This document shows, piece by piece, positions 1-64,000 of a stretch of 64,000 bases of DNA. A model generated the notes under the pieces. The model worked only from the letters and a program-made list of their open reading frames with translations, ran no database searches and was not told the origin of the DNA. The position numbers and the translations under genes are program-made. Source of the DNA: Tridacna crocea (lineage: Eukaryota; Mollusca; Bivalvia; Cardiida; Cardiidae); assembly GCA_943736015.1 (NCBI GenBank), contig OX031071.1, positions 14,914,119 through 14,978,118 of the forward strand, read 5' to 3'. Position 1 is the first letter of the stretch; each line of letters opens with the position of its first letter.

Positions 1-1170
1 TAGCAGGGTCTATCAGCATCACAGTCTGTCTGCATCACTGTCTATCCGTGTTACTGTCTGTCTGGGTTGATGTGTATCGGTTATAGCTGGGTCTATCTGC
101 ATTACTGTCTGTCTGTGTCGCTGTCTGTCTATGTCGCTGTCTGTCTGTTATAGCTGTGCCTATCTACATCACTGTCTGTCTCCGTTGCTGTCTGTCCATG
201 TTGCTGTCTATCTGTTATAGCTGGGTCTATCTGCATCACTGTCTGTCTGTGTCCCTGTCTGTATATCCGTGTTGCTGTCGGTTATAGCTAGGTCTATCTG
301 CATCACTGTCTGTCTGTGTTGCTGTCTGTCTGTTATAGCTGGGTCTATCTGCATCACTGTCTGTCTGTGTCACTGTCTGTCTGTCTGGGTTGCTGTCTGT
401 CTGTCTGGGTTGCTGTCTGTCTGTTATTGCTGGGTCTATCTGCATCACTGTCTGTCTGTGTCACTGTCTGTCTGTTATAGCTTGGTCTAAATGCATTACT
501 GTCTGTGTTGCTGTCTGTCTGTCTGTTATAGCTGGGTTTATCTGCATCACTGTCTATCTGTGTCGCTGTCTTTCTGGGTTGCTGTCTGTCTGTTACAGCT
601 GGGTCTATCTGCATCACTGTCTGTCTGGGTTGCTGTCTGTCTGTTATTGCTGGGTCTATCTGCATCACTGTCTGTCTGTGTCGCTGTCTGTCTGTTATAG
701 CTTGGTCTAAATGCATTACTGTCTGTGTTGCTGTCTGCCTGTCTGTTATAGCTGGGTTTATCTGCATCACTGTCTATCTGTGTCGCTGTCTTTCTGGGTT
801 GCTGTCTGTCTGTTATAGCTGGGTCTATCTGCATCACTGTCTGTCGGTCTCAGCAGCTGTCTATCTATTTGTCTGTCTGTCTGTGTTACTGTCTGACTGT
901 TATAGCTGGGTCTATCTGCATCACTGTCTGTCTGTGTCGCTGTCTGTCTGTGTTGCTGTCTGTCTGTTATAGCTGAGTCTATCTGCATCACTGTCTGTCT
1001 GTGTCGCTGTCTGTAAGTCCGTGTTGCTGTCTGTCTGTTATAGCGGGGTTTATTTGCATCACTGTCTGTCTGTGTCTCTGTCTTTCTATATTGTTGTCTT
1101 TCTGTCTGTGTGGCTGGCTGTATTGCTGTTATTAGTTGTATGTCTGTGTAGCTGTTCATCCTCCTGCATC
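1..1170. repeat. CTGT-rich tandem array
   Basis: A unit of about 51 bases (GTTATAGCTGGGTCTATCTG plus CATCACTG and a variable CTGT run) repeats from the left edge to about 1.17 kb, decaying at the right. A larger duplication is superimposed: about 424-640 recurs almost unchanged 220 bases later. Both strands have long open frames only because the repeat lacks stops. Confidence 0.9.
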
Positions 1171-2407
1171 CATATGTCGCTTTCTTTTTAGCCGTTATTC
1201 ATCTAAGTCACTGTCTGTCTATGGTGCTAACTGTCTCTTTGTTTGTGTCTCTTTCTGCTTGTCATTTTTATCTATATGCGGTCTATCTACCTGTCCATCT
1301 GTCAGTTATATTCATACTTTCATCATGCTCATTCCATCACATGCAATTGCAGCATCAAATTAACATAATCATTATCAACATCATCATCATCACAATATTT
1401 TCAGAATGCCAAAAAAATGGGTTTATACTAAAAGAGAAAAAAACAGAACTATAGCAATTTCTGAACAAGAGCAACTATCAAAGCTTGCAGTATACTGTGT
1501 TCTCCTTTCTCCAATCACCCAAGCATAAGTAAGCTCACAAAATGCACATTTTGGTCAAAGAATCAAAAGTTTCGTGTAATGATCAAACATAAAGTCTGAA
1601 TCAAACTGTTAACTGAAAAAAGTCACTACAACTTCCATAAATAGGTTCGATTTGAGGAAGTTTTCAAACCTACCAATGTGGGTAGTATGGCTGCTTTCCC
1701 ATTTTTCCATTCATTTGATTGATTGTCAAGGCTGATGAATATTCTACACTCCACCGGCCTGATGAATATTCTACACTCCATGTCAGGCGGGACCAGCCCA
1801 TTCATACTAAAGGGTAAATACAACCCATTTAATGTTGAAAAACATTGAAAATTCACATTTCAATGTATCTAGTGCTATATTTTCTTTCAAACTGTGAAAA
1901 TTACTCTTTTGTTGCATTTTATTGTCTTTTTCGACAGAAAAATACTATCAATGTATGGTAGGATCTTATGCATAATATCTGACAGAGTAGAATAGAACCT
2001 CGGTTGAACAAAAAGTCACGAGCGGTTTATATTCCTTCCGTTTTAGTACATGAACGGAGAAGTGAGAATGAACAGAGAAATGAGAAAAGGCCATATACGT
2101 AAGGAGAAATGATGCAGCAACTTTTGCAAAGATATTTCGTGCAAATCTAGTGCGCAACAAAAAGCTGCTTAAACCAAAACTGGAACCATCATACAGACCG
2201 TGGATCGTACCCACTCAAACATGCAACATAGGGTTCGAACTTTGCCTAGTATGTCCGAACTAACCAGGCTCTAGGCTGTCATATAAAATTAGAAAAAGCA
2301 GTGTTTCGGACAATTCTTCAATTCTTCTTGAAGCAGTTCAGGATAAAGTCCTTGGGAACTGGATTATCAAATGAATTTCCTTTATTAAAACGCTGTATAA
2401 ACGGAGG

Positions 2408-2498
2408 TACCTTCAGTTTGAAGGTGTCTGCTTCGATGCTATTCACGAAGATCAGTAACAATAATAGCATTGGAGCAGACACCTTCAAACTGAAGGTA
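2408..2498. repeat. 36 bp inverted repeat with 19-base loop
   Basis: The arms 2408-2443 and 2463-2498 are complementary along 36 bases with two exceptions. On the plus strand both exceptions are G-T (G-U in RNA) pairs. The arm contains a smaller imperfect palindrome, ACCTTCAGTTTGAAGGT. It belongs to none of the repeat families seen elsewhere in the window. Confidence 0.85.
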
Positions 2499-2581
2499 AA
2501 ATGGAGGCAATTATCATTATCCAAAGTTCAGCTTGTAAAAATTGTCTGTACTTACCCAGATTACCCATAAGGTACTAACAA

Positions 2582-2992
2582 TCAACTGTATATACAGCAA
2601 TAAAAATCTGATGCAGTCTGGAGATAGACTGCCGCGAATCTCCCGTGATCTTTCTTTCTTTCTTTCTTCTTTCTTTTCCACCCTCTTAGATAAACCACGA
2701 GTTTCATGTAACTTTCTGGGATACCTTTCATAAAATAATTAGTTGGCATCACATCAACCCTGGAACCCTTTGGACATGCTCTGCCTATATTTGTCAATTT
2801 CTTAGAGTCATTTATATGTTTTTCACAAAATAATTTGTATCTTATGTTATGAAGGTTAAACAAGAGTCTTCTACACTGGAATTCTATATTTTGTAAGTTT
2901 AAATGTTTATATTTTATAATAGAGAGTGACCACTTCGGCTGACATTCAGCTATTTTCACCAAATAAACGTCCGATTCCTGTGAGTTAATCAT
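2582..2992 (-). other. Unassigned open frame of about 136 codons
   Basis: An open frame with mixed composition (for example SIIKYKHLNLQNIEFQCRRL) runs on the minus strand; its C-terminal part crosses a CTTT-rich run. I recognise no domain. It could be a decayed coding relic or chance in AT-rich DNA. Confidence 0.2.
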
Positions 2993-3292
2993 TAATGTAT
3001 GGCATATACCTTATGCCCTAAGGCTAAATCCCACCAAAAAGAATGAATGGAAAAACGGTAAATGGATTTAGTTAGTAAATATATAGCTTCCTTTTGAAAG
3101 TTGTATTTCTATAAAAGTTGTCTATCGTGAATCGAAACCGGAAACAAAATCTGTTTCGATCACTCCGGTGGTTCCCTGCTTAGAGCGAAAAACGGAAACA
3201 TCTTCCATGATAAATCGCAGCATTTTGGAGTAAAAGTGAATGTGTACGTCAAACAGCGTGGTCCACAGGGAAAGTTGCAGTGATATTTTAAA

Positions 3293-3320
3293 ATGCCAAA
3301 ATCGAAACGGGACAAAAGAG
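3293..3320 (+). CDS. MRTO4: MRTO4 exon 1
   Basis: The exon encodes MPKSKRDKR and the first base of the next codon. The donor reads AGAG/GTACAG. The ATG matches the universally conserved Mrt4 N terminus, which decides the start. Confidence 0.93.
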
Positions 3321-6300
3321 GTACAGTTGCTTTTGATTGCATGAGTGTAACCAGGACTTTAACAATCTTTACTCACCTACGAATTGAGATTACCTGTTTA
3401 CTAGACAACAGAATTTTATACTGGTCCAAATTTACAGATGACAAAAATAAATGTGAATCAAAAATTGAAATTGATTTGGGAACAGTAGAAAACATTGTGG
3501 GAAAGGAGGAAATGCTGGTTACCAGCATCTTCTCCTTTTCCCACTATGTTTTCAAGGCTTTCTTTCTCAGGATTGTTAAAAGTTGGGATTGTGTGGTGAA
3601 GAGTTAAAAACCCTCACCACCCAAGTTTAATGAACCAGAGGTAGATGGCTTTTGAAAACACTGTTGGAAAAGCAGAAAATGGTAGTAGCCATGTCTCACT
3701 TCCTCTTCCACTACATCTTGAAGACAAATTCTGTCTTTTGAGACTCACTAAATAAGTCTTAAATTTTGTCATATGACAAAGAGTTAATACTCAACAGATA
3801 AAGTGCCAAAACCTAGACTTTCTTAACCCATTACCACACAATCCCTACTTTTGATGCCCCTGAGAAAGAAGGCTTTCTAAAAGCATCTTTCTCAGGGGCA
3901 TCAAGAGTAGGGATTGCGTGGTAATGGGTTAACCCTTTACCACACAACAAGACCCGCACAAATTTGAAAGTATTTGCTGATAACTGTTTCAATGTGGCTC
4001 ACATGAAATGATTTATCATTGATAGGGTAGAAAACATTGTGGAAAAAAGGAGAAAATGCTGGTAACCAGCATTTTCTCCTTATCCCACAATGTTTTCAGA
4101 AGCCTTCTCTTTCAGGGGCGTTAAAAGTCATCATTGTGTGGTAAAGGGTTAGTATATAGGATGACATCTTCATTTTTCAGTGTCCTTGACACAAACTAGG
4201 AAGAAAGGTTTGGAGCTAAAACAGAAAATAATAGAAGATGTAAGTACATGCACTTGTTTAACCCATGAACTGCCAAGACCAACTCAAGTTGTTTTTGTAG
4301 ACAGTGTAGATCAAGGTTAGACTACAGAGAATGTGCAGTCTGATCTTGGATCTACACTGTCCTCTGTTTTGTTACACATTCTGGCCAAAACAACCTTAAC
4401 TCTTTACCTCACAATAAAAAATTTTGACGACCCTGAAGTAAAAGTTTTTTTTGAAAACATTGAAAAGGAGAGAAAAATGCTGGCAACCAGCATTTTATCC
4501 TTTTCCCTCAATGTTTTCAACTGTATCAAATGAGAAGTTTCAGCATTTAATGCAACATTCAAATTATCATCTGCAAATCCTTTCAGTTCGGACTAGTCTA
4601 AAATCGTGTTGTTTGGTAAAGGGTTGACATGTTACTGAATGATACCCTGTTGTGATGGCTCCGAGGAAGAAGGCTGTTGAAAAAGTGGGTGAAAATGAAA
4701 ATGCCATTAACCTGCATTTCCCCTGTGATATTTTCTGTAAAAGACAAACCATAACTTGAACCATGTTAGACTTTTAGTGTAGAAGTCTATGATATGTATC
4801 ATGTCTATGTGCAAAAAAAAGAACCTACAGAGGGTAAACAAATGCTATTAAAACTTTACAAAGTGTAGAATCTAGTTAGTTGTGTTTATCAATAAAAAAT
4901 TGATTTAAGGTGTATGGGATGAAGAAATGCAAGGGATTTATCTTTAATTCAAACTGAAAATTGTGGTTGTCAAGTCTCAGGGGACAGACTCTAGAAAATG
5001 ACCTGTATTTTATATCCATTATAACCCATTCAACCTTGCGTCCATCAGGGGCAACATTTGTATCTAAGATACGGGAGAAATTATAGTTTCATAAAATAAA
5101 GATAAAATTGGTTAAAAAAATGGATGAAAACAAGAAAAGATGTACCTTAACCCTTTTCCACATAGTCCCTACTTTTGATGACCCTGAGAAAGAAGCCTTT
5201 AGAAAACATTGTGAGAAAAAGAGAAAATGCTGGTGACCAGCATTTTCTCCTTCCTCACAATGCTTTCTACTCTCCACAAAACAAATTTCAAATTTTCAGT
5301 CAATTATACCTTGTCGTCTGAAAATGCTTTCAATTTGGACAAGTCTAAAATATTGTCATTTGTTAAATGACCTTTTTCAAACAACAAATTTGAGACTCTT
5401 AGAATGGAAGGATTGTACAATTGACAATGTTAAATTTTGAAAAAAAATGGCAGAAAGTTCTTCAAAATTGTAGAAAACATTGTGAGAAAAGGAGAAATTG
5501 CTCGTTATTATGAGCAGTCTCTTCTTTTTCCACAATGTTTAAAAAAAAAAAAAGAGTTTTACTGCATACAAGTCAAAATACGGGTTTCTTTGGGAAAGGA
5601 TTAAAGCAAACATTCCTGTCTCAGGGTTGCTCATAATAAAAAGCAGAATCTGATACATTTCATACTAAGTCATAATTTCTAATGCAAGAAAAGTTGAAGC
5701 AGTTCTAATGGACAGTTATTCATTATAATTTCCTGTTCTGTTTATAGATCCAGTCTTGTGTGGACAGTTATGCCAGGATTTTCACATTTTCTGTACACAA
5801 TATGAGAAACAGCCACCTGAAAGAAATCAGAACAGAGTGGAAACACAGTCGGTAAGATCCATTTTGGATCATCTTATTCTTCAGCAGATTGAATGGGGCT
5901 TTTCTGCTACTTTAAAACAGTATTTCATTTATATTTCTGCCACACCTCATTTATGTATGTTTGATTTTTGAGTGTCTTGCCCAAGGACACTCAGAGTACC
6001 AGATAGAGGGAGTGAATTTGATTTCAGAATTGAAGATATAAATTATTCTCTGCTAAACCCTATGGTGTGAGTGCTCATTAGAATCATCTTATCAAGACAA
6101 TTTCAATGAGTATCTTTAACATAGGGTTTTGAAGAGAAATAATGACTTTAGAATACCATCACTCCCTCTTATCTGGAGCTCAGTCGCTATCATAAAAAAA
6201 CCTAGTGTCTGGATTGCGAATTGTATCTGGGGCTTCCTGGTTTAAGGGAAAAGGAAAAAACAGTTTCTCAAAGGCTGTGGAAGTAAAATTATTATTACAC

Positions 6301-9300
6301 TTCTTTCTCTTTATCAAACAACAAACATAACTGTTGAACTCACAATCCTAACTTTTAATGACCCTGAGAAAGAAAGCTTTTAAAAACATTGTGGGAAAAG
6401 GAGAAAATACTGATAACCAGCATTTTCTCCTTTTCCCACGATGTTGTCTACCCTTCCCAAACCAAAATGCAATTTTTGATTCACATCTTATTTATTGTCT
6501 GCAAATGCTTTCAGTTTGGACTAGTCCAAAATTTTGTCTTTTGTAAAGAGTTGAGACTGGTCCATCACATGTAGCTGATGGGATTTGTCCTGATAAAGGT
6601 TGAAAATATCGTGGAAAAAGAAAGAAGAAAATGCTGGTTACCATTATAGTTTCTCTATTTTCCACATTTTTTCAACAGGCTTTTTGCTCCGCAGTGTGTA
6701 TTAACTCTTTACCACACAATCCCGAGTTTTAACGACCCTGAGATAGAGACCTTCTGAAAACACTGTGGGAAAAGGAGAAAATGCTGGTAACCAGCATTTT
6801 CTCCTTTTCCTACAATGTTTTCTACCCTTTCCAGAACAAATTTCTATTTTTCAGTCACCTTTATTTTGTCGTCTGCAAATGCTTTCAAGTTGGACCAGTC
6901 CAAAATTTTCTCGTGTGGTAATGAGTTAAAAGAAGATAGTGTGGTAAAGGGTTTAGCCACTAAAACTTAGAAGCCTACCGGTATATACATGTAGGACTTA
7001 TTTTTTGCAGATTCTTTTTTGGAAAAAACAAAGTTATGTCCCTTGCATTTGGTCGCACAGCATCCTCAGAGTACAGAGATAATCTACATTGTTTGTGTTC
7101 TAATTTAAAAGGACAGACTGGAGTCTTATTCACAAACAAAACTAAAGATGAAGTTTTAAAGTAAGTAAACTTTTTTTCAGGACCGCAACAAATCTGGAGA
7201 TTTAATTAACTCATTACCAAAAAACAATATTTTAGGGTAGTCCAAATTAAAAGCATTTGCAGACAACAAAACAAAAAGAGCCGTCAGAGACGTGTTATGC
7301 TCCCCGAACAAGTGCTTGTCATAAAATATAAGAAATTGATATAAATTCACTTCTTTTATCCTAGAAGAACCTGTTCATGCCCCCCAAAATTTGAAGTGAA
7401 AAGGCAATTACTATCTTAGAGATAGCCAACATAAACTTGTAGAGGACAATAAGCCCAATAAGCCCCCTTTAAGCCTCCTTTTCCCATAAGATAGTATCGG
7501 ATCATTGCAATAAATACAATGGGTGTGTGGTTTGAGGCTTTTTTTAATAATAATTAAAATTTCGAAATTTCATAAAATTTTGAGCAGTCATGTATTAAAT
7601 ATTACATAAAACAATTTTTTACATGAAGCCCCCTTTTTCCGAGACGCAGCCTGAAATTGAGAAAAAGGAAGAGAGGTACCTGGGCAACATTCCAACAAGT
7701 TCAGATTTGAAATTTCACAAAGGTTTGAGCACTGATAAAAGAGAACCTAGTGAAAAACAATTTTTTCCATGAAGTCCCCTTTTTCCGTGATGCAGCCTTA
7801 ATTTGAGAAACCAGGAAAGACGTATTTGCACATTAATAATTCATAGATTGGAAAAACAAAGGGCACATGTTGAAACTTGTAAAACAAGATATAACCATGA
7901 AATGTTGACAAAAACTGAACAAGATATTAGTAAAAATTGCAATTTTGCATTAGGGCCCCTTTTTCATTTTACAAGAAACCCCCTTTTTCCATGACAGAGG
8001 GTCAAATTGAAAAAACACATATATAAAGGAACAAGAGCACATGGTTAAACTCTTAAAAAACAATATAACCATGAAGTTTAACGAAATTTTGACCAAAACT
8101 GAATGAAATATTAGTAAAAATTGGAATCTTGCAAGAAGCCCCCTTTTTCCATGACAGAACGTCAACTTAAAAAATGCCCAGACTAAAAATAGCAAGGGCA
8201 CATGCGAACACTTTCCATAAACAATATAACCATGAAGTTTCATGATATTCTGACTAAAACTGAATGAGATATTGGTAAAAATTGCAATTTTGCATTAAGC
8301 CCCTTTTTTCCATGACACGGGGTCAAATTGAAAATCCGGGAAATCTATATCGGCGCATTACCCCAAGGAGTTCATATATGAAGTTTCATCCAATTTGGTC
8401 CAAGGGTTGTGGAGAAATCGCTTCGGATGGACGGAAGGACGGACGGACGGACAGACGAAGCGGCGACTATATGCTCGCCCTTCGGGGAGTATAATAAAAG
8501 TGACTAAAAATTTGACATTTGTTTTGTGAAGGGTAGAAAACATTGTGGGATTTCTCACTTTTATTTTGTCGTCTGCAAATGCTTTCGATCTGGACAAACC
8601 TAAAATTTTGTCGTTTGGTAATGAGTTAAGAGGGGTATGTTACAGGAGACCACTCCTTCATACATGGCTTTGTCCGAATTTGAATGCAATACTTAACAAC
8701 TGCGTTGGGAAGATATCGCTTTAGCTCACTGGTTAAGGTATTGGCCTTTCATCCAGGCGTTCTAGGGTTCAAATCCTGCCAGGTCACTGTAATTCTGCCA
8801 TGCATTTGTGCACTTGTTTCTTTGTTATGGACTTTGGACGTAAGACTTTACTTGCTTTTTTCGTAACTTCCAACAGGTATTTTGATGATTATCAAGTTCC
8901 AGAATATGCTCGGTCAGGGAATGTGGCAACTCAGACGGTGATTTTTGAAGAGGGTCCGCTACCAGAGTTTTCACATGCGTTAGAACCTCAGTTACGACAG
9001 TTAGGGCTACCTACTGCACTTAAAAAAGGTAATTATCGGAGATTGCCAAATCAGCTTAACCCTTTCCCAAACAAGCCCTATTTCATATGTGTCTGCAGTA
9101 AAAGTCTTTAGAAAACACTGTGCAAAAAGGAGAAATTGCTCAGAACAAGCAATTTCTCCTTTTCCCACAGTGTTTTCTACCCTTTTGAGAACTTTCTGCC
9201 ATTTTCTCAAAATCTAGAATTGTCGTCTGCAAACTCTTTTGATTTGGAAGAGTTCAAAATTTGTCGTTTTGGAAAGGGTTGAAGCTGGGAATTTTGCCTT

Positions 9301-12300
9301 GTCATATACATCTTCATGCTGGCAATACCCAGAAAGGAAAAAAGCACATGCTCTTTAACAAGGGGGTCAATGCCTATGCAAAAGAGAACCAAGTTGGCCT
9401 GCAAATCTGACTTTGGTTGAAACTTTTTACTGTTGTTATCCCCCGCCATAGGCGGAGGGATATAGTTTTAGCGTTGTCCGTCCTTCCGTCCGTCCGTGTG
9501 TCCGTCCCGGCAAATATCTCCAATACCATTGGACGGAATTTCGTGAAACTTTATACACATGTACAATGACCCATTCTCCCGAGACACTTTTTTTGTTTTT
9601 TTGATTCGATGCAAAATGGCCGACTTAGAGCGATTTTAAGTTTCACTTAAGTAACACTTAAGTACACTTTTGATGTTTGGAGTCTTCTCTTCAAAACTAT
9701 ACAAAGTTTTTACATTGAACTGGTCACATCTGTCAACCTCCATTAGGAAATGCAGGAAAAGAAGTTTACCTATGTTGACCGTGCAATACCACAGTTATTT
9801 GCCTTTGTTTTTGTAATAAGGTGTCATGGAAAAAGGGGGTTTCATGTTATATTTCATTCAATTTCTTGTGAAGGCAACTCCTTCCACATTTCGTGAAGGA
9901 ATTGAATAGAATTTTGACAGAATATTTCTTGTCATGTGACCTATTGCATATTGTCAACATTTTGCGATTTGTAGCTGCGTCATGAAAAAAGGGGGCTTCA
10001 TGTTTTATTTCATTTTATTTCTTGTGAATGCAACTCGTCCTATATTTCTGGACAGAATTGAAATGAATTTTCACAGATTGTTTCTCATCATTTGACCTAT
10101 CCCATATTCTCAAGGTTTTACTATTTGTAGCTGCGTCATGAAAAAAGGGGGCTTCATGTTTTATATCATTTTATATCTTGTGAATGCAACTCATCCCATA
10201 TTTCTTGACAGAAATGAATAGAATTTTCACAGAATGTTTCTCATCATCTGACCTATCACATATTCTCAACGTTTTGCAGTTTGTGGCTGCGTCATGTAAA
10301 AAGGGGGCTTCATGTTATATTTCATTCTATTTCTTGTGAAGGCAACTCCTCCCACATTTGGCAGATTTAAGTGGAATTTTTACATTATCATGTGACCTAA
10401 CACAATGCCTCCCACATTTCTTGGCAGATTTGGATGGAATTTTCTCATGATCATGTGACCTACGGCATATTGTCAAGGTTTTGGGATTTGTAGCAGCATC
10501 ATGGAATAAGGGGGCTTCATGTTATAATTTAATTTTTCACCTGTATCTCTTTAATTACTGGACATATCTCAACAGATTTGGATGAGATTTTCACAGATCA
10601 TGCAACCTAGCACATGTTGTCAGGGTTTTGCAATTTATCACTGTAACATGGAAAAAGGGGACTTCATGTCAAATTTAATTTTTTATCAGTGTATCTCCAA
10701 CTTTTGCACATTATTTTCATAGAACTTCATATTTTTATTGGTTGATCAAAGCCAGTAACCAATGAGTCAATTGTTCATTCGTCTCTCCATGCATCTGTCT
10801 GTTCGTAAACCTATTAGATCACAAGTAATACCATATATCCATTCAGCTACGCAGGCAGGTGCTACAAATTTCAACACTTTAGTCTCTAGCTACCTGCTTG
10901 AAATGGCAGCAGTGTGGCGGCTTATATTGTGAGAGGGATTCTTCTAAAGTCCTTGACAAAAATTGATGAAACTTCATGCATGTTTTCTTTTCCATTACAT
11001 AGTCTGTTGATACATTTTTTTTCCACCACATATATGAAATCCTGAAATGAAAACAATTAAAGGAAATATACATAAAACCCCCTCTTTCCATGACATGTCA
11101 TTATATATGACATGTCATGGTAAAGGGGTTTTATGTATATTTCCTTTGTTTGTTTTCATTTTATGAAATGCCAAGTTCTGCAAAAAGGGTACTTAATGTA
11201 TAATCCTGTAATGGACCTCTTTTATATTTTTTTTATGTAATGAAATCCTGTGCCATGGAACAAGGGAGCTTAATGTATAATTTCATCATGGACCAATAAC
11301 AAAAAGGCCACATGTACATGCAAAACACAATACCTCCTATATGTTTGTATCAAAAAAGGTCTTTTTCGGCGGGGGATGTCATTTCAACGAAATTGCTTGT
11401 TAACCCTTAACTCTTTACCACACGAGAAAATTTTAGACCGGTCCAAATTGAAAGCATTTGCAGATGACAAAATAAAGGTGACTAAGAAATAGAAATTTGT
11501 TCTGGGAAGTGTAGAAAACACTGTGGGAAAAAGGAGAAAATGCTGGTTACCAGCATTTTCTCCTATTCCAATTGTGTTTTCAAAAGGCTTCTTTCTCAGG
11601 AGCGTCAAAAGTGGGATTGTGCGGTAATGGGTTACCAAATGACAAGATTTTAGACTCATCCAAATTAAATGCATTTGTAGGCAACGAAATAAATATGATT
11701 CAAAAATTGAAACTTGACTGTAGAAAAGAAGAAAACATTGTGGGAAAAGGAGAAAATGCTGGTTACCAGCATTTTCTCCTTTTCCCATAATGTTTTCAGA
11801 AGACATCGTCCTCAGGGTGGTTAAAAACCAGGGATTGTTTGGTAAAGGGTTAAATTTTCTACGTTCAAGGGACATTCTATCTTCAGATTGAACTGGTTGT
11901 TGAACAGAATTGATTATTTGATGACTTGGTATAGTGCATCACAGAGATACACCAAACCTCCATTTGCCATAGTGGCTCAAATGATGCAATTTTTCTTTGA
12001 AAGAGTAGAAAACTTTGTGGGAAAAGGAGAAAATGCTGGTTACCAGCATTTTCTCCTTTTTCCACAAAGTTCTGAAAGGCCTGTTTTCGTCAGGGGCGGC
12101 ACACCGGGGTGGCTCAGTGGTGAGCGTGTCAGACTCATGACCTGCTGGTTGTGAGTTCGATACCCGGTTGAGGCGAACTGTCTTTCCGGCTTATTTTCGA
12201 CTCTCACCTCTGCTTAAGAATGTGAGAAAAGTAGTCGGTGGCTGTGGAAAGAAAGTTGTGTTAGTACTGGTGTGGGAAAGCCAGGAAACAGATGTGCGTC

Positions 12301-14763
12301 ACTGACCGCCATGATATGACCTTAACTGTTAAAGTGGCTTTGAACCCCAATACAACCAACTAATCCTCAGGGGTTGTCATTTTGTGGTAAAGGGTTAAAC
12401 ATCATAGATTCAGTCAGTCATGTGACATTTTTGACCTGTTTATTTACAGGAGTTATTACATTGCTAAAAGAGCACAAAGTATGTGATTTTGGACAAAAAA
12501 TAACACCAGAGCAAGCAAGAATATTGGTGAGTTTGATCCTTTTTTGACATAAGTGTGAAAGCTGGCCATTTTGACCTTCGTCTTGGTATTTGTGTAAAAC
12601 ATATAAATAGTAATTTGGGATTTGTCAAAAATATAGACACAGAGCTCCATGTAAGAGAGAGTGATGGTATTCTAAATCCATTATTTTTGTTTGAAACCCT
12701 ATGTTGTGGGTACTCATTGAAATCGTCTTGAGACCATTCTACACATCAAAGAAGTGAAATGAACTTGATCGAGTTATTAACCCTTTGCAAAACAATCCAA
12801 TTGTATTTGTGTATGAAAGCTTATGAAAACTTTGTTAGAAAAAGAAGATGATGCTGGTTACTAGCATTTTTCTCCTCTTTCCCACTATGTTTTGAAAAGT
12901 TCCCAGGGTCTTTAAAAGTGTTGATTGTTTGGTAAAGGGTTTAAATCATTATCAAACAACAAAATTTTAGGCTTGTCCAAATCGAAAGCATTTGCAGACG
13001 ACAAAATAAAAGTGATTGAAAATTTAAAACTTGTTGGAGGATAGAAAACATGGTGGGAAAAAGAGAAAATCTGGTTACCTGCATTTTCTCCTTTTCCCAT
13101 AATATTTTCTAAAGGCTTCTTTCTCAGGGTCTTCAATAGTCGGGATTGTTTGGTAAAGGGTTTAAAAATGTTTTGGAAAAAAATACTTATTAGTTAACTG
13201 CATTGATTTCTTCTTCCTTAATAGTTTTCAAGGACAAAATCCATCATTTTATCCAACATGTATGTATGTATGTATCTATGTATCTATGTATCTATGTATG
13301 TATTTAATACATATGCTTTCAATTTGGATCAATCTCATCGTCATCTGGTAAGAGTGCCTCGCTGATTGACAATTGAAGACCAGAAGACACCATTGTTTCT
13401 GTTTCCTTTCAGAAATTATTTGGTTACAAGATGGCGGAGTTCAAAGTAACGATAGAAAACATGTGGTCAAATGATGGTAGTTTTACAGATATTGCCCCAA
13501 GACCAGAGAAAATATCACCCACAAAAGTGAAAGGTACTAATATGTTTTTAATCTTCTACAAAATAATCAATGGTAAAGCAACCTAGTAATCAAATTTTTA
13601 TGTCTCATTCTTTGGAAAAGAGGGGAGACAAACAGTGTTACCCCTGTCCGTGTGTTTGTGTATACTCTTATGTGTGTATGGTAGACAGTACTGTTTGTAT
13701 TCCGCCAATAACTCGTAAGTGCATGGTCTGATTCAAGAATAACATGGCACAAATGATCACCATGAATAGAGATAAGCCATGTGCAACAACGTCAAGTTCG
13801 TACTGCTTGGTTGAACCTGGTCAATATTTGCTATGGTGGCATGGGTGGTTATCTGTGTTGGTGACACATTATTAGTTGTACAGTCAGGTGGCAGTGGACG
13901 TAAAAACTTTTTCATGGCTGTGGTGAATCCTGTCGCCCCGAGCCGAAGGCAAGGTGGCAACATGATTCACCACAGCCGTGAACAAGTTTCCAAGTCCACT
14001 GCCACCTGACCGTACAACAAATTTATTATACTGCAAAGTTATCCGTTCCTATGTTTGTTAAGCGAATTTTACCTGATTTTTTGTTTAAAAATTGACTATG
14101 CTACTGAAGTAGAATTTCCCTTTTTAACATTTGTGTAAGTAACACAACGTCTGATTGGCCAAACCATTCTGATTGGCTAATTCAAATGGTTTAGCCAATC
14201 AGAGGTTGTGTTACTTACAAATTTAGAAAACCTTGCAGAATAAGACTAAGTATATTCTCAAGAATGGTTGGTGAATAGGGGCCCTGTTGTAGTTCCCAGG
14301 AAGCAGAATTGAGAGAGATTAGTATAAGTTGTAAGAGCTTGTTTCTAAATCGATGTAAAATAAACATGTTTAACCCATTACCACACAATCCCTACTTTTG
14401 ACGCCCCTGAGAAAGAAGCCTTTTGAAAACACTGTAAGAAAAGGAGAAAATGCTGGTAACCAGCATTTTCTCCTTTTCCCACAGTGTTTTCATCCCTTCA
14501 AAAAACAAATTTCAAATTTTCCATCACATTTATTTTGACGTCTGCAAATACTTTCAATTTGGACAAACCTAAAATTTTTTCGTGTGGTAATGAGTTAAAC
14601 TAAGACAAGGTTTAAATTTTGTTATTTGGTAAAGTGTTGAATTTTTGTTTTTCCGTATTCAGTGCGGCCGAAGAAACCTGAAGACATGGAAGAGGACAGT
14701 GAAGAGGAGGAAGAAGAGGCAGAAGAAATTGGGGATATTGATATGAATGACAACTCTGATTAA
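3293..14763 (+). CDS. MRTO4: Ribosome assembly factor MRT4 (mRNA turnover protein 4), complete, 8 exons
   Basis: This gene encodes the nucleolar paralogue of ribosomal stalk protein P0 (uL10), which holds the P0 site on pre-60S particles until P0 replaces it. Exons are 3293-3320, 4181-4239, 5748-5851, 7011-7160, 8877-9028, 12450-12526, 13413-13533 and 14663-14763. All introns are GT-AG and phases match throughout, giving 792 nt and 263 residues, slightly longer than the human protein as I recall it (about 239). The start is set by MPKSKRDKR, the conserved N terminus. Further family signatures are [45 protein letters not shown] and [12 protein letters not shown]. The C terminus is an acidic tail (about residues 238-253). 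The stop TAA lies inside the TTAA of a MITE. The exon order and family match are certain; the 5' untranslated region was not located. Confidence 0.96.
3391..3607 (-). mobile_element. Hairpin MITE, subfamily A
   Basis: This reverse-orientation copy in MRTO4 intron 1 has a full core (GCTGGTTACCAGC) and an intact left-arm end; its other end is eroded. Confidence 0.85.
3604..3787 (+). mobile_element. Hairpin MITE, subfamily A, degenerate
   Basis: This diverged copy abuts the previous one at a shared TTAA. Arms and core are recognisable but the hairpin is imperfect. Confidence 0.65.
3823..3932. mobile_element. Left-arm-only snapback derivative
   Basis: This 110 bp near-perfect palindrome is made of two inverted left arms (TTAACCCATTACCACACAAT to AGAAAGAAGGC and back). 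Both the usual core and the right arm are absent. Confidence 0.9.
3929..4152 (-). mobile_element. Hairpin MITE, subfamily A
   Basis: This copy shares TTAA with the snapback element and ends 28 bases before MRTO4 exon 2. Confidence 0.85.
4181..4239 (+). CDS. MRTO4: MRTO4 exon 2
   Basis: The acceptor is TTTTTCAG and the donor GTAAGT. The exon encodes [20 protein letters not shown], the basic and early alpha-helical part of Mrt4. A MITE ends only 28 bases before the acceptor. Confidence 0.94.
4259..4399. mobile_element. GTGTAGATC-type palindromic repeat
   Basis: Arms near CAGTGTAGATCAAGG and CTTGGATCTACACTG flank a TGCAGTCTGATC segment. Related palindromes lie at 19.5, 21.75, 25.6, 31.65, 35.1, 55.9, 56.9 and 57.7 kb. 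Confidence 0.7.
4396..4770 (+). mobile_element. Two adjacent hairpin MITEs, second degenerate
   Basis: The first copy (4396-4626) has both arms and a core with a few mismatches. The following 145 bases look like a decayed second copy. Confidence 0.7.
5147..5366 (+). mobile_element. Hairpin MITE, subfamily A
   Basis: A complete copy in MRTO4 intron 2 with TTAA-type ends; the core centre is GGTGACC. Confidence 0.88.
5363..5605 (-). mobile_element. Hairpin MITE, subfamily C
   Basis: The core carries GAGAAATTGCTCGTTA, and the far end reads TTTGGGAAAGGATTAA. It directly follows an A copy. Confidence 0.75.
5748..5851 (+). CDS. MRTO4: MRTO4 exon 3
   Basis: The acceptor is TTTATAG and the donor GTAAGA. 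The frame contains [19 protein letters not shown] and EIRTEWKHS, the start of the P0-like rRNA-binding domain. It ends in phase 2, and the arginine codon is completed by exon 4. Confidence 0.94.
5993..6181. mobile_element. AGAGGGAGTGA-type palindromic MITE
   Basis: An inverted repeat starts near CCAGATAGAGGGAGTGA, ends ATCACTCCCTCTTATCTGG, and is centred on an AATCATCTTATCAAGACAAT fold. Full copies recur at 28.04 and 46.14 kb, half copies at 12.64 and 23.19 kb. Confidence 0.8.
6332..6555 (+). mobile_element. Hairpin MITE, subfamily A
   Basis: A full-length copy with a near-perfect core; both terminal TTAA sites are eroded. Confidence 0.8.
6575..6705 (-). mobile_element. Hairpin MITE fragment
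   Basis: Core and left arm only, diverged; it abuts the next copy at TTAA. Confidence 0.55.
6701..6929 (+). mobile_element. Hairpin MITE, subfamily A
   Basis: A complete, well-preserved copy in MRTO4 intron 3, ending 82 bases before exon 4. Confidence 0.92.
7011..7160 (+). CDS. MRTO4: MRTO4 exon 4
   Basis: The acceptor is TTTTTTGCAG and the donor GTAAGT. The exon encodes [15 protein letters not shown], then [11 protein letters not shown] and [16 protein letters not shown], the core of the P0-like domain. It ends in phase 2. Confidence 0.95.
7206..8629 (-). mobile_element. Hairpin MITE split by a pearl-like element
   Basis: Its ends lie at 7206-7275 (TTAACTCATTACC to GCAGACAACAAAAC) and about 8494-8629. 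The intervening DNA is the pearl-like insertion. The distal part is rearranged, ending in a second right arm. Confidence 0.75.
7277..8493 (+). mobile_element. Pearl/HINE-like element with tandem core
   Basis: Subterminal inverted repeats CTCCCCGAA (7300) and TTCGGGGAG (about 8482) bracket several units of about 120-180 bp. Each unit contains AAGCCCCCTTTTTCCATGAC and AACAATATAACCATGAA. A GGAC microsatellite (GACGGACGGACGGACAGACG) lies near the right end. This matches the bivalve pearl/Helentron-associated pattern; the class is inferred. Confidence 0.65.
8705..8780 (+). other. tRNA-like sequence (SINE head or tRNA relic)
   Basis: An A box-like TAGCTCACTGGTTAAG and a B box-like GGTTCAAATCC are spaced as in a tRNA gene, about 100 bases upstream of MRTO4 exon 5. 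No clear SINE body follows. Confidence 0.5.
8877..9028 (+). CDS. MRTO4: MRTO4 exon 5
   Basis: The acceptor is CAACAG and the donor GTAAT. The exon encodes [15 protein letters not shown] and then [12 protein letters not shown], among the most conserved Mrt4/P0 segments. A tRNA-like sequence lies about 100 bases upstream and a MITE starts 27 bases after the donor. Confidence 0.96.
9056..9283 (+). mobile_element. Hairpin MITE, subfamily C
   Basis: It begins TTAACCCTTTCCCAAACAAG, has core AAGGAGAAATTGCTCAGAAC, and starts 27 bases after the exon 5 donor. Confidence 0.85.
9438..11377 (+). mobile_element. Pearl/HINE-like element with ATCCCCCGCC ends
   Basis: The ends ATCCCCCGCC (9438-9447) and GGCGGGGGAT (11368-11377) are inverted repeats. 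A GTCC microsatellite follows the left end. The core has about five units of 160-180 bp, each with GCGTCATGAAAAAAGGGGGC and TTCATGTT. A palindromic CATGACATGTCAT patch lies near 11090. The same AAGGGGGCTTCATG motif occurs inverted in the element at 7277-8493. Confidence 0.7.
11407..11853 (-). mobile_element. Two tandem hairpin MITEs, subfamily A
   Basis: Two same-orientation copies (11407-11635, 11632-11853) meet at a GTTACC junction where a TTAA has decayed. Both cores are near perfect. Confidence 0.88.
11990..12398 (-). mobile_element. Hairpin MITE interrupted by a SINE
   Basis: Core and part of the left arm (11990-12102) stop at TCAGGGGCGG. The SINE follows, and the arm resumes at TCAGGGGTTG and ends in GGTAAAGGGTTAA. 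Confidence 0.8.
12103..12362 (+). mobile_element. tRNA-derived SINE with Meta-like tail (RUDI-like)
   Basis: The A box is GGTGGCTCAGTGG and the B box GTGAGTTCGATACCC. The tail contains GACCGCCATGATATGACCTT and ACTGTTAAAGTGGC and ends AACCCCAATACAACCAAC. It is flanked by imperfect TCAGGGG repeats. A second copy is at 59708. RUDI affiliation is from memory of bivalve SINEs. Confidence 0.85.
12450..12526 (+). CDS. MRTO4: MRTO4 exon 6
   Basis: The acceptor is TTTACAG and the donor GTGAGT. The exon encodes [16 protein letters not shown] and [10 protein letters not shown], part of the Mrt4/P0 insertion domain. It ends in phase 0. Confidence 0.95.
12640..12742. mobile_element. AGAGGGAGTGA-type MITE, half copy
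   Basis: It contains the left half only, from AGAGCTCCATGTAAGAGAGA to the central GAAATCGTCTTGAGAC, in MRTO4 intron 6. Confidence 0.75.
12777..12944. mobile_element. Hairpin MITE, symmetric left-left form
   Basis: This 168 bp element has an A core flanked by two inverted left arms and no right arm. Confidence 0.8.
12941..13165 (-). mobile_element. Hairpin MITE, subfamily A
   Basis: It follows the left-left form and shares a TTAA with it; the core is slightly diverged. Confidence 0.85.
13256..13310. repeat. TGTA/TCTA microsatellite
   Basis: A tetranucleotide run of TGTA and TCTA units. Confidence 0.85.
13413..13533 (+). CDS. MRTO4: MRTO4 exon 7
   Basis: The acceptor is CCTTTCAG and the donor GTACTA. 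The exon encodes [18 protein letters not shown], the conserved end of the globular domain, then a proline- and lysine-rich linker. It ends in phase 1. Confidence 0.95.
13845..14045. mobile_element. Palindromic repeat with CAGGTGGCAGTGGACG arms
   Basis: Arms around CAGGTGGCAGTGGACG and GTCCACTGCCACCTGACCG flank a centre with GCCCCGAGCCGAAGGC. One arm recurs at 33500-33600 beside the DGKQ stop. Confidence 0.75.
14120..14285. mobile_element. CCAAT-rich palindromic repeat
   Basis: The arms GATTGGCCAAACCATT and AATGGTTTAGCCAATC form a hairpin, followed by a tail reading AGAATGGTTGGTGAAT. The same structure and tail lie at 58420-58555. Confidence 0.75.
14370..14598 (+). mobile_element. Hairpin MITE, subfamily A
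   Basis: A complete copy in the last MRTO4 intron. A right-end fragment (TTTGGTAAAGTGTTG) sits 22 bases before the last exon. Confidence 0.92.
14663..14763 (+). CDS. MRTO4: MRTO4 exon 8, terminal, acidic tail
   Basis: The acceptor is TATTCAG. The exon encodes [20 protein letters not shown] and a short acidic end, then TAA. The stop codon (14761-14763) lies within the TTAA that bounds the MITE at 14760-14948, so the last coding base is also the first base of that target site. Confidence 0.93.
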
Positions 14764-14948
14764 CCTTATCCCAAATTTTTACAACCCTGAGGATGAAGCC
14801 TATAGAAAACATTTTGGGAAGAGGAGAAAATGCTGATAAAGAGCATTTTCTCCTCTGTTTTGTCCTTTTTCCAGAATGTTTTCTAACTTTTCAAAGAATA
14901 TTTCTATCAATTGAGAACAATAAAATTGTAATCTTCAAATGCTTTTAA
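14760..14948 (+). mobile_element. Hairpin MITE starting at the MRTO4 stop codon
   Basis: The left TTAA is 14760-14763 and contains the MRTO4 stop. The left arm and an expanded core (with an extra CTGTTTTGTC) follow; the right arm is shortened. Confidence 0.8.
14919..14924 (+). terminator. Candidate poly(A) signal of MRTO4
   Basis: AATAAA lies about 156 bases after the MRTO4 stop, inside the MITE that begins at the stop codon. The use of this site is inferred from position alone. Confidence 0.45.
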
Positions 14949-15402
14949 TTCTTTACCAATCAACAAAATTATAGTTTAATGACTCTGGGAAAGAAGCCTT
15001 TTGAAAACATTGTAGGAAAAGGAGAGAATGCCGATAACCAGCATTTTCTCCTTTTTTGCACAATGTTCGCTATCCTTCCAAAAACCGATTTCAGTTTTTC
15101 AGTCACATTCATTTTGTCATCTTCAAATGCTTTCAAATGGGCCTAGTCTGAAATTTTGTCATTTGGCAACTATTTAACCCATACCCACACAATCCCTACT
15201 TTTGACGCCCCCGAGAAAGAAGCCTTTTGAAAACACTGTAGGAAAAGGAGAAAATGCTGGTAACCAGCATTTTCTCCTTTTCCCACAGTGTTTTCTACCC
15301 TTCCCAAAACAACCTTCAATTTTTCAGGCACCTTTATTTTGTCGTCTGCAAATGCTTTCAATTTGAACCAGTCTAAAATTTTGTCATCTGGTAATGAGTT
15401 AA
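14945..15402 (+). mobile_element. Two tandem hairpin MITEs, subfamily A
   Basis: The copies 14945-15177 and 15174-15402 share one TTAA and one orientation. With the preceding copy they form a direct array of three. Confidence 0.88.
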
Positions 15403-15584
15403 CACATTATTTTATTTCCATACTTTGTGGACAAAAAAAAGTATTCAAAGGGAGATAACACATCAGCAAGTCAGTTTTGATGATAAATTATAGTTTAATC
15501 ATAGAAAAACTGTTGCAGAGTAACTTATCCTACAGGTTAAGTACAGAGGAAAAACAAACAACTGTGATTTCAGAAATACAGGGC

Positions 15585-15765
15585 TGTTCAAAATGTACCT
15601 ATCACAACACAGCGTGATTGTATAATTACAGGGCTGCTCAAAATGTCCCTACTATGACACAGTGATTTTGAAAGTAAATTATAGATTAAAGAATACATGT
15701 GTCTGCTTAAGATGTACCTTTCATGGCACTAGGTGATTTTGGAAGTAAACTGCTGTGAAAATATA
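15585..15765. repeat. Short degenerate tandem repeat
   Basis: Three loosely similar units of about 65 bp share GGGCTGCTCAAAATGT-like starts and GTGATT...GAAAGTAAA-like ends. Confidence 0.55.
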
Positions 15766-15973
15766 AATAAGATTTTACAACTTCATGGTTGTATTTAATC
15801 TCAGACATGGCTTCATTAACACTCAAGATGCAAAGCAGTTCTTTTCTTTTTTTCTTTTAACCCCTTCCCAGTTGGAAAAAAAAAAGATGTTCAAGTTTGG
15901 AGAGTGATATTTTATCGATATTATCAGTCACTCTATAAAAGGTTTCGGTCGTAATCTTAATGAAAATCAATGT

Positions 15974-16147
15974 TTAACCCTTTACCACACAATCCTGACT
16001 TTTAATGACCCTTAGAAAGAAGCCTTTTGAAAACATTGTAGGAAAAGGAGAAAATGCTGGTAACCAGCATTTTCTCCTTTTCCCACGTTTTCAAAACGCT
16101 TCCATCTCAGGGTCGTAAAAAGCAGGGATTGTTTGGTAAAGGGTTAA
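15974..16147. mobile_element. Hairpin MITE, symmetric left-left form
   Basis: This 174 bp element has an A core between two inverted left arms, TTAACCCTTTACC to GGTAAAGGGTTAA. Confidence 0.88.
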
Positions 16148-16370
16148 TTCTTTCCCTCACACTGAAATTTTAGACTAGCAGTTTTTGAGAGGATCTGCAG
16201 ACGGTAACTTCAAGAATTGTATAAAATAGCCAAAGATCTTTGATGGGGTAGAAAACATTGTTAGAAAAGGAGAAATGCTAGTTAGCAACATTTTCTCCTT
16301 GTCGCACAATGTTTTCAAAAGCCTCTCTCCCTTGGGGGTGATTGTAACTTGGGATCACTTTCTAGAGGGT
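16144..16370 (-). mobile_element. Hairpin MITE, diverged
   Basis: It adjoins the left-left form at a shared TTAA; the core is recognisable and the far end degraded. Confidence 0.7.
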
Positions 16371-16390
16371 GAAGTCATGTTTTTAACTCT

Positions 16391-16595
16391 TTAACCCATT
16401 GCCACACAATCCCTATTTTTGACGACCCTGAGAAAGAAGCTTTTAAAAAAACATTGTGGTAACCAGCATTTTCTCTTTCCCACAAAGTTTTCTGCCTTTC
16501 ACGAAACAAATTTCAAATTTTCCGTCACTTTTATTTTGTCGTCTGCACATGCTTTCAATTTGGACAAACTTGATTTGTCATTTAGTAACGAGTTA
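16391..16595 (+). mobile_element. Hairpin MITE, subfamily A, core deletion
   Basis: About 20 bases of the left half of the hairpin are missing, so the fold is asymmetric. Confidence 0.82.
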
Positions 16596-17005
16596 CATCT
16601 TGAGTATGATGCCATTGTAATCGGAGATGGAAGACCCCTACAGGAAGAAGTTTATCCACCACCCAGTATAATTGTATGATACAAAGCTATTTTAAATTGT
16701 GTTATTTGGAATTCCCAGTATTCTGCAAACAGCAAAATAACCGAAATATAGATTCAGGTCATTTACCCGGATCCCTGTACACACAGTGTCTACAAATTCA
16801 GTTCTACTTCAACAACTGGTACCAGACCAGCCATATTCAGAAAAAAAAAATCACCAACAGAGAGGTATGGCATAAGTTCTAGTATTATTATAGGTACATC
16901 TTAAACTCTGCTACTACCATACGTTAAAATTACTTCAACATGCCTAGCAATTCATCATATTATCAATTATAATTGAATTATTTAGGTTATAAATGTCAAT
17001 TTTCA

Positions 17006-17235
17006 TTTACCCATTACCAAACAGTCCCTTTTTTTAATGGCCCAGAGGAAGAAGCCTTCTGAAAACATTGTGGGAAAAGGAGAAAATGCTGGTAACCAGC
17101 ATTTTCTCCTTTTCCCGCAATGTTTTCTACTCCTCTAAAGTCAAGTTTTAGTTTTTGAACCAAGTTTATTTTATTGTCTACAAAATTTTTTCAAATTGGA
17201 CAAGTTTAATATTTTGTTGTTTGGTAAAGATTTAA
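17006..17235 (+). mobile_element. Hairpin MITE, subfamily A
   Basis: A full-length copy with a perfect core and moderately diverged arms. Confidence 0.87.
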
Positions 17236-17290
17236 ATACAGTACTTACTGTTCTGATCTTTGTCGTGATAATAACTTTATCAACATACAT

Positions 17291-17720
17291 CTCAGTCAGA
17301 CGACAAATATTAGACCAGTCCAACTCTTAATTATTTGCAGAGGATGAAATATATGCTACAAAAAACCATGAGGGTGGTCTTCCAAAGGCTAGAAAACATT
17401 ATGGAAAAAGGAGAAAATGCTGGTAACAGGATCTTTAGAACTCAAGATCGTTTGCTACAGGATTAACTGTAATGTTTTTCAAAGAAAACATTTAACTCTT
17501 TACCAAACGATAAAATTTCAGACTGGTCCATATTGGAAGCATTTGCAGAAGACAAAAGTAATGTGACTCAAAAAATGAAATTTGCTTTGGGATGGGAAGA
17601 AAACATCTTAGGAAAAGGAGAAAATGCTGGTTGCCAGCATTTTCCCCTTTTTCCACTTTGTTTTCAAAAGGCTTCTTATTCAGGGTCATGAAAACCAGGG
17701 ACAGTTTGGGAAAGGGTTAA
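17291..17720 (-). mobile_element. Two hairpin MITEs, first degenerate
   Basis: A decayed copy at 17291-17466 is followed by a full one at 17492-17720 with intact ends. Confidence 0.8.
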
Positions 17721-17934
17721 TTCTTGTATGCACAGCCTTTTTGAAGGTAGTTAAATCCTAACATTATTAAGTACCTGATACTATCATATCAACGCAGATA
17801 TATTGTCGTACAGGAAACCATGTGAATGTATTTAACAATGGTATGAGAGAAACTTTACCCCCAGATTATTTGAAACAGATGTACGATTCAAGTTTGACTG
17901 TTTTACATAAATCATAAAATCCTGTTGTTGTTTT

Positions 17935-18300
17935 TTTTTTTCAAAATACCTTAGACAATATTATTGGAAAAAAGAAACTGAATGTAACAAGCAATTTCCC
18001 TTTTTCTCACAATCATTTCAAAAGCGTTCTTCCTCGCTGTCCTTTACTCAGGATTGTTTGGCAACAGGTTAATTACCTCTTTACCAAATGACATAATTTT
18101 AGACTAGTACAAATCTGAAGCATTTGCAAAGAACAAAATTAATGCAACTCCAAAACTGAGATTTGTTTTGGGAAAGGTAGAAAGCATCAAGCGAAAAAGA
18201 GACTATTATATTTACCAGCATTTTCTCCTTTTCCCTCAATATTTCCATATGGCTTCTTTCTCAGGGTCATAAAACCCCTGGATTTTTTTGTAAAAGTTTA
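17935..18300 (-). mobile_element. Two degenerate hairpin MITEs
   Basis: A C-like remnant (AAGAAACTGAATGTAACAAG) to 18072 is followed by an A-like copy with a diverged hairpin. Confidence 0.6.
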
Positions 18301-18484
18301 CAGGATATTAATTTCTTCAAATCTAGGAGAAAAGCAACTCTCAACACATACAAAATTCTAGAAAAACAGCAATCAATTATTAAGTCTAGAATTTATATAC
18401 AATATCAAACATCAAATCTAGTGTACTGTAATTAATGCATTAATTCAAAACTAATCCACACTGTTAATGTTGTTCATAACAGAC

Positions 18485-18713
18485 TTAACTCATTACCAAA
18501 TGACAAAATTCTATGTTTGCCCAAATCCAAAGCATTTGCAGACGACAAAATAAAAGTGACTAAAAATTTGAAATTTTGGTTGGTAAGGGAAGAAAACATT
18601 ATGGGAAAAGAAGAAAATGCTGGTTACCAGCATTTTCTTCTTTTTCCACAATGTTTTCAGATGGTTTCTTTCTCAGGGTAATTAAAAGTTGGGATTGTGT
18701 GATAAAGGTTTAA
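18485..18713 (-). mobile_element. Hairpin MITE, subfamily A
   Basis: A full copy with TTAA at both ends. Confidence 0.88.
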
Positions 18714-18724
18714 ATAAAGGTATT

Positions 18725-18981
18725 TCTGCATCCTCCTGATAAAAAACTTTTGCAGACAATAAATTTAATTTCATTCAAATGCAGGGAACTGTCTAAGAAA
18801 GGCTAGAAAATAATGTTGGAAAACAAGAAAATGCTAGTTACCACTACTTTCTCCTTTTCTCACAATGTTTTCTAGCATTGCTAAAGATAATCTCATCACT
18901 TGAATCACATTAAATTTTTGAATTTGTCTGCAAATACTTTTAATTTGGTCGAGTACAAAATTTGGTTTGGTAAAGAGTTAA
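18725..18981. mobile_element. Hairpin MITE, apparent right-right form
   Basis: Both flanks carry right-arm sequence (TTTTGCAGACAA on the left, TTGTCTGCAAATACTTTTAA on the right) around a diverged core. Confidence 0.6.
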
Positions 18982-18987
18982 GTTAAT

Positions 18988-19470
18988 TTAACTTTTTACC
19001 ACAAGATTCAGAGTTTTACCGATCATGGGGCTGAAACCTTTTGAAAATATTGTAGGAAAAGGAGGAATACTGGTAACAAGCATTTTCTTCAATCCCCATA
19101 ATGTTTTCTACCCTTCCTAAAACAGTTGCCAACTGTTGAGTCACGTTTATTTTGTTATCTGCAAATGCTTTCAATTTGGACCAGTCTAAATTTTGGTTAT
19201 TTGGTAAAGAATTAAGAACACATGAAGAATCTAAACAGTGATCTCTTTTGGCCAATGATTGCTAAACCCTTTACCAACAACAAAAAATTTTGAGACACTG
19301 AAATTGAAAGAATTTTCAGACAACAATTAAAAATTTAAAATGCAAATGAAGTTTTGATATTTTGCTGACAGAGAGTAGAAAGTTACCAGCATTTTCTCCT
19401 TTTCCCACAATGTTTTCAAGTCTTTTTCCTGTGGGCTGTAAAAAGTTGGTATTGTGCAGTAAAGGGTAAA
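18988..19470. mobile_element. Two hairpin MITEs in opposite orientation
   Basis: 18988-19215 is forward and near complete. 19263-19470 is reverse and lacks much of one half of the core. Confidence 0.78.
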
Positions 19471-20040
19471 GGCAGGTTTTCTTATAAAACAGGTTCAGTG
19501 GTACTTAGTTTTCAGACTGTTTTCAACCAGATACTTTGTAAACACAGATGTAGATCAGAGGTCACCTTGTGTGCAGACTGATCTCTGTCCAAACTGTCGG
19601 AAAGCAGAAGCTTATATTTGGCTCTGTGCCATAAGATAAGGACTTGGAAGTAAAAACCTGTGCTCACAGACCATATTTAATCTCAAGTACAGGTTCAGCT
19701 TTAGCCTTGCTATTTCATCAGCATTATGTAAAGTGGGATAGAGAAGATATAATTCTTACTTCTACGTAATATCAACCATTTATTTTCCATTATTACTTAG
19801 AATTCTAAGAATCCAAATAAAATTTGCAGATTAAGTTTCAAAATAGGTATTTTTGAAAGTGCTTAACAAGGTCATGTAATTCAATGTATCATGTAATAAA
19901 TTATGCATTCACAAAGGGAACTTACTCTAAATTACTGCACTGCAGAATAAAAGGGAGATAATTCATGTAAGTTAACTGCTCTGCAGCACGATAAATAACT
20001 AAAGCCTTTACCTCATTATCAAACTTTGCAATCTTCTACT
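19470..20040. other. Intergenic DNA without recognised features
   Basis: Apart from a weak GATCAGAG/GCAGACTGATCTCTG palindrome near 19555-19600, I see nothing identifiable here. Confidence 0.6.
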
Positions 20041-20272
20041 TTAACCCTATGCCACACCTTCCCCCAAGTTAAACAACCTTGAGGAGGAGGCCTTACAAAA
20101 ACATTGCGGAAAAAGGAGAAAATGCTGGTAACCAGCATTTTCTCCATTTCCCTCAATGTTTTCTACCCTGTCAAAGACAAAAATCATCATTTCAGCATCG
20201 TTTTTTGTTATTGTCTGCAAATGTTTTCATTTTGGTGAAGTGCAAAAAATATTGACGCTTGGAAAAAGGTTG
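20041..20272 (+). mobile_element. Hairpin MITE, subfamily A
   Basis: Good core, diverged right end. Confidence 0.82.
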
Positions 20273-20394
20273 GAAAAAAAAAAACGAGTATTTATCAGAT
20301 ATTCAAATTCATAGCTTCCAAGAAAACTCATCTGATTTGACAAGACAGAACTCCTTGACCAATCAGATAGCTTGTTACTGAAATTAGATAGGAT

Positions 20395-20795
20395 TAAATT
20401 TGTACCAACTGACAAAATTTTTGTTTCTGTTGAAAACATTTGCAGACTACTTATAAAATGTGGCTAAAATGATGGGCATTCTTCTGTGAAGAAGTAGAAA
20501 ACATTGAGAGAGGAGGAAATTCTGGTAAGCAGCCATTTTTGCTTTTCTTATAATGTTTTCAAAGTCTTTTTCTCCAGAGTCGTTCACACGCATGATTTTG
20601 TGGTAAAATATTCAGAATGATTAGTAAATAGATATCTTGAGGAGAAAGTGTTACCAAACAACACAATTCATACGGCAATGAGAAGAAAAATGTGCAAGAT
20701 GAAGAAATTTTCATAAAGCAAACTTTTTATCCATTACCCACATTGTTTTCAAAGATCTTTGGCTGCAAGTTTTTGAACACAAAGTAAAGGATTTA
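20395..20795 (-). mobile_element. Two degenerate hairpin MITEs
   Basis: Two weak reverse copies retain right-arm traces and ATGTTTTCAAAG-type core remnants. Confidence 0.5.
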
Positions 20796-21208
20796 GTAAA
20801 CACCATATGTCATGTAAAAAGATTACAACAACTGTGTGAAATGGAGAATGAAGTTGTATTAAAAAGTAATGAAGCATTCTCTCCCCTTCATTCACGCCAA
20901 CTCGAGCACTTTCTACAACACAGGACTTGCGGAACGATGAAAGTAGTCATGGATATGGAACAGTTTAACATCACACTCGTCTACGATTTAAATCTTTGCT
21001 TTAAAATATTGTAACAAAAAAAGAAAACACTCGTAACAAAAAATCTGTGTTCACAATGTATTTACCCATAACACCATTCTATCACAACTACATGGATTCA
21101 CTCTATCAAGTGAAAATAGGTCCAAATTGAAAGCATCACATATGCCACAATAAATGAAACTCAATTTTTTTTTTTTCTGAAAGGGTAGAAAACAATTCGT
21201 AAAATGGT

Positions 21209-21440
21209 TTAACCCTTTACCAAACAATCCCTGGTTTTTACGGCCCTTACATGGAAGCTTTCTGAAAACATTGTGGGAAAAGGAGAAAATGCTGGTAACC
21301 AGCATTTTCTCCTTTTCCCGCAATGTTTTCTACCCTGCTGGAAACAAATTTGAATTCTTGAATTACATTAGTTTTGTCGTCTGCAAAAAGTGCTTTCAAT
21401 TTGTACCAGCCTAAAATTTTGTTGTTTGGTAAAGAGTTAG
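21209..21440 (+). mobile_element. Hairpin MITE, subfamily A
   Basis: A complete copy with a near-perfect core. Confidence 0.88.
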
Positions 21441-21466
21441 ATTGAAAGCAAGTGTAGATGACAACA

Positions 21467-21625
21467 TTAACTCTTCACCAAATGACAAATTTATAGACTG
21501 GTCCAAATTAAAAGCGTTTGCAGTTGACAAAATAAATGTGACTGGGAAAAAAAAAGATATTTGCTTTAGGAAGGGTTGAAAAAATTGTGGAAAAAGAAGA
21601 AAAATGCTGGTTATCCAAATAGAAA
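21467..21625 (-). mobile_element. Hairpin MITE, truncated in the core
   Basis: The right arm and the first half of the hairpin are present; it stops at GCTGGTTA. Confidence 0.75.
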
Positions 21626-21949
21626 AGATTTGCATACGACAAAACTGATGTTATATCAAACGGTGTGATTAGCCTTCCATCTTTCACTAAAATCCAAAAC
21701 ATTCTGATTTTAATGATTTTTTCAGCATGTATATATCACCTTATTTAAGAACATGGATTCAAGACCAGACTGCATAATCTATGAAGTCTGATCTAAAACT
21801 ACACTGTATACAAGAGCACTATCCACAGCCTAAACCCCTGAAGGTAAATTTGTTTTGCAGTCTACCATCTCTGGAAAGTTGTAACAAGAAAGAATCTTGT
21901 TACTAGCAATTTCCCCTTTGCCCATGTTTATTCATATATTCAAACCACA

Positions 21950-22381
21950 CCATCCAAAGTTTTAATGACCCTCAGAAAAAAAAAAGACTTTAAAAAATAT
22001 CATGGGAAAAAGAGAAAACGCTGGAAATCAGCATTTTGTCCTTTTCTCACCATTTTTACTATCTCATAATGGACAAATGTGATCAGAAATAAGGCATCTT
22101 GAAATTGTCGTCTGCAAAAGCTTTCAATTTGGATAAGTCTAAAATTTTCTCATCTGGTTAACTCTTTACCACACGTGAAAAATTTAGACTGGTCCAAATT
22201 GAATGCATTTGCAGACGACAAAGGTGACTGAAAAATTGAAATTTGTTCTGGGAAGGGTAGAAAACACTGTGGGAAAAGGAGAAAATGCTGGTTACCAGCA
22301 TTTTCTCCTTTTCCAACAGTGTTTTCAAAACGCTTCTTTCTCAGAGACATCAAAAGTAGGAATTGTGTGGTAATGGGTTAA
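21950..22381. mobile_element. Degenerate forward copy plus intact reverse copy
   Basis: 21950-22161 is forward and diverged. 22158-22381 is reverse and well preserved. They share TTAA at 22158. Confidence 0.85.
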
Positions 22382-22550
22382 GAATTAAACCTTCGTATCA
22401 AACATCCTTACTTAACCATGTCTTTAAAATCCTCTTATGACAGAAAAAATTATCATTTAATTGACTACATAATTATAGTTTCATACACTTCCATGCAATG
22501 ATCAACAACTTTTTGTAGACTTAGAAGTAATATACTTTGCAAATATAACA

Positions 22551-22592
22551 ACAAGAAAGCCATGATGACCCTAGATCGCTCACCTGAATCTT
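22551..22592 (+). mobile_element. Truncated start of a pearl-like element
   Basis: AACAAGAAAGCCATGATGAC followed by CGCTCACCTG resembles the left end of the element at 23703; a MITE follows directly. Confidence 0.5.
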
Positions 22593-22599
22593 TGTATCT

Positions 22600-22966
22600 T
22601 TAACTCTTTATCAAACAACAAAATCTGGACCAGTCCAAATTGAAAGAATTTGCAGATGACAAAATAAATGTGAATCAAAAATTGAAACTTGATTTAGAAA
22701 GGGTAGAAAACATTTCGGGAAAAGGAGAAAATGCTGGTTACCAGCATTTTCTCCTTTTCCTACAATGTTTTCAAAAGGCTTCTATCTCAGGGTCGTAAAA
22801 ACCAGGGATTTGGGACCAGTCCAAATTGAAAGCATTTGCAGACGACAAAATAAATGTGAATCAAAAACTGAAACTTGATTTAGAAAGGGTGAGAAAAGGA
22901 CAAAGAAAAGGAAAAGGCTTCTATCTCAGGGTCATAAAAACCAGGGATTGTTTGGTAAAGGGTTAA
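22600..22966 (-). mobile_element. Hairpin MITE with partial tandem duplication
   Basis: A full copy runs to about 22808. From GGACCAGTCCAAATTGAAAG onward a second, core-depleted copy repeats the same right and left arms. Confidence 0.85.
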
Positions 22967-23048
22967 AAGGGGGAAAAAAGGGCCATTCTCTGGAAAAAGC
23001 ATTTCTATGATGTATTATACTAAGCAAGAGATCACAGAATCATAAATA

Positions 23049-23135
23049 CATATCAATAGGTGAGTGCAACACTATTCTAAGTGCCTGTACATTGTACAGG
23101 CACTTAGAATAGTGTTGCACTCACCTATCGATATG
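23049..23135. repeat. 87 bp near-perfect palindrome
   Basis: About 43 bases on each side of TACATTGTA are complementary with one visible mismatch (CATATCAAT against ATCGATATG). It contains AACACTATTCTAAGTGCCTG. Confidence 0.9.
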
Positions 23136-23185
23136 ATCCAAGTAGTCTAAAAACTGGCTGGATCATGAGGGTGAAAATTTACCTA

Positions 23186-23290
23186 AAGCCAGAGCTCCAC
23201 ATAAGGGCAAGTGATAGTATTCTAAATCAATTTCTTTTTCAAACCCTATGTTGTGGGTACGTCTCATTGAGACAGAGCAGGTCTCAATAT
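23186..23290. mobile_element. AGAGGGAGTGA-type MITE, half copy
   Basis: It runs from AGAGCTCCACATAAGG to the central CATTGAGAC, where a TTAA MITE begins. Confidence 0.7.
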
Positions 23291-23520
23291 TAATCCATTA
23301 CCACACAATCCCTACTTTTGACGTCCCTGAGGAGGGAGCCTTTAGAAAACATTGTGGGAAAAGGAGAAAATGCTGGTAACCAGCATTTTCTCCTTCTCCC
23401 ACAATGTTTTCCACCCTTCACTATACAATTTTCAAATTTTCAGTCACTTTTATTATCTTGTCTGCAAATGCTTTCGATTTGAAAAAACCTTAAAGTTTGT
23501 GTTGTTTGGTAATGAGTTAA
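23290..23520 (+). mobile_element. Hairpin MITE, subfamily A
   Basis: A complete copy with both TTAA ends. Confidence 0.9.
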
Positions 23521-23702
23521 GATTATCCGACACCAAAAGCACATATCACGAGCAACATTCTCCGTCTTAAAAAAAAAAAAAATTTTTTTTTTCTTATACA
23601 ATGAACACATGATCTACTTTTAAATCCAGGGTGACCAAGTTTTTGTCCAAGATATTAGCCACACAAGTATCTCTAATAAAGTTCCATGTGCAATTAACTG
23701 AA

Positions 23703-25351
23703 CAAGAGGGCCATGATGGCCCTGTATCGCTCCACTGGCTTTTTAACCCTTTACCACACAAATTGAAGTATTCATGACCATGACCATGAAAAACAATGAA
23801 GGCTGTCAGGCAGTACAAGCAGGTCATTTTCATTAGAATGAAAGGTAAAATCCTTGGAAAAATAAGCTGAATGATAGAAACCTTACTCTGAATTTATTAT
23901 TCACCTCATGTGAGCACAACTATTAGCATCTAAAAAATGAATAACACTTGAAAACAGAATATTTTCTATCAAAAAACTTAATGTCTAGCACCAATCATGT
24001 ATAAATGCAGTTTGATAATCAAGGGAGGTAAATAGTACCAAACTTTATCTTTCATAAAAAAGAGTTATTTCCCTTGATTAATGTATAAATTAAAGTGAGG
24101 CCATGTTAAACTTGTGATCCCTGGATGGAGCCAATTTTGACCCCAGACCTACAATATGAAACTAGAATGTGTGGTTACAAACACGAAGATTTTTGAATCT
24201 TGCCATAAAAAAAGCCCTGTACAACAAGTTTGCTCAATGAAAGGCCCTGTAAAATATGTGACCCATGAGACAGGTTTGTAAAGCCAATGTAAAACTTGTG
24301 ACCCCTGGGATGGGGTCAAACTTGACCCCCCAAAGTAAAAATTTTGGCCCTCTTGGTAGAAGCCCATTAGATAAAGCTACATGCAAATTTTGGTAGCCCT
24401 AGGCCTTATAGCTATGTACAAGTAGATTATTAAAGTTTCCCTATATAAGCCAATGCAAAACTTGTGATCCCCTGTGATGGGGGCTAAATTTGACCCCAGG
24501 GCTATACTTTTGGGCACCCTTGGTAGAGACCCCCTAGATAAAGCTACGAGCAAAATTTGATAGCCCTAGTCCTTATAGCTAGGTGCGACAAGATTTTGAA
24601 AGTTTTCCCTATATAAGCCCATGTAAAATTTGTTACCCCGTGGGGCAGGGCCAAATTTGACTCCTGGGCTATAAGTTGGAAACCCTTGGTAGAGGTCCAC
24701 TAGATAAAGCTACATGCCAAATTTGGTAGTCCTAGGCCCTATGGCAAGGTGGAAGAAGAATTTTGAAGTTCTCCCTATATAAACCCATGTAAAACTTGTT
24801 ACCCCCGGGGCTGGGCCAATTTTGACCCCAGGGCTATAATTTACACACTCTTGGTAGAGGTCCACTAAATGAAACAACATCCCAAATTTGGTAGCTCTAG
24901 GCCCTATGCCTAGGTAGAAGAGGAGTTTTAAAGTTCTCCCTAAATAAGCCCATGTAAAACTTGTGACCCCCGGGGCGGGGCCAATTTTGACCCCAGGGCT
25001 ATAATTTGAAGAAACTTGGTAGAGGTCCACTAGATAAAGCTACATGCCAAATTTGGTAGCTCTAGGCCTTACGGTTTCAGACAAGAAGATTTTCAAAGAT
25101 TTTCAAAATTTTTCAGTTTTGTTGCCATGGCAACCAGAGTTTTTGAAGGAATTAAATTCTTTCAAGAAATTTTGAAGAGGACCATGGCAGGATCATTTCT
25201 GTGAAGTTTCATCAAAATTGGATGGGTAGTTTCAGAGAAGAAGATGTTTAAAGAAAAAGTTAACGCACGGACGGACGCACGGACGCACGGACGGACGCAC
25301 GACGGACAACGGGCCATGACATAAGCCCGCTGGCCTTCGGCCAGTGGAGCT
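23703..25351 (+). mobile_element. Pearl/HINE-like element with GCTCCACTGGC ends
   Basis: A left hairpin GAGGGCCATGATGGCCCT precedes GCTCCACTGGC, and its inverse GCCAGTGGAGC lies at 25341-25351. The core from about 24.2 kb has five or six units of about 170-180 bp, each with AAACTTGTGACCCC, TTTGACCCCAGGGCTATA and TAGATAAAGCTACATG. A GGACGCAC microsatellite lies near the right end. An A-MITE left-end scrap (TTAACCCTTTACCACACAA) sits at about 23743. Confidence 0.7.
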
Positions 25352-25610
25352 AAAAATGGCCTACTGCGCACAATTATGTTTCTCTGACACAGTGACCTAT
25401 TTTTTAACCAGAGGTATACATAAAGGTATTTGTTCAAAATAATTTCCTGGCATTTTTACCACACTATACCATCACTTGCCTGAAAATAGGGCCTCTACAG
25501 TGTAGTGTACCCATGGTTTTAAGCTGTTAACCAACCCTTAAAGTGCTGAATTAATACACGTGACATTTTTAGATAGGAAATAGATCTGAAAAATTGCTGT
25601 ATCAAGGGTT

Positions 25611-25624
25611 CCCCCCCCCCCCCC
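25611..25624. repeat. Poly-C run
   Basis: A run of 14 C residues beside a palindromic repeat. Confidence 0.9.
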
Positions 25625-25634
25625 GAATATGTAA

Positions 25635-25710
25635 TGAAATAGTAGACAGTGTAGAGCAAGATCAGACTGCATGTACTGTGCAGTCTGATCTTGCTCTACA
25701 CTGTCAACAA
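25635..25710. mobile_element. GTGTAGAGC-type perfect palindrome
   Basis: GACAGTGTAGAGCAAGATCA and its inverse flank a short CATGTACTGT centre. Confidence 0.8.
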
Positions 25711-25798
25711 AAACAAGTTAAGTTGGTTCCAGCGCATTCAGAGTTAACCTACTTCATTGACCATGGTAACATTGACCATGGTAATCACCTGGTATCAG

Positions 25799-26142
25799 TC
25801 ACCCCTAATATATTTTGAGAAAACACTTTCTAACAAAATCTCATGTGAAATTGGCTTGGACTGCACAGTAACCACACCGTTTCAAAACCTATTTTTAAAC
25901 TGGGCGCATAACTACATGTATATTCTCTACGCAAGCACTCTGATAATTATCATGAGCCCTGGACTGAAAAGGCGTATCTTTCATCCCTAATATATTTTGA
26001 GAAACACTTTCTAACAAAATACCATGTGAAATTGTCTTGGACTGCAGAGTAACCACACTCTTTCAAAACCTATTTTTAAACTGGACTCATATTTGTATTC
26101 CCTATGATGATTGTCATGAGCCCTGGACTGAAAAGGAGTATC
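25799..26142 (+). repeat. Tandem duplication, two units of about 160-185 bp
   Basis: CCCTAATATATTTTGAGAAA starts both units and CATGAGCCCTGGACTGAAAA ends both. The second unit has small deletions. Confidence 0.85.
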
Positions 26143-26146
26143 GTGT

Positions 26147-26368
26147 TTAACCCTTTACCACACTATGACAACTTTTGACAACCCTGAGAAAGAATTCTTT
26201 TGACAATATTTTTGGAAAAGGAGAAAATGCTGGTAAACAGCATTTTCTCCTTTTTCCACAATATTTTCTACCCTGTCAAAGAAAAATTGTGCTATCTGGG
26301 CCACTTTGAAGTTGTCTACAAATGCTTTTGATTTGGTCTAAAATTTTGCTGTGTGGTAAGGGGTTGAT
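26147..26368 (+). mobile_element. Hairpin MITE, subfamily A
   Basis: A full copy; the core has a few mismatches. Confidence 0.86.
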
Positions 26369-26814
26369 ACATTTACAATATGAACATTCTACCTAAGTTT
26401 CGTGTGCATCAGACATAAAATAGGACCTCTTGTGTGCACAAAAAGATGGAAACTGATACCATGTACTGGACATATCACGATCACAGTAAAGCCTGCCTTC
26501 AATACTGCTTGCCAAGATGAACTAAAATCCAGCTTACAACCCTGTCAAGCCAAAGTTCTAACATTAAGTATAAATGCCATACTTAGTTTTGAAAAAGGAA
26601 AATAAAACTTGTAATAAATTAAAAACAACAATATTCAACAGCCTATTAAAAGTTTTAAAGTAAAGTAAAATAAAGTTTGTCTTTACTATATAAATATACG
26701 ATTTCAGTAGCAACAAACTGCAAGAACTTTATTGTTTATAGAAAATATTTCAGGTTTTCTTTCACTCCGATATCAATTTAAAAAATTGCATTGCTTGGCT
26801 CACTTTTTTAACAT

Positions 26815-27043
26815 TTAACCCTTTACCCCATAAGGTATTTCTATGGTATCTCTAATTGACCCTAAATAACAGCAAGGATGAAGCTGTTTCGTATGTTTAT
26901 ATGACACCTTTTGATAGCATAGAAAACATTGTGGCAAAAGGTGAAATTGCTCGTCACGCGCAATTTCACCTTTTGCCACAATGTTTTCCAAAGGTTCCTA
27001 CAAGCAATGCATAGAAATGAGTATCTATGGAGTAAAGGGTTAA
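26815..27043 (+). mobile_element. Hairpin MITE, subfamily B
   Basis: A complete copy with core AAAAGGTGAAATTGCTCGTC and ends TTAACCCTTTACCCC and GGAGTAAAGGGTTAA. Confidence 0.92.
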
Positions 27044-27177
27044 ACCTTTTTTTTCCTCTTTTTCCATTTACAATTCTGTTCTGTTGCTATATCTTTTAAA
27101 TAATTATTAATAAATAAATAAACAAAACATAAACAAAAAATCAACATAACTAAAAGAAAACAACATCTTACAGCCCT

Positions 27178-27530
27178 AACACTCTTTACCAGACATAAAA
27201 AATTTAACGCTTGTCCACTTTGAAAGCATTTGCTGACAAAAATTTAATGGGGTTCAAAGAAGTGAATTTGTCGCTTTTTAAGGGGAAGAAAACAGTATTG
27301 GTAAGGGCATATTTTCACCTTTTCTAATAAGAGCATTTTTCTTCTTGATTGATAAAACACAAGATTGTTTGGTAAAGGAATAAAATAAGAGACAAGGGTA
27401 TGTATTAGCCTTTTACAAAATGACAAAACTTTAGACTTGCCCATATTGAAAGTTATTTTTCCCACAATATTTTCAAAAGACCTATTTCTCAGGGTCGTTA
27501 AAAGTCTGGATTGTGTGGTAAGGGTTAACC
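27178..27530 (-). mobile_element. Two decayed hairpin MITEs
   Basis: 27178-27385 has a broken hairpin. 27408-27530 lacks most of the core but keeps both ends. Confidence 0.65.
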
Positions 27531-27692
27531 AAACTATACCCTGCCTGTCTTGATAAATAAATCTGTCTGTCTCTATAACCAATATTTAAGAGGTACAACT
27601 CCGTAATTTTAAGAGATAAATGTAGGTCTACTGTCAAAAAAAAAAACAAACAGTTACAGTTTCATCTTGTAGAGTCAAGTAAAATAGTAAAA

Positions 27693-27895
27693 TTAATCCT
27701 TTCCAAAATAGTCCTGCTTAGAAGGATCCCTGGGAGAGACAGCATTGGGAGAAAAGGAGAAAATAATGGTAATTAGCATTTTCTCTTTTAACCACATATC
27801 TCTCACCTTTTTAAAATAGTATTCCATCATTTGAAACAGATTTGTTTGTGGTTTGCATGTTTTCAACGCTGACATCCCTATAATGTTGTTTGCTG
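27693..27895 (+). mobile_element. Degenerate hairpin MITE
   Basis: Left end and core are recognisable; the right arm is uncertain. Confidence 0.5.
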
Positions 27896-28039
27896 AAGAT
27901 GGCTTCAAACACATGGAAATGGATGAATATGCTGAAAATTTTCTCCTTTCCTTATGTTTTCTCCCCTTCAAATGAAATCCAGGTATTCAAACTCAATTTA
28001 TAATCTCTACCACGTTTCAAATTAAAGCATTCACTTGAT

Positions 28040-28229
28040 AGAGCTCCAGATAAAAGGGAGTGATGTCATTCTAAATCTGTCCTTTCTCTAACAAACCCTA
28101 TGTTGTGGGTACTCATTAGAATCGTCTCGATAAGACGATTCTAATGAGCATCCATAATATAGGGTTTGGTGGAGAATAATTCACACTTTCTATTTTGAAT
28201 TCAAATCACTCCCTCTATATGAAGCTCCA
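28040..28229. mobile_element. AGAGGGAGTGA-type palindromic MITE
   Basis: A full palindrome whose centre, ATTAGAATCGTCTCGATAAG followed by ACGATTCTAAT, is nearly loop-free. Confidence 0.85.
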
Positions 28230-28379
28230 ACTTGACATAGAAAATATGACATCTTTAACGTAATCTTTTTGTAGTGGTAAAAATCATTGTGGTAAAAAGG
28301 AGCTGCTTGCAAGCATGATCCCAAAAGCAAATCTCTCAGAAGATTATGCTGCCTCCTAGTCATTGTCCTGCAATGCTTT

Positions 28380-28605
28380 TTAACCCTTTCCCAAATGACA
28401 AATTTTAGAATGCCCCAAACTCAAAGTGTTTGCAGATGACAATTTTGAATTTGATGAGAATGGCAGAAAGTTTTCTGATAGGCTAGAAAACACTGTGGGA
28501 AAAGGAGAAATTGCTCGTTACGAGCAATTTCTCCTTTTCTCACAGTCTTTTCTATAGTCTTGTACTGCAGACACTTAAAAACCTGGGCTTGTTTGGGAGA
28601 GTTAA
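28380..28605 (-). mobile_element. Hairpin MITE, subfamily C
   Basis: A complete copy with core GAGAAATTGCTCGTTACGAG. Confidence 0.9.
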
Positions 28606-29101
28606 AAACAGTCTTCATCAGGGTTCAAAGAGCAGATGGATATTTTGACAAAAGAATTAAAGAAACTTATTCATTTTGTCCCTCTTGTACCCAACAGAAA
28701 AACTTGTTTCATACAGAACAAAACCGAAAGCCTTTTCTCAACAAACTGCCTCCTTAGACCCATAGTTACTGCAATAATCTAAAGGTCAAGGTCATTCTGG
28801 GAATTCATTATAAAGACAGGTCATTCTGATTAGATAAGGGATCTTATTGATTTGGGTATGCAAATTATATGATATGTAAATGGCAAACATATGCTTTACT
28901 AAACAAAAAAAAATAAGAGTAAGAAAGAAAACATTGTGAGAAACGAGAAAATTGCTCCTTTTCAGCTTTTTCCATATTTTTTTTTTTTACGTCTCCTGGT
29001 TTTTAAAATATGGATTTGTTTTGAAAGGGGATAATCTAAGTTCAAACATATTTCAAATGTAACATCTTTCAAGCAAAACAACTCACCAAACAAACCCTTG
29101 A

Positions 29102-29518
29102 TTAAACTCTTTACCAGACAACAAAATTTTGGACTAGTCCAAATTGGAAGCATTTGTAGATGACAAAATAGATGTCACCCAAAAACTAAAATCTGATTTG
29201 GAAAGGGTAGAAAAAATAGTGAGAAAAGGAGAAAATGCTGGTTATCAGCATTTTCTCCTTTTCCCACAAAGTTTTCAAAAGGCTTCTTTCTCAGGGTCGT
29301 TCAAAGTCAGGATTGTGTGGTAAACATTTAATGACCCTTGGGAATAGGACCACAGAAAACTGAGAAAAAGCCTCTTGACCAACGTTTTCTCATTTCCCAA
29401 CAATGTTTTTATTCCTTTCCATGGCCAGTCTCAACAAATGAGTTTGATTTAATTTGCCATCTGTTAATGCTGACAATTTGGACAAGTCCAACATTTTGTT
29501 GTAAGGTAATGAGTTCAT
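29102..29518. mobile_element. Reverse and forward hairpin MITEs sharing TTAA
   Basis: 29102-29331 is reverse with a good core. 29328-29518 is forward and diverged. Confidence 0.8.
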
Positions 29519-29618
29519 AAAACTTTGTAACTGAAACGAGATATGCATGGTTCCAAACATTAGCCTCATGTAAAAAGCCAACACTTTGGCCCTTTCTTGA
29601 TATGGTGAAAAAACCAAT

Positions 29619-29860
29619 TTGTTACCCATCCCCAAAGAAGGGACCAACTGGGAATTCTGTGCATCAATTAAATGAAAACAGATCAATGATAGTGCAGGTC
29701 GGTGTAAGTTGATAATTCGACAATAACTGTATAAAAAGTTACAACAACCACTTCTTATTAAAGCGAAAATTCACGCAGTCTGACCAGGGTTGGCACTTTT
29801 CACAGTTCGCACTTTTCGCATTTCCCAGAAAGTCCCTTTTTGCGTGATGGGTCACATTTA
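29619..29860. mobile_element. TGTGACCCATCA-type repeat
   Basis: The right end reads AAGTCCCTTTTTGCGTGATG then GGTCACATTT. The interior shares GAAAACAGAT and GATAGTGCAGGTC with the copy at 38.4 kb. Confidence 0.65.
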
Positions 29861-29951
29861 ATATTGGCCCAGGATAACTGTGCATATGGGGGAACACTGT
29901 ATGATCCATAACAGAGATATCAGCAAGATATTTTCTCTTGAACTTTATCAG

Positions 29952-30168
29952 TGTCAGTCTTTACCTAACAACAGAATTTTAGATAGTCAAAATTGAAAGC
30001 ATTTGCAGACATAACTCAATTAATGACTTCTATCTTTGTTAAGGTAGAAAACGTTGTATTAAAAGGAGAAAATGCTGGTTACCAGTATTTTCTCTTTTTC
30101 ACATGATGTTTTCAAAAGCCTTCTTCCTCTGGGTTGTTAGAACTTGGATTTGTATGGTTAAGGGTTAA
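29952..30168 (-). mobile_element. Hairpin MITE, subfamily A
   Basis: Slightly diverged core, intact left-arm end. Confidence 0.8.
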
Positions 30169-30240
30169 CTCTAAACAATGTGACAAAATTTAAGACATCT
30201 GAATTTGGTGAGATTTATTTCTGAGTCATAAAAACAATGT

Positions 30241-30475
30241 TTAACTACTTACCACACAATGCCGACTTTTGACGCTCCTGGAAAAGAAGCCTTTTGAAAA
30301 CATTGTGGGAATAGAAGAAAATGCTGGTTGCTGGTTACAAGCATTTTCTTCTATTCCCACAATGTTTTTCTACACTTTTCAAATTAACTTTCAATTTTTT
30401 CAGGCATGTTTATTTTGTCGTCTGCAACTGCTTTCAATTTGGACAAGTCTAAAATTTTGTTGTTTGGTAAAAAAG
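30241..30475 (+). mobile_element. Hairpin MITE with 8-base insertion in the centre
   Basis: The centre reads GCTGGTTGCTGGTTACAAGC, giving the hairpin a loop that other copies lack. Confidence 0.85.
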
Positions 30476-30519
30476 ATGAACATATTGGTTACCAGCATGT
30501 CTACATTTTTTTTAATGCG

Positions 30520-30966
30520 TTAACCTTCAACCACACAATTCCAAGGTTTAACGATCCTAAGAATGAAGCCTAGTGAAAACATTGTAGGAAAAAGGAGAAA
30601 ATGCTAGTAACCAGCATTTTCTCCTTTCCCAAAATGTTTTCTACCCTTCTGAAACAAATTTCAATTTTTCAGTCACATTCCCTTTGTCATCTGCAACTGC
30701 TTTCAATTTGGAAAAATCTAAACTTTTGTCATTTGGTAAAGAGTTAACCTTTTACTGCACAATTCCAAGGTTTAACCACTCTGACAAAGACAGCGTTTGA
30801 AAACATGACGGGAAAAGGAAAATATAGTGTTATAAGCATTTTCTGCTTTTCCTACAATGTTTTCTATCCTATCAAAGACAAATCATTTGCACTACATTTG
30901 ATATGTTACCTGCAAATACTCTTAATGCAAACAAGTTCAAAACTCTGGCACTTAGAACAGGGTTAA
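30520..30966 (+). mobile_element. Two tandem hairpin MITEs
   Basis: The copies 30520-30747 and 30744-30966 share TTAA and orientation, and both carry a related left arm (CACAATTCCAAGGTTTAAC). Confidence 0.82.
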
Positions 30967-31134
30967 CTCATGGTAACAAACACATGTCTTCCTACATCCA
31001 TCATAATATAGGTTGTTGTATTCAACAAAGTATGTTTACCCACAGTTTACCCTGAGCAAACAATATTCTTTCACTCTTCTTTACTTATCCAAACTAGAGC
31101 ATATGCAGACCACAAATTTGAAAGTGATAACATG

Positions 31135-31363
31135 AACCCTTTCCCAAACAATCCCTGGTTTTTACCGGTTAGGAATAGAAGACTTTTGAAAACATTGTGT
31201 GAAAAGGAGAAAATGCTGGTAACCAACATTTTCTCCTTTTCCTAAAATGTTTTCTACCCTATCATATAGAAAAATCATCTCTTTAGCAACTGTCAATTTG
31301 TCATCTGAAAGTTGCTTTCAATATTTGGTCAGGTCCAAAATTTGCCATTTGGGAAAGGGTTGA
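31135..31363 (+). mobile_element. Hairpin MITE, subfamily D
   Basis: Left arm CCCTTTCCCAAACAATCCCT with a TTTTTACCGGTTAGGAATAG segment; the same type lies at 60882. Confidence 0.85.
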
Positions 31364-31495
31364 ACCGAAGTTCTTTGATAGTGAAGGAAACACAGTGGAA
31401 AAAAGGAAAAATACTGATTACCAGTATTTTCACTTATTCTGACCTTGTTTTCGAAAGCCTTCTTCTTCAGGGTCAGTAGAATTCAAGATTAAATG
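31360..31495 (-). mobile_element. Hairpin MITE fragment
   Basis: A diverged core and left arm adjoin the D copy. Confidence 0.6.
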
Positions 31496-31624
31496 GTCTC
31501 TAAATGGGCCTGGTAATTACCCATCACACATCTCGAGAGAGGTTTTTATTTGCAATTTTGAGAACATCCATGTAAATATAGAGAAACACTTTTGAAAAGA
31601 TTGTGACAAGAGGATAAATTGTCC

Positions 31625-31797
31625 AGAATGTGCAGTCTGATCTTGGATCTGCATCATCCAGAAAAAAACTCATCTAATCTAATTTCAAAAATCTTCTGAT
31701 GGGACAGTTTAGATCACAGATCAGACTGCACATTCTGTGCAGTCTGATCTTGATCTACTCTGTCCACAAAATGTCAGTGAGTCATACCGAGGGTTAA
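31625..31797. mobile_element. GTGTAGATC-type palindromic repeat
   Basis: Inverted segments GATCAGACTGCACATTCTGT and GCAGTCTGATCTTGATCTAC are flanked by AATGTCAGTGAGTCATACC. Confidence 0.7.
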
Positions 31798-31997
31798 AAG
31801 AGTTTGTCAATGACAGCTTGTGTCATTACATTACATAAAGCGTGTGTAAGGAAAAACAGGGGTCTTGTGAGGAAAAAGTGACTATGGAGTGGATCTGATC
31901 AGACCATACAAGAAGTGGAAAAGTAATCTGCCTCCACACTAACGTAAGAAGTTAAAGTGTAAATCCAAATCAAACAAACAAGCTATGGGTTACAGTT

Positions 31998-32460
31998 TTA
32001 ACTCCAAAAACATTAGCAGAGGACAAAATCAACTATCTGTCAAATAAGTGGATTTGTCTCGAAGAAAGGGTAGACAACATTTGCAGAAAAAGGAGAAAAT
32101 GCTGATAACCACCATTTTTCCCCATATTAATGTGTAACTAACAAAAATTTAGACATTCCAAAATTGAAAGCAATTACAGACAACAGATTCAGTGTAGCTC
32201 AAATCATACTATTTCTATCTATATGGACTAAAAACAATGCGGAAAAAAAAGAAAATAATGGCTACCAGCATTTTCTTCTTTTTCCCTTATGTTTTGAAAA
32301 GTCTGCCTCAAAGGATGACTTCTATCTTTGATAGGGTAGAAAACATTGTGAGAAAAGGAGAAAATGCTGCTAACCAGCATTTTCTCCTTTTACTTCAATG
32401 TTTTCAAAAGCCTTCCTCAGGGTTATTTTAACTCAGTTTTGTACAGTAAGGGGCTAGCAT
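31998..32460 (-). mobile_element. Cluster of three diverged hairpin MITEs
   Basis: Three reverse copies (about 31998-32128, 32130-32315, 32315-32460). The third has the best core. Confidence 0.65.
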
Positions 32461-32467
32461 GACTTTC

Positions 32468-32696
32468 AAATCCCTGTATCACACAATATCAAGTTTTAAT
32501 GACCCTGAGAAGTAGGCCTTTGGAAAACATTGTGGAAAAAAAGGAGAAAATGCTGGTATCAGCATTTTCTCGTTTTGCCTCAATGCTTTCTAAACTTTAT
32601 GATTCAAATCCCATTGTTGTGCAATATAAATTTTGTCCTCTGCAAGTCCTTCCAAATAAAACCCGTCTAACATGTTGTCATTTGGGAGAGTTAAAA
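32468..32696 (+). mobile_element. Hairpin MITE, subfamily A
   Basis: Diverged but full length. Confidence 0.78.
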
Positions 32697-33440
32697 ATTT
32701 TACTCCATGTGGACATAAAAACATTGGATAGCTCAGTATAAGGTGAAAAGATTTCAGTTGCACAGGGGGGATTCATATCTATCAGTATCACACAGGGCAA
32801 AGTGAACATGAATATTAGTCAAATCACATTCGTCAGGAAAAAAACGAAGTTTATCTATATACAGGTCTATGTTGATATCTACAGCTGTTATAAATAAACT
32901 AGCAGACCTGAAAAATAAGAGAATAATAGATATAAATAAATAATAAAATCACTGTTACAATGACTAAAGAAAGCTCTAAAGTTGTGGAAACATGGGATGA
33001 CCAAGAAAATGTTGACTTTTACCACATTGCAACTAGAAGACCACTTCTTTTTTCTTCCAATCCACTAGTGAAAATATTGTGGCAAAAATAGGAACTGCTC
33101 ATAATGAGCGATTTCTCTTTTTGACATTTGCTTTCAAATGGTTTCATGCATCAAACCATAGTAATAAATACTTGACTTAATTGTTGTTGATTAAAAACTC
33201 ATATCTCTTTGCCTTTAATGATAGACTTCACATGGAAAAATAATACATGCTGTTGAAAATGTTTCGAGTGTCTTTGGTACTTTTCCTAGATTGCACTGCA
33301 TAAAGCTTGCAGTTTAATCTTATACCTACATTGTCTGCTTTGCAGAGACATCCTGATCAAAGCCAACCAAGGATATGGCAATTATCTGGATCTATTACTG
33401 AGACTTTCCCCAAATCTAAAGGTAATCAAACTGTCCAGAG
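32697..33440. other. Intergenic DNA without recognised features
   Basis: AT-rich sequence with a weak MITE-like hairpin near 33070-33140 (GGAACTGCTCATAATGAGCG); no coding signal. Confidence 0.55.
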
Positions 33441-33605
33441 TTATAACCCCTACAAAGACAGCTTTTAAAAACACTGTGGAAAAGGGAGAAAATGCAGGTT
33501 GCCTTCTGCTCGGGGAGACAAGATTCACCACAAACGTGAACAAATTTCCAAGTCCCCTGCCACCTGACTGTACAATAAATTTATTATTTTGCAAAGTTTT
33601 TCCGC
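33440..33605. mobile_element. MITE scrap plus half palindromic repeat
   Basis: A partial A left arm and core end at GCAGGTTG. DNA matching one arm of the repeat at 13.85-14.05 kb follows (AACAAATTTCCAAGTCCCCT). Confidence 0.65.
33580..33585 (-). terminator. Candidate poly(A) signal of DGKQ
   Basis: The minus strand reads AATAAA about 58 bases after the DGKQ stop. It lies in half of a palindromic repeat that is also present at 13.8-14.05 kb, so the repeat may supply the signal. The use of this site is inferred. Confidence 0.5.
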
Positions 33606-33642
33606 TGAAAAGCTGACATACCACGACGTAGCACTTACAATG

Positions 33643-33771
33643 TTAAAGAGGTCCACCACTATTTTCTTCACTAGGTGACTGAGCTTTTAAGCCGTCATTG
33701 TCTGGGAAAAATATACTGGGCTCTGTATTTCTTCTTCGGATCTTATTTTTGTTTTTCTTTAACATTGTTGC
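33643..33771 (-). CDS. DGKQ: DGKQ terminal exon
   Basis: The acceptor is ACTTTCAG. The exon encodes [20 protein letters not shown] and a polar tail ending SGGPL, then TAA. The basic ML(K/R)K start matches the region after the accessory domain in theta kinases. Confidence 0.93.
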   Translation of the reverse strand, partial: ATMLKKNKNKIRRRNTEPSIFFPDNDGLKAQSPSEENSGGPL

Positions 33772-36700
33772 CTGAAAGTTTAAACAATATATTATTGATA
33801 TTTTCTATAAGAATTACAACTGTAACGGAGTATCGCTGACCCTTTATCAAGAGATTTTGTGTTACAATTATTTTCAGTTATATGGTCAAGGCCTGTTAAC
33901 CTATCAATGCTTTCCTGGAGCTATGTTAGACAATTTTCAGCATTCTTTCAAAAACCATACACTGTTCTTCAAAACAAAAATTATGGCAATATACAGAAAC
34001 ATGGGCACCACATGCAGATGTTAATGCTCCACTGCAGTTGCTTTAACACTTTACCACTCAATCCCTACTTTTGACGACCCTGAGAAAGAAGCCTGTAGAA
34101 AACATTGTGGGTAAAGGAGAAAATGCTGGTAACCAGCATTTTCTCCTTTTCCCACAATAATTTCTACCCTTCACAAAACAAATTTCAAATATTCAGTCAC
34201 CTTTATTTTGTCGTCTGCAAATGCTTTCAATTTGGACCAGTCTAAAATTTTCTCTTTTGGTAAAGAGTTAATACTTTACCTCACAATCCCATCTATTAAC
34301 AACCCTGAGAAAGAAGCCTTTTTAGAACATTGTGGTAAAAGGAGAAAAATGCTGATAAACAACAATTTGTCACGAGCAATTTCACCTTTTGCCACAATGT
34401 TTTCCAAAGGCTCTTACAAGCAATGCGTAGAAATAAGTATCTATGGAGTAAAGGGTTAAATACCCACAACTTTCAATGACAAATACGGCAATCATTGACA
34501 TTTTATTGGAAAACAACAAACAAAGAGAGACAACTGACTCTGTGGATGGCTTTCATGATTGGTGTATTAGCATACTAAAGTGTAACATTTTGACTAATCC
34601 AAGTACAAATCAATGCATACTTAGTCGGTGCACAAGACAAGTCAGCATACCATAATTCGGACCATATTTCATTGAGTGTACATACAAAATCTTTTTCTGC
34701 TGTGTGTGTTATTTCACCCGATTCAATGCATGCATTGGATCAGGAAAATTTACTTGTATGTAATAAAAATTTAATCACCATAATACAGACAATTTCAAGG
34801 CTATCTCAATACCCTTAACTATTGTTCAAAAACAGCCCTCTAAAATTCATTACTTACCTTTAAAGCTGAGCGCAGTACTACAACTTGACCCGCAGGCTGT
34901 ATCCACGGCTCGCCATCAACTTGCACAGGCAAGTCAGTCAACAATGTGATTCTCAACTACATAATAAACAGAGACACTCATTAAAATATATAAACATTAT
35001 ACAACAAATTTACACCACATATAAAGCAGTAAACATAAAACTGCTAAGCATGACTTGAGGATCTTTTGTGGACCATGTCCATCAAGATCTGACTGCAAAG
35101 AATATGCTGGCTGATCTTTTATCTACTCTGAATGATTGACTGCCCACAAAAGGTCAGTGAGTTGCACCTGGCAGAGTAAGGGTTAACAAGCAATAATTTT
35201 GTGTCAAGCCAGCTTCTGTTTTTTTTAGAGAAGGCAAGTATCTTAAAAAAATCCAGTAACAAGTGAGTGCTTTTACGTACTCATTACAAAACCACATAAC
35301 TTAAGATTTCTCCAGTTTGAAAGCATTGGCAGAAAACAAACTACATGTATGTGTTGCTAATAAGGTGAAATTTTTCTATGGAAGGGAAGGAAACATTTTG
35401 GGAAAAGAAAAAAAAATCATCAAATGGTTTATTCCTCGAATGTCGCAAAGAAAGTACAAAAAAAAACAGTTGTTTAACTCTATACCACATGACAAAAATT
35501 TAGACTAGTCTAAACTCATAGCATTTGCAGATGATGGCTTAATGTTGATAAATGATGAAATTTGTCATTGATGGAGTAGAAAACATTGTGGGAAAAAGAG
35601 AAAATGCTGTTAATAAGCATTTTCTTCTTTTCCCACTATGTTTTCAAAAGGTTTTTCTGCTTTTCCTACAGGGTCATTTAAACTTATAATTGTGTGGTAA
35701 AGAGTTAACCCTTTACCACACAATCCCGACTTTTAACAACCCAAGGGAGAAGTCTTCCGAAAACATGGTGGGAAAAGGAGAAAATGCTGGTAACCAGCAT
35801 TTTCTCCTTTTCCCAAAGTGTTTTCTACCTTGCTAGAAACAAATATCAATTTTTGAGTTACATTTGTCATCTGAAAGTGCTTTCAATTTGGATCAGTTTT
35901 GAAATATTGTTGTTTGGTAAAGAGTTAACCCATTACCACACAATCCCTACTTTTGACGCCCCTGAGAAAGAAGCCTTTAGAAAACATTGTGGGAAAAGGA
36001 GAAAATGCTGGTAACCAGCATTTTCTCCTTTTCCCACAATGTTTTCTACCCTTCGCAAATCAAATTTCAAATTTCCAGTCATTTTTATGTTGTCGTCTGC
36101 AAATGTTTTCGATCTGGACAAGCCTAAAATATTGTTGTTTGGTACAGAGTTAAGCATGTACTATTACTCACATGGCCCCCCTGAGCCACCCTTATTCCAG
36201 TTCGTAGGCCACTATGAATTTGGGCCATGTGCACTACCCCTGTGATCCCTACCACCTCTAGGTTACCGTCATAGTGGGTAGGTTTCTGAAATTGGTCCTC
36301 CTTCTCTGGGCCCCATGGATTGGCCCCTGAGCCCCAGCTGTGAGCAGACAGAAAATTACATTGTTATGATACAAAGACACATGTGAAATTAGGACTAACT
36401 AGAGCTGTCACTGAATGTGACTTTATACCCCTGCTAGTGCTTTGACAGTATTTTGTACACAGACGTACACACACACAGACACTCGAAGAAACACAGACAG
36501 ATACGCAGACGGACACATAGACAGACACGCTGACTTCAGTATACCCTGAAAACATTCGTATAAGCGGATATATAATATTACAATGATCCATGAAAAAAAA
36601 TGCCATTCACATGTTAGAAGGTTGTTTCGATGCCTGAAATAATGTAAGATTTACACATAAGATGGTGGTTTCATATATAGACTGTAGTGTATTACACAAA

Positions 36701-39700
36701 CAATCCCTGTCTGCAATAACCCAGAGGAAATGCATTTCAGCTCAAATCATACGTAAAGCAATAATGACCTGGAGATAACAGGCCTTTGAACACATCTTGG
36801 GAAAAAGAGGAAATGCTGCTAAACAGCATAATCTCTATTTCCTAAAATGTTTTCTATCCTTTCAAAGACAATTTTCACCATTCGAGCCATATCTAATTTG
36901 CCATTTGCAAATGCTCTGGATTTAGATTTGGAATATTCCAACATTTAGTTGTTCAGTAATGAGTTACAAAAGGACTAACATCTGAATAAGAAAAGGCTCT
37001 GTCTTGGAATTCTACAATACTGAGGACCATTAACTCTTTACCCCATTAGGCGTTTCTATGGTATCTCTAATTGACCCTAAATAACAGCAAGGATGAAGCC
37101 GTTTCTTATGTGTATATGACACCTTTTGATAGCATTGAAAACATTGTGACAAAAGGTGAAATTGCTCGTGACGAGCAATTTCACCTTTTGTCACAATGTT
37201 TTCCAAAGGCTCCTACAAGCAATGCGTAGAAATGAGTATCTATGGAGTAAAGGGTTAAACACCTAAAAATTACTTCTTAACACAAAATTGAGGCAGGCAA
37301 CTTTATATATCCTCATAAATCATAGGTTATAAACATAAATTATAGTTAACTTTCCACCAAACAACAGAACCTTGGACATATCCAAACAGATGGTTACTGC
37401 AGACAAAAAAAGTGTTTCAAAAGTTTTAAATTTGTTCATGAGGACAGTAAAAAACATTGTAGAAAAAGGAGAAAACTCTGGTTACCAGCATTTCTCCTTT
37501 TTCCACAATATTTTCAACAGCCTTCTTTGGGGTTGTTACATTATAGGATCCTTCATGACCAGCATTTTCTCCTTTTCCCACAATGTTTTCTAAAGGCTCC
37601 TTTCTCAGGGGCGTCAAAAGTAGGGATTGTGTGGTAATGGGTTAATAGCTTCATTAATAATTCAATGGTCACATGTTGGCTGCACCTGGTTTTTCAAAAG
37701 TGAGAAACTGGAGGACAAACTCTCTCAAAGGAATTAACAACCTAGAAGAAACATGTACCACTTCCACCTGAAATAAGATTTTCTTGATGGGCCAAAGATG
37801 AAAAATATGGCTCAAGTAAGTTGTAGAATGAACCCTAGTTAATTAAATGATACAGAAACAAAACCACAAAACTTACTAACCTCAATATGTTCAGTATAAT
37901 AATCCCCTCACAGGGAGGTAAATCGACTAATTTACCATCGACCTCCAGCTTTATACATCGATGAAGGTCTTTACAGGTATGTTTGTTCACCATTTTACGG
38001 AGACTCATCTGTACATACACTTTCTTGTTATGTAATCTGTTAATATGCAGAAAAAATATGTTTGTATCATGTTATATACTGCTCTTAACAGTATTTCAGC
38101 TATATCACAGGGATGGCTAACTTACTAGGCTGAGATGTGCAGTGCCTTGCCAAAGGACATTCATATCAAAACGAGCACCTGAGGTGAGGATCAAAACCCA
38201 GAACCTCTTCATAGAAACAACAACAACAACTTTCTTCACAACTCCGCACACTTCTCCTACAAAATATGATTATCAAGTTACCACCTGCAGAGAGGTCAAG
38301 CAGTAGTGGTTTACCAAATAATGTAAATTTTGGTACAGAGGGACAAATTGCTAGCAACAAGCCATTTCTCCTTTCTCCTATACCAAAATATCTTTTAAAC
38401 ACATTTGTGACCCATCACACAAAAAGAGGCCATCTGGGATTTCTGTACATCAATTAGATGAAAACAGATTAACGATAGTGCAGGTCAATTTAAGTTGGTA
38501 GTTCAAAAATGATTGTATAACAAGGTACAATGACCACTTTCATACAGAAAATGTCATTGAAGCGAAAAGGGTCAACCCAAGTCAGCCTGCACAATTCGCA
38601 CAGTCTTACCTGGGTTGACACGTTCGCAGTTCCCTGAAGGTCCCTTTTTGCTTGATGGGTCACATTTACATGGTTCATGTGTAATTGCTTAGATCTAGGT
38701 TCATTAAACATATCTCACAAGGATACTTTCAATGTCTTCTATTGCAAATCTGCATGTTTCCAAGCTCTTCAAACAATACAAAAAGTGAAAGAAACACTAT
38801 GTATAAGAAAGAACAAAATTTCTTCAAAGTACTGGCAATAAAGCCATTGTTTTGTTAAAAGAAATAGCCCCTTTTCCTAGAAAGTTTTTGAGACAAATCA
38901 ATAGTTTAACAATTAGTATCTATATTTATGCCAAAAGCAGACTTCAGGTATTGGTACAACAAAACCCAAGAAGAGCACTGCATGCAGGTACTAACTCTTA
39001 AATACCATCGCTTTTTCAATAAGAGTAAATGATCCATGTTTTCTATGAAAATAGTAACGCTAATAACCAAAGCACTGCATGCCGGTACCACCATTCAGCT
39101 CTAGTAACTTGATTTTTAGGGAAAATTCTAGGGGGGAAAAGTGGCATAACTGTGTCAAAGATACTTTGATCTTTAGTCTGCTTATATTTTAACCCTTTCC
39201 CAACGGACAAATTTAAGCCTCTCCCAAAATGACAGAATCTGCAGACGACATTTTAAGATATTGGTACAAATTAGTTTAGGTTTCTGATAGGGTAATAAAC
39301 ATTGTGGGAAAAGGAGAAAATGCTGGTTACCAGCATTTTCTCCTTTTCCCACAAAGTTTTCAAAAACCTTCTTTTTCAGGGTCGTGAAAACCAGGGATTG
39401 TTAGGTAAAGGATTAAGGTTATCCTTCTGATAGCTGATATGCCTGAAGTTGAAGTAAATTTCTTCAGTAATAACAATCTTATCACAAATTGTAAAATCTT
39501 TTGCAAGATGGTGACATAAACGACGATGACAACACCAGGGCTCTAACTATACATAAGACCTCCAACTACCCACCGACTATTAAACTTATCTGGCTTTTCT
39601 TCTCTGGCCTGGTGAAAGTCTAATGATATGTCTGCATCTATACCAATCCCGAAATAATTGTTCATCACAAATATCGTGGTGGTGTCCTCGTTCGTGTTTG

Positions 39701-42700
39701 CAGAGTTGGTGACGTTTGCAATGTTTATTTTTGTCTCATTTTGCTCTTTCTCATCCGGATGAAAAATCACTGTCCACCTTGAATGGAAATGTAGATAAAA
39801 GCTAGAAAAACTCATTGTCCACCATATGCATGTATGTACAAAAAGTGGTCAAGAAGCTTAACTCATTACCACACAGTCCCGACTTTTAATGACCCTGAGA
39901 AAGAAGCCGATAAAAAACATTTTGGGAAAAGGAGAAAATGCTGGCAACCAGCATTTTCTCCTTTCCCCAAAATGTTTTATACCCTTTTCAAAACAAGTTT
40001 CAATTTTTCAGTCACATTTATTCTGTTGTCTGCAAATGCTTTCAATCTGGACAAGTCTAAAAACTTTGTAATGTGGTAAAGAGTTAAAAAGATATGAATT
40101 ACTTTACTTGCACTTGCTGCCTGGAGAGACCTGATAACACTTAACGCTAAAAATGTTATGACAAAAAAAAATTGTGTACCATGGGCTCTAATACATGGAT
40201 GGAGATGCTGCTCAACTGGAATCTTAACCAAGCCAATCATCTTTTCACACATTCAGATAAATCTGATAAAATTTCAGTGAAATCCAATAATTTTCTACCA
40301 CATCCAGATTAAATTAGGATGTGAGGGAAAAATGAAAGGACAGACATAAAAGACATACCAAATTCTTATGGTTTCAAATGGGGTTGTACTCTGTTTTCAG
40401 CCTGACTACATTGCAAGTTTAACTCTTTACCAAACGACAAAATTTTGGGCTAAACCAAATTGAAAGCATTTGCAGACGACAAAATAAATGTGAATTAAAA
40501 TATGAAATTTGATTTGGAAAGGGTTGAAAACATTGTGGGAAAAGGAGAAAATGCTGTTACCAGCATTTTCTCCTTTTCCCACAATGTTTTCAAAGGTTTT
40601 CTTTCTCGTCGTCAAAAGTCGGGATTGTGTGGTAAAGAGTTAATCTTTATCAAATGACGAATATTTTTATCAGAAAATTGAACGCATCTGCAGTAACGTA
40701 TTAAATGTTACTCAAATGATGGTAACCAGCATTTCTCCTTTTTCCCCACATATTTCAAAAGCCCTCTTGTTCAGGGTTGCTAAAATCTCAGTATGTGTGG
40801 TAAAGGTATTTTGAACAAATAGGAAAGTTTGTAATATATACCTATATTTTAGAAGAATCTTTTACCAAATATCCAATTACTGTTACAAGATTCGGGTTTT
40901 ATGCATGTCAACCACTCATTACAAGAACTTTCTCCCTTTGCGAGAATGTTTTCCCATGTATCCATATATGAAAAGGGAGTTTTCTGAACTGTCTTCTGAC
41001 AACCTGTTTTATGGGTTAATGAGCAACACAGAACAGGTACTGACCGTTATTACCTATTATGCAATACAATCAACAGTAAGCAAAGTCTAAACAACATTTT
41101 TGGAGGTAAACAGTTAATCCTTAACTTTGGTTACAAACAGTTCCAATATCAAAACCTGTAAAAATTACTATCTTACCTGTTAACCCATTTCTCCATAGAT
41201 ACTCATTTCTGTGCATTGCTTGTAGGAGCCTTTGGAAAACATTGTGGCAAAAGGTGAAATTGCTCCTGACGAGCAATTTCACCTTTTGCCACAATGATTT
41301 CTATGCTATCAAAAGGTCTCATATACACATAAGAAACAGCCTCATCCTTGCTGTTATTTAGGGTCAATCAGAGATACCATAGAAATGCCTTATGGGGTAA
41401 AGGGTTAAGCTATCAAGGAAGGAAAATAAAGAGAAGGAGACTTTGCTCACTTACCTATCCAGTTTGATATCTTCTGCATCAATTACATCCCGTAAATAGT
41501 TTAAAGGATCTTCCCCACCCGTATAACCCGGTCCCCAGCGTAAAACTCTGGCTAAATCATTACCTAGATGGAATTTAAAAAACACATTACAATGGCACCC
41601 ATATATCATGTTGAAAGGTGTGTTTTAATGAATTTGGCCAGTAACTCTATGTATATGGCAAACTAGTAATCTAGCAATCTCTTTCATCAAACATGCAAAA
41701 GTCAAGTCAACCTTGTCTTCAGAAAACCAGCAAGGGAACTTACATGAAAAGAAAGACTCCTTTTCAATTGACTACTTAATATAGACTTATAGGAATTCAT
41801 ATCTAGAATTTGTCACAATGGTTTTATAACACAGGAGGTTACTACCGTAATTCCCCTAAGTATTCGGACACCCTAAATTTTCGGACACCATTAATTATTT
41901 TCCAAAATAATTCATTTTTTGTCCCTAAGTTCGGACACTTGGTAAAATAATTGTCCCTAAATTTTCGGACACGAAATTATGATGGTTTAGAAGACCCGCA
42001 GTACTCTACCAAACAACAAATTAAAATGCTTTAAAAGTTGACGAAGACCCGCTGCACTCTTTCCCAAACAACAAATTAAAATGGTTTAGAACTTGACGAA
42101 GACCCGCTATACTCTTTCCCAAACAACAAATTAAAATGGTTCAGAAGATTGACAAAGGTCTGCAATACTTTCCCAGACAACAAATTAAAGACTTCCAAAC
42201 TGAAAGAGTTTGCATACGACAAAGGCTTGTTTGGGATATGGTAAACTTTTACAAAACGAAAATGTTATTGGACTAGATAAAATTCGAAGGATTCGCAGAC
42301 GACAATTACATTTTCCTAAAATGATTTTTGATTGGATAACAAAGAAAACAGTGGGGGAAGAGGAGAAAATAATTAATCCCAGCGTTTTCTCCTTTTCCAA
42401 CAATGTTTTCAAAAGGTTCTACCCCAGAATCGTTTAAAGTCGTGATTGTGTGGTAAAGAGTTAATTAGCAAGTACCTGAGAAGAGTAAATCGATCTATGT
42501 TTTAAGCTTAAATCCTTTGTTTGGTATCTGATTGATCGCGGTAGACTGAATGCAGGTGCTAATATGTGTTGCACAGGCTGTATATATTTAGTCCAATACC
42601 CATTATGCATTAAAGATGTAAATCTTATCGATAAACGCTATAAAATACACTTTTAATGAATAACGGGATGGCTAGTTGTAATGACCTGTACACAGACATG

Positions 42701-45700
42701 TTGGCATGGAGACAAGCACGTGTATGGGTGACGTAACCAATTTTAGTCAGGTCAAGTATAACCCTTATCATGACCATGATTTAGGATTGTTTAGCGAAGT
42801 AGCTATTTGCGTTCGAATACGTAATTGTGTGAACTCTTTTTACAAGTAAGTTTTATTAATCCATAAAGGTCGATCTCATGTCAGTTCTTTTCGGGAAATA
42901 TATGCCTTACTGTATGTTGTACATACTGTACGATGTCTGTTAAAGGATATGTTATTTCTATTAAAGGATATGTTGTTGTTGTTGTTGTTGTTGGAAAGAG
43001 ATTTCCCGAAATTTTCGGACAGTCACCCAAATAATTTAATAAGTTTTCGGACACCAAAAAAAATAATTATTTTTTCCCGTCCGAATACTTGGGGGAATTA
43101 CGGTACATACAAATGGTTGTAATCTAGGTAACTTCTATTAACTCATTACATAACAGTTTTTTTTTCTGCATCAAAATTGAAAACGCTTAAAGAGGATAAA
43201 GTAAATGTGGCAAAAATGAAACAATCTATCTAACCTCCCTCTTTGGGATCATTGAAATATAGCATTGTTGAAAAAGGCTAAATGGAAAATTAAATGCTAC
43301 AAAATCCTAAGAAACAAGAGCATTATAAATGTCAGTTTTTAAAAAAGTCAGAGTTTTTGAACAATGACACTGATGCTAGGGCTATGGTAATTCTATATCA
43401 TTTTTTTAGAAAACAGCTAAGCTGATATAATGTACAAATACCTGTGCCCAGAGGAAGTATGGAGAGTGGCGGGGACTGACAAATGGCATCCTGACCTACA
43501 TTGTCTAAACAAGACAACACCCAGCCTACGGTACCATCTCCACCACACGCAAGTATTTTATAATAAGGAACATTTCGGAACACATATAGACTGAAATTAG
43601 ACAAAGACACAAGGGAAATTAGTGACGTCTCTTGAACGAAAGTGTTTGCTTTCTGGACAGTTTTTTAACTTTATAATAGGCAATATTTGGGAATACATGT
43701 AAAAAGAAATACATAAAGAGAAAGAAAAGCCATCAAAGATGTGACTTCAACCAGAATAATTTAAAATTGTTTAACTCTTTACCAAATAACAATATCTTAG
43801 ACTGGTCCAAATAGAAAGCATTTGCAGACGACAAAATAAAAGTGACTGAAAATTTGAAATGTTTTGTGAAGAGTAGAAAAAATTGTGGGAAAAGGAGAAA
43901 ATGCTGGTTAACAGCATTTTCTCCTTTTCCCACAATGCTTTCTAAAGGCTTCTTTCTCAGGGGCATCAAAAATAGGGATTGTGTGGTAATGGGTAAATAT
44001 ATAGGATGACATCTTCATTTTTCGGAAGATCTTTGATCTAAACAGCTCCCTTATGTAGTCAAGCCTACACCATCCAAATCTTTGATCTATACAGTCCCCT
44101 CATGTAGCCAAGCCTATACCATCTAAATCTTTGATCTATACAGTCCCCTTATGTAGCCAAGCCTATAACATAAACATCTTTGATCTATACAGTCCCCTTA
44201 TGTAGCCAAGCCTATAGCATCAAAATCTTTGATCTATACAGTCCCCTTATGTAGCCAAGCCTATACCATCGAAATCTTTGATCTTTAGTCGAGCCTATAC
44301 CATCAAAATCTTTGATCTGTACAGTCCCCTAATGTAGTCGGGCCTACAGCATCAAAATCTTTGATCTATACAGTCCCCCTTATGTAGTCGAGCCTACACC
44401 ATCCAAATCTTTGACCTATGCAGTCCCCTTAATGTAGTCGAGCCTACACCATCCAAATCTTTGACCTATGCAGTCCCCTTAATGTAGTCGAGCCTACACC
44501 ATCCAAATCTCTGATCTATGCAGTCAGTCCCCTTATGTAGTCGAGCCTACACCAACAAAATCTCTGATCTATGCAGTCAGTCCCCTTATGTAGTCGAGCC
44601 TGCACCAACAAAATCTTTGATCTATGCAGTCAGTCCCCTTATGTAGTCCAGCCTGCACCATCAAAATCTTTGATCTATGCAGTCAGTCCCCTTATGTAGT
44701 CGAGCCTACAGCATCAAAATCTTTGATCTATAGTCCCCTTATGTAGTCGAGCCTACAGCATCAAAATCTTTGATCTATAGTCCCCTTAATGTAGTCGAGC
44801 CTACACCATCAAATTCTCTGATCTATGCAGTCCCCTTATGCAGTCGAGCCTACACCATCAAATTCTCTGATCTATACAGTCCCCTTATGTGGCCGAGCCT
44901 GCACCATCAAAATCTTTGATCTATACAGTCCCCTTATGCAGTCGAGCCTACAGCATCAAATTCTTTGATCTATGCAGTCCCCTTAATGTAGTCGAGCCTA
45001 CACCATCAAATTCTTTGATCTATACAGTCCCCTTATGTAGTTGAGCTTACACCATCAAAATCTTTCTATCAAGTTTCAATAGATTTTATTTAGAGCTGTT
45101 GTGAGTGGTTGAGTCTATGTATTTGGCATTGAAAGAGTTAACCCTTTACCACACAATGACGACTTTTAACGATCCCAGGAAAGAAGCCTTTTGAAAACAT
45201 TTTGGGAAAAGGAGAAAATGCAGGTAACCAGCATTTTCTCCATTTCCCCAAATGTTTTCTACTGCATCTAAAATGATTGCACTGTTTGATCCACATTGAA
45301 ATTGTCATCCGTAAACACTTTCAATTTGGACAAGACTTAAATTTTGTGGTCCAGTAAAGGGTTAACTCATTACCAAACAACAAGATTTCAGGTTTGTCCA
45401 AATCGAAAGTTTTTGCAGACAACAAAATTAAAGTGACTGAAAATTTGAAATTTGTTTTGTGAAGGGTAGAAAACATTGTGGGAAAAAAAAAATAACCAGC
45501 ATTTTCTCCATTTCCCACAATATTTTCTAAAGGCTTCTTTCTCAGGGGTGTCAAAAGTAGGGATTGTGTGGTAATGGGGTTAACAAAATGACTACTTACC
45601 CTGGCAGAGGACCTCCGTTCTCAAGATTGAAAACTTGATGAGGGTTAAGAAGTTTTCTAAAAGAAGTGATCAAGTTTAGACCTTGGCATCCACCACTTTT

Positions 45701-48700
45701 CACATTCACAAACACTAACAGTGGATTCGTATTCTCTTGTATCATATGGGGCTGAAAATATAAGCATAACCCATGGTTGAGGATATTTCATTTTCAAATC
45801 TCACCCACAGTAGTGGATACTACCTTATCTCTTTAATCAAATGACAAAATGTTGGACTTGTTCGAATTGAAAGCATGTGCAGACAACAAAATAAAGGTGA
45901 ATCAAAATTTAATTTTGACTTTGGAAAGGTAGAAAACATTGTGGGAAAAGGAAAAAATGCTGGTTACCAGCATTTTCTCCTTTTCCCACAATGTTTTCAT
46001 ATGGCTTCTTTCTCAGGGTTGTTAAAAGTTGTGATTATTTGGTAAACGGTTAAGACAAAACATACTACTTGCAACTTCAAAGACCAAAATCAGTCAAAAT
46101 CATTAGATTTTGACAGTCAAAGATACAGAGTTCCAGATCAGAGGGAGTGATGGTAGTCTTAATCTATTATTTCTCTTTGAAATCTATGTTGTGGGTACTC
46201 ATTAGAATCGTCTCAATGAGACAATTCTAGTGGGAAACCAAAATATACTTTTTAGTGAAGAATAATCAATATTTCAAATTTTGAAATCAAAATCAGTCCC
46301 TGTATCTGGAGCTCTGAATGATAACAACTGCACTTTCTTTGCAGTCTGATCTTAATCTTTGTCCTAATAAGCTCCTTTTTGTCTACATAGCCCTTTTCCA
46401 AACAATCTCCTATCTTTGCAAGCCTCAGGAAGAAGGTTTAGAAAACCAGTGAGGGAAAAGTAGAAAAGGCTGTCTTCATATATTTTCCCCTTTTTCCCAC
46501 AATGTTTTCTACTTCTACTACTGAAAATGTGGCCTCTATAGTGCACAAAAGTTTCAGACTGAATATCTGTCCTTTAGAGTGCACACAAGATTTTTACAAG
46601 ATAAGATGTATTTAACTACTCTTTGACCCAACATGACCCAAATTTCAAACACGTCAAAGATAATGTAAAGCCAAATACTCAACAAGTTTCATGAGTATCT
46701 GGCTGAAAGTGCGGCCTCAAGAGAGCATACAAGGTATTTTTGACAAGCAAATGACGCACATAGAAGGAACACAAGAGCTCATCTTCAGCACCTCCTGCTC
46801 GTGAGTGCTTTAACACATTACCACACAATCCCTACTTTTGACGACCCTGAGAAAGAAGCCTTTAGAAAACATTGTGGGGAAAAAGGAGAAAATGCTGGTA
46901 ACCAGCATTTTCTCCTTTTCCCAAAATGTTTTCTATCCTTCACAATACAAATTCTCCTTTTCCCACAATGTTTTCTATCCTTCACAATACAAATTTCAAA
47001 CTTTTAGACACTTTTATTTTGTCGTCTGCAAATGCTTTCGATTTGCATAAACCTAAAATTTTGTCGACTGGTAATGAGTTATGTATAGTAGAAGCAGTAC
47101 CTGTATATTAGGCAACAGAAGAACCAATAGCTGTTTATCGTCAAATTCTGCATCCTTCAGAATATTAAAAACCCTAGTGGCCCTCTCCGCTGTTGTGTAG
47201 TCTAATACAAGAGCACCATACTCATAGTATATAACATCAAACCCTTTCCATTTATTTCCTGAAATATAGAATTCCAGTTTGTATGTTATGTATTAACCCT
47301 TTACCACATAATGATGAGTTTTGACGACACTGAGGAGGAAGCTCTTTGAAAACATTGCAGGAAAAGGAGAAAATGTTGGTCACCAGCTTTTTTCTCCTTC
47401 TCCTGTAAAGTTTTCTACCCTATCAAAGAAAAATTTCTCTATTGTAGCCACTATAAAATTGTTCTCTGCAAATGTTTTTAATTTGTATAGGTCTAAAATT
47501 TTGCCATGTGGTAAAGGGTTAACCCTTTAGCACATGTCACAATTTTAGACCTATTCAAATTGAAATCGTTTGTAGCTGGTAATTTCATGGTGTCTCAAAT
47601 GACTCATTATTCATAAAAGAGTGGAAAACTTTGTGGAAAAAGGAGAAAATGCTGGTTACCAGCATTTTCTCCTTTTCCCACAATGTTTTCAGAAGTCTTT
47701 TTTTTTTTGTTCAAGAGCGTCAAAAGTTGGTATTGTGTGGTAAAGGGTCGACGACATCTTAAGTCAAGACTTGACTCCAAACCTCACTAACTTATGACTG
47801 TTACCATAATACTTGTGGAGGTTCAGAAGGCTTTGATGCATCCTACACTTTTGTTATAATGTAGTTTGTTGCTATGTAATTATTGGCTTTAATAGATATT
47901 TTGATATGAAATGTTCACTTCAGATTTATATTGGACTCTTAGATGAAAGACTGACTGTCTGGCTGTCTGACTAACATGACCTTATTTCTAAAGGAGGAGA
48001 AGCATGTAACAACAAGTCGCCAACATATAAAATGTCAAATAAGTGTCAGTTTGTCAATGAAAACTTGCATTTAACAATAAAACAAATTCCTGAACCTATC
48101 ATTTTCTTTTTATTTTAGAGGCGTCAGATGGTAACAAATGGTAATGCTGGTAACCAGCATTTTCTCCTTTTCCCACGATGTTTTCTACTCTTCATAAAAC
48201 AAATTTCAAATTTTCAGTCACTTTTGTCATTTGCAAATGCTTTCGATTTGGACAAGCCTAAAATATTGTTGTTTGGTAATGAGTTAAGGGCCCAAAAATC
48301 CACCCCTCCAACGTAACTCTTCCAACAAGGGTTTCCTGGTTAAACTTTGTATAAGATGTAAGTGACAAACAACAGTACACAATTACCTTTGCCAATGATG
48401 TCCAATAATATTTTTTCGTACTGTCGTTGTGACAAGCCTGTCGGTAAATTCCCGACAAATAACGATATACTTGGCCCATGTGGATCGTCCCTCTGCTGGA
48501 GGTAATAACGTGTCATTTGATTTTGTCGCAAAGATTCCTGTGGAAAACAAGCCAGTAAAGCAATACTTAATCATCTGCATGTTGTCACAAGGATAACATA
48601 GATCTGTACATGAGAAATGTTTCTTATCCTTTTAAGAGCAATTTTCCTTAATTTGTATTTTGTCGTTTGCAAATGCTTTGTATTCATGTCGGTTTTGTAA

Positions 48701-51700
48701 TGAGTTTAAACCTTCCCTAACAGCACAATTTTGGCCATTTCCTTACTAGAACATTCACAGACAAAACAAATTTTGATTAAATTATGAAAAGGAGGAATTG
48801 CTCTACAAGCACCTTTTCTCACCAAGGTTTCCAAAGCAGTTTTCTCTAAGGGTAGTTGAATTTTGTTTAGTATAGGTTTTATGACCCCTGAAAAAGGATG
48901 CTTTGGAAAACATTGTAAGAAAAGGAGAACATGTTGGTAATCATGTTTACCTTTCAGAGACTCCCATAACCAAAAGCATTTCTTTTTTACATGCACAGGA
49001 ACAGTGATGCAGTGCTGAAGCCTTAAAAGAATACTACTTTGTGTTACATTTCCCGTTAGCTTTTGACGCTTCAGCACTGTTCATTGAACCAAGATCAAAA
49101 GTTGCACTTGATCAATACAGTCACATGCACACTCACAATTCTCACACAGTGTGGTTTTTTTTCACAATAATATACAAAAGTATGTTTTTTTTGTCCACAT
49201 AATAGTGAAAAAATACCATATTAAGAAAAAGTAATCATTGATTTGTCTAATACTAGTGTTAAAATCTTTTTGTTTTTGTACATATATCAATAATAGGTGT
49301 ACAATAATAGGTGTAAAAATTTAGAATCTGTATCTACATTTTTGTTTAATGTTTTCAGTTACTAATACAGATTACTAATACCAAATTGTAAGGTGCATTG
49401 AGGGATGGCCACGACCCTCATGTACCATTTTGATGTGGACAATAATGTTTTAAAAAAAAATGTTTACCTTTCTGCTTTGTCTGATAAGATCCCAGGGTTT
49501 GTCCCCATGATCCAGGGTCCTCTCTGTCACCCCTTTATCTAACAGCACTTCTATTAAACTAAATTTGTTGGGTTCCATATCCTAGAAACACACATAAATG
49601 GCAAAATTGAAATGAATGTCAAAGTTTACTCCTAACTCTTTTTACCACACGAGAAAAATTAAGACTTGTCCATATTGACAGCATTTGCAGATGACAATTT
49701 AAATGTGATCCAACTGCAGAAATATGCATCTGATAAAGTTGAAAACATTGTGGGAAAAGGAGAAAATGCTGATTACCAGCATTTTCTCCTTTTTCCCCAT
49801 AGTTTTCGAAGGGGTTCTTATTTACGGTCGTTAAAAGACATGTTTGTGTGGTAATGGGTGAAACCATTTACCAAAGAATCGAGATTTTTAATACCCCTAT
49901 GGAAGAAAGCTTTATAAAAATTGTGGAAAAAAGAGAAAAGGCTTATTATCAGTGCGGTAATTTTCCCACATTGTTTCCTGCACTTCTATAGACAAATTTA
50001 ATCTCGTTTTTGATTGCTATCAATCCAGACCAGTCTTAAAAGTTGTCTTCTGATACAAGGTCAACCCTTTTACAACACAATCCCAACTTTTAGTGACCCT
50101 GAAGAACAAACTTTTGAAAGCTCTGGACCAGCTCTGCCAGTGGCAATCAAACCAAAATTACCAAATCAAAATCTAAATGTTATAACTTTAGAGCCAAAGA
50201 GGGCTCTTCCTTTCTGTTCAAATGTTAAGGTAAAAGATGAAAGAATGCATACTTCAAGTCCAAACTTTTTCAGAGCTGTTCGTATTACATCTTCTATTGT
50301 GGATTGACTGGTTATAGTAACATTTTTATGGCCCGAGGAACACCTGGAAATAGAAAAATTACATACAAAGGCATAAAGCGAATCATCCATCAACACATAA
50401 AAAGCCTTTCAGAGCTGTACTTTCTTTTGTAGCCACAATAACTTAACTCTTTACCCATTAGGCATTTCTATGGTATCTCTAATTGACCCTAATAACAGGA
50501 AGGATGAAGCCGTTTCTTATGTGTATATGACACCTTTTGATAGCATAGAAAACATTGAGACAAAAGGTGAAATTGCTCATCACGAGCAATTTCATCTTTT
50601 GCCACAATGTTTTCCAAAGGCTCCAACAAGCAATGCGTAGAAATGAGTATCTATGGAGTAAAGGGTTAATCTGATGGCAAATCTTGTGCAATCTGGTGTT
50701 TGATCTATAATGTCAGTTTTTCTGGGAAATTTATAGTAAGATCAACCTTCAAGTGCCATGTTTTTAGTGGTCTTCTCTCTAGACTGAAAATACCTGTGAA
50801 AATTATGCACCTCTCTAAGAGTTGATTGACTCAACAGGTCTAATTAGTGTTAACAAAGAAGTACATATAGATCAGAATCAAATGCCCAGAAAAAAAATTG
50901 AAATAAAAGAACTGAATCTTCACATTTTATCTAAGTTCAATGGTAAGAAAAACTGTCATGTTTGTAAACATATACTTAGGTTTATATCCAAAAAATTTTC
51001 CTTTAATCACAACTTTCTCCAAAAATTTGCATAAAAGGTTTTATAAACCATGTCAAAATTTTCCCTGTTGTTGTTTCATTCTTACAAGAATGATTTCAAA
51101 ATTTTCAACTGCAAAGTCATTTTCCTAATTCTAAGTACCAGACAGACTAAAACCAATGACAACCGTAATAGAAAACAAGATCCTTACTTCAAAGCCCCTG
51201 GGTAGACCTTAATTTGTCCCTTATCAGGGTCCCTTTCTCTGTATCGCAGGAATATGGATGGACGTTTTCCATCAGGAGTTCGTAACTGTGCCCGAATAGG
51301 AGTGTTCTCATCTAATTCTTTCTCACCTAGAAGCGAAGCTGTAGAGATGACAAGATGTATGTAACATTCCTACGATTAGTAAATGCCACCTGAACATCCC
51401 AACAACCTTCTTATACATTAAAAAATACTCTTACTCTTTAACTTAAAACAAACAACAAAATTTTGGACTAGTCCAAATTGAAAGCATTGCAGACTACAAA
51501 ATAAATGTGCATCAAAATTTGAAATTTGATTTGGAAAGCGTAGAAAACATAGTGGGAAAAGGAGAAAATGCTGGTTACCAAAGGCGTTCTTTCTCAGGGT
51601 CGTTAAAAGTCGGGTTTGTGTGGTAAAGAGATAACAACAAAGCATTTGAATGTCCCAAACCGAAAGCATTTGCATATGATTACAAATGTGACTCAAAATC

Positions 51701-54700
51701 TGAATTTTCTTTCTTTGTAGAGTAGAAAGCATTGTGGGAAAAGGAGAACATGCTGGCTAGCAATATTTTCTCCCTTTTCCACAATGTTTTCGAAATGCTT
51801 CTTTCTTAAAAAAAACATTTAACTCTTTTACCATACAATCCCGACCTTTAACGACCTTGAGATGGAAGCCTTTGAAAACATAGCGGGAAATGAGATGTAT
51901 CATTGAGATACATCAAATCTGTGATGTATCAAATCACCCCTGAATAATCTTGTAACATTTCAGTTATTAATCAATACAGCACAAACACTAATCTCACCCT
52001 TTTACATTTTTCAAACTCTTATGACATTCATGTAGGCAGTTATACCATTACCGAACGACAATATTTTAGACTGGTCCAAATTGAAAGCATTTGCAGACAT
52101 CAAAATAAAAGTGACTATCAATTTCCCACAATGTTTTATGAAGGATAGAAAACATTGTGGGAAAAGGAGAAAATACTGGTAACCAGCATTTTCTCCATTT
52201 CCCACAATGTTTTCTAAAGGCTTCTTTCTCAGGGATGTCAAAAGTAGGGATTGTGTGGTAATGGGTTAACACTTCGCAAAAATTCATACTTTAAGAGTTA
52301 ATTGAAATATATTCATACTCTATTCCCACATTAATCCATCGTATTATAGTCGATACAGCCACTACAACACTCCTTACCAAACAACAGATTTTTTAGACTT
52401 GTCCAAATTAAAAGCATTTACAGATGACCCAATGATTTTGACTGAAAATCCAAAATTGGTTTTGTGACCGGTAGAAAATATTAGTTACCAGCATCCTTTT
52501 CCTTCCCTGGATACTAGACCAAACAGCTATAGAGTTAGAGCACTGAAACAATTTTTGAAACAAATATATGACCTTGACATTTGACCCAAAAGCGATAGGG
52601 TCATAAACAACACTTGAATCAAGTTTCTGGATCCTAGGTCATACAGCTTTTGTGTTAGAAAGTTAGAAACAAAAACAAGGAGGCCAGACTGACCGATCGA
52701 TGGACAGACAGATGGACATTCACACCTACATTGAGAAACCAGTATACCCTCCCACCCTGTAGTGTATTGATTTAGTGATATTAAGACTACTTTTGGCATA
52801 GAAATTGTAAGCTTTTTCTACTTGTATGTTCTGCACATGCGCAGACAGATTAAATTCGATGGCTGACCAACATGGTTGTTGTTTCCTCGCACAATGGTTA
52901 AATCCAGTTCATCCTACTAATGTGGTCTACGAAACATTATACACCCTAATCCCCATCATAGGTTTAAGGTATAACAACAACTTAGTTGTGCCTCAAATGG
53001 TAAGACTCTCCACTGAGGGTTCTAATGACCTAATCAAAAGAAAATTGTATATAGTGTAGTTTCATTACCTATTTCAGAAGCTTCAGTGACATAGTAATTC
53101 TTGGGGTCATCAGATATGTGGAATGTTTTCAGAGCTGCCTCCTGAAACAGAGTGAAAATCAAATCAAAGCACTGACAGCACTGAAGGGATTATTTGTGTA
53201 TAAAAATTTGTGAAATTCAAAAGGCCTTCATGGTGTGAATCTGAATAATCTTGTTAGTTACACTACTACTTCAAGTCTCATACTACTTTAACCTCAGCAA
53301 CAAAGAGAACACAAAGTCAAGTATTGCACCAAAACACTATGTTAACCCTTTACCAAATGACAAATTTACAGACTGGTCAAAATTGAAAGCAGTTGCCGAC
53401 AACAAAATAAGCGTGATTGTAAAATTGAAATTTGATTCAGGCGGGGTAGAAAATATTGTGGAAAAAAGGAGAAAATGCTGGCTACCACCATTTTCTCCTT
53501 TTCCCACAATGTTTTCAAAAGGCTTCTACCTCTGGGTCATCAAAAGCTGTCATTGTGTGGTAAAGCATTAAACCTTTTAATACACAATCTTGAGTTTCAA
53601 CCACTTGGAAAATGAACTTTTGAAAATTTTGACGGGGGAGTCCAGAACATGCAAGGGACCAGTACTTTCTTCTCCCACCACTGTTTTCTTTCTGAGACAT
53701 ATCTAACTGACAAGTCTGAAATGTTCGCATCTCATAAAAAGTAACATTAAATCCTAAAAGGCCTACAATCCTTTTAGATTTAACAGACATGAACAAGAGT
53801 ATAAGACAAAAGTACCAATGCTTACAAGCCGCCCCTTTTTTGGTGAAAATTTAACTTTTTACCAAACAACAAAATTCTAGGCAATTCTTTAAGCATATGT
53901 GGACGACAACGTAAATGCGACTCAAAAACCGAAACTTGACCTTGGAACAGTACAAAACATAGTAGGAAAAAGAGAAAATTCAGGAAATATCAGGATTTCG
54001 TGATTACAGATCCAATGCAACTGATGATCCATGAAAAAGAGACATATCTAACCCCTTACCAAACATTACCTATTTTTTAAGACCCTGAGATAGAAGCCTT
54101 TTGAAAACATTGTGGGAAAAGGAGAAAATGCTGGTAACCAGTATTTTCTCTTTTTCCCACAATGTTTTCTACCCCATTGAATACAGATTTCAATTTTTGA
54201 GTAACATTTCTTTTGTTGTCTGCAAGTGCTTTCACTTTGGACCACCCAGAAATTTTGTCGTTTGGTAAAGGGTTAAAAGCCTATTGACCATATTTATTTG
54301 AATTATGAACAAAATGGTTCTTACTCACCAGAATGGCTTGGGCAGGGGCATTTTTTGGAACGGAGACGGTCCTGTACAGCCTTCTCTTCATGGAAGCATT
54401 GCCGTCAAATACACGAATTATCTCAGCTGCAAATATAAATATTATTTTGTGTAACCCATTCCATCATATATTGTAATGTGTGTACAAGTGAAACTTCTTT
54501 AGCCCATTACCACACAATCCCTACTTTTGACGCCCCTGAGAAAGAAACCTTTAGAAAACATTGGGGGAAAAGGAGAAAATGCTGGTAACCAGCATTTTCT
54601 CCTTTTCCCACAATGTTTTCTACCCGTCACAAAACAAGTTTCAAATTTTCAGTCACTTTTATTTTGTCGTCTGCAAATGCTTTCAATTTGGACAAACCTA

Positions 54701-57700
54701 AAATATTGTCATTTGGTAATGAGTTAAAATATTACATGAAAATGTTTTATACCCTATTCACTTATTTGTACCAGTTACAGATTTGTCATCTGCAAATGCT
54801 TTCAGTTTATAGGTCTGCCAAAATCAAAGTCAGGTGCTTGTTAACATCAAATAATACACAGCAATCTGTCCTCATTCATTACCATTTAACCCTTTCCTAA
54901 ACAACAAATTCTGGATCCTTCTAAACCGAAAGAGTTCGCAGACGACAATTTTGGATTTGGAGAAAATTGCAGAAAGTTCTCAAAAAGGGTAGAAAACACT
55001 GTGAGAAAAGGAGAAATAGCTCGTTATGAGCAATTTCTCCTTTTCCCACAGTATTTTCAAAGACTTTTACTGCAGACACGTAAAAACCAGGGCTTGTTTG
55101 GGAAAGGGTTAACTCTTTACCACACAATCTCGACTTTTAACAACCCTAAGACAGAAGCCTATTGAAAACATTGTAGGAAAAGGCAAAAATGCTGGTAACC
55201 AGCCTTTTCTCCTTTTCCCAAATTGTTTTCTACCCTTCCAAAGACAAATTTCAATTTTTTTACCCATACTTAGGTTGTCATCTGCAAATGCTTTAGATTT
55301 GGACAAGCCTAAAATATTGCCATTTGGTAATGAATTAAACCATGAAACCATTATTTATGACTCTTGTCATTCCAGATGTTTTTAACCCTGTCAAAGTTAA
55401 CCTTTTACCTGACATTCCAATTTTCCATTTCAGCAGCAAATAAAGATATAATGTAAAAAATATGGACAAATGAGGATACAAATATCTAATTGAGTGGAAA
55501 CATTGTGGGAAAAGGAGAAATTGCTCGTTACGAGCAATTTCTCCTTTTCCCACAATGTTTTCAAAAGCTGTCTGTTGTTGATACGTCTAAATGAGTATCT
55601 ACGGAGTAAAGGGTTAAGTTCCATCATTTGATCAACTTTTAGTGTGTTTTATAAATGTGTTTAACCCCTATCCTGCTAAATAACTGAAAGAAAATTTTCA
55701 ATTCCATAGAAAACAAAAAAAAAACAGTGCTATTTCAAAGTTATGTTTTGGGGAAAGGAAATTTTCAATTCCATAGAAAAAAAAGACTAAAACAGTGCTA
55801 TTTCAAAATTATGTTATGGGAAATAGTATCTCCTTTATCGGACAGTGTGGATAAAGGGTTAGGCTGCACATTCCAAGCAGCCTGACCTTTGATCTACACT
55901 GTCCGCAAAAGGTCAGTAAGTCACACTTAGCAGCCTAGGGGTCAAGTTTGTCTGGTTTAGAACTAAATCATCTAGTAAAGTTTGTAGAAAGTTGCATTCC
56001 TGTAATTAATTCTTTACCACATGACAAAATTTTAGACAGGTTCAAATTGAAAGCATTTGCAGACGACAAAATAAAGGTGACTGAAAAATTGAAATTTGTT
56101 CTGGGAAGGGTAGAAAACACTGTGGGAAAAGGAGAAAATGCTGGTTACGAGCATTTTCTCCTTTTCCTACAGTGTTTTCAAAAGGCTTCTTTCTCAGGGG
56201 CGTCAAAAGTAGGGATTGTGTGGTAATGGGTTAATCCTTTCACTAACAATGACGACTTTTTACAACCCTTGGAAAGAAGCCTTTAGAAAACATTGTGAGA
56301 AAAGGAGAAAATGCTGGTTACCAGCATTTTCTCCTTTTCCCACAGTGTTTTCTACCCTATCAATAAACAACTGCACCAATTGAGCCACAATGAAATAGTT
56401 GTCTGCAAATGCTTTCAGTTTGGACAGGGCTAAGTTTTGTTGTCTGATAAAGGGTTAAAGTATGATTCTTATTCAAAATTCTAGACACTCTGCAACATTA
56501 CTTACATTCGGAATCTTTCTCTTTGTCTTTACCATCTTTATCTTTCGGAGATTTCCTCTCCCTATCTTCCTCGTCGTTTCTGGAGTCTCCGCTTGAGGAC
56601 CAGTCTTCCGATATAGTCCGCGCTGAAATTACACATGTACAATAATGTGAGGTGTTTATGACATATAAAGCCTAGTATTTGCATAAAACAGACAAACATG
56701 TGGACAGACTGGCATGTAAACAAGCAGGTAGCCTAATTACTGTTTATCAATCCTAGAAGCTAAAAAATTAATTAACGTAGAGATTCCAAGGCAATAGTGA
56801 AAACCATTACTTTATAATTTAGAAATTTTGCTTGTCAGAGACATTCACCATACAATACCAGTGTAGATCCAAGATCAGACTGCACATGATCTTGATCTAC
56901 ACTGTCTGCAGCATCCCTCCAAGTTGCACTTAGCAGCCCATGTGCTAGAAATTTTGAAGAGGCATGACAAACAATCATTTTATACAAGTAATTTTTTTTT
57001 GCATCTGAATGGCAAGAAAAATAAATATAAATAGATTAAATACTAATTCAAGTCTACAACTGAAGTTTCATTTACCCTATCCAAGGCAGTCCAATGTTTT
57101 ACCTGTTAACATACCTATTGAAACCCAAACAGATACTTTCAGTCTAGATATAAAACCGAAATGATTAAAATATCAAGGCTGCTTTAACCCTTTACCATAC
57201 GACAAATTTTTGGACTGGTCCAAATTGAGAGAATTTGCAGACGACAAAATAAATGTAACTGAAAAGTTAAAATTTGCGATGGGAAGGGTAGAAAACATTG
57301 TGGGAAAAGAAGAAAATGCTGGTTACCAGCATTTTCTCCTTTTCCCACAGTGTTTCTAAAAGGCTTCTTTCTCAGGGGCGTCAAAAGTAGGGATTGTGTG
57401 GTAATGGGTTAACCCTTTACTCCATAGATATTCATTTCTACGCATTGCTTGTTGGAGCCTATGGAAAACATTGTGGCAAAAGGTGAAATTGCTCGTGACG
57501 AGCAATTTCACCTTTTGCCACCATGTTTTCTATGCTATCAAAAGGTGTCATATACACATAAGAAACAGCTTCATCCTTGCTGTTATTTAGCATCAATTAG
57601 AGATACCACAGAAATGCCTTATGGGGTAAAGGGTTAATTCTGCATTACATGGTAAAGCAACCACTGTAGATCAAGATCAGACTGCTTAGTTTGTGCAATT

Positions 57701-60700
57701 TGATTTTTATCTTCAATGTGCACTTTTAGTGTTAAACTCCTGTGGAAGGCAGCAGTAGAAAACATTATGGGAAAAGAAGAAAATACTAGCAGAAAGCATT
57801 TTCTCCTTTTTCCACAGTGTTTTCTACCATTCTAAGGACAAGAGTAAACATGTGAGAAGATACACTCATCACCTGCAAATGCTTTTAATTTGGACAAGAT
57901 TAAATATTGACATTTGAAACAGTGTTAAGATATGATTAACTTACTTGGTAAGTCTTCAAGTCCAAGGTAGGCAATAAAGAAAATAAAGTATAGGAGTTAT
58001 TGCTAGATTGATACAGTCAGCTTCTCAAAAATCTTAGTAATTCTGTTTTCTGATCTGTGTGTTTGTGTGGTGTTCAACACCACTTTCAACATTAATTCGG
58101 CTATCTTTCAGCCTCTAATGCACCTGTCCATGCTTTTCAAGATTTACCAGTGCTTTGCACAATGATCTTCCCAAGTCCCCTGACAGCTTTTCCAAAACCA
58201 TCATCAAAACAGTAATAAGTGAAGAGAGAGGGATTATACCCTGCGGCAATGACATTCGTCAATCCTCGAAAATAATTTGGCCGAAATGGGGATTTCAACA
58301 TGTTAATGATTGTGCTGACTCTGCTCTTTTTTATAAACATCATCAACATACCAGAACAAAGTTATTCATCAACCATTCTGAAGTACATTCTTAGTCTTGT
58401 TCTTCAGGATTTTCTAAATCTGAAAGTAACAGAACTTCAGATTGGCTAAACCATTTTGGTTTAGCCAATCAGAAGTTGTGTGACTTTCAATTCATAAAAT
58501 CTTGGAAATTAAGACAGAGAACATTCTTCAGAATGGTTGGTGAATATGGACCCAGAAGGGCAGGTATCACCTGACATGCTTCATGCATATCTAGATTGAA
58601 AATGTAGCCTCAAGACTGCACACACAGACATTTCCTTTTTGTCCGAGTGACCTACTTTTTAACCAGACATGACCTAATTTAGAACTTGTCTGATAAATCA
58701 CCAAGCTGACATTCTAACCAATTTTCATTAGTATCAGGCTGAAGATATGTCCTCTACAGTGCAACCAAGGTTTTTCTAAGATTTGTCCCAATGACCTCTT
58801 TTTTGACCCAATTTGACCCAATTTTGAACTAAAGCTAGGTTCATTCAAGACATATTTTTGACCAAGTTTCATGAAAGTCAGGATAAAAAATGTGCCCTGA
58901 AGAGTTCACACAGGATTTTTCTAACATTCTGTCCCAATGACCTACTTTAGATAATACACGTACATGACCCAAATTTCAAGCAATACTAGATATCAAGACA
59001 AGCCTTTCAGACCAATTTTTCAGAAAATTTTGCTCCTGTGTGCACACAAGATTTTTCATGATTTATCACAAGACCTCTGGGTTTTTTTTAAATCAGTCCA
59101 GCCTACTGTCACTCAATATTGCAAGTCATTGAGCCATGCTCTAGAAAAAGGGGGTTTATCTCTTTACTAAAGGACAGCATTTTAGACTGCTCCAAATTGA
59201 AAGCACTTGCAGAAGACGAAATAAAAGTAATTCAAAAATTGAAATTTGTTTCCAGTAGGGTAGAAAACATTGTGGGAAAAGGAGAAAATGCTGGTTACCA
59301 GTATTTCTCCTTTTCCCATAATATTTTCAAAAGGCTCCATCTCAGGGTCGTAAAAACCAAGGATTGTTCGGTACAGAGTTAACTCTTTACCACACAATCC
59401 CTACTTTCAACGACCCTGAAAAAAAAAGCCTTTGAAAACATTGTGGGAAAAGGAGAAATGCTGATGACCAACATTTTCTCCTTTTCCCACTATGTTTTCT
59501 ACCCTACTGGAAACAAATTTCAAATTTTTGGGTTACATTCATTTTGTCATCTGCAAATGCTTTCATTTTGGACTAGTTCAAAATTTTGTTGTTTGGTACA
59601 GAGTTAAGGTATTTTCATGATGCATGATACTAGGGTAGTCACCACAAAATCATTGATTTGTCTTACAAATGACTGAATCTGTAAGTAATACGATCTTAGA
59701 TATTTAGCCCACCCGGGTGGCTCAGTGGTGAGAATGTCAGACTTATAACCTGGTGGTTGTGAGTTCGATACCCGGTTGAGGTGAACTTTCTTTCCGGCAT
59801 ATTTTTGCCTCTCACCTCTGCTGAAGCATGTGAGAAAAGTAGTCGGTGGCTTTGGAAAGAAAGTAATGTAAGTACCGGTGTGGGAAAGCCAGGAAACACA
59901 TGTGCGTCACCGACCGCCATAATATGACCTTAGCTGTTAAAGTGGCGTTTAGCCCCAATACAATCAACCATACAATCAATTAAAAAATCTTAGACGTTTA
60001 GAAAATTAAACAAGAACAGAATGTTTTGACCCATGTCTGCCTACAAAGACCAGGCCAATACTTTTTGGAGCTGCATCAAGCCCCATTTTCAGATGACATG
60101 GCTCAATTACGGTGCATGTCATTCCTAATTCATTCATTCTCAATCACATTCACCCTTTACCCCATTAGGCATTTCTATGGTATCTCTAATTGACCCTAAA
60201 TAACAGTAAGGATGAAGCAGTTTCTTAAGTGTATACGACACCTTTTGACAGCATAGTAAACATTGTGACAAAAGGTGTAATTGCTCGTCAAGAGCAATTT
60301 CACCTTTTGCCACAATGTTTTCCAAAAGCTACAAGCAATGCGTAGAAATGAGTATCTATGGAGTAAAGGGTTAAGTGAATGCATTTACCCATTACCATAC
60401 AATCCCTCCTTTTGACGACCCTGAGAGAGAAATCTTAAAGGAGAAAACGCTGGTAACCAGCATTTTCTCCTTTTCCCACCATGTTTTCTACCCTTCACAA
60501 AACAAATTTAAGATTTTCAGTCACTTTCATTTTTCGTCTGCAAATGCTTTCGATTTGGACAAGTGTAAAATATTGTTGTTTGGTAATGAGTTAAGTGAAC
60601 ACATGTTTTCTCAGTGAATGAATAAACTATACATTTCTGCTGAAATAAGTTATGCAACCTATATTTCTAAATGTCATCTTGTTTTTTCTAACTTCAAAAA

Positions 60701-63700
60701 TATTTCTCTCATTCATTAATGCTGTTTTTTCAGTTTCATTTCACATTTCATAAATGGAAGTTTTTCAGCTATTTTATGGCTTCTCTGAATGTCAAACTCC
60801 CCCAACCATAATTATCACTTGAAATGCTACTAAAAAAACTGTACTTGCTAGCTTCATTTGTATATCTCCTCTATTTAGCCTTTAACCCTTTCCCAAACAA
60901 TCCCTGCTTTTTACGGGTCAGGAATAGAAGCCTTTTGAAAACATTGTGGGAAAAGGAGAAAATGCTGGTAACCAGCATTTTCTCCTTTTCCTACAATGTT
61001 TTCTACCCTATCATATAGAGAATCATCTTTTAAGCAACTGTTAATTTGTCATCTGCAAAATGCTTTCAATTTGGCCTGGTCCAAAATTTGCCGTTTGGGA
61101 AAGGGTTAAATAAAACCTTTTATTGTTCATCAATCCAAAAACTACAGCACCCCAAACCACACCATCCCAAGGTTTAGCCATGACCCTACATTATATCAAT
61201 GATTCCCATTTCTTTAACAACCTTGAGAAAAGAAACTGTAATGTGATGAGAAATGTAAGTTTGCCCACTTAAACAGACTTATTTCAAAAGGTTAAAAAAA
61301 CATTGTTGGGAATTTTGAAAACATTGGTAACAGGCAGTTTTTTCCCTTTTCCAACATTTTCGGAAGCCTTTTTAACTCTCTACAACACAACAAAAATTTT
61401 AGTTTTGTGCAAAATGGAAACCTTTGCAGAAAACAAAATAAATGTGAATCAAAAATTGAAATTTGATTTGAGAAGGTAGAAAACAATGTGGGTAAAGGTG
61501 AAAATGCCGATTACTAGCATTTTCTCCTGTTCCCACATCCTTTCCAAAAGGCGTCCTTCAAAGGGTCATTAAAAGTTGGGATTGTGTGGTAAAGGGTTAA
61601 TGGAAGAATGAATGTTCGATACAGGGTTATAGCTAAATGTTAACAAAGAAATAACCATCGACAAGCTTATAATCAGCTAACCATAAGCAACAATTTCATT
61701 CTAGGGAACCTGAAAAATGGAGAAAATGCGAAGCAACAAGAACACGATGTTGACGAGACTCACCTGTTTTGCGTGTCATGCCCATCATGGTTTCTACGCT
61801 CAGGTCCATGCGGGGCATGGTCAAACAACAAGGAGGCAGCATTATCTCTCGTAAACTTCCAAAGTTACACTCGACAGGAAGGAGTCGGTAACAGCTCGCA
61901 TGTGCCTAAAATGTAAACATTGTAAGCAAAGTTAACTCATTAACACACGACAAAATTTTAGACTGGTTCCAATTGAAAGCATTTTCAGATGACAAAATAA
62001 AGATGACTGAAAAATTGAAATTTGCTCTGGGAAGGGTAGAAACACTGTGGGAAAAGGAGAAAATGCTGGTTACCAGCATTTTCTCCTTTTCCTACAGTCT
62101 TTTCAAAAGGCTTCTTTCTCAGGGGCATCAAAAGTAGGGATTGTGTGGTAATGGGTTAATAAACAATACTATGGGATTTCTATATGGCCTGGTAAACGCC
62201 AAAAGAGGCATTTGGACATTTGCGTAAAGTTTTGTGTAGGATCAGCCTGCGCAGGCCAATTTGAAACGAAACTTCCTGTTTTTATGTAATATTCTGTTCT
62301 GTGCAAGCCTACTGTAGCCCATAATATAATGTAATTGTAAACTGCTGCCTCAGTTTAGCCTGGGCAGACTGCACAGGCTGATCAGAGACTACACTTTATG
62401 CAGATGTCTGAATGCCCCTTTTTCGAGTGCTGCCAGCCATATTGGACGTGCGGCAGCATTTTATTTTTAACTCATTACCAAACGATAAAATTTTAGACTG
62501 GTCCAAATTGAAAGCATTTGCAGACGACAAAATAAATGTGACTGAAAAATTGAAATTTGTTCTGGGAAGGGTAGAAAACACTGTGGGAAAAGGAGAAAAT
62601 GCTGGTTACCAGCATTTTCTCCTTTTCCTACAGTGTTTTCAAAAGGCTTCTTTCTCAGGGGCGTCAAAAGTAGGGATTGTGTGGTAATGGATTAACATTA
62701 TTAAAAGTAATATTGTGGTGGCCAGAGTGCACCTATTTATGCTTTCTTTGATTATCTCTGAGGAGTAAACCATTGACTCTATCCACCATTAAAAATGTTG
62801 AAACACTTTTCAGCTTTTGGAGAGGAATACATCCAATCACAATGACAGTCATCAATCTTCTGAAAGAATGTTGGCTGACCTGAAAAATAAGGATTTCCTA
62901 ACTTTCTTCACATGGGCTTGGAGCAATCTGAATTAAGGAACAAGGGCACATAGATCACCCAAATTGGAGTAGGCTTTTGGAAATATTGTGGGCAGGAGAG
63001 ACAGTGTTTTATCCTTTTATATACAAATTCAATCGTCTGAGCCTCGTGCTATCAGCCAGCTACAAATGTTTTGGATCTGGACAACTCTTAACTCATTACC
63101 AAATGACAAAATTTTAGGTATGTCCAAATCGAAAGCATTTGCAGACACCAAAATAAAAGTGACTGAAAATTTGAAATTTGTCTTGTGAAGGGTAGAAAAC
63201 ATTGTGGGAAAAGGAGAAAATGCTACTTTTCTCCTTTTCCCACCATGTTTTCTATAGGCTTCTTTCTAAGGGTCGTCAAAAGTAGGGATTGTGTGGTAAT
63301 GGGTTAAATTTGTAAGCTGGTTAACCCTTTACTACACAATGATGAGTTTTGACGACCATGAGGAAGAGGCCTTTTGAAAACTTTGTGGGAAAAGGAGAAA
63401 ATGCTGGTTACCAGCATTTTCTCCTTTTCCCACAAAGTTTTCTACTCTATCAAAGAAAAATTGCATCATTTGAGCCACTGTGAAATTATCGTTTGTAAAT
63501 GCTTTCGATTTGGGTAGGTCTAAATTCTGCCATGTTGTAAAGGGTTAAGAGTTCACTGATGTAAACCTACTTCTGGGTCTAAAAGTCAATGCTAATGCAT
63601 AATAATTCTGTATAATACTATTGATAAGATCACTTACCGTAACTCCACACCACTCACATCTCATCCCTGCTAAACATTCCGAAGACCAGCATGTCTTTTT

Positions 63701-63769
63701 ACACGCTAAACATTTCGAGTTAGCTGGTAAATTTCCTTCTCTCCAATGGTGATAATGCATGACACTTGA
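33643..63769 (-). CDS. DGKQ: Diacylglycerol kinase theta, 18 C-terminal exons (5' part beyond the window)
   Basis: The enzyme phosphorylates diacylglycerol to phosphatidic acid with ATP, ending DAG signalling at membranes and in the nucleus. From 5' to 3' the exons are 63638-63769, 61764-61905, 56506-56622, 54329-54426, 53069-53141, 51188-51326, 50253-50343, 49468-49581, 48387-48537, 47101-47258, 45600-45751, 43442-43590, 41455-41563, 39574-39777, 37881-38036, 36172-36337, 34858-34956 and 33643-33771. They total 2379 nt in one frame, 792 residues plus stop. Visible domains are the third C1 (residues 5-57), a charged linker (93-130), an RA-like region (134-188), a second RA domain (about 228-325), the DAGK catalytic domain with CGGDGTVGW (471-479), and the accessory domain with [18 protein letters not shown]. 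The domain order is that of the theta class. The first two C1 domains and the start codon must lie beyond 64000. Confidence 0.96.
34043..34271 (+). mobile_element. Hairpin MITE, subfamily A
   Basis: A complete copy in the last DGKQ intron. Confidence 0.9.
34268..34459. mobile_element. Chimeric MITE: A left half, B right half
   Basis: It starts as subfamily A (CACAATCCC, GAGAAAGAAGCC, AAAGGAGAAAAATGCTG) and continues as subfamily B (GTCACGAGCAATTTCACCTT, TATGGAGTAAAGGGTTAA). Confidence 0.85.
34858..34956 (-). CDS. DGKQ: DGKQ exon, accessory domain, end
   Basis: The acceptor is TATGTAG and the donor GTAAGT. The exon encodes [19 protein letters not shown], the conserved PVQVDGEPW segment that closes the accessory domain. 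It is 33 codons in phase 0. Confidence 0.97.
35040..35185. mobile_element. GTGTAGATC-type repeat
   Basis: GATCTGACTGCAAAGAATAT and CAAAAGGTCAGTGAGTTGCA match the 31.7 and 55.9 kb copies. Confidence 0.6.
35280..35410 (-). mobile_element. Degenerate hairpin MITE
   Basis: Right arm and half of the core, diverged. Confidence 0.45.
35474..36153. mobile_element. Array of three hairpin MITEs
   Basis: Copies are 35474-35708 (reverse), 35705-35928 and 35925-36153 (both forward), sharing TTAAs. The array ends 18 bases from the DGKQ exon at 36172. Confidence 0.9.
36172..36337 (-). CDS. DGKQ: DGKQ exon, accessory domain, SWGSG
   Basis: The acceptor is GCTCACAG and the donor GTGAGT. The exon encodes [20 protein letters not shown] and [18 protein letters not shown] cluster of three MITEs ends 18 bases beyond the donor. 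Confidence 0.97.
36455..36540. repeat. CAGACA/CACACA-rich simple repeat
   Basis: A purine-pyrimidine run with ACACACACACAGACAC and related words. Confidence 0.75.
36715..36966 (+). mobile_element. Degenerate hairpin MITE
   Basis: The core centre is GCTGCTAAACAGC; both ends are weak. Confidence 0.65.
37029..37258 (+). mobile_element. Hairpin MITE, subfamily B
   Basis: A complete copy with perfect core TTGCTCGTGACGAGCAA. Confidence 0.93.
37346..37645 (-). mobile_element. Hairpin MITE with duplicated half-core
   Basis: A copy to about 37545 is followed by an extra CCAGCATTTTCTCCTTTTCC half-core and a better-preserved left arm. Confidence 0.82.
37881..38036 (-). CDS. DGKQ: DGKQ exon, accessory domain, middle
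   Basis: The acceptor is ATTAACAG and the donor is a less common GTTAGT. The exon encodes [17 protein letters not shown] and [20 protein letters not shown]. It ends in phase 2, and the serine codon is completed by the next exon, giving SWGSGA. Confidence 0.95.
38403..38670. mobile_element. TGTGACCCATCA-type repeat
   Basis: The ends TTGTGACCCATCACACAAAA and CTTGATGGGTCACATTT are inverted. The interior matches 29.6-29.86 kb. Confidence 0.75.
39189..39416 (-). mobile_element. Hairpin MITE, A core with C-like arm
   Basis: The start TTAACCCTTTCCCAACGGAC is C-like, the core is A. Confidence 0.85.
39574..39777 (-). CDS. DGKQ: DGKQ exon, accessory domain, start
   Basis: The acceptor is CATTCAAG and the donor GTGGGT. 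The exon encodes RWTVIFHP, a polar insert, then [20 protein letters not shown] and EEKPDKFNS, the hallmark of the DAGK accessory domain. It ends in phase 2. Confidence 0.97.
39858..40087 (+). mobile_element. Hairpin MITE, subfamily A
   Basis: Complete, 81 bases from a DGKQ acceptor. Confidence 0.9.
40419..40808 (-). mobile_element. Two hairpin MITEs, second decayed
   Basis: 40419-40643 is complete. 40640-40808 lacks half of the core. Confidence 0.82.
41180..41407 (-). mobile_element. Hairpin MITE, subfamily B
   Basis: A complete reverse copy ending 47 bases from a DGKQ exon. Confidence 0.92.
41455..41563 (-). CDS. DGKQ: DGKQ exon, DAGK catalytic domain, end
   Basis: The acceptor is CCATCTAG and the donor GTAAGT. 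The exon encodes [20 protein letters not shown], the conserved GNDLxR element that follows PLGT, and a short acidic helix. It ends in phase 2. Confidence 0.97.
41993..42180 (+). repeat. 57 bp tandem repeat, three units
   Basis: Units share GACCCGC and CCAAACAACAAATTAAAATG. Confidence 0.8.
42241..42464 (-). mobile_element. Hairpin MITE nested in the TA-flanked element
   Basis: Right arm, diverged core and intact left end with TTAA. Confidence 0.72.
42972..42992. repeat. GTT microsatellite
   Basis: About seven GTT units. Confidence 0.85.
43138..43310 (-). mobile_element. Degenerate hairpin MITE
   Basis: Starts TTAACTCATTAC; the rest is strongly diverged. Confidence 0.45.
43442..43590 (-). 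CDS. DGKQ: DGKQ exon, DAGK catalytic domain, GGDGT motif
   Basis: The acceptor is AATTTCAG and the donor GTATTT. The exon encodes [19 protein letters not shown] and then LSILPLGT. The GGDGT loop binds ATP in all DAG kinases and is intact. It ends in phase 1. Confidence 0.98.
43771..43996 (-). mobile_element. Hairpin MITE, subfamily A
   Basis: Complete, near-perfect core. Confidence 0.88.
44030..45067. repeat. Minisatellite, unit about 49 bp, about 21 copies
   Basis: The unit reads ATCTTTGATCTATACAGTCC then CCTTATGTAGTCGAGCCTAC and ACCATCAAA. Some units carry an extra CAGT, others lack part. The array lies in the DGKQ intron between two catalytic-domain exons. Confidence 0.93.
45138..45583. 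mobile_element. Forward and reverse hairpin MITEs sharing TTAA
   Basis: 45138-45365 is forward. 45362-45583 is reverse, lacks part of one half-core, and ends 16 bases from a DGKQ exon. Confidence 0.88.
45600..45751 (-). CDS. DGKQ: DGKQ exon, DAGK catalytic domain, start
   Basis: The acceptor is ATTTTCAG and the donor GTAAGT. The exon encodes [16 protein letters not shown] and [19 protein letters not shown], the first strand and glycine loop of the DAGK catalytic domain. A MITE ends 16 bases beyond the donor. Confidence 0.97.
45829..46053 (-). mobile_element. Hairpin MITE, subfamily A
   Basis: Near-perfect core; eroded right-arm end. Confidence 0.86.
46136..46315. mobile_element. AGAGGGAGTGA-type palindromic MITE
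   Basis: A full copy with a TTAGAATCGTCTCAATGAGA centre. Confidence 0.78.
46387..46525 (+). mobile_element. Hairpin MITE fragment
   Basis: A D-like left arm (CCTTTTCCAAACAATCTCC) and a diverged core. Confidence 0.6.
46535..46760. repeat. TGACCC-type degenerate tandem repeat
   Basis: Diverged units with GTGCACACAAGATTTTT and TTTGACCCAACATGACCC. Longer arrays of the same kind lie at 58.6-59.1 kb. Confidence 0.6.
46810..47081 (+). mobile_element. Hairpin MITE with 44 bp internal duplication
   Basis: CTCCTTTTCCCA...TTCACAATACAAATT appears twice in a row. The copy ends about 20 bases from a DGKQ exon. Confidence 0.88.
47101..47258 (-). CDS. DGKQ: DGKQ exon preceding the kinase domain
   Basis: The acceptor is ATATTTCAG and the donor GTACTG. 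The exon encodes [20 protein letters not shown] and [16 protein letters not shown] ends about 20 bases beyond the donor. Confidence 0.94.
47293..47751. mobile_element. Forward and reverse hairpin MITEs sharing TTAA
   Basis: 47293-47522 is forward with a diverged core. 47519-47751 is reverse with a near-perfect core. Confidence 0.85.
48139..48287 (+). mobile_element. Hairpin MITE, left-truncated
   Basis: It starts within the core at GGTAATGCTGGTAACCAGCA and keeps the whole right arm. Confidence 0.82.
48387..48537 (-). CDS. DGKQ: DGKQ exon between RA and kinase domains
   Basis: The acceptor is TTTCCACAG and the donor GTAATT. The exon encodes [20 protein letters not shown] and [16 protein letters not shown], matching the theta SLFVGGLPPGLS segment. 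It ends in phase 1. Confidence 0.95.
48645..48960. mobile_element. Several hairpin MITE scraps
   Basis: A right-end fragment, a decayed C-like reverse copy and a partial A left half follow one another. Confidence 0.5.
49468..49581 (-). CDS. DGKQ: DGKQ exon, second RA domain, end
   Basis: The acceptor is GTTTCTAG and the donor GTAAAC. The exon encodes [17 protein letters not shown] and [11 protein letters not shown], matching the theta FQLVEV...QRTM segment. It is 38 codons in phase 0. Confidence 0.94.
49633..50127. mobile_element. Reverse copy, forward decayed copy and a left-arm scrap
   Basis: 49633-49862 is good; 49860-50064 is diverged; a left arm (CACAATCCCAACTTTTAGTG) stops at 50127. 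Confidence 0.75.
50253..50343 (-). CDS. DGKQ: DGKQ exon, second RA domain, start
   Basis: The acceptor is TTTCCAG and the donor GTATGC. The exon encodes [20 protein letters not shown] and KKFGLE, a typical Ras-association beta hairpin and helix. It ends in phase 0. Confidence 0.94.
50443..50669 (+). mobile_element. Hairpin MITE, subfamily B
   Basis: Complete, with one mismatch near the core start. Confidence 0.91.
51188..51326 (-). CDS. DGKQ: DGKQ exon between RA-like regions
   Basis: The acceptor is GCTTCTAG and the donor GTAAGG. The exon encodes [19 protein letters not shown], leading into the second RA domain at the KIYPGWLK-type motif. It ends in phase 2. Confidence 0.94.
51430..51897. 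mobile_element. Three hairpin MITEs, two reverse and one truncated forward
   Basis: The first (51430-51634) has lost one half-core. The second (51634-51812) is diverged. The third stops after the first core bases. Confidence 0.72.
52043..52269 (-). mobile_element. Hairpin MITE with extra core-like insert
   Basis: An additional ATTTCCCACAATGTTTTATG lies in the right arm, as if a half-core were copied there. The centre is GGTAACC, the opposite of other reverse copies. Confidence 0.82.
52369..52505 (-). mobile_element. Hairpin MITE, truncated
   Basis: Right arm and a shrunken core; no left arm. Confidence 0.65.
52520..52760. repeat. TGACC/GGACAGAC-rich repeat
   Basis: TGACCTTGACATTTGACCC followed by GATCGATGGACAGACAGATG resembles the right end of a pearl-like element; only one end is visible. 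Confidence 0.45.
53069..53141 (-). CDS. DGKQ: DGKQ exon, first RA-like region, end
   Basis: The acceptor is CTGTTTCAG and the donor GTAATG. The exon encodes [20 protein letters not shown], matching the theta segment that follows FDGD. It ends in phase 1. Confidence 0.93.
53342..53750. mobile_element. Reverse hairpin MITE and adjoining degenerate copy
   Basis: 53342-53573 is nearly complete. 53570-53750 is a weak forward copy sharing its TTAA. Confidence 0.75.
53851..53985 (-). mobile_element. Hairpin MITE, truncated
   Basis: Right arm and first half-core only. Confidence 0.65.
54049..54276 (+). mobile_element. Hairpin MITE, subfamily A
   Basis: Full copy, 53 bases from a DGKQ exon. Confidence 0.87.
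54329..54426 (-). CDS. DGKQ: DGKQ exon, first RA-like region
   Basis: The acceptor is TTTGCAG and the donor GTGAGT. The exon encodes [19 protein letters not shown] and APAQAIL, matching the IFDGDDA-type segment of DGK theta. It ends in phase 0. Confidence 0.94.
54498..54727 (+). mobile_element. Hairpin MITE, subfamily A
   Basis: Full copy very close to consensus; the left TTAA now reads TTAG. Confidence 0.91.
54886..55338. mobile_element. Subfamily C and A copies sharing TTAA
   Basis: 54886-55112 is C, reverse, with core GAGAAATAGCTCGTTATGAG. 55109-55338 is A, forward. Confidence 0.9.
55397..55616. mobile_element. Mixed MITE: A/C-type core, B-type right arm
   Basis: The core GGGAAAAGGAGAAATTGCTC with TTACGAG is C-like. 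The right end AAATGAGTATCTACGGAGTA is B-like. The left arm matches neither. Confidence 0.8.
55858..55945. mobile_element. GTGTAGATC-type repeat, half copy
   Basis: It contains TTTGATCTACACTGTCCGCA and AAAGGTCAGTAAGTCACAC. Confidence 0.6.
56006..56458. mobile_element. Reverse and forward hairpin MITEs sharing TTAA
   Basis: 56006-56234 is reverse and near consensus, with TTACGAGCATT at the centre. 56231-56458 is forward but has GGTTACC at its centre, against the usual rule. Confidence 0.9.
56506..56622 (-). CDS. DGKQ: DGKQ exon, charged linker
   Basis: The acceptor is AATTTCAG and the donor GTAAGT. The exon encodes [18 protein letters not shown] and then a low-complexity K/D/E stretch ([11 protein letters not shown]). 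The frame fits both neighbours. The linker is poorly conserved, so the call rests on splice sites, phase and length. Confidence 0.88.
56862..56940. mobile_element. GTGTAGATC-type palindrome
   Basis: CAGTGTAGATCCAAGATCAG and TGATCTTGATCTACACTG form a hairpin. Confidence 0.7.
57184..57636 (-). mobile_element. Subfamily A and B copies sharing TTAA
   Basis: 57184-57412 is A and 57409-57636 is B, both complete and reverse. Confidence 0.92.
57732..57928 (+). mobile_element. Hairpin MITE, short left arm
   Basis: Core and right arm are present; most of the left arm is lost. Confidence 0.75.
58420..58555. mobile_element. CCAAT-rich palindromic repeat
   Basis: GATTGGCTAAACCATTTTGG and GTTTAGCCAATC form a nearly loop-free hairpin, followed by AGAATGGTTGGTGAATATGG. 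Confidence 0.8.
58595..59100. repeat. TGACCC-type tandem repeat, about four units
   Basis: Units of about 110-140 bp contain CCCAATGACCT, GACCCAATTTGACCCAATTT and GTTTCATGAAAGTCAGG. Confidence 0.75.
59156..59607. mobile_element. Reverse and forward hairpin MITEs sharing TTAA
   Basis: 59156-59382 is reverse. 59379-59607 is forward. Both have full cores. Confidence 0.9.
59708..59975 (+). mobile_element. tRNA-derived SINE with Meta-like tail (RUDI-like)
   Basis: The A box is GGTGGCTCAGTGG and the B box GTGAGTTCGATACCC. The tail has GACCGCCATAATATGACCTT and GTTAAAGTGGCGTTTAGCCC, ending in a CAATCAAC run. Confidence 0.88.
60148..60374 (+). mobile_element. Hairpin MITE, subfamily B
   Basis: Complete apart from a TTCA left end; the core centre is CTCGTCAAGAG. 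Confidence 0.9.
60384..60594 (+). mobile_element. Hairpin MITE, A, with partial left half-core
   Basis: The first part of the hairpin is missing between GAAATCTTAAA and GGAGAAAACGCTGG. Confidence 0.87.
60882..61109 (+). mobile_element. Hairpin MITE, subfamily D
   Basis: A complete copy very similar to 31135-31363. Confidence 0.91.
61280..61600 (-). mobile_element. Hairpin MITE scrap and full copy
   Basis: A decayed core lies at 61280-61370. A full but diverged copy with TTAA ends lies at 61372-61600. Confidence 0.78.
61764..61905 (-). CDS. DGKQ: DGKQ exon, end of C1 domain and linker
   Basis: The acceptor is TTTTAG and the donor GTGAGT. The exon encodes [20 protein letters not shown], completing the C1 zinc ligands, then a linker ending MGMTRKT. 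A MITE begins 26 bases upstream of the acceptor in the intron. Confidence 0.94.
61932..62159 (-). mobile_element. Hairpin MITE, subfamily A
   Basis: Near consensus; it begins 26 bases from a DGKQ acceptor. Confidence 0.92.
62175..62412. mobile_element. CAGCCTG-type palindromic repeat
   Basis: GGATCAGCCTGCGCAGGCC and GACTGCACAGGCTGATCAGA lie in the two halves, with GGCATTTGGACAT and ATGTCTGAATGCCC at the ends. Confidence 0.7.
62467..62695 (-). mobile_element. Hairpin MITE, subfamily A
   Basis: One of the best copies: full ends and a near-perfect hairpin. Confidence 0.94.
63088..63306 (-). mobile_element. Hairpin MITE with central deletion
   Basis: The centre reads AAAATGCTACTTTTCTCC, so the GGTAACC apex is lost. 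Confidence 0.9.
63321..63547 (+). mobile_element. Hairpin MITE, subfamily A
   Basis: Complete, 90 bases from a DGKQ exon; its centre is GGTTACC. Confidence 0.9.
63638..63769 (-). CDS. DGKQ: DGKQ exon, third C1 domain
   Basis: The acceptor is TTTTTTCAG and the donor GTAAGTG. The exon encodes [19 protein letters not shown] and [10 protein letters not shown], with the zinc-binding His/Cys pattern of the third C1 domain of DGK theta. It is 44 codons in phase 0 and is the most 5' exon found here. Confidence 0.95.
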
Positions 63770-64000
63770 CTGAAAAAAGGAAACACAACTTATAAACAAT
63801 AGAAGCCCACCTGTCTAAACTACCTGATTAAATGTTCTCTATTGAAATATGCACTCTTTTGGCCAATTTTGACTGTACTGTAGGTGAGGTAAGAAAACAC
63901 AAACCAGGGTTGCAAACATTTTCAGACCAACTCCTCCTGTAGGATGAGTGAAACTGCTTGTCCTTTATTTGGGTTCAATTATCCAACAGAAAGAAAAAAA

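Follow-up and report, generated by a model that had tools for sequence, protein, structure and literature searches.

An internal 67-bp palindrome with matched changes in its two halves in abundant TTAA-bounded MITEs

The window, i.e. the whole 64,000-nt stretch of DNA that was analysed, is crowded with short TTAA-bounded elements carrying a palindrome in their interior, which raises the question of whether this palindrome does something beyond what the terminal repeats do.

Number, architecture and ends of the elements

The first-pass annotation had described about 100 copies in 60 kb of a family of about 225 bp, with unequal arms and an essentially loop-free palindromic core of about 66 bp with the apex GGTAACC, and the measurements bear this description out. 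A profile made from 26 of the window's copies retrieved 134 copies and fragments (overlap below 30%), 80 of which span nearly the whole model, and together they make up 39.2% of the window; in all sequence examined there were 693 matches, with none in the reversed sequence. The window has 48 occurrences of GGTAACC, compared to an expectation of 4.6 from shuffles. The consensus is 229 bp long and consists of a left arm of 55 bp, a palindrome of 67 bp (33+1+33) with the fixed position 56-122, and a right arm of 107 bp. In three measured copies the palindrome reaches 33, 33 and 35 bp each way, and its single-stranded DNA fold is -37.2 kcal/mol compared to -6.6 for shuffles (DNA parameters). Beyond the earlier description, at least three related families (F1, F2 and F3) can be distinguished, with different arms and with cores that differ yet are equally perfect. 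Their consensus lengths are 228-229 bp, and being short, non-coding, uniform in size and high in copy number, they are MITEs rather than foldback elements, as the palindrome stops short of the element ends and the arms are unlike each other. The main features are as follows.

3390..63549, no strand: stretch with all 134 copies and fragments (profile search)
Copies with TTAA at both ends ("shared", TTAA shared with the next copy):
3604..3787, +, internally shortened, 184 bp
5147..5366, +, shared
5363..5604, -
6701..6929, +, 229 bp
12941..13165, -
14370..14598, +, 229 bp
14945..15177, +, shared
15174..15402, +, 229 bp
17492..17720, -, 229 bp
18485..18713, -, 229 bp
18988..19215, +
22158..22381, -
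23290..23520, +
26815..27043, -, F2, 229 bp
28380..28605, -, F3
29102..29331, -
30520..30747, +, shared
30744..30966, +
34043..34271, +, 229 bp
35474..35708, -, shared
35705..35928, +, shared
35925..36153, +, 229 bp, perfect 33+1+33 core (35-bp arms)
39189..39416, -
39858..40087, +
40419..40643, -
41180..41408, +, F2, 229 bp
45138..45365, +, shared
45362..45583, -
47293..47522, +, tail to tail with 47518-47757 at GGGTTAACCC
53342..53571, -
54886..55112, -, F3, shared
55109..55338, +
55397..55617, -
56006..56234, -, shared
56231..56458, +
57184..57412, -, shared
57409..57637, +, F2, 229 bp
59379..59607, +, 229 bp
60882..61109, +
61372..61600, -, 229 bp
61932..62159, -
62467..62695, -, 229 bp, top profile score in the window
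63088..63307, -
63321..63548, +
Copies from the profile search:
9052..9283, +, F3
37030..37264, -, F2, perfect core at 37137-37203
50443..50673, -, F2
60149..60380, -, F2
Derivatives:
3823..3932, no strand, coreless and TTAA-bounded, left arm plus its inverted copy (91% complementary)
15974..16147, no strand, left arm flanking the core on both sides

A few derivatives of the element are symmetric. Genome-wide, the inner 33-mer has 172,596 exact occurrences (control, 0). The MITEs cover on average 14% of ten 10-kb genome samples, which by extrapolation amounts to approximately one seventh of the 1.05-Gb genome, and the window is denser than average, with 25 exact 33-mers against 10.5 expected from the genome mean.

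The element ends are piggyBac-like, TTAACCCTTTAC, those of F1, F2 and F3 being TTAACCCTTT, with the terminal motif CC[C/T]T in short inverted repeats; the end bases of F1 and F2 agree at 12/12 and 11/12 positions. TTAA was found at both expected ends in 105 and at one end in 65 of the 185 full-length matches from all sequence examined, which include some duplicated loci, compared to 11.5% of random places of similar size. Out of 103 joined-flank queries, three returned clean paralogous empty sites; in one of these the empty copy has TTTA. The CCCTTT ends, together with empty sites fitting the insertion at a single TTAA, support the earlier assignment to TTAA-inserting MITEs of the piggyBac type.

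The autonomous piggyBac with matching ends anticipated by the same annotation was not encountered. There are 118 piggyBac matches in the genome; CCC ends could be defined in 12 of the 30 loci examined. They fall into four kinds, and in no case is the continuation CCCTTTACC. Six autonomous loci with defined ends carry no palindrome of at least 10 exact base pairs. A 492-aa piggyBac unit (loci L025-L029, L034 and partly L037), which sits in a near-identical dispersed stretch of more than 4.1 kb with MITE copies inside, was considered as a partner and rejected, since no convincing TTAA-bounded inverted ends were found in 9.1 kb, where the best inverted-end match was 10/16 bases.

Conservation of core and arms

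The elements consist of three conserved blocks, namely the two ends and the 67-bp palindrome, joined by drifting arms. The arms of F1, F2 and F3 have diverged (F1/F2 43%, ungapped), with the ends and the core being conserved (87%). Between five arm clusters, differences amount to 8.3% in the ends, 8.0% in the core and 38.8% in the arms (114 of the 170 copies; 191 were available, leaving out 9 captured by core patterns, 11 duplicates and one identical row). The interior is more conserved between families than the arms, as in the coral CMITEs discussed below, but not more than the 12-bp ends. Each of the three core consensuses is perfectly palindromic, and every difference between them, at pairs 3, 8, 13, 20 and 26, is two-sided and complementary. 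Single copies decay after insertion, and family-consensus cores change only in complementary pairs.

Across the genome, pair 26 is changed on both sides in 22,763 cores; with 11,108 one-sided and 111,144 unchanged cores, about 278 such doubles would be expected. Half-core hybrids with the left half of F1 and the right half of F3 number only 9, compared to 172,596 F1 and 9,593 F3 cores. In 120 copies (loci L001-L008, L039-L046, L026-L029 and L034 left out), conservation extends to the pair adjoining the centre, with 8 and 4 changes of 111, but not to the central base, which is free (21/114); this fits a symmetric duplex. A cruciform flip of the central base was considered, as A>T makes up 17 of the 31 central changes. 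However, the arms have A>T and A>G at similar frequency (1213 and 1176), and the idea was therefore not retained.

A one-sided change has been inherited at least once: of the 16 F2-type cores, 6 have a one-sided pair 21, 8 have G:C and 2 have A:T. In a four-copy cluster, pair 22 is one-sided with weak support. The statement that one-sided core variants are never inherited was dropped on account of pair 21. In a clustering test, none of 42 one-sided core variants clustered, but the test is powerless since only 7 of the 234 arm variants did.

The decay of single copies was followed in a set selected only by the right arm (L026-L029, L034 and L037 skipped). The youngest F2 bin has 9/328 changes in the left arm and 17/496 in the core (p 0.69). 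In F1 bins with right-arm divergence of 10-15, 15-20 and >20%, the left arm differs by 13.4, 18.6 and 24.5% and the core by 5.2, 6.5 and 7.5%, i.e. copies with arms 13-25% different keep their core at 5-8%. As young F2 copies lose core and left arm at a similar rate and diverged F1 copies keep a low core divergence, the constraint acts on the lineages that spread. In F1 a lower core value is seen as early as the bin of 5-10% arm divergence (6.2 vs 8.9%, p 0.007), and in the closest copy pairs the inner core differs by 3.6% against 10.3% in held-out arm columns.

Proposed role of the palindrome and rival explanations

The fact that the two halves changed in step suggests that the palindrome, like the element ends, is needed for spread. 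The two-sided core changes and the constraint at the source level speak for the earlier suspicion of a role for the central hairpin in addition to that of the terminal repeats. It seems quite reasonable to suggest, with somewhat better than even confidence, that F1, F2, F3 and the finer arm groups are non-autonomous piggyBac-type MITEs inserting at TTAA, in which the palindrome is a two-fold symmetric internal site required for mobility. The core would then act in cis and be required in symmetric form for mobilisation; a dimeric protein, e.g. the partner transposase, would most likely recognise it as a duplex with two-fold symmetry, in the way palindromes are read by the pair of C-terminal domains of piggyBac and piggyBat transposases (excerpts of PMC11707139). 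With such a reading, a lineage would survive a change in one half only if the other half changed to match. A bolder version, which we put forward tentatively, makes the palindrome a third essential part of the transposon beside its ends, perhaps extruded as a DNA hairpin, with matched changes like those of an RNA stem. Several observations run counter to the internal mobility site: no autonomous partner with these ends among the 12 loci with defined ends, no palindrome of at least 10 exact base pairs in the six autonomous ones, inheritance of a one-sided change at least once (pair 21 in F2), the early difference between the F1 core and arms, and an excess of paired doubles in single F1 copies.

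This excess, 32 paired of 55 outside pair 26 against 2-12 paired of 25-40 in slid controls and not clustered by arms, indicates that copying of arm onto arm contributes. It is what would be expected if the palindrome were of foldback origin and maintained itself without function, a polymerase restoring symmetry through a hairpin or cruciform. The 2,140 A:T doubles at pair 14 (genome-wide, without one-sided counts for comparison) and the derivatives that have a left arm on either side point the same way. However, copying alone slows no change, whereas the core differs far less between clusters than the arms; at the control pair 30, 727 one-sided changes genome-wide would predict 1.2 doubles and 5 were counted, so copying after insertion is rare at this pair; and F2 has inherited the one-sided pair 21. 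As the whole explanation, symmetrisation is considered unlikely.

A role at the RNA level, the transcript forming a 32-bp hairpin that yields small RNAs or shields from silencing, draws on the stability of the fold (DNA parameters) and on the existence of miRNAs derived from MITEs, but the window has no Rfam match and the centre-adjoining pair, which would lie in the loop, is conserved as much as the stem, making this role improbable. Equally improbable is mobilisation by Kolobok or another TTAA-specific transposase: Kolobok likewise makes TTAA duplications (excerpts of PMC9587614), and the lack of a matching piggyBac among the loci with defined ends speaks for it, yet its ends are 5'-RR/YY-3' according to the same source, unlike the CCC...GGG here, and the genome has many piggyBac genes with TTAACCC ends. 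Selection on the host to keep individual copies, e.g. as binding or boundary sites, accords with the high density and the conserved core but is very hard to reconcile with the young F2 core decaying as fast as the left arm, and is the least probable of all.

If the core is indeed needed for mobility, this would help to explain how one MITE group filled so much of the genome, its very many copies would be a natural experiment on the bases a transposase needs, compensatory evolution would have been shown in a DNA palindrome, and the unexplained conserved interior of coral CMITEs would gain a testable meaning.

Comparison with known systems

Foldback and fully palindromic MITEs have a long, almost loop-free inverted repeat that makes up the whole element. 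Examples are present in the same genome and resemble the present elements in this repeat; here, however, the palindrome ends after about 33 bp and is followed by unequal arms. Pearl-family MITEs of bivalves, e.g. DTC84, also come from molluscs, and one of them has a conserved palindrome close to its internal repeats, but they are modular with tandem satellite-like repeats, the likeness being one of description (excerpts of PMC5139131). Among literature titles and abstract beginnings, no MITE palindrome with matched changes was found, six core pieces of 13-14 bases matched three papers, titled on Vibrio, diet and zebrafish, and the core patterns had no match in viral contigs.

PiggyBac and piggyBat share the TTAA target and have subterminal palindromes bound by the C-terminal domain pair, although these are short (19 bp in piggyBac) and located near the ends, compared to 67 bp and an internal position here (excerpts of PMC11707139). 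The CMITE families of Acropora corals, according to excerpts of PMC2872659, are piggyBac-type MITEs with TTAA and CCCTTT ends, a scarce partner transposase (found for only one of six families) and an interior that exceeds the rest in conservation between families and is suspected of a role in transposition. They are about 100 bp long with an estimated 1,600 or so copies in A. millepora, far fewer than here, and the words palindrome and hairpin did not occur in a term search of the paper's text, whereas the present elements have a perfectly palindromic interior in which changes are matched. CMITEs are thus a precedent for a conserved interior in elements of this kind.

Abundance and layout of the element

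The dense TTAA-bounded family with a palindromic core noticed in the first-pass annotation is real: a profile built from 26 window copies detected 134 copies or fragments in the window, 80 of them nearly full length, lying on both strands and covering 39.2% of the bases, while the reversed sequence gave no matches. GGTAACC occurs 48 times against 4.6 expected, a tenfold excess. The 229-bp consensus of family F1 starts with TTAACCCTTTACC, ends with GGTAAAGAGTTAA and comprises a left arm up to base 55, a palindrome at 56-122 and a right arm through 229. The palindrome has a 33+1+33 structure, with arms of 33, 33 and 35 bp each way until the sides diverge in the three copies measured.

The inner 33-mer AGGAGAAAATGCTGGTWACCAGCATTTTCTCCT has 172,596 exact sites in the 1,048,827,098-base genome (control, 0), and the window is a dense patch, with 25 exact 33-mers versus 10.5 expected. 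Ten 10-kb samples at round coordinates, with coverage of 0-27% (mean 13.9%), yielded 10 exact 33-mers and 80 copies or fragments, of which 36 are full. Extrapolation to the genome gives roughly 145 Mb and some 0.4-0.6 million full-length copies, with a wide sample-to-sample spread.

A scan of 57 sequences for palindromes with 33-bp arms and 28 or more pairs found 137, and none in letter-shuffled sequence; 105 were F1-type, 15 were F2- or F3-type, and 17 were others, several of them decayed cores. F2 and F3 possess TTAACCCTTT ends and the plan of F1 (left arm 55, core 67, right arm 106-107) with different arms. The F1 and F2 cores agree at 58 of 67 bases, and their arms look like distant relatives in register, since without the ends 20/43 and 39/95 bases agree in ungapped comparison (p 0.002 each); the gapped comparison was no better than shuffles.

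Other repeats include unrelated loopless or nearly loopless palindromes with arms of 30-43 bp, some occurring in two places, so the genome harbors several palindromic repeat families (L numbers denote sampled loci):
Window 23049-23135, about 25675 and about 58455: unrelated palindromes
L055 about 9686 and 7026, L005 about 1804, L053 about 4578 and 5216: unrelated palindromes
Window 24281-25068: tandem array, 165-bp unit
Window 44029-45065: tandem array, 49-bp unit
Window 9823-10359: tandem array, 156-bp unit
Window 1-1105: CTGT-rich stretch

TTAA insertion and piggyBac loci

TTAA was present at both expected ends in 105 of 185 full-length matches and at one end in 65 (random places, 11.5%). 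The two flanks of each of 103 copies were joined and searched against all sampled sequence. Six gave matches that span the joint and lie outside the family; three are weak (about 74%, one resembling a decayed family member) and three are clean:
L031 844-1070, against an autonomous piggyBac copy in L019: 99%
L033 3350-3578, against L019: 98%, TTTA in the empty copy
L049 1732-1960, against L049 2097-2185: 83%

The L031 and L033 insertions sit inside a piggyBac family in which identity between copies is still 96-99.9%. The element ends, CCC...GGG, fit piggyBac and not Kolobok, the ends of which are described as 5'-RR and YY-3' (PMC9587614); together with the terminal TTAAs and the clean empty sites they support the piggyBac-type class proposed at first reading. 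Both TTAAs are present in 44 window copies, and nine neighbouring pairs of these have one TTAA in common, as if the end TTAAs were targets for further insertion; these places fall between 5363 and 57412.

The genome yielded 118 piggyBac matches, including young autonomous families with TTAACCC ends. Of the 30 of these loci that were analysed, 12 had CCC ends that the search could delimit; these ends are of four kinds, none matching the element beyond CCCTTT, and no partner with its ends was found among the 12. Individual loci are as follows:
L014-L019, L023 (contigs C3, C4, C10, C12, C18): young autonomous piggyBac of about 2.77 kb that may have been active recently; it has TTAACCCTTTATATAC ends and an open frame of up to 624 aa, and most copies are 98-99.9% identical
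L025-L029, L034 (C15, C3, C5, C9, C10, C18): dispersed stretch >4.1 kb, 97-99.9% identical, the ends of which were not located; it contains MITE copies and a piggyBac open frame of 492 aa
L038 (C8): TTAA-flanked piggyBac locus, 591-aa frame, matching ends AATAAAAAATCTGTGT / AATCAAAAACCTGTGT without the CCC motif

Paired change and constraint in the core

The core consensuses of F1, F2 and F3 are each a perfect palindrome. They differ at pairs 3, 8, 13 and 20 (F1/F2), 3, 8 and 26 (F1/F3), and 13, 20 and 26 (F2/F3); each of these differences involves both sides in complementary fashion, and variation is also seen at the unpaired central base. Among 120 copies, leaving out loci brought in by core patterns, there were 100 same-pair double changes versus 39 expected, 71 of them paired. 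Genome-wide, with the outer stem held fixed, pair 26 is T:A at 111,144 sites and C:G at 22,763 (about 278 expected), with 11,108 one-sided in total, while control pair 30 shows five doubles versus 1.2 expected and 727 one-sided. Exact inner 33-mers number 14,972 for F2, 9,593 for F3 and nine for the left-F1/right-F3 hybrid. Counting against a two-sided rule, pair 21 is one-sided in 6 of the 16 F2-type cores counted, and one cluster of four copies has a one-sided pair 22 with weak support.

Comparing five arm clusters with one another, which together comprise 114 of 170 copies, gives differences of 8.3% for the ends, 8.0% for the core and 38.8% for the arms.

Table. Differences from own consensus (left arm; core) in copies captured by the right arm alone, which avoids selecting on the core, by right-arm divergence
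F1 (114 copies), <5%, 4 copies: 6.7%; 3.4%
F1, 5-10%, 28 copies: 8.9%; 6.2%
F1, 10-15%, 40 copies: 13.4%; 5.2%
F1, 15-20%, 30 copies: 18.6%; 6.5%
F1, >20%, 12 copies: 24.5%; 7.5%
F2 (12 copies), <5%: 9/328; 17/496
F2, 5-10%: 7/120; 10/186
F2, 10-15%: 2/41; 1/62
F3 (10 copies): 7/122; 7/186, and 11/82; 4/123
F3, >20%: 52/204; 30/306

The plain reading is that copies decay after insertion, while their source lineages preserved the core. Against a clean split, the F1 core is lower already in the 5-10% bin (p 0.007), and in the closest pairs the inner core differs by 3.6% versus 10.3% for held-out halves of the arms, the latter figure perhaps being inflated by hypervariable arm columns.

Possible role of the palindrome and known systems

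Most likely, the palindrome would be an internal cis-acting site requiring two-fold symmetry. Conservation of the pair flanking the centre matches that of the stem (8 and 4 changes in 111), while the centre itself is free (21/114); this suits a symmetric duplex better than a hairpin whose loop has three bases. Covariation is limited to some stem positions, the majority retaining their letters, and this also fits dimer recognition; two C-terminal domains of the piggyBac and piggyBat transposases are described as reading palindromes (PMC11707139). Two results count against an internal site: no partner was found among the piggyBac loci with defined ends, and six autonomous piggyBac loci lack any palindrome with at least 10 exact pairs. 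Copying of one core arm onto the other contributes to some degree: outside pair 26, single F1 copies show 32 paired changes among 55 doubles, versus 2-12 in slid controls, and A:T doubles at pair 14 total 2,140 genome-wide. Such copying is improbable as the whole cause, because it would not make change slower and is little in evidence at the control pair.

Two symmetric derivatives in the window hint that the element may undergo hairpin-linked rearrangement:
3823-3932: left arm joined to its own inverted copy, core absent
15974-16147: core flanked on both sides by the left arm

A search of openly accessible literature listed no paper whose title or opening abstract lines describe a MITE palindrome with matched changes. 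The nearest known system is the coral CMITEs, described as families of piggyBac-type MITEs whose conserved interior is unexplained, with a copy number of about 1,600 in A. millepora (PMC2872659). The likeness lies in a piggyBac-type MITE with a conserved interior; that paper mentions neither palindrome nor hairpin, whereas the core of the present element is a palindrome.
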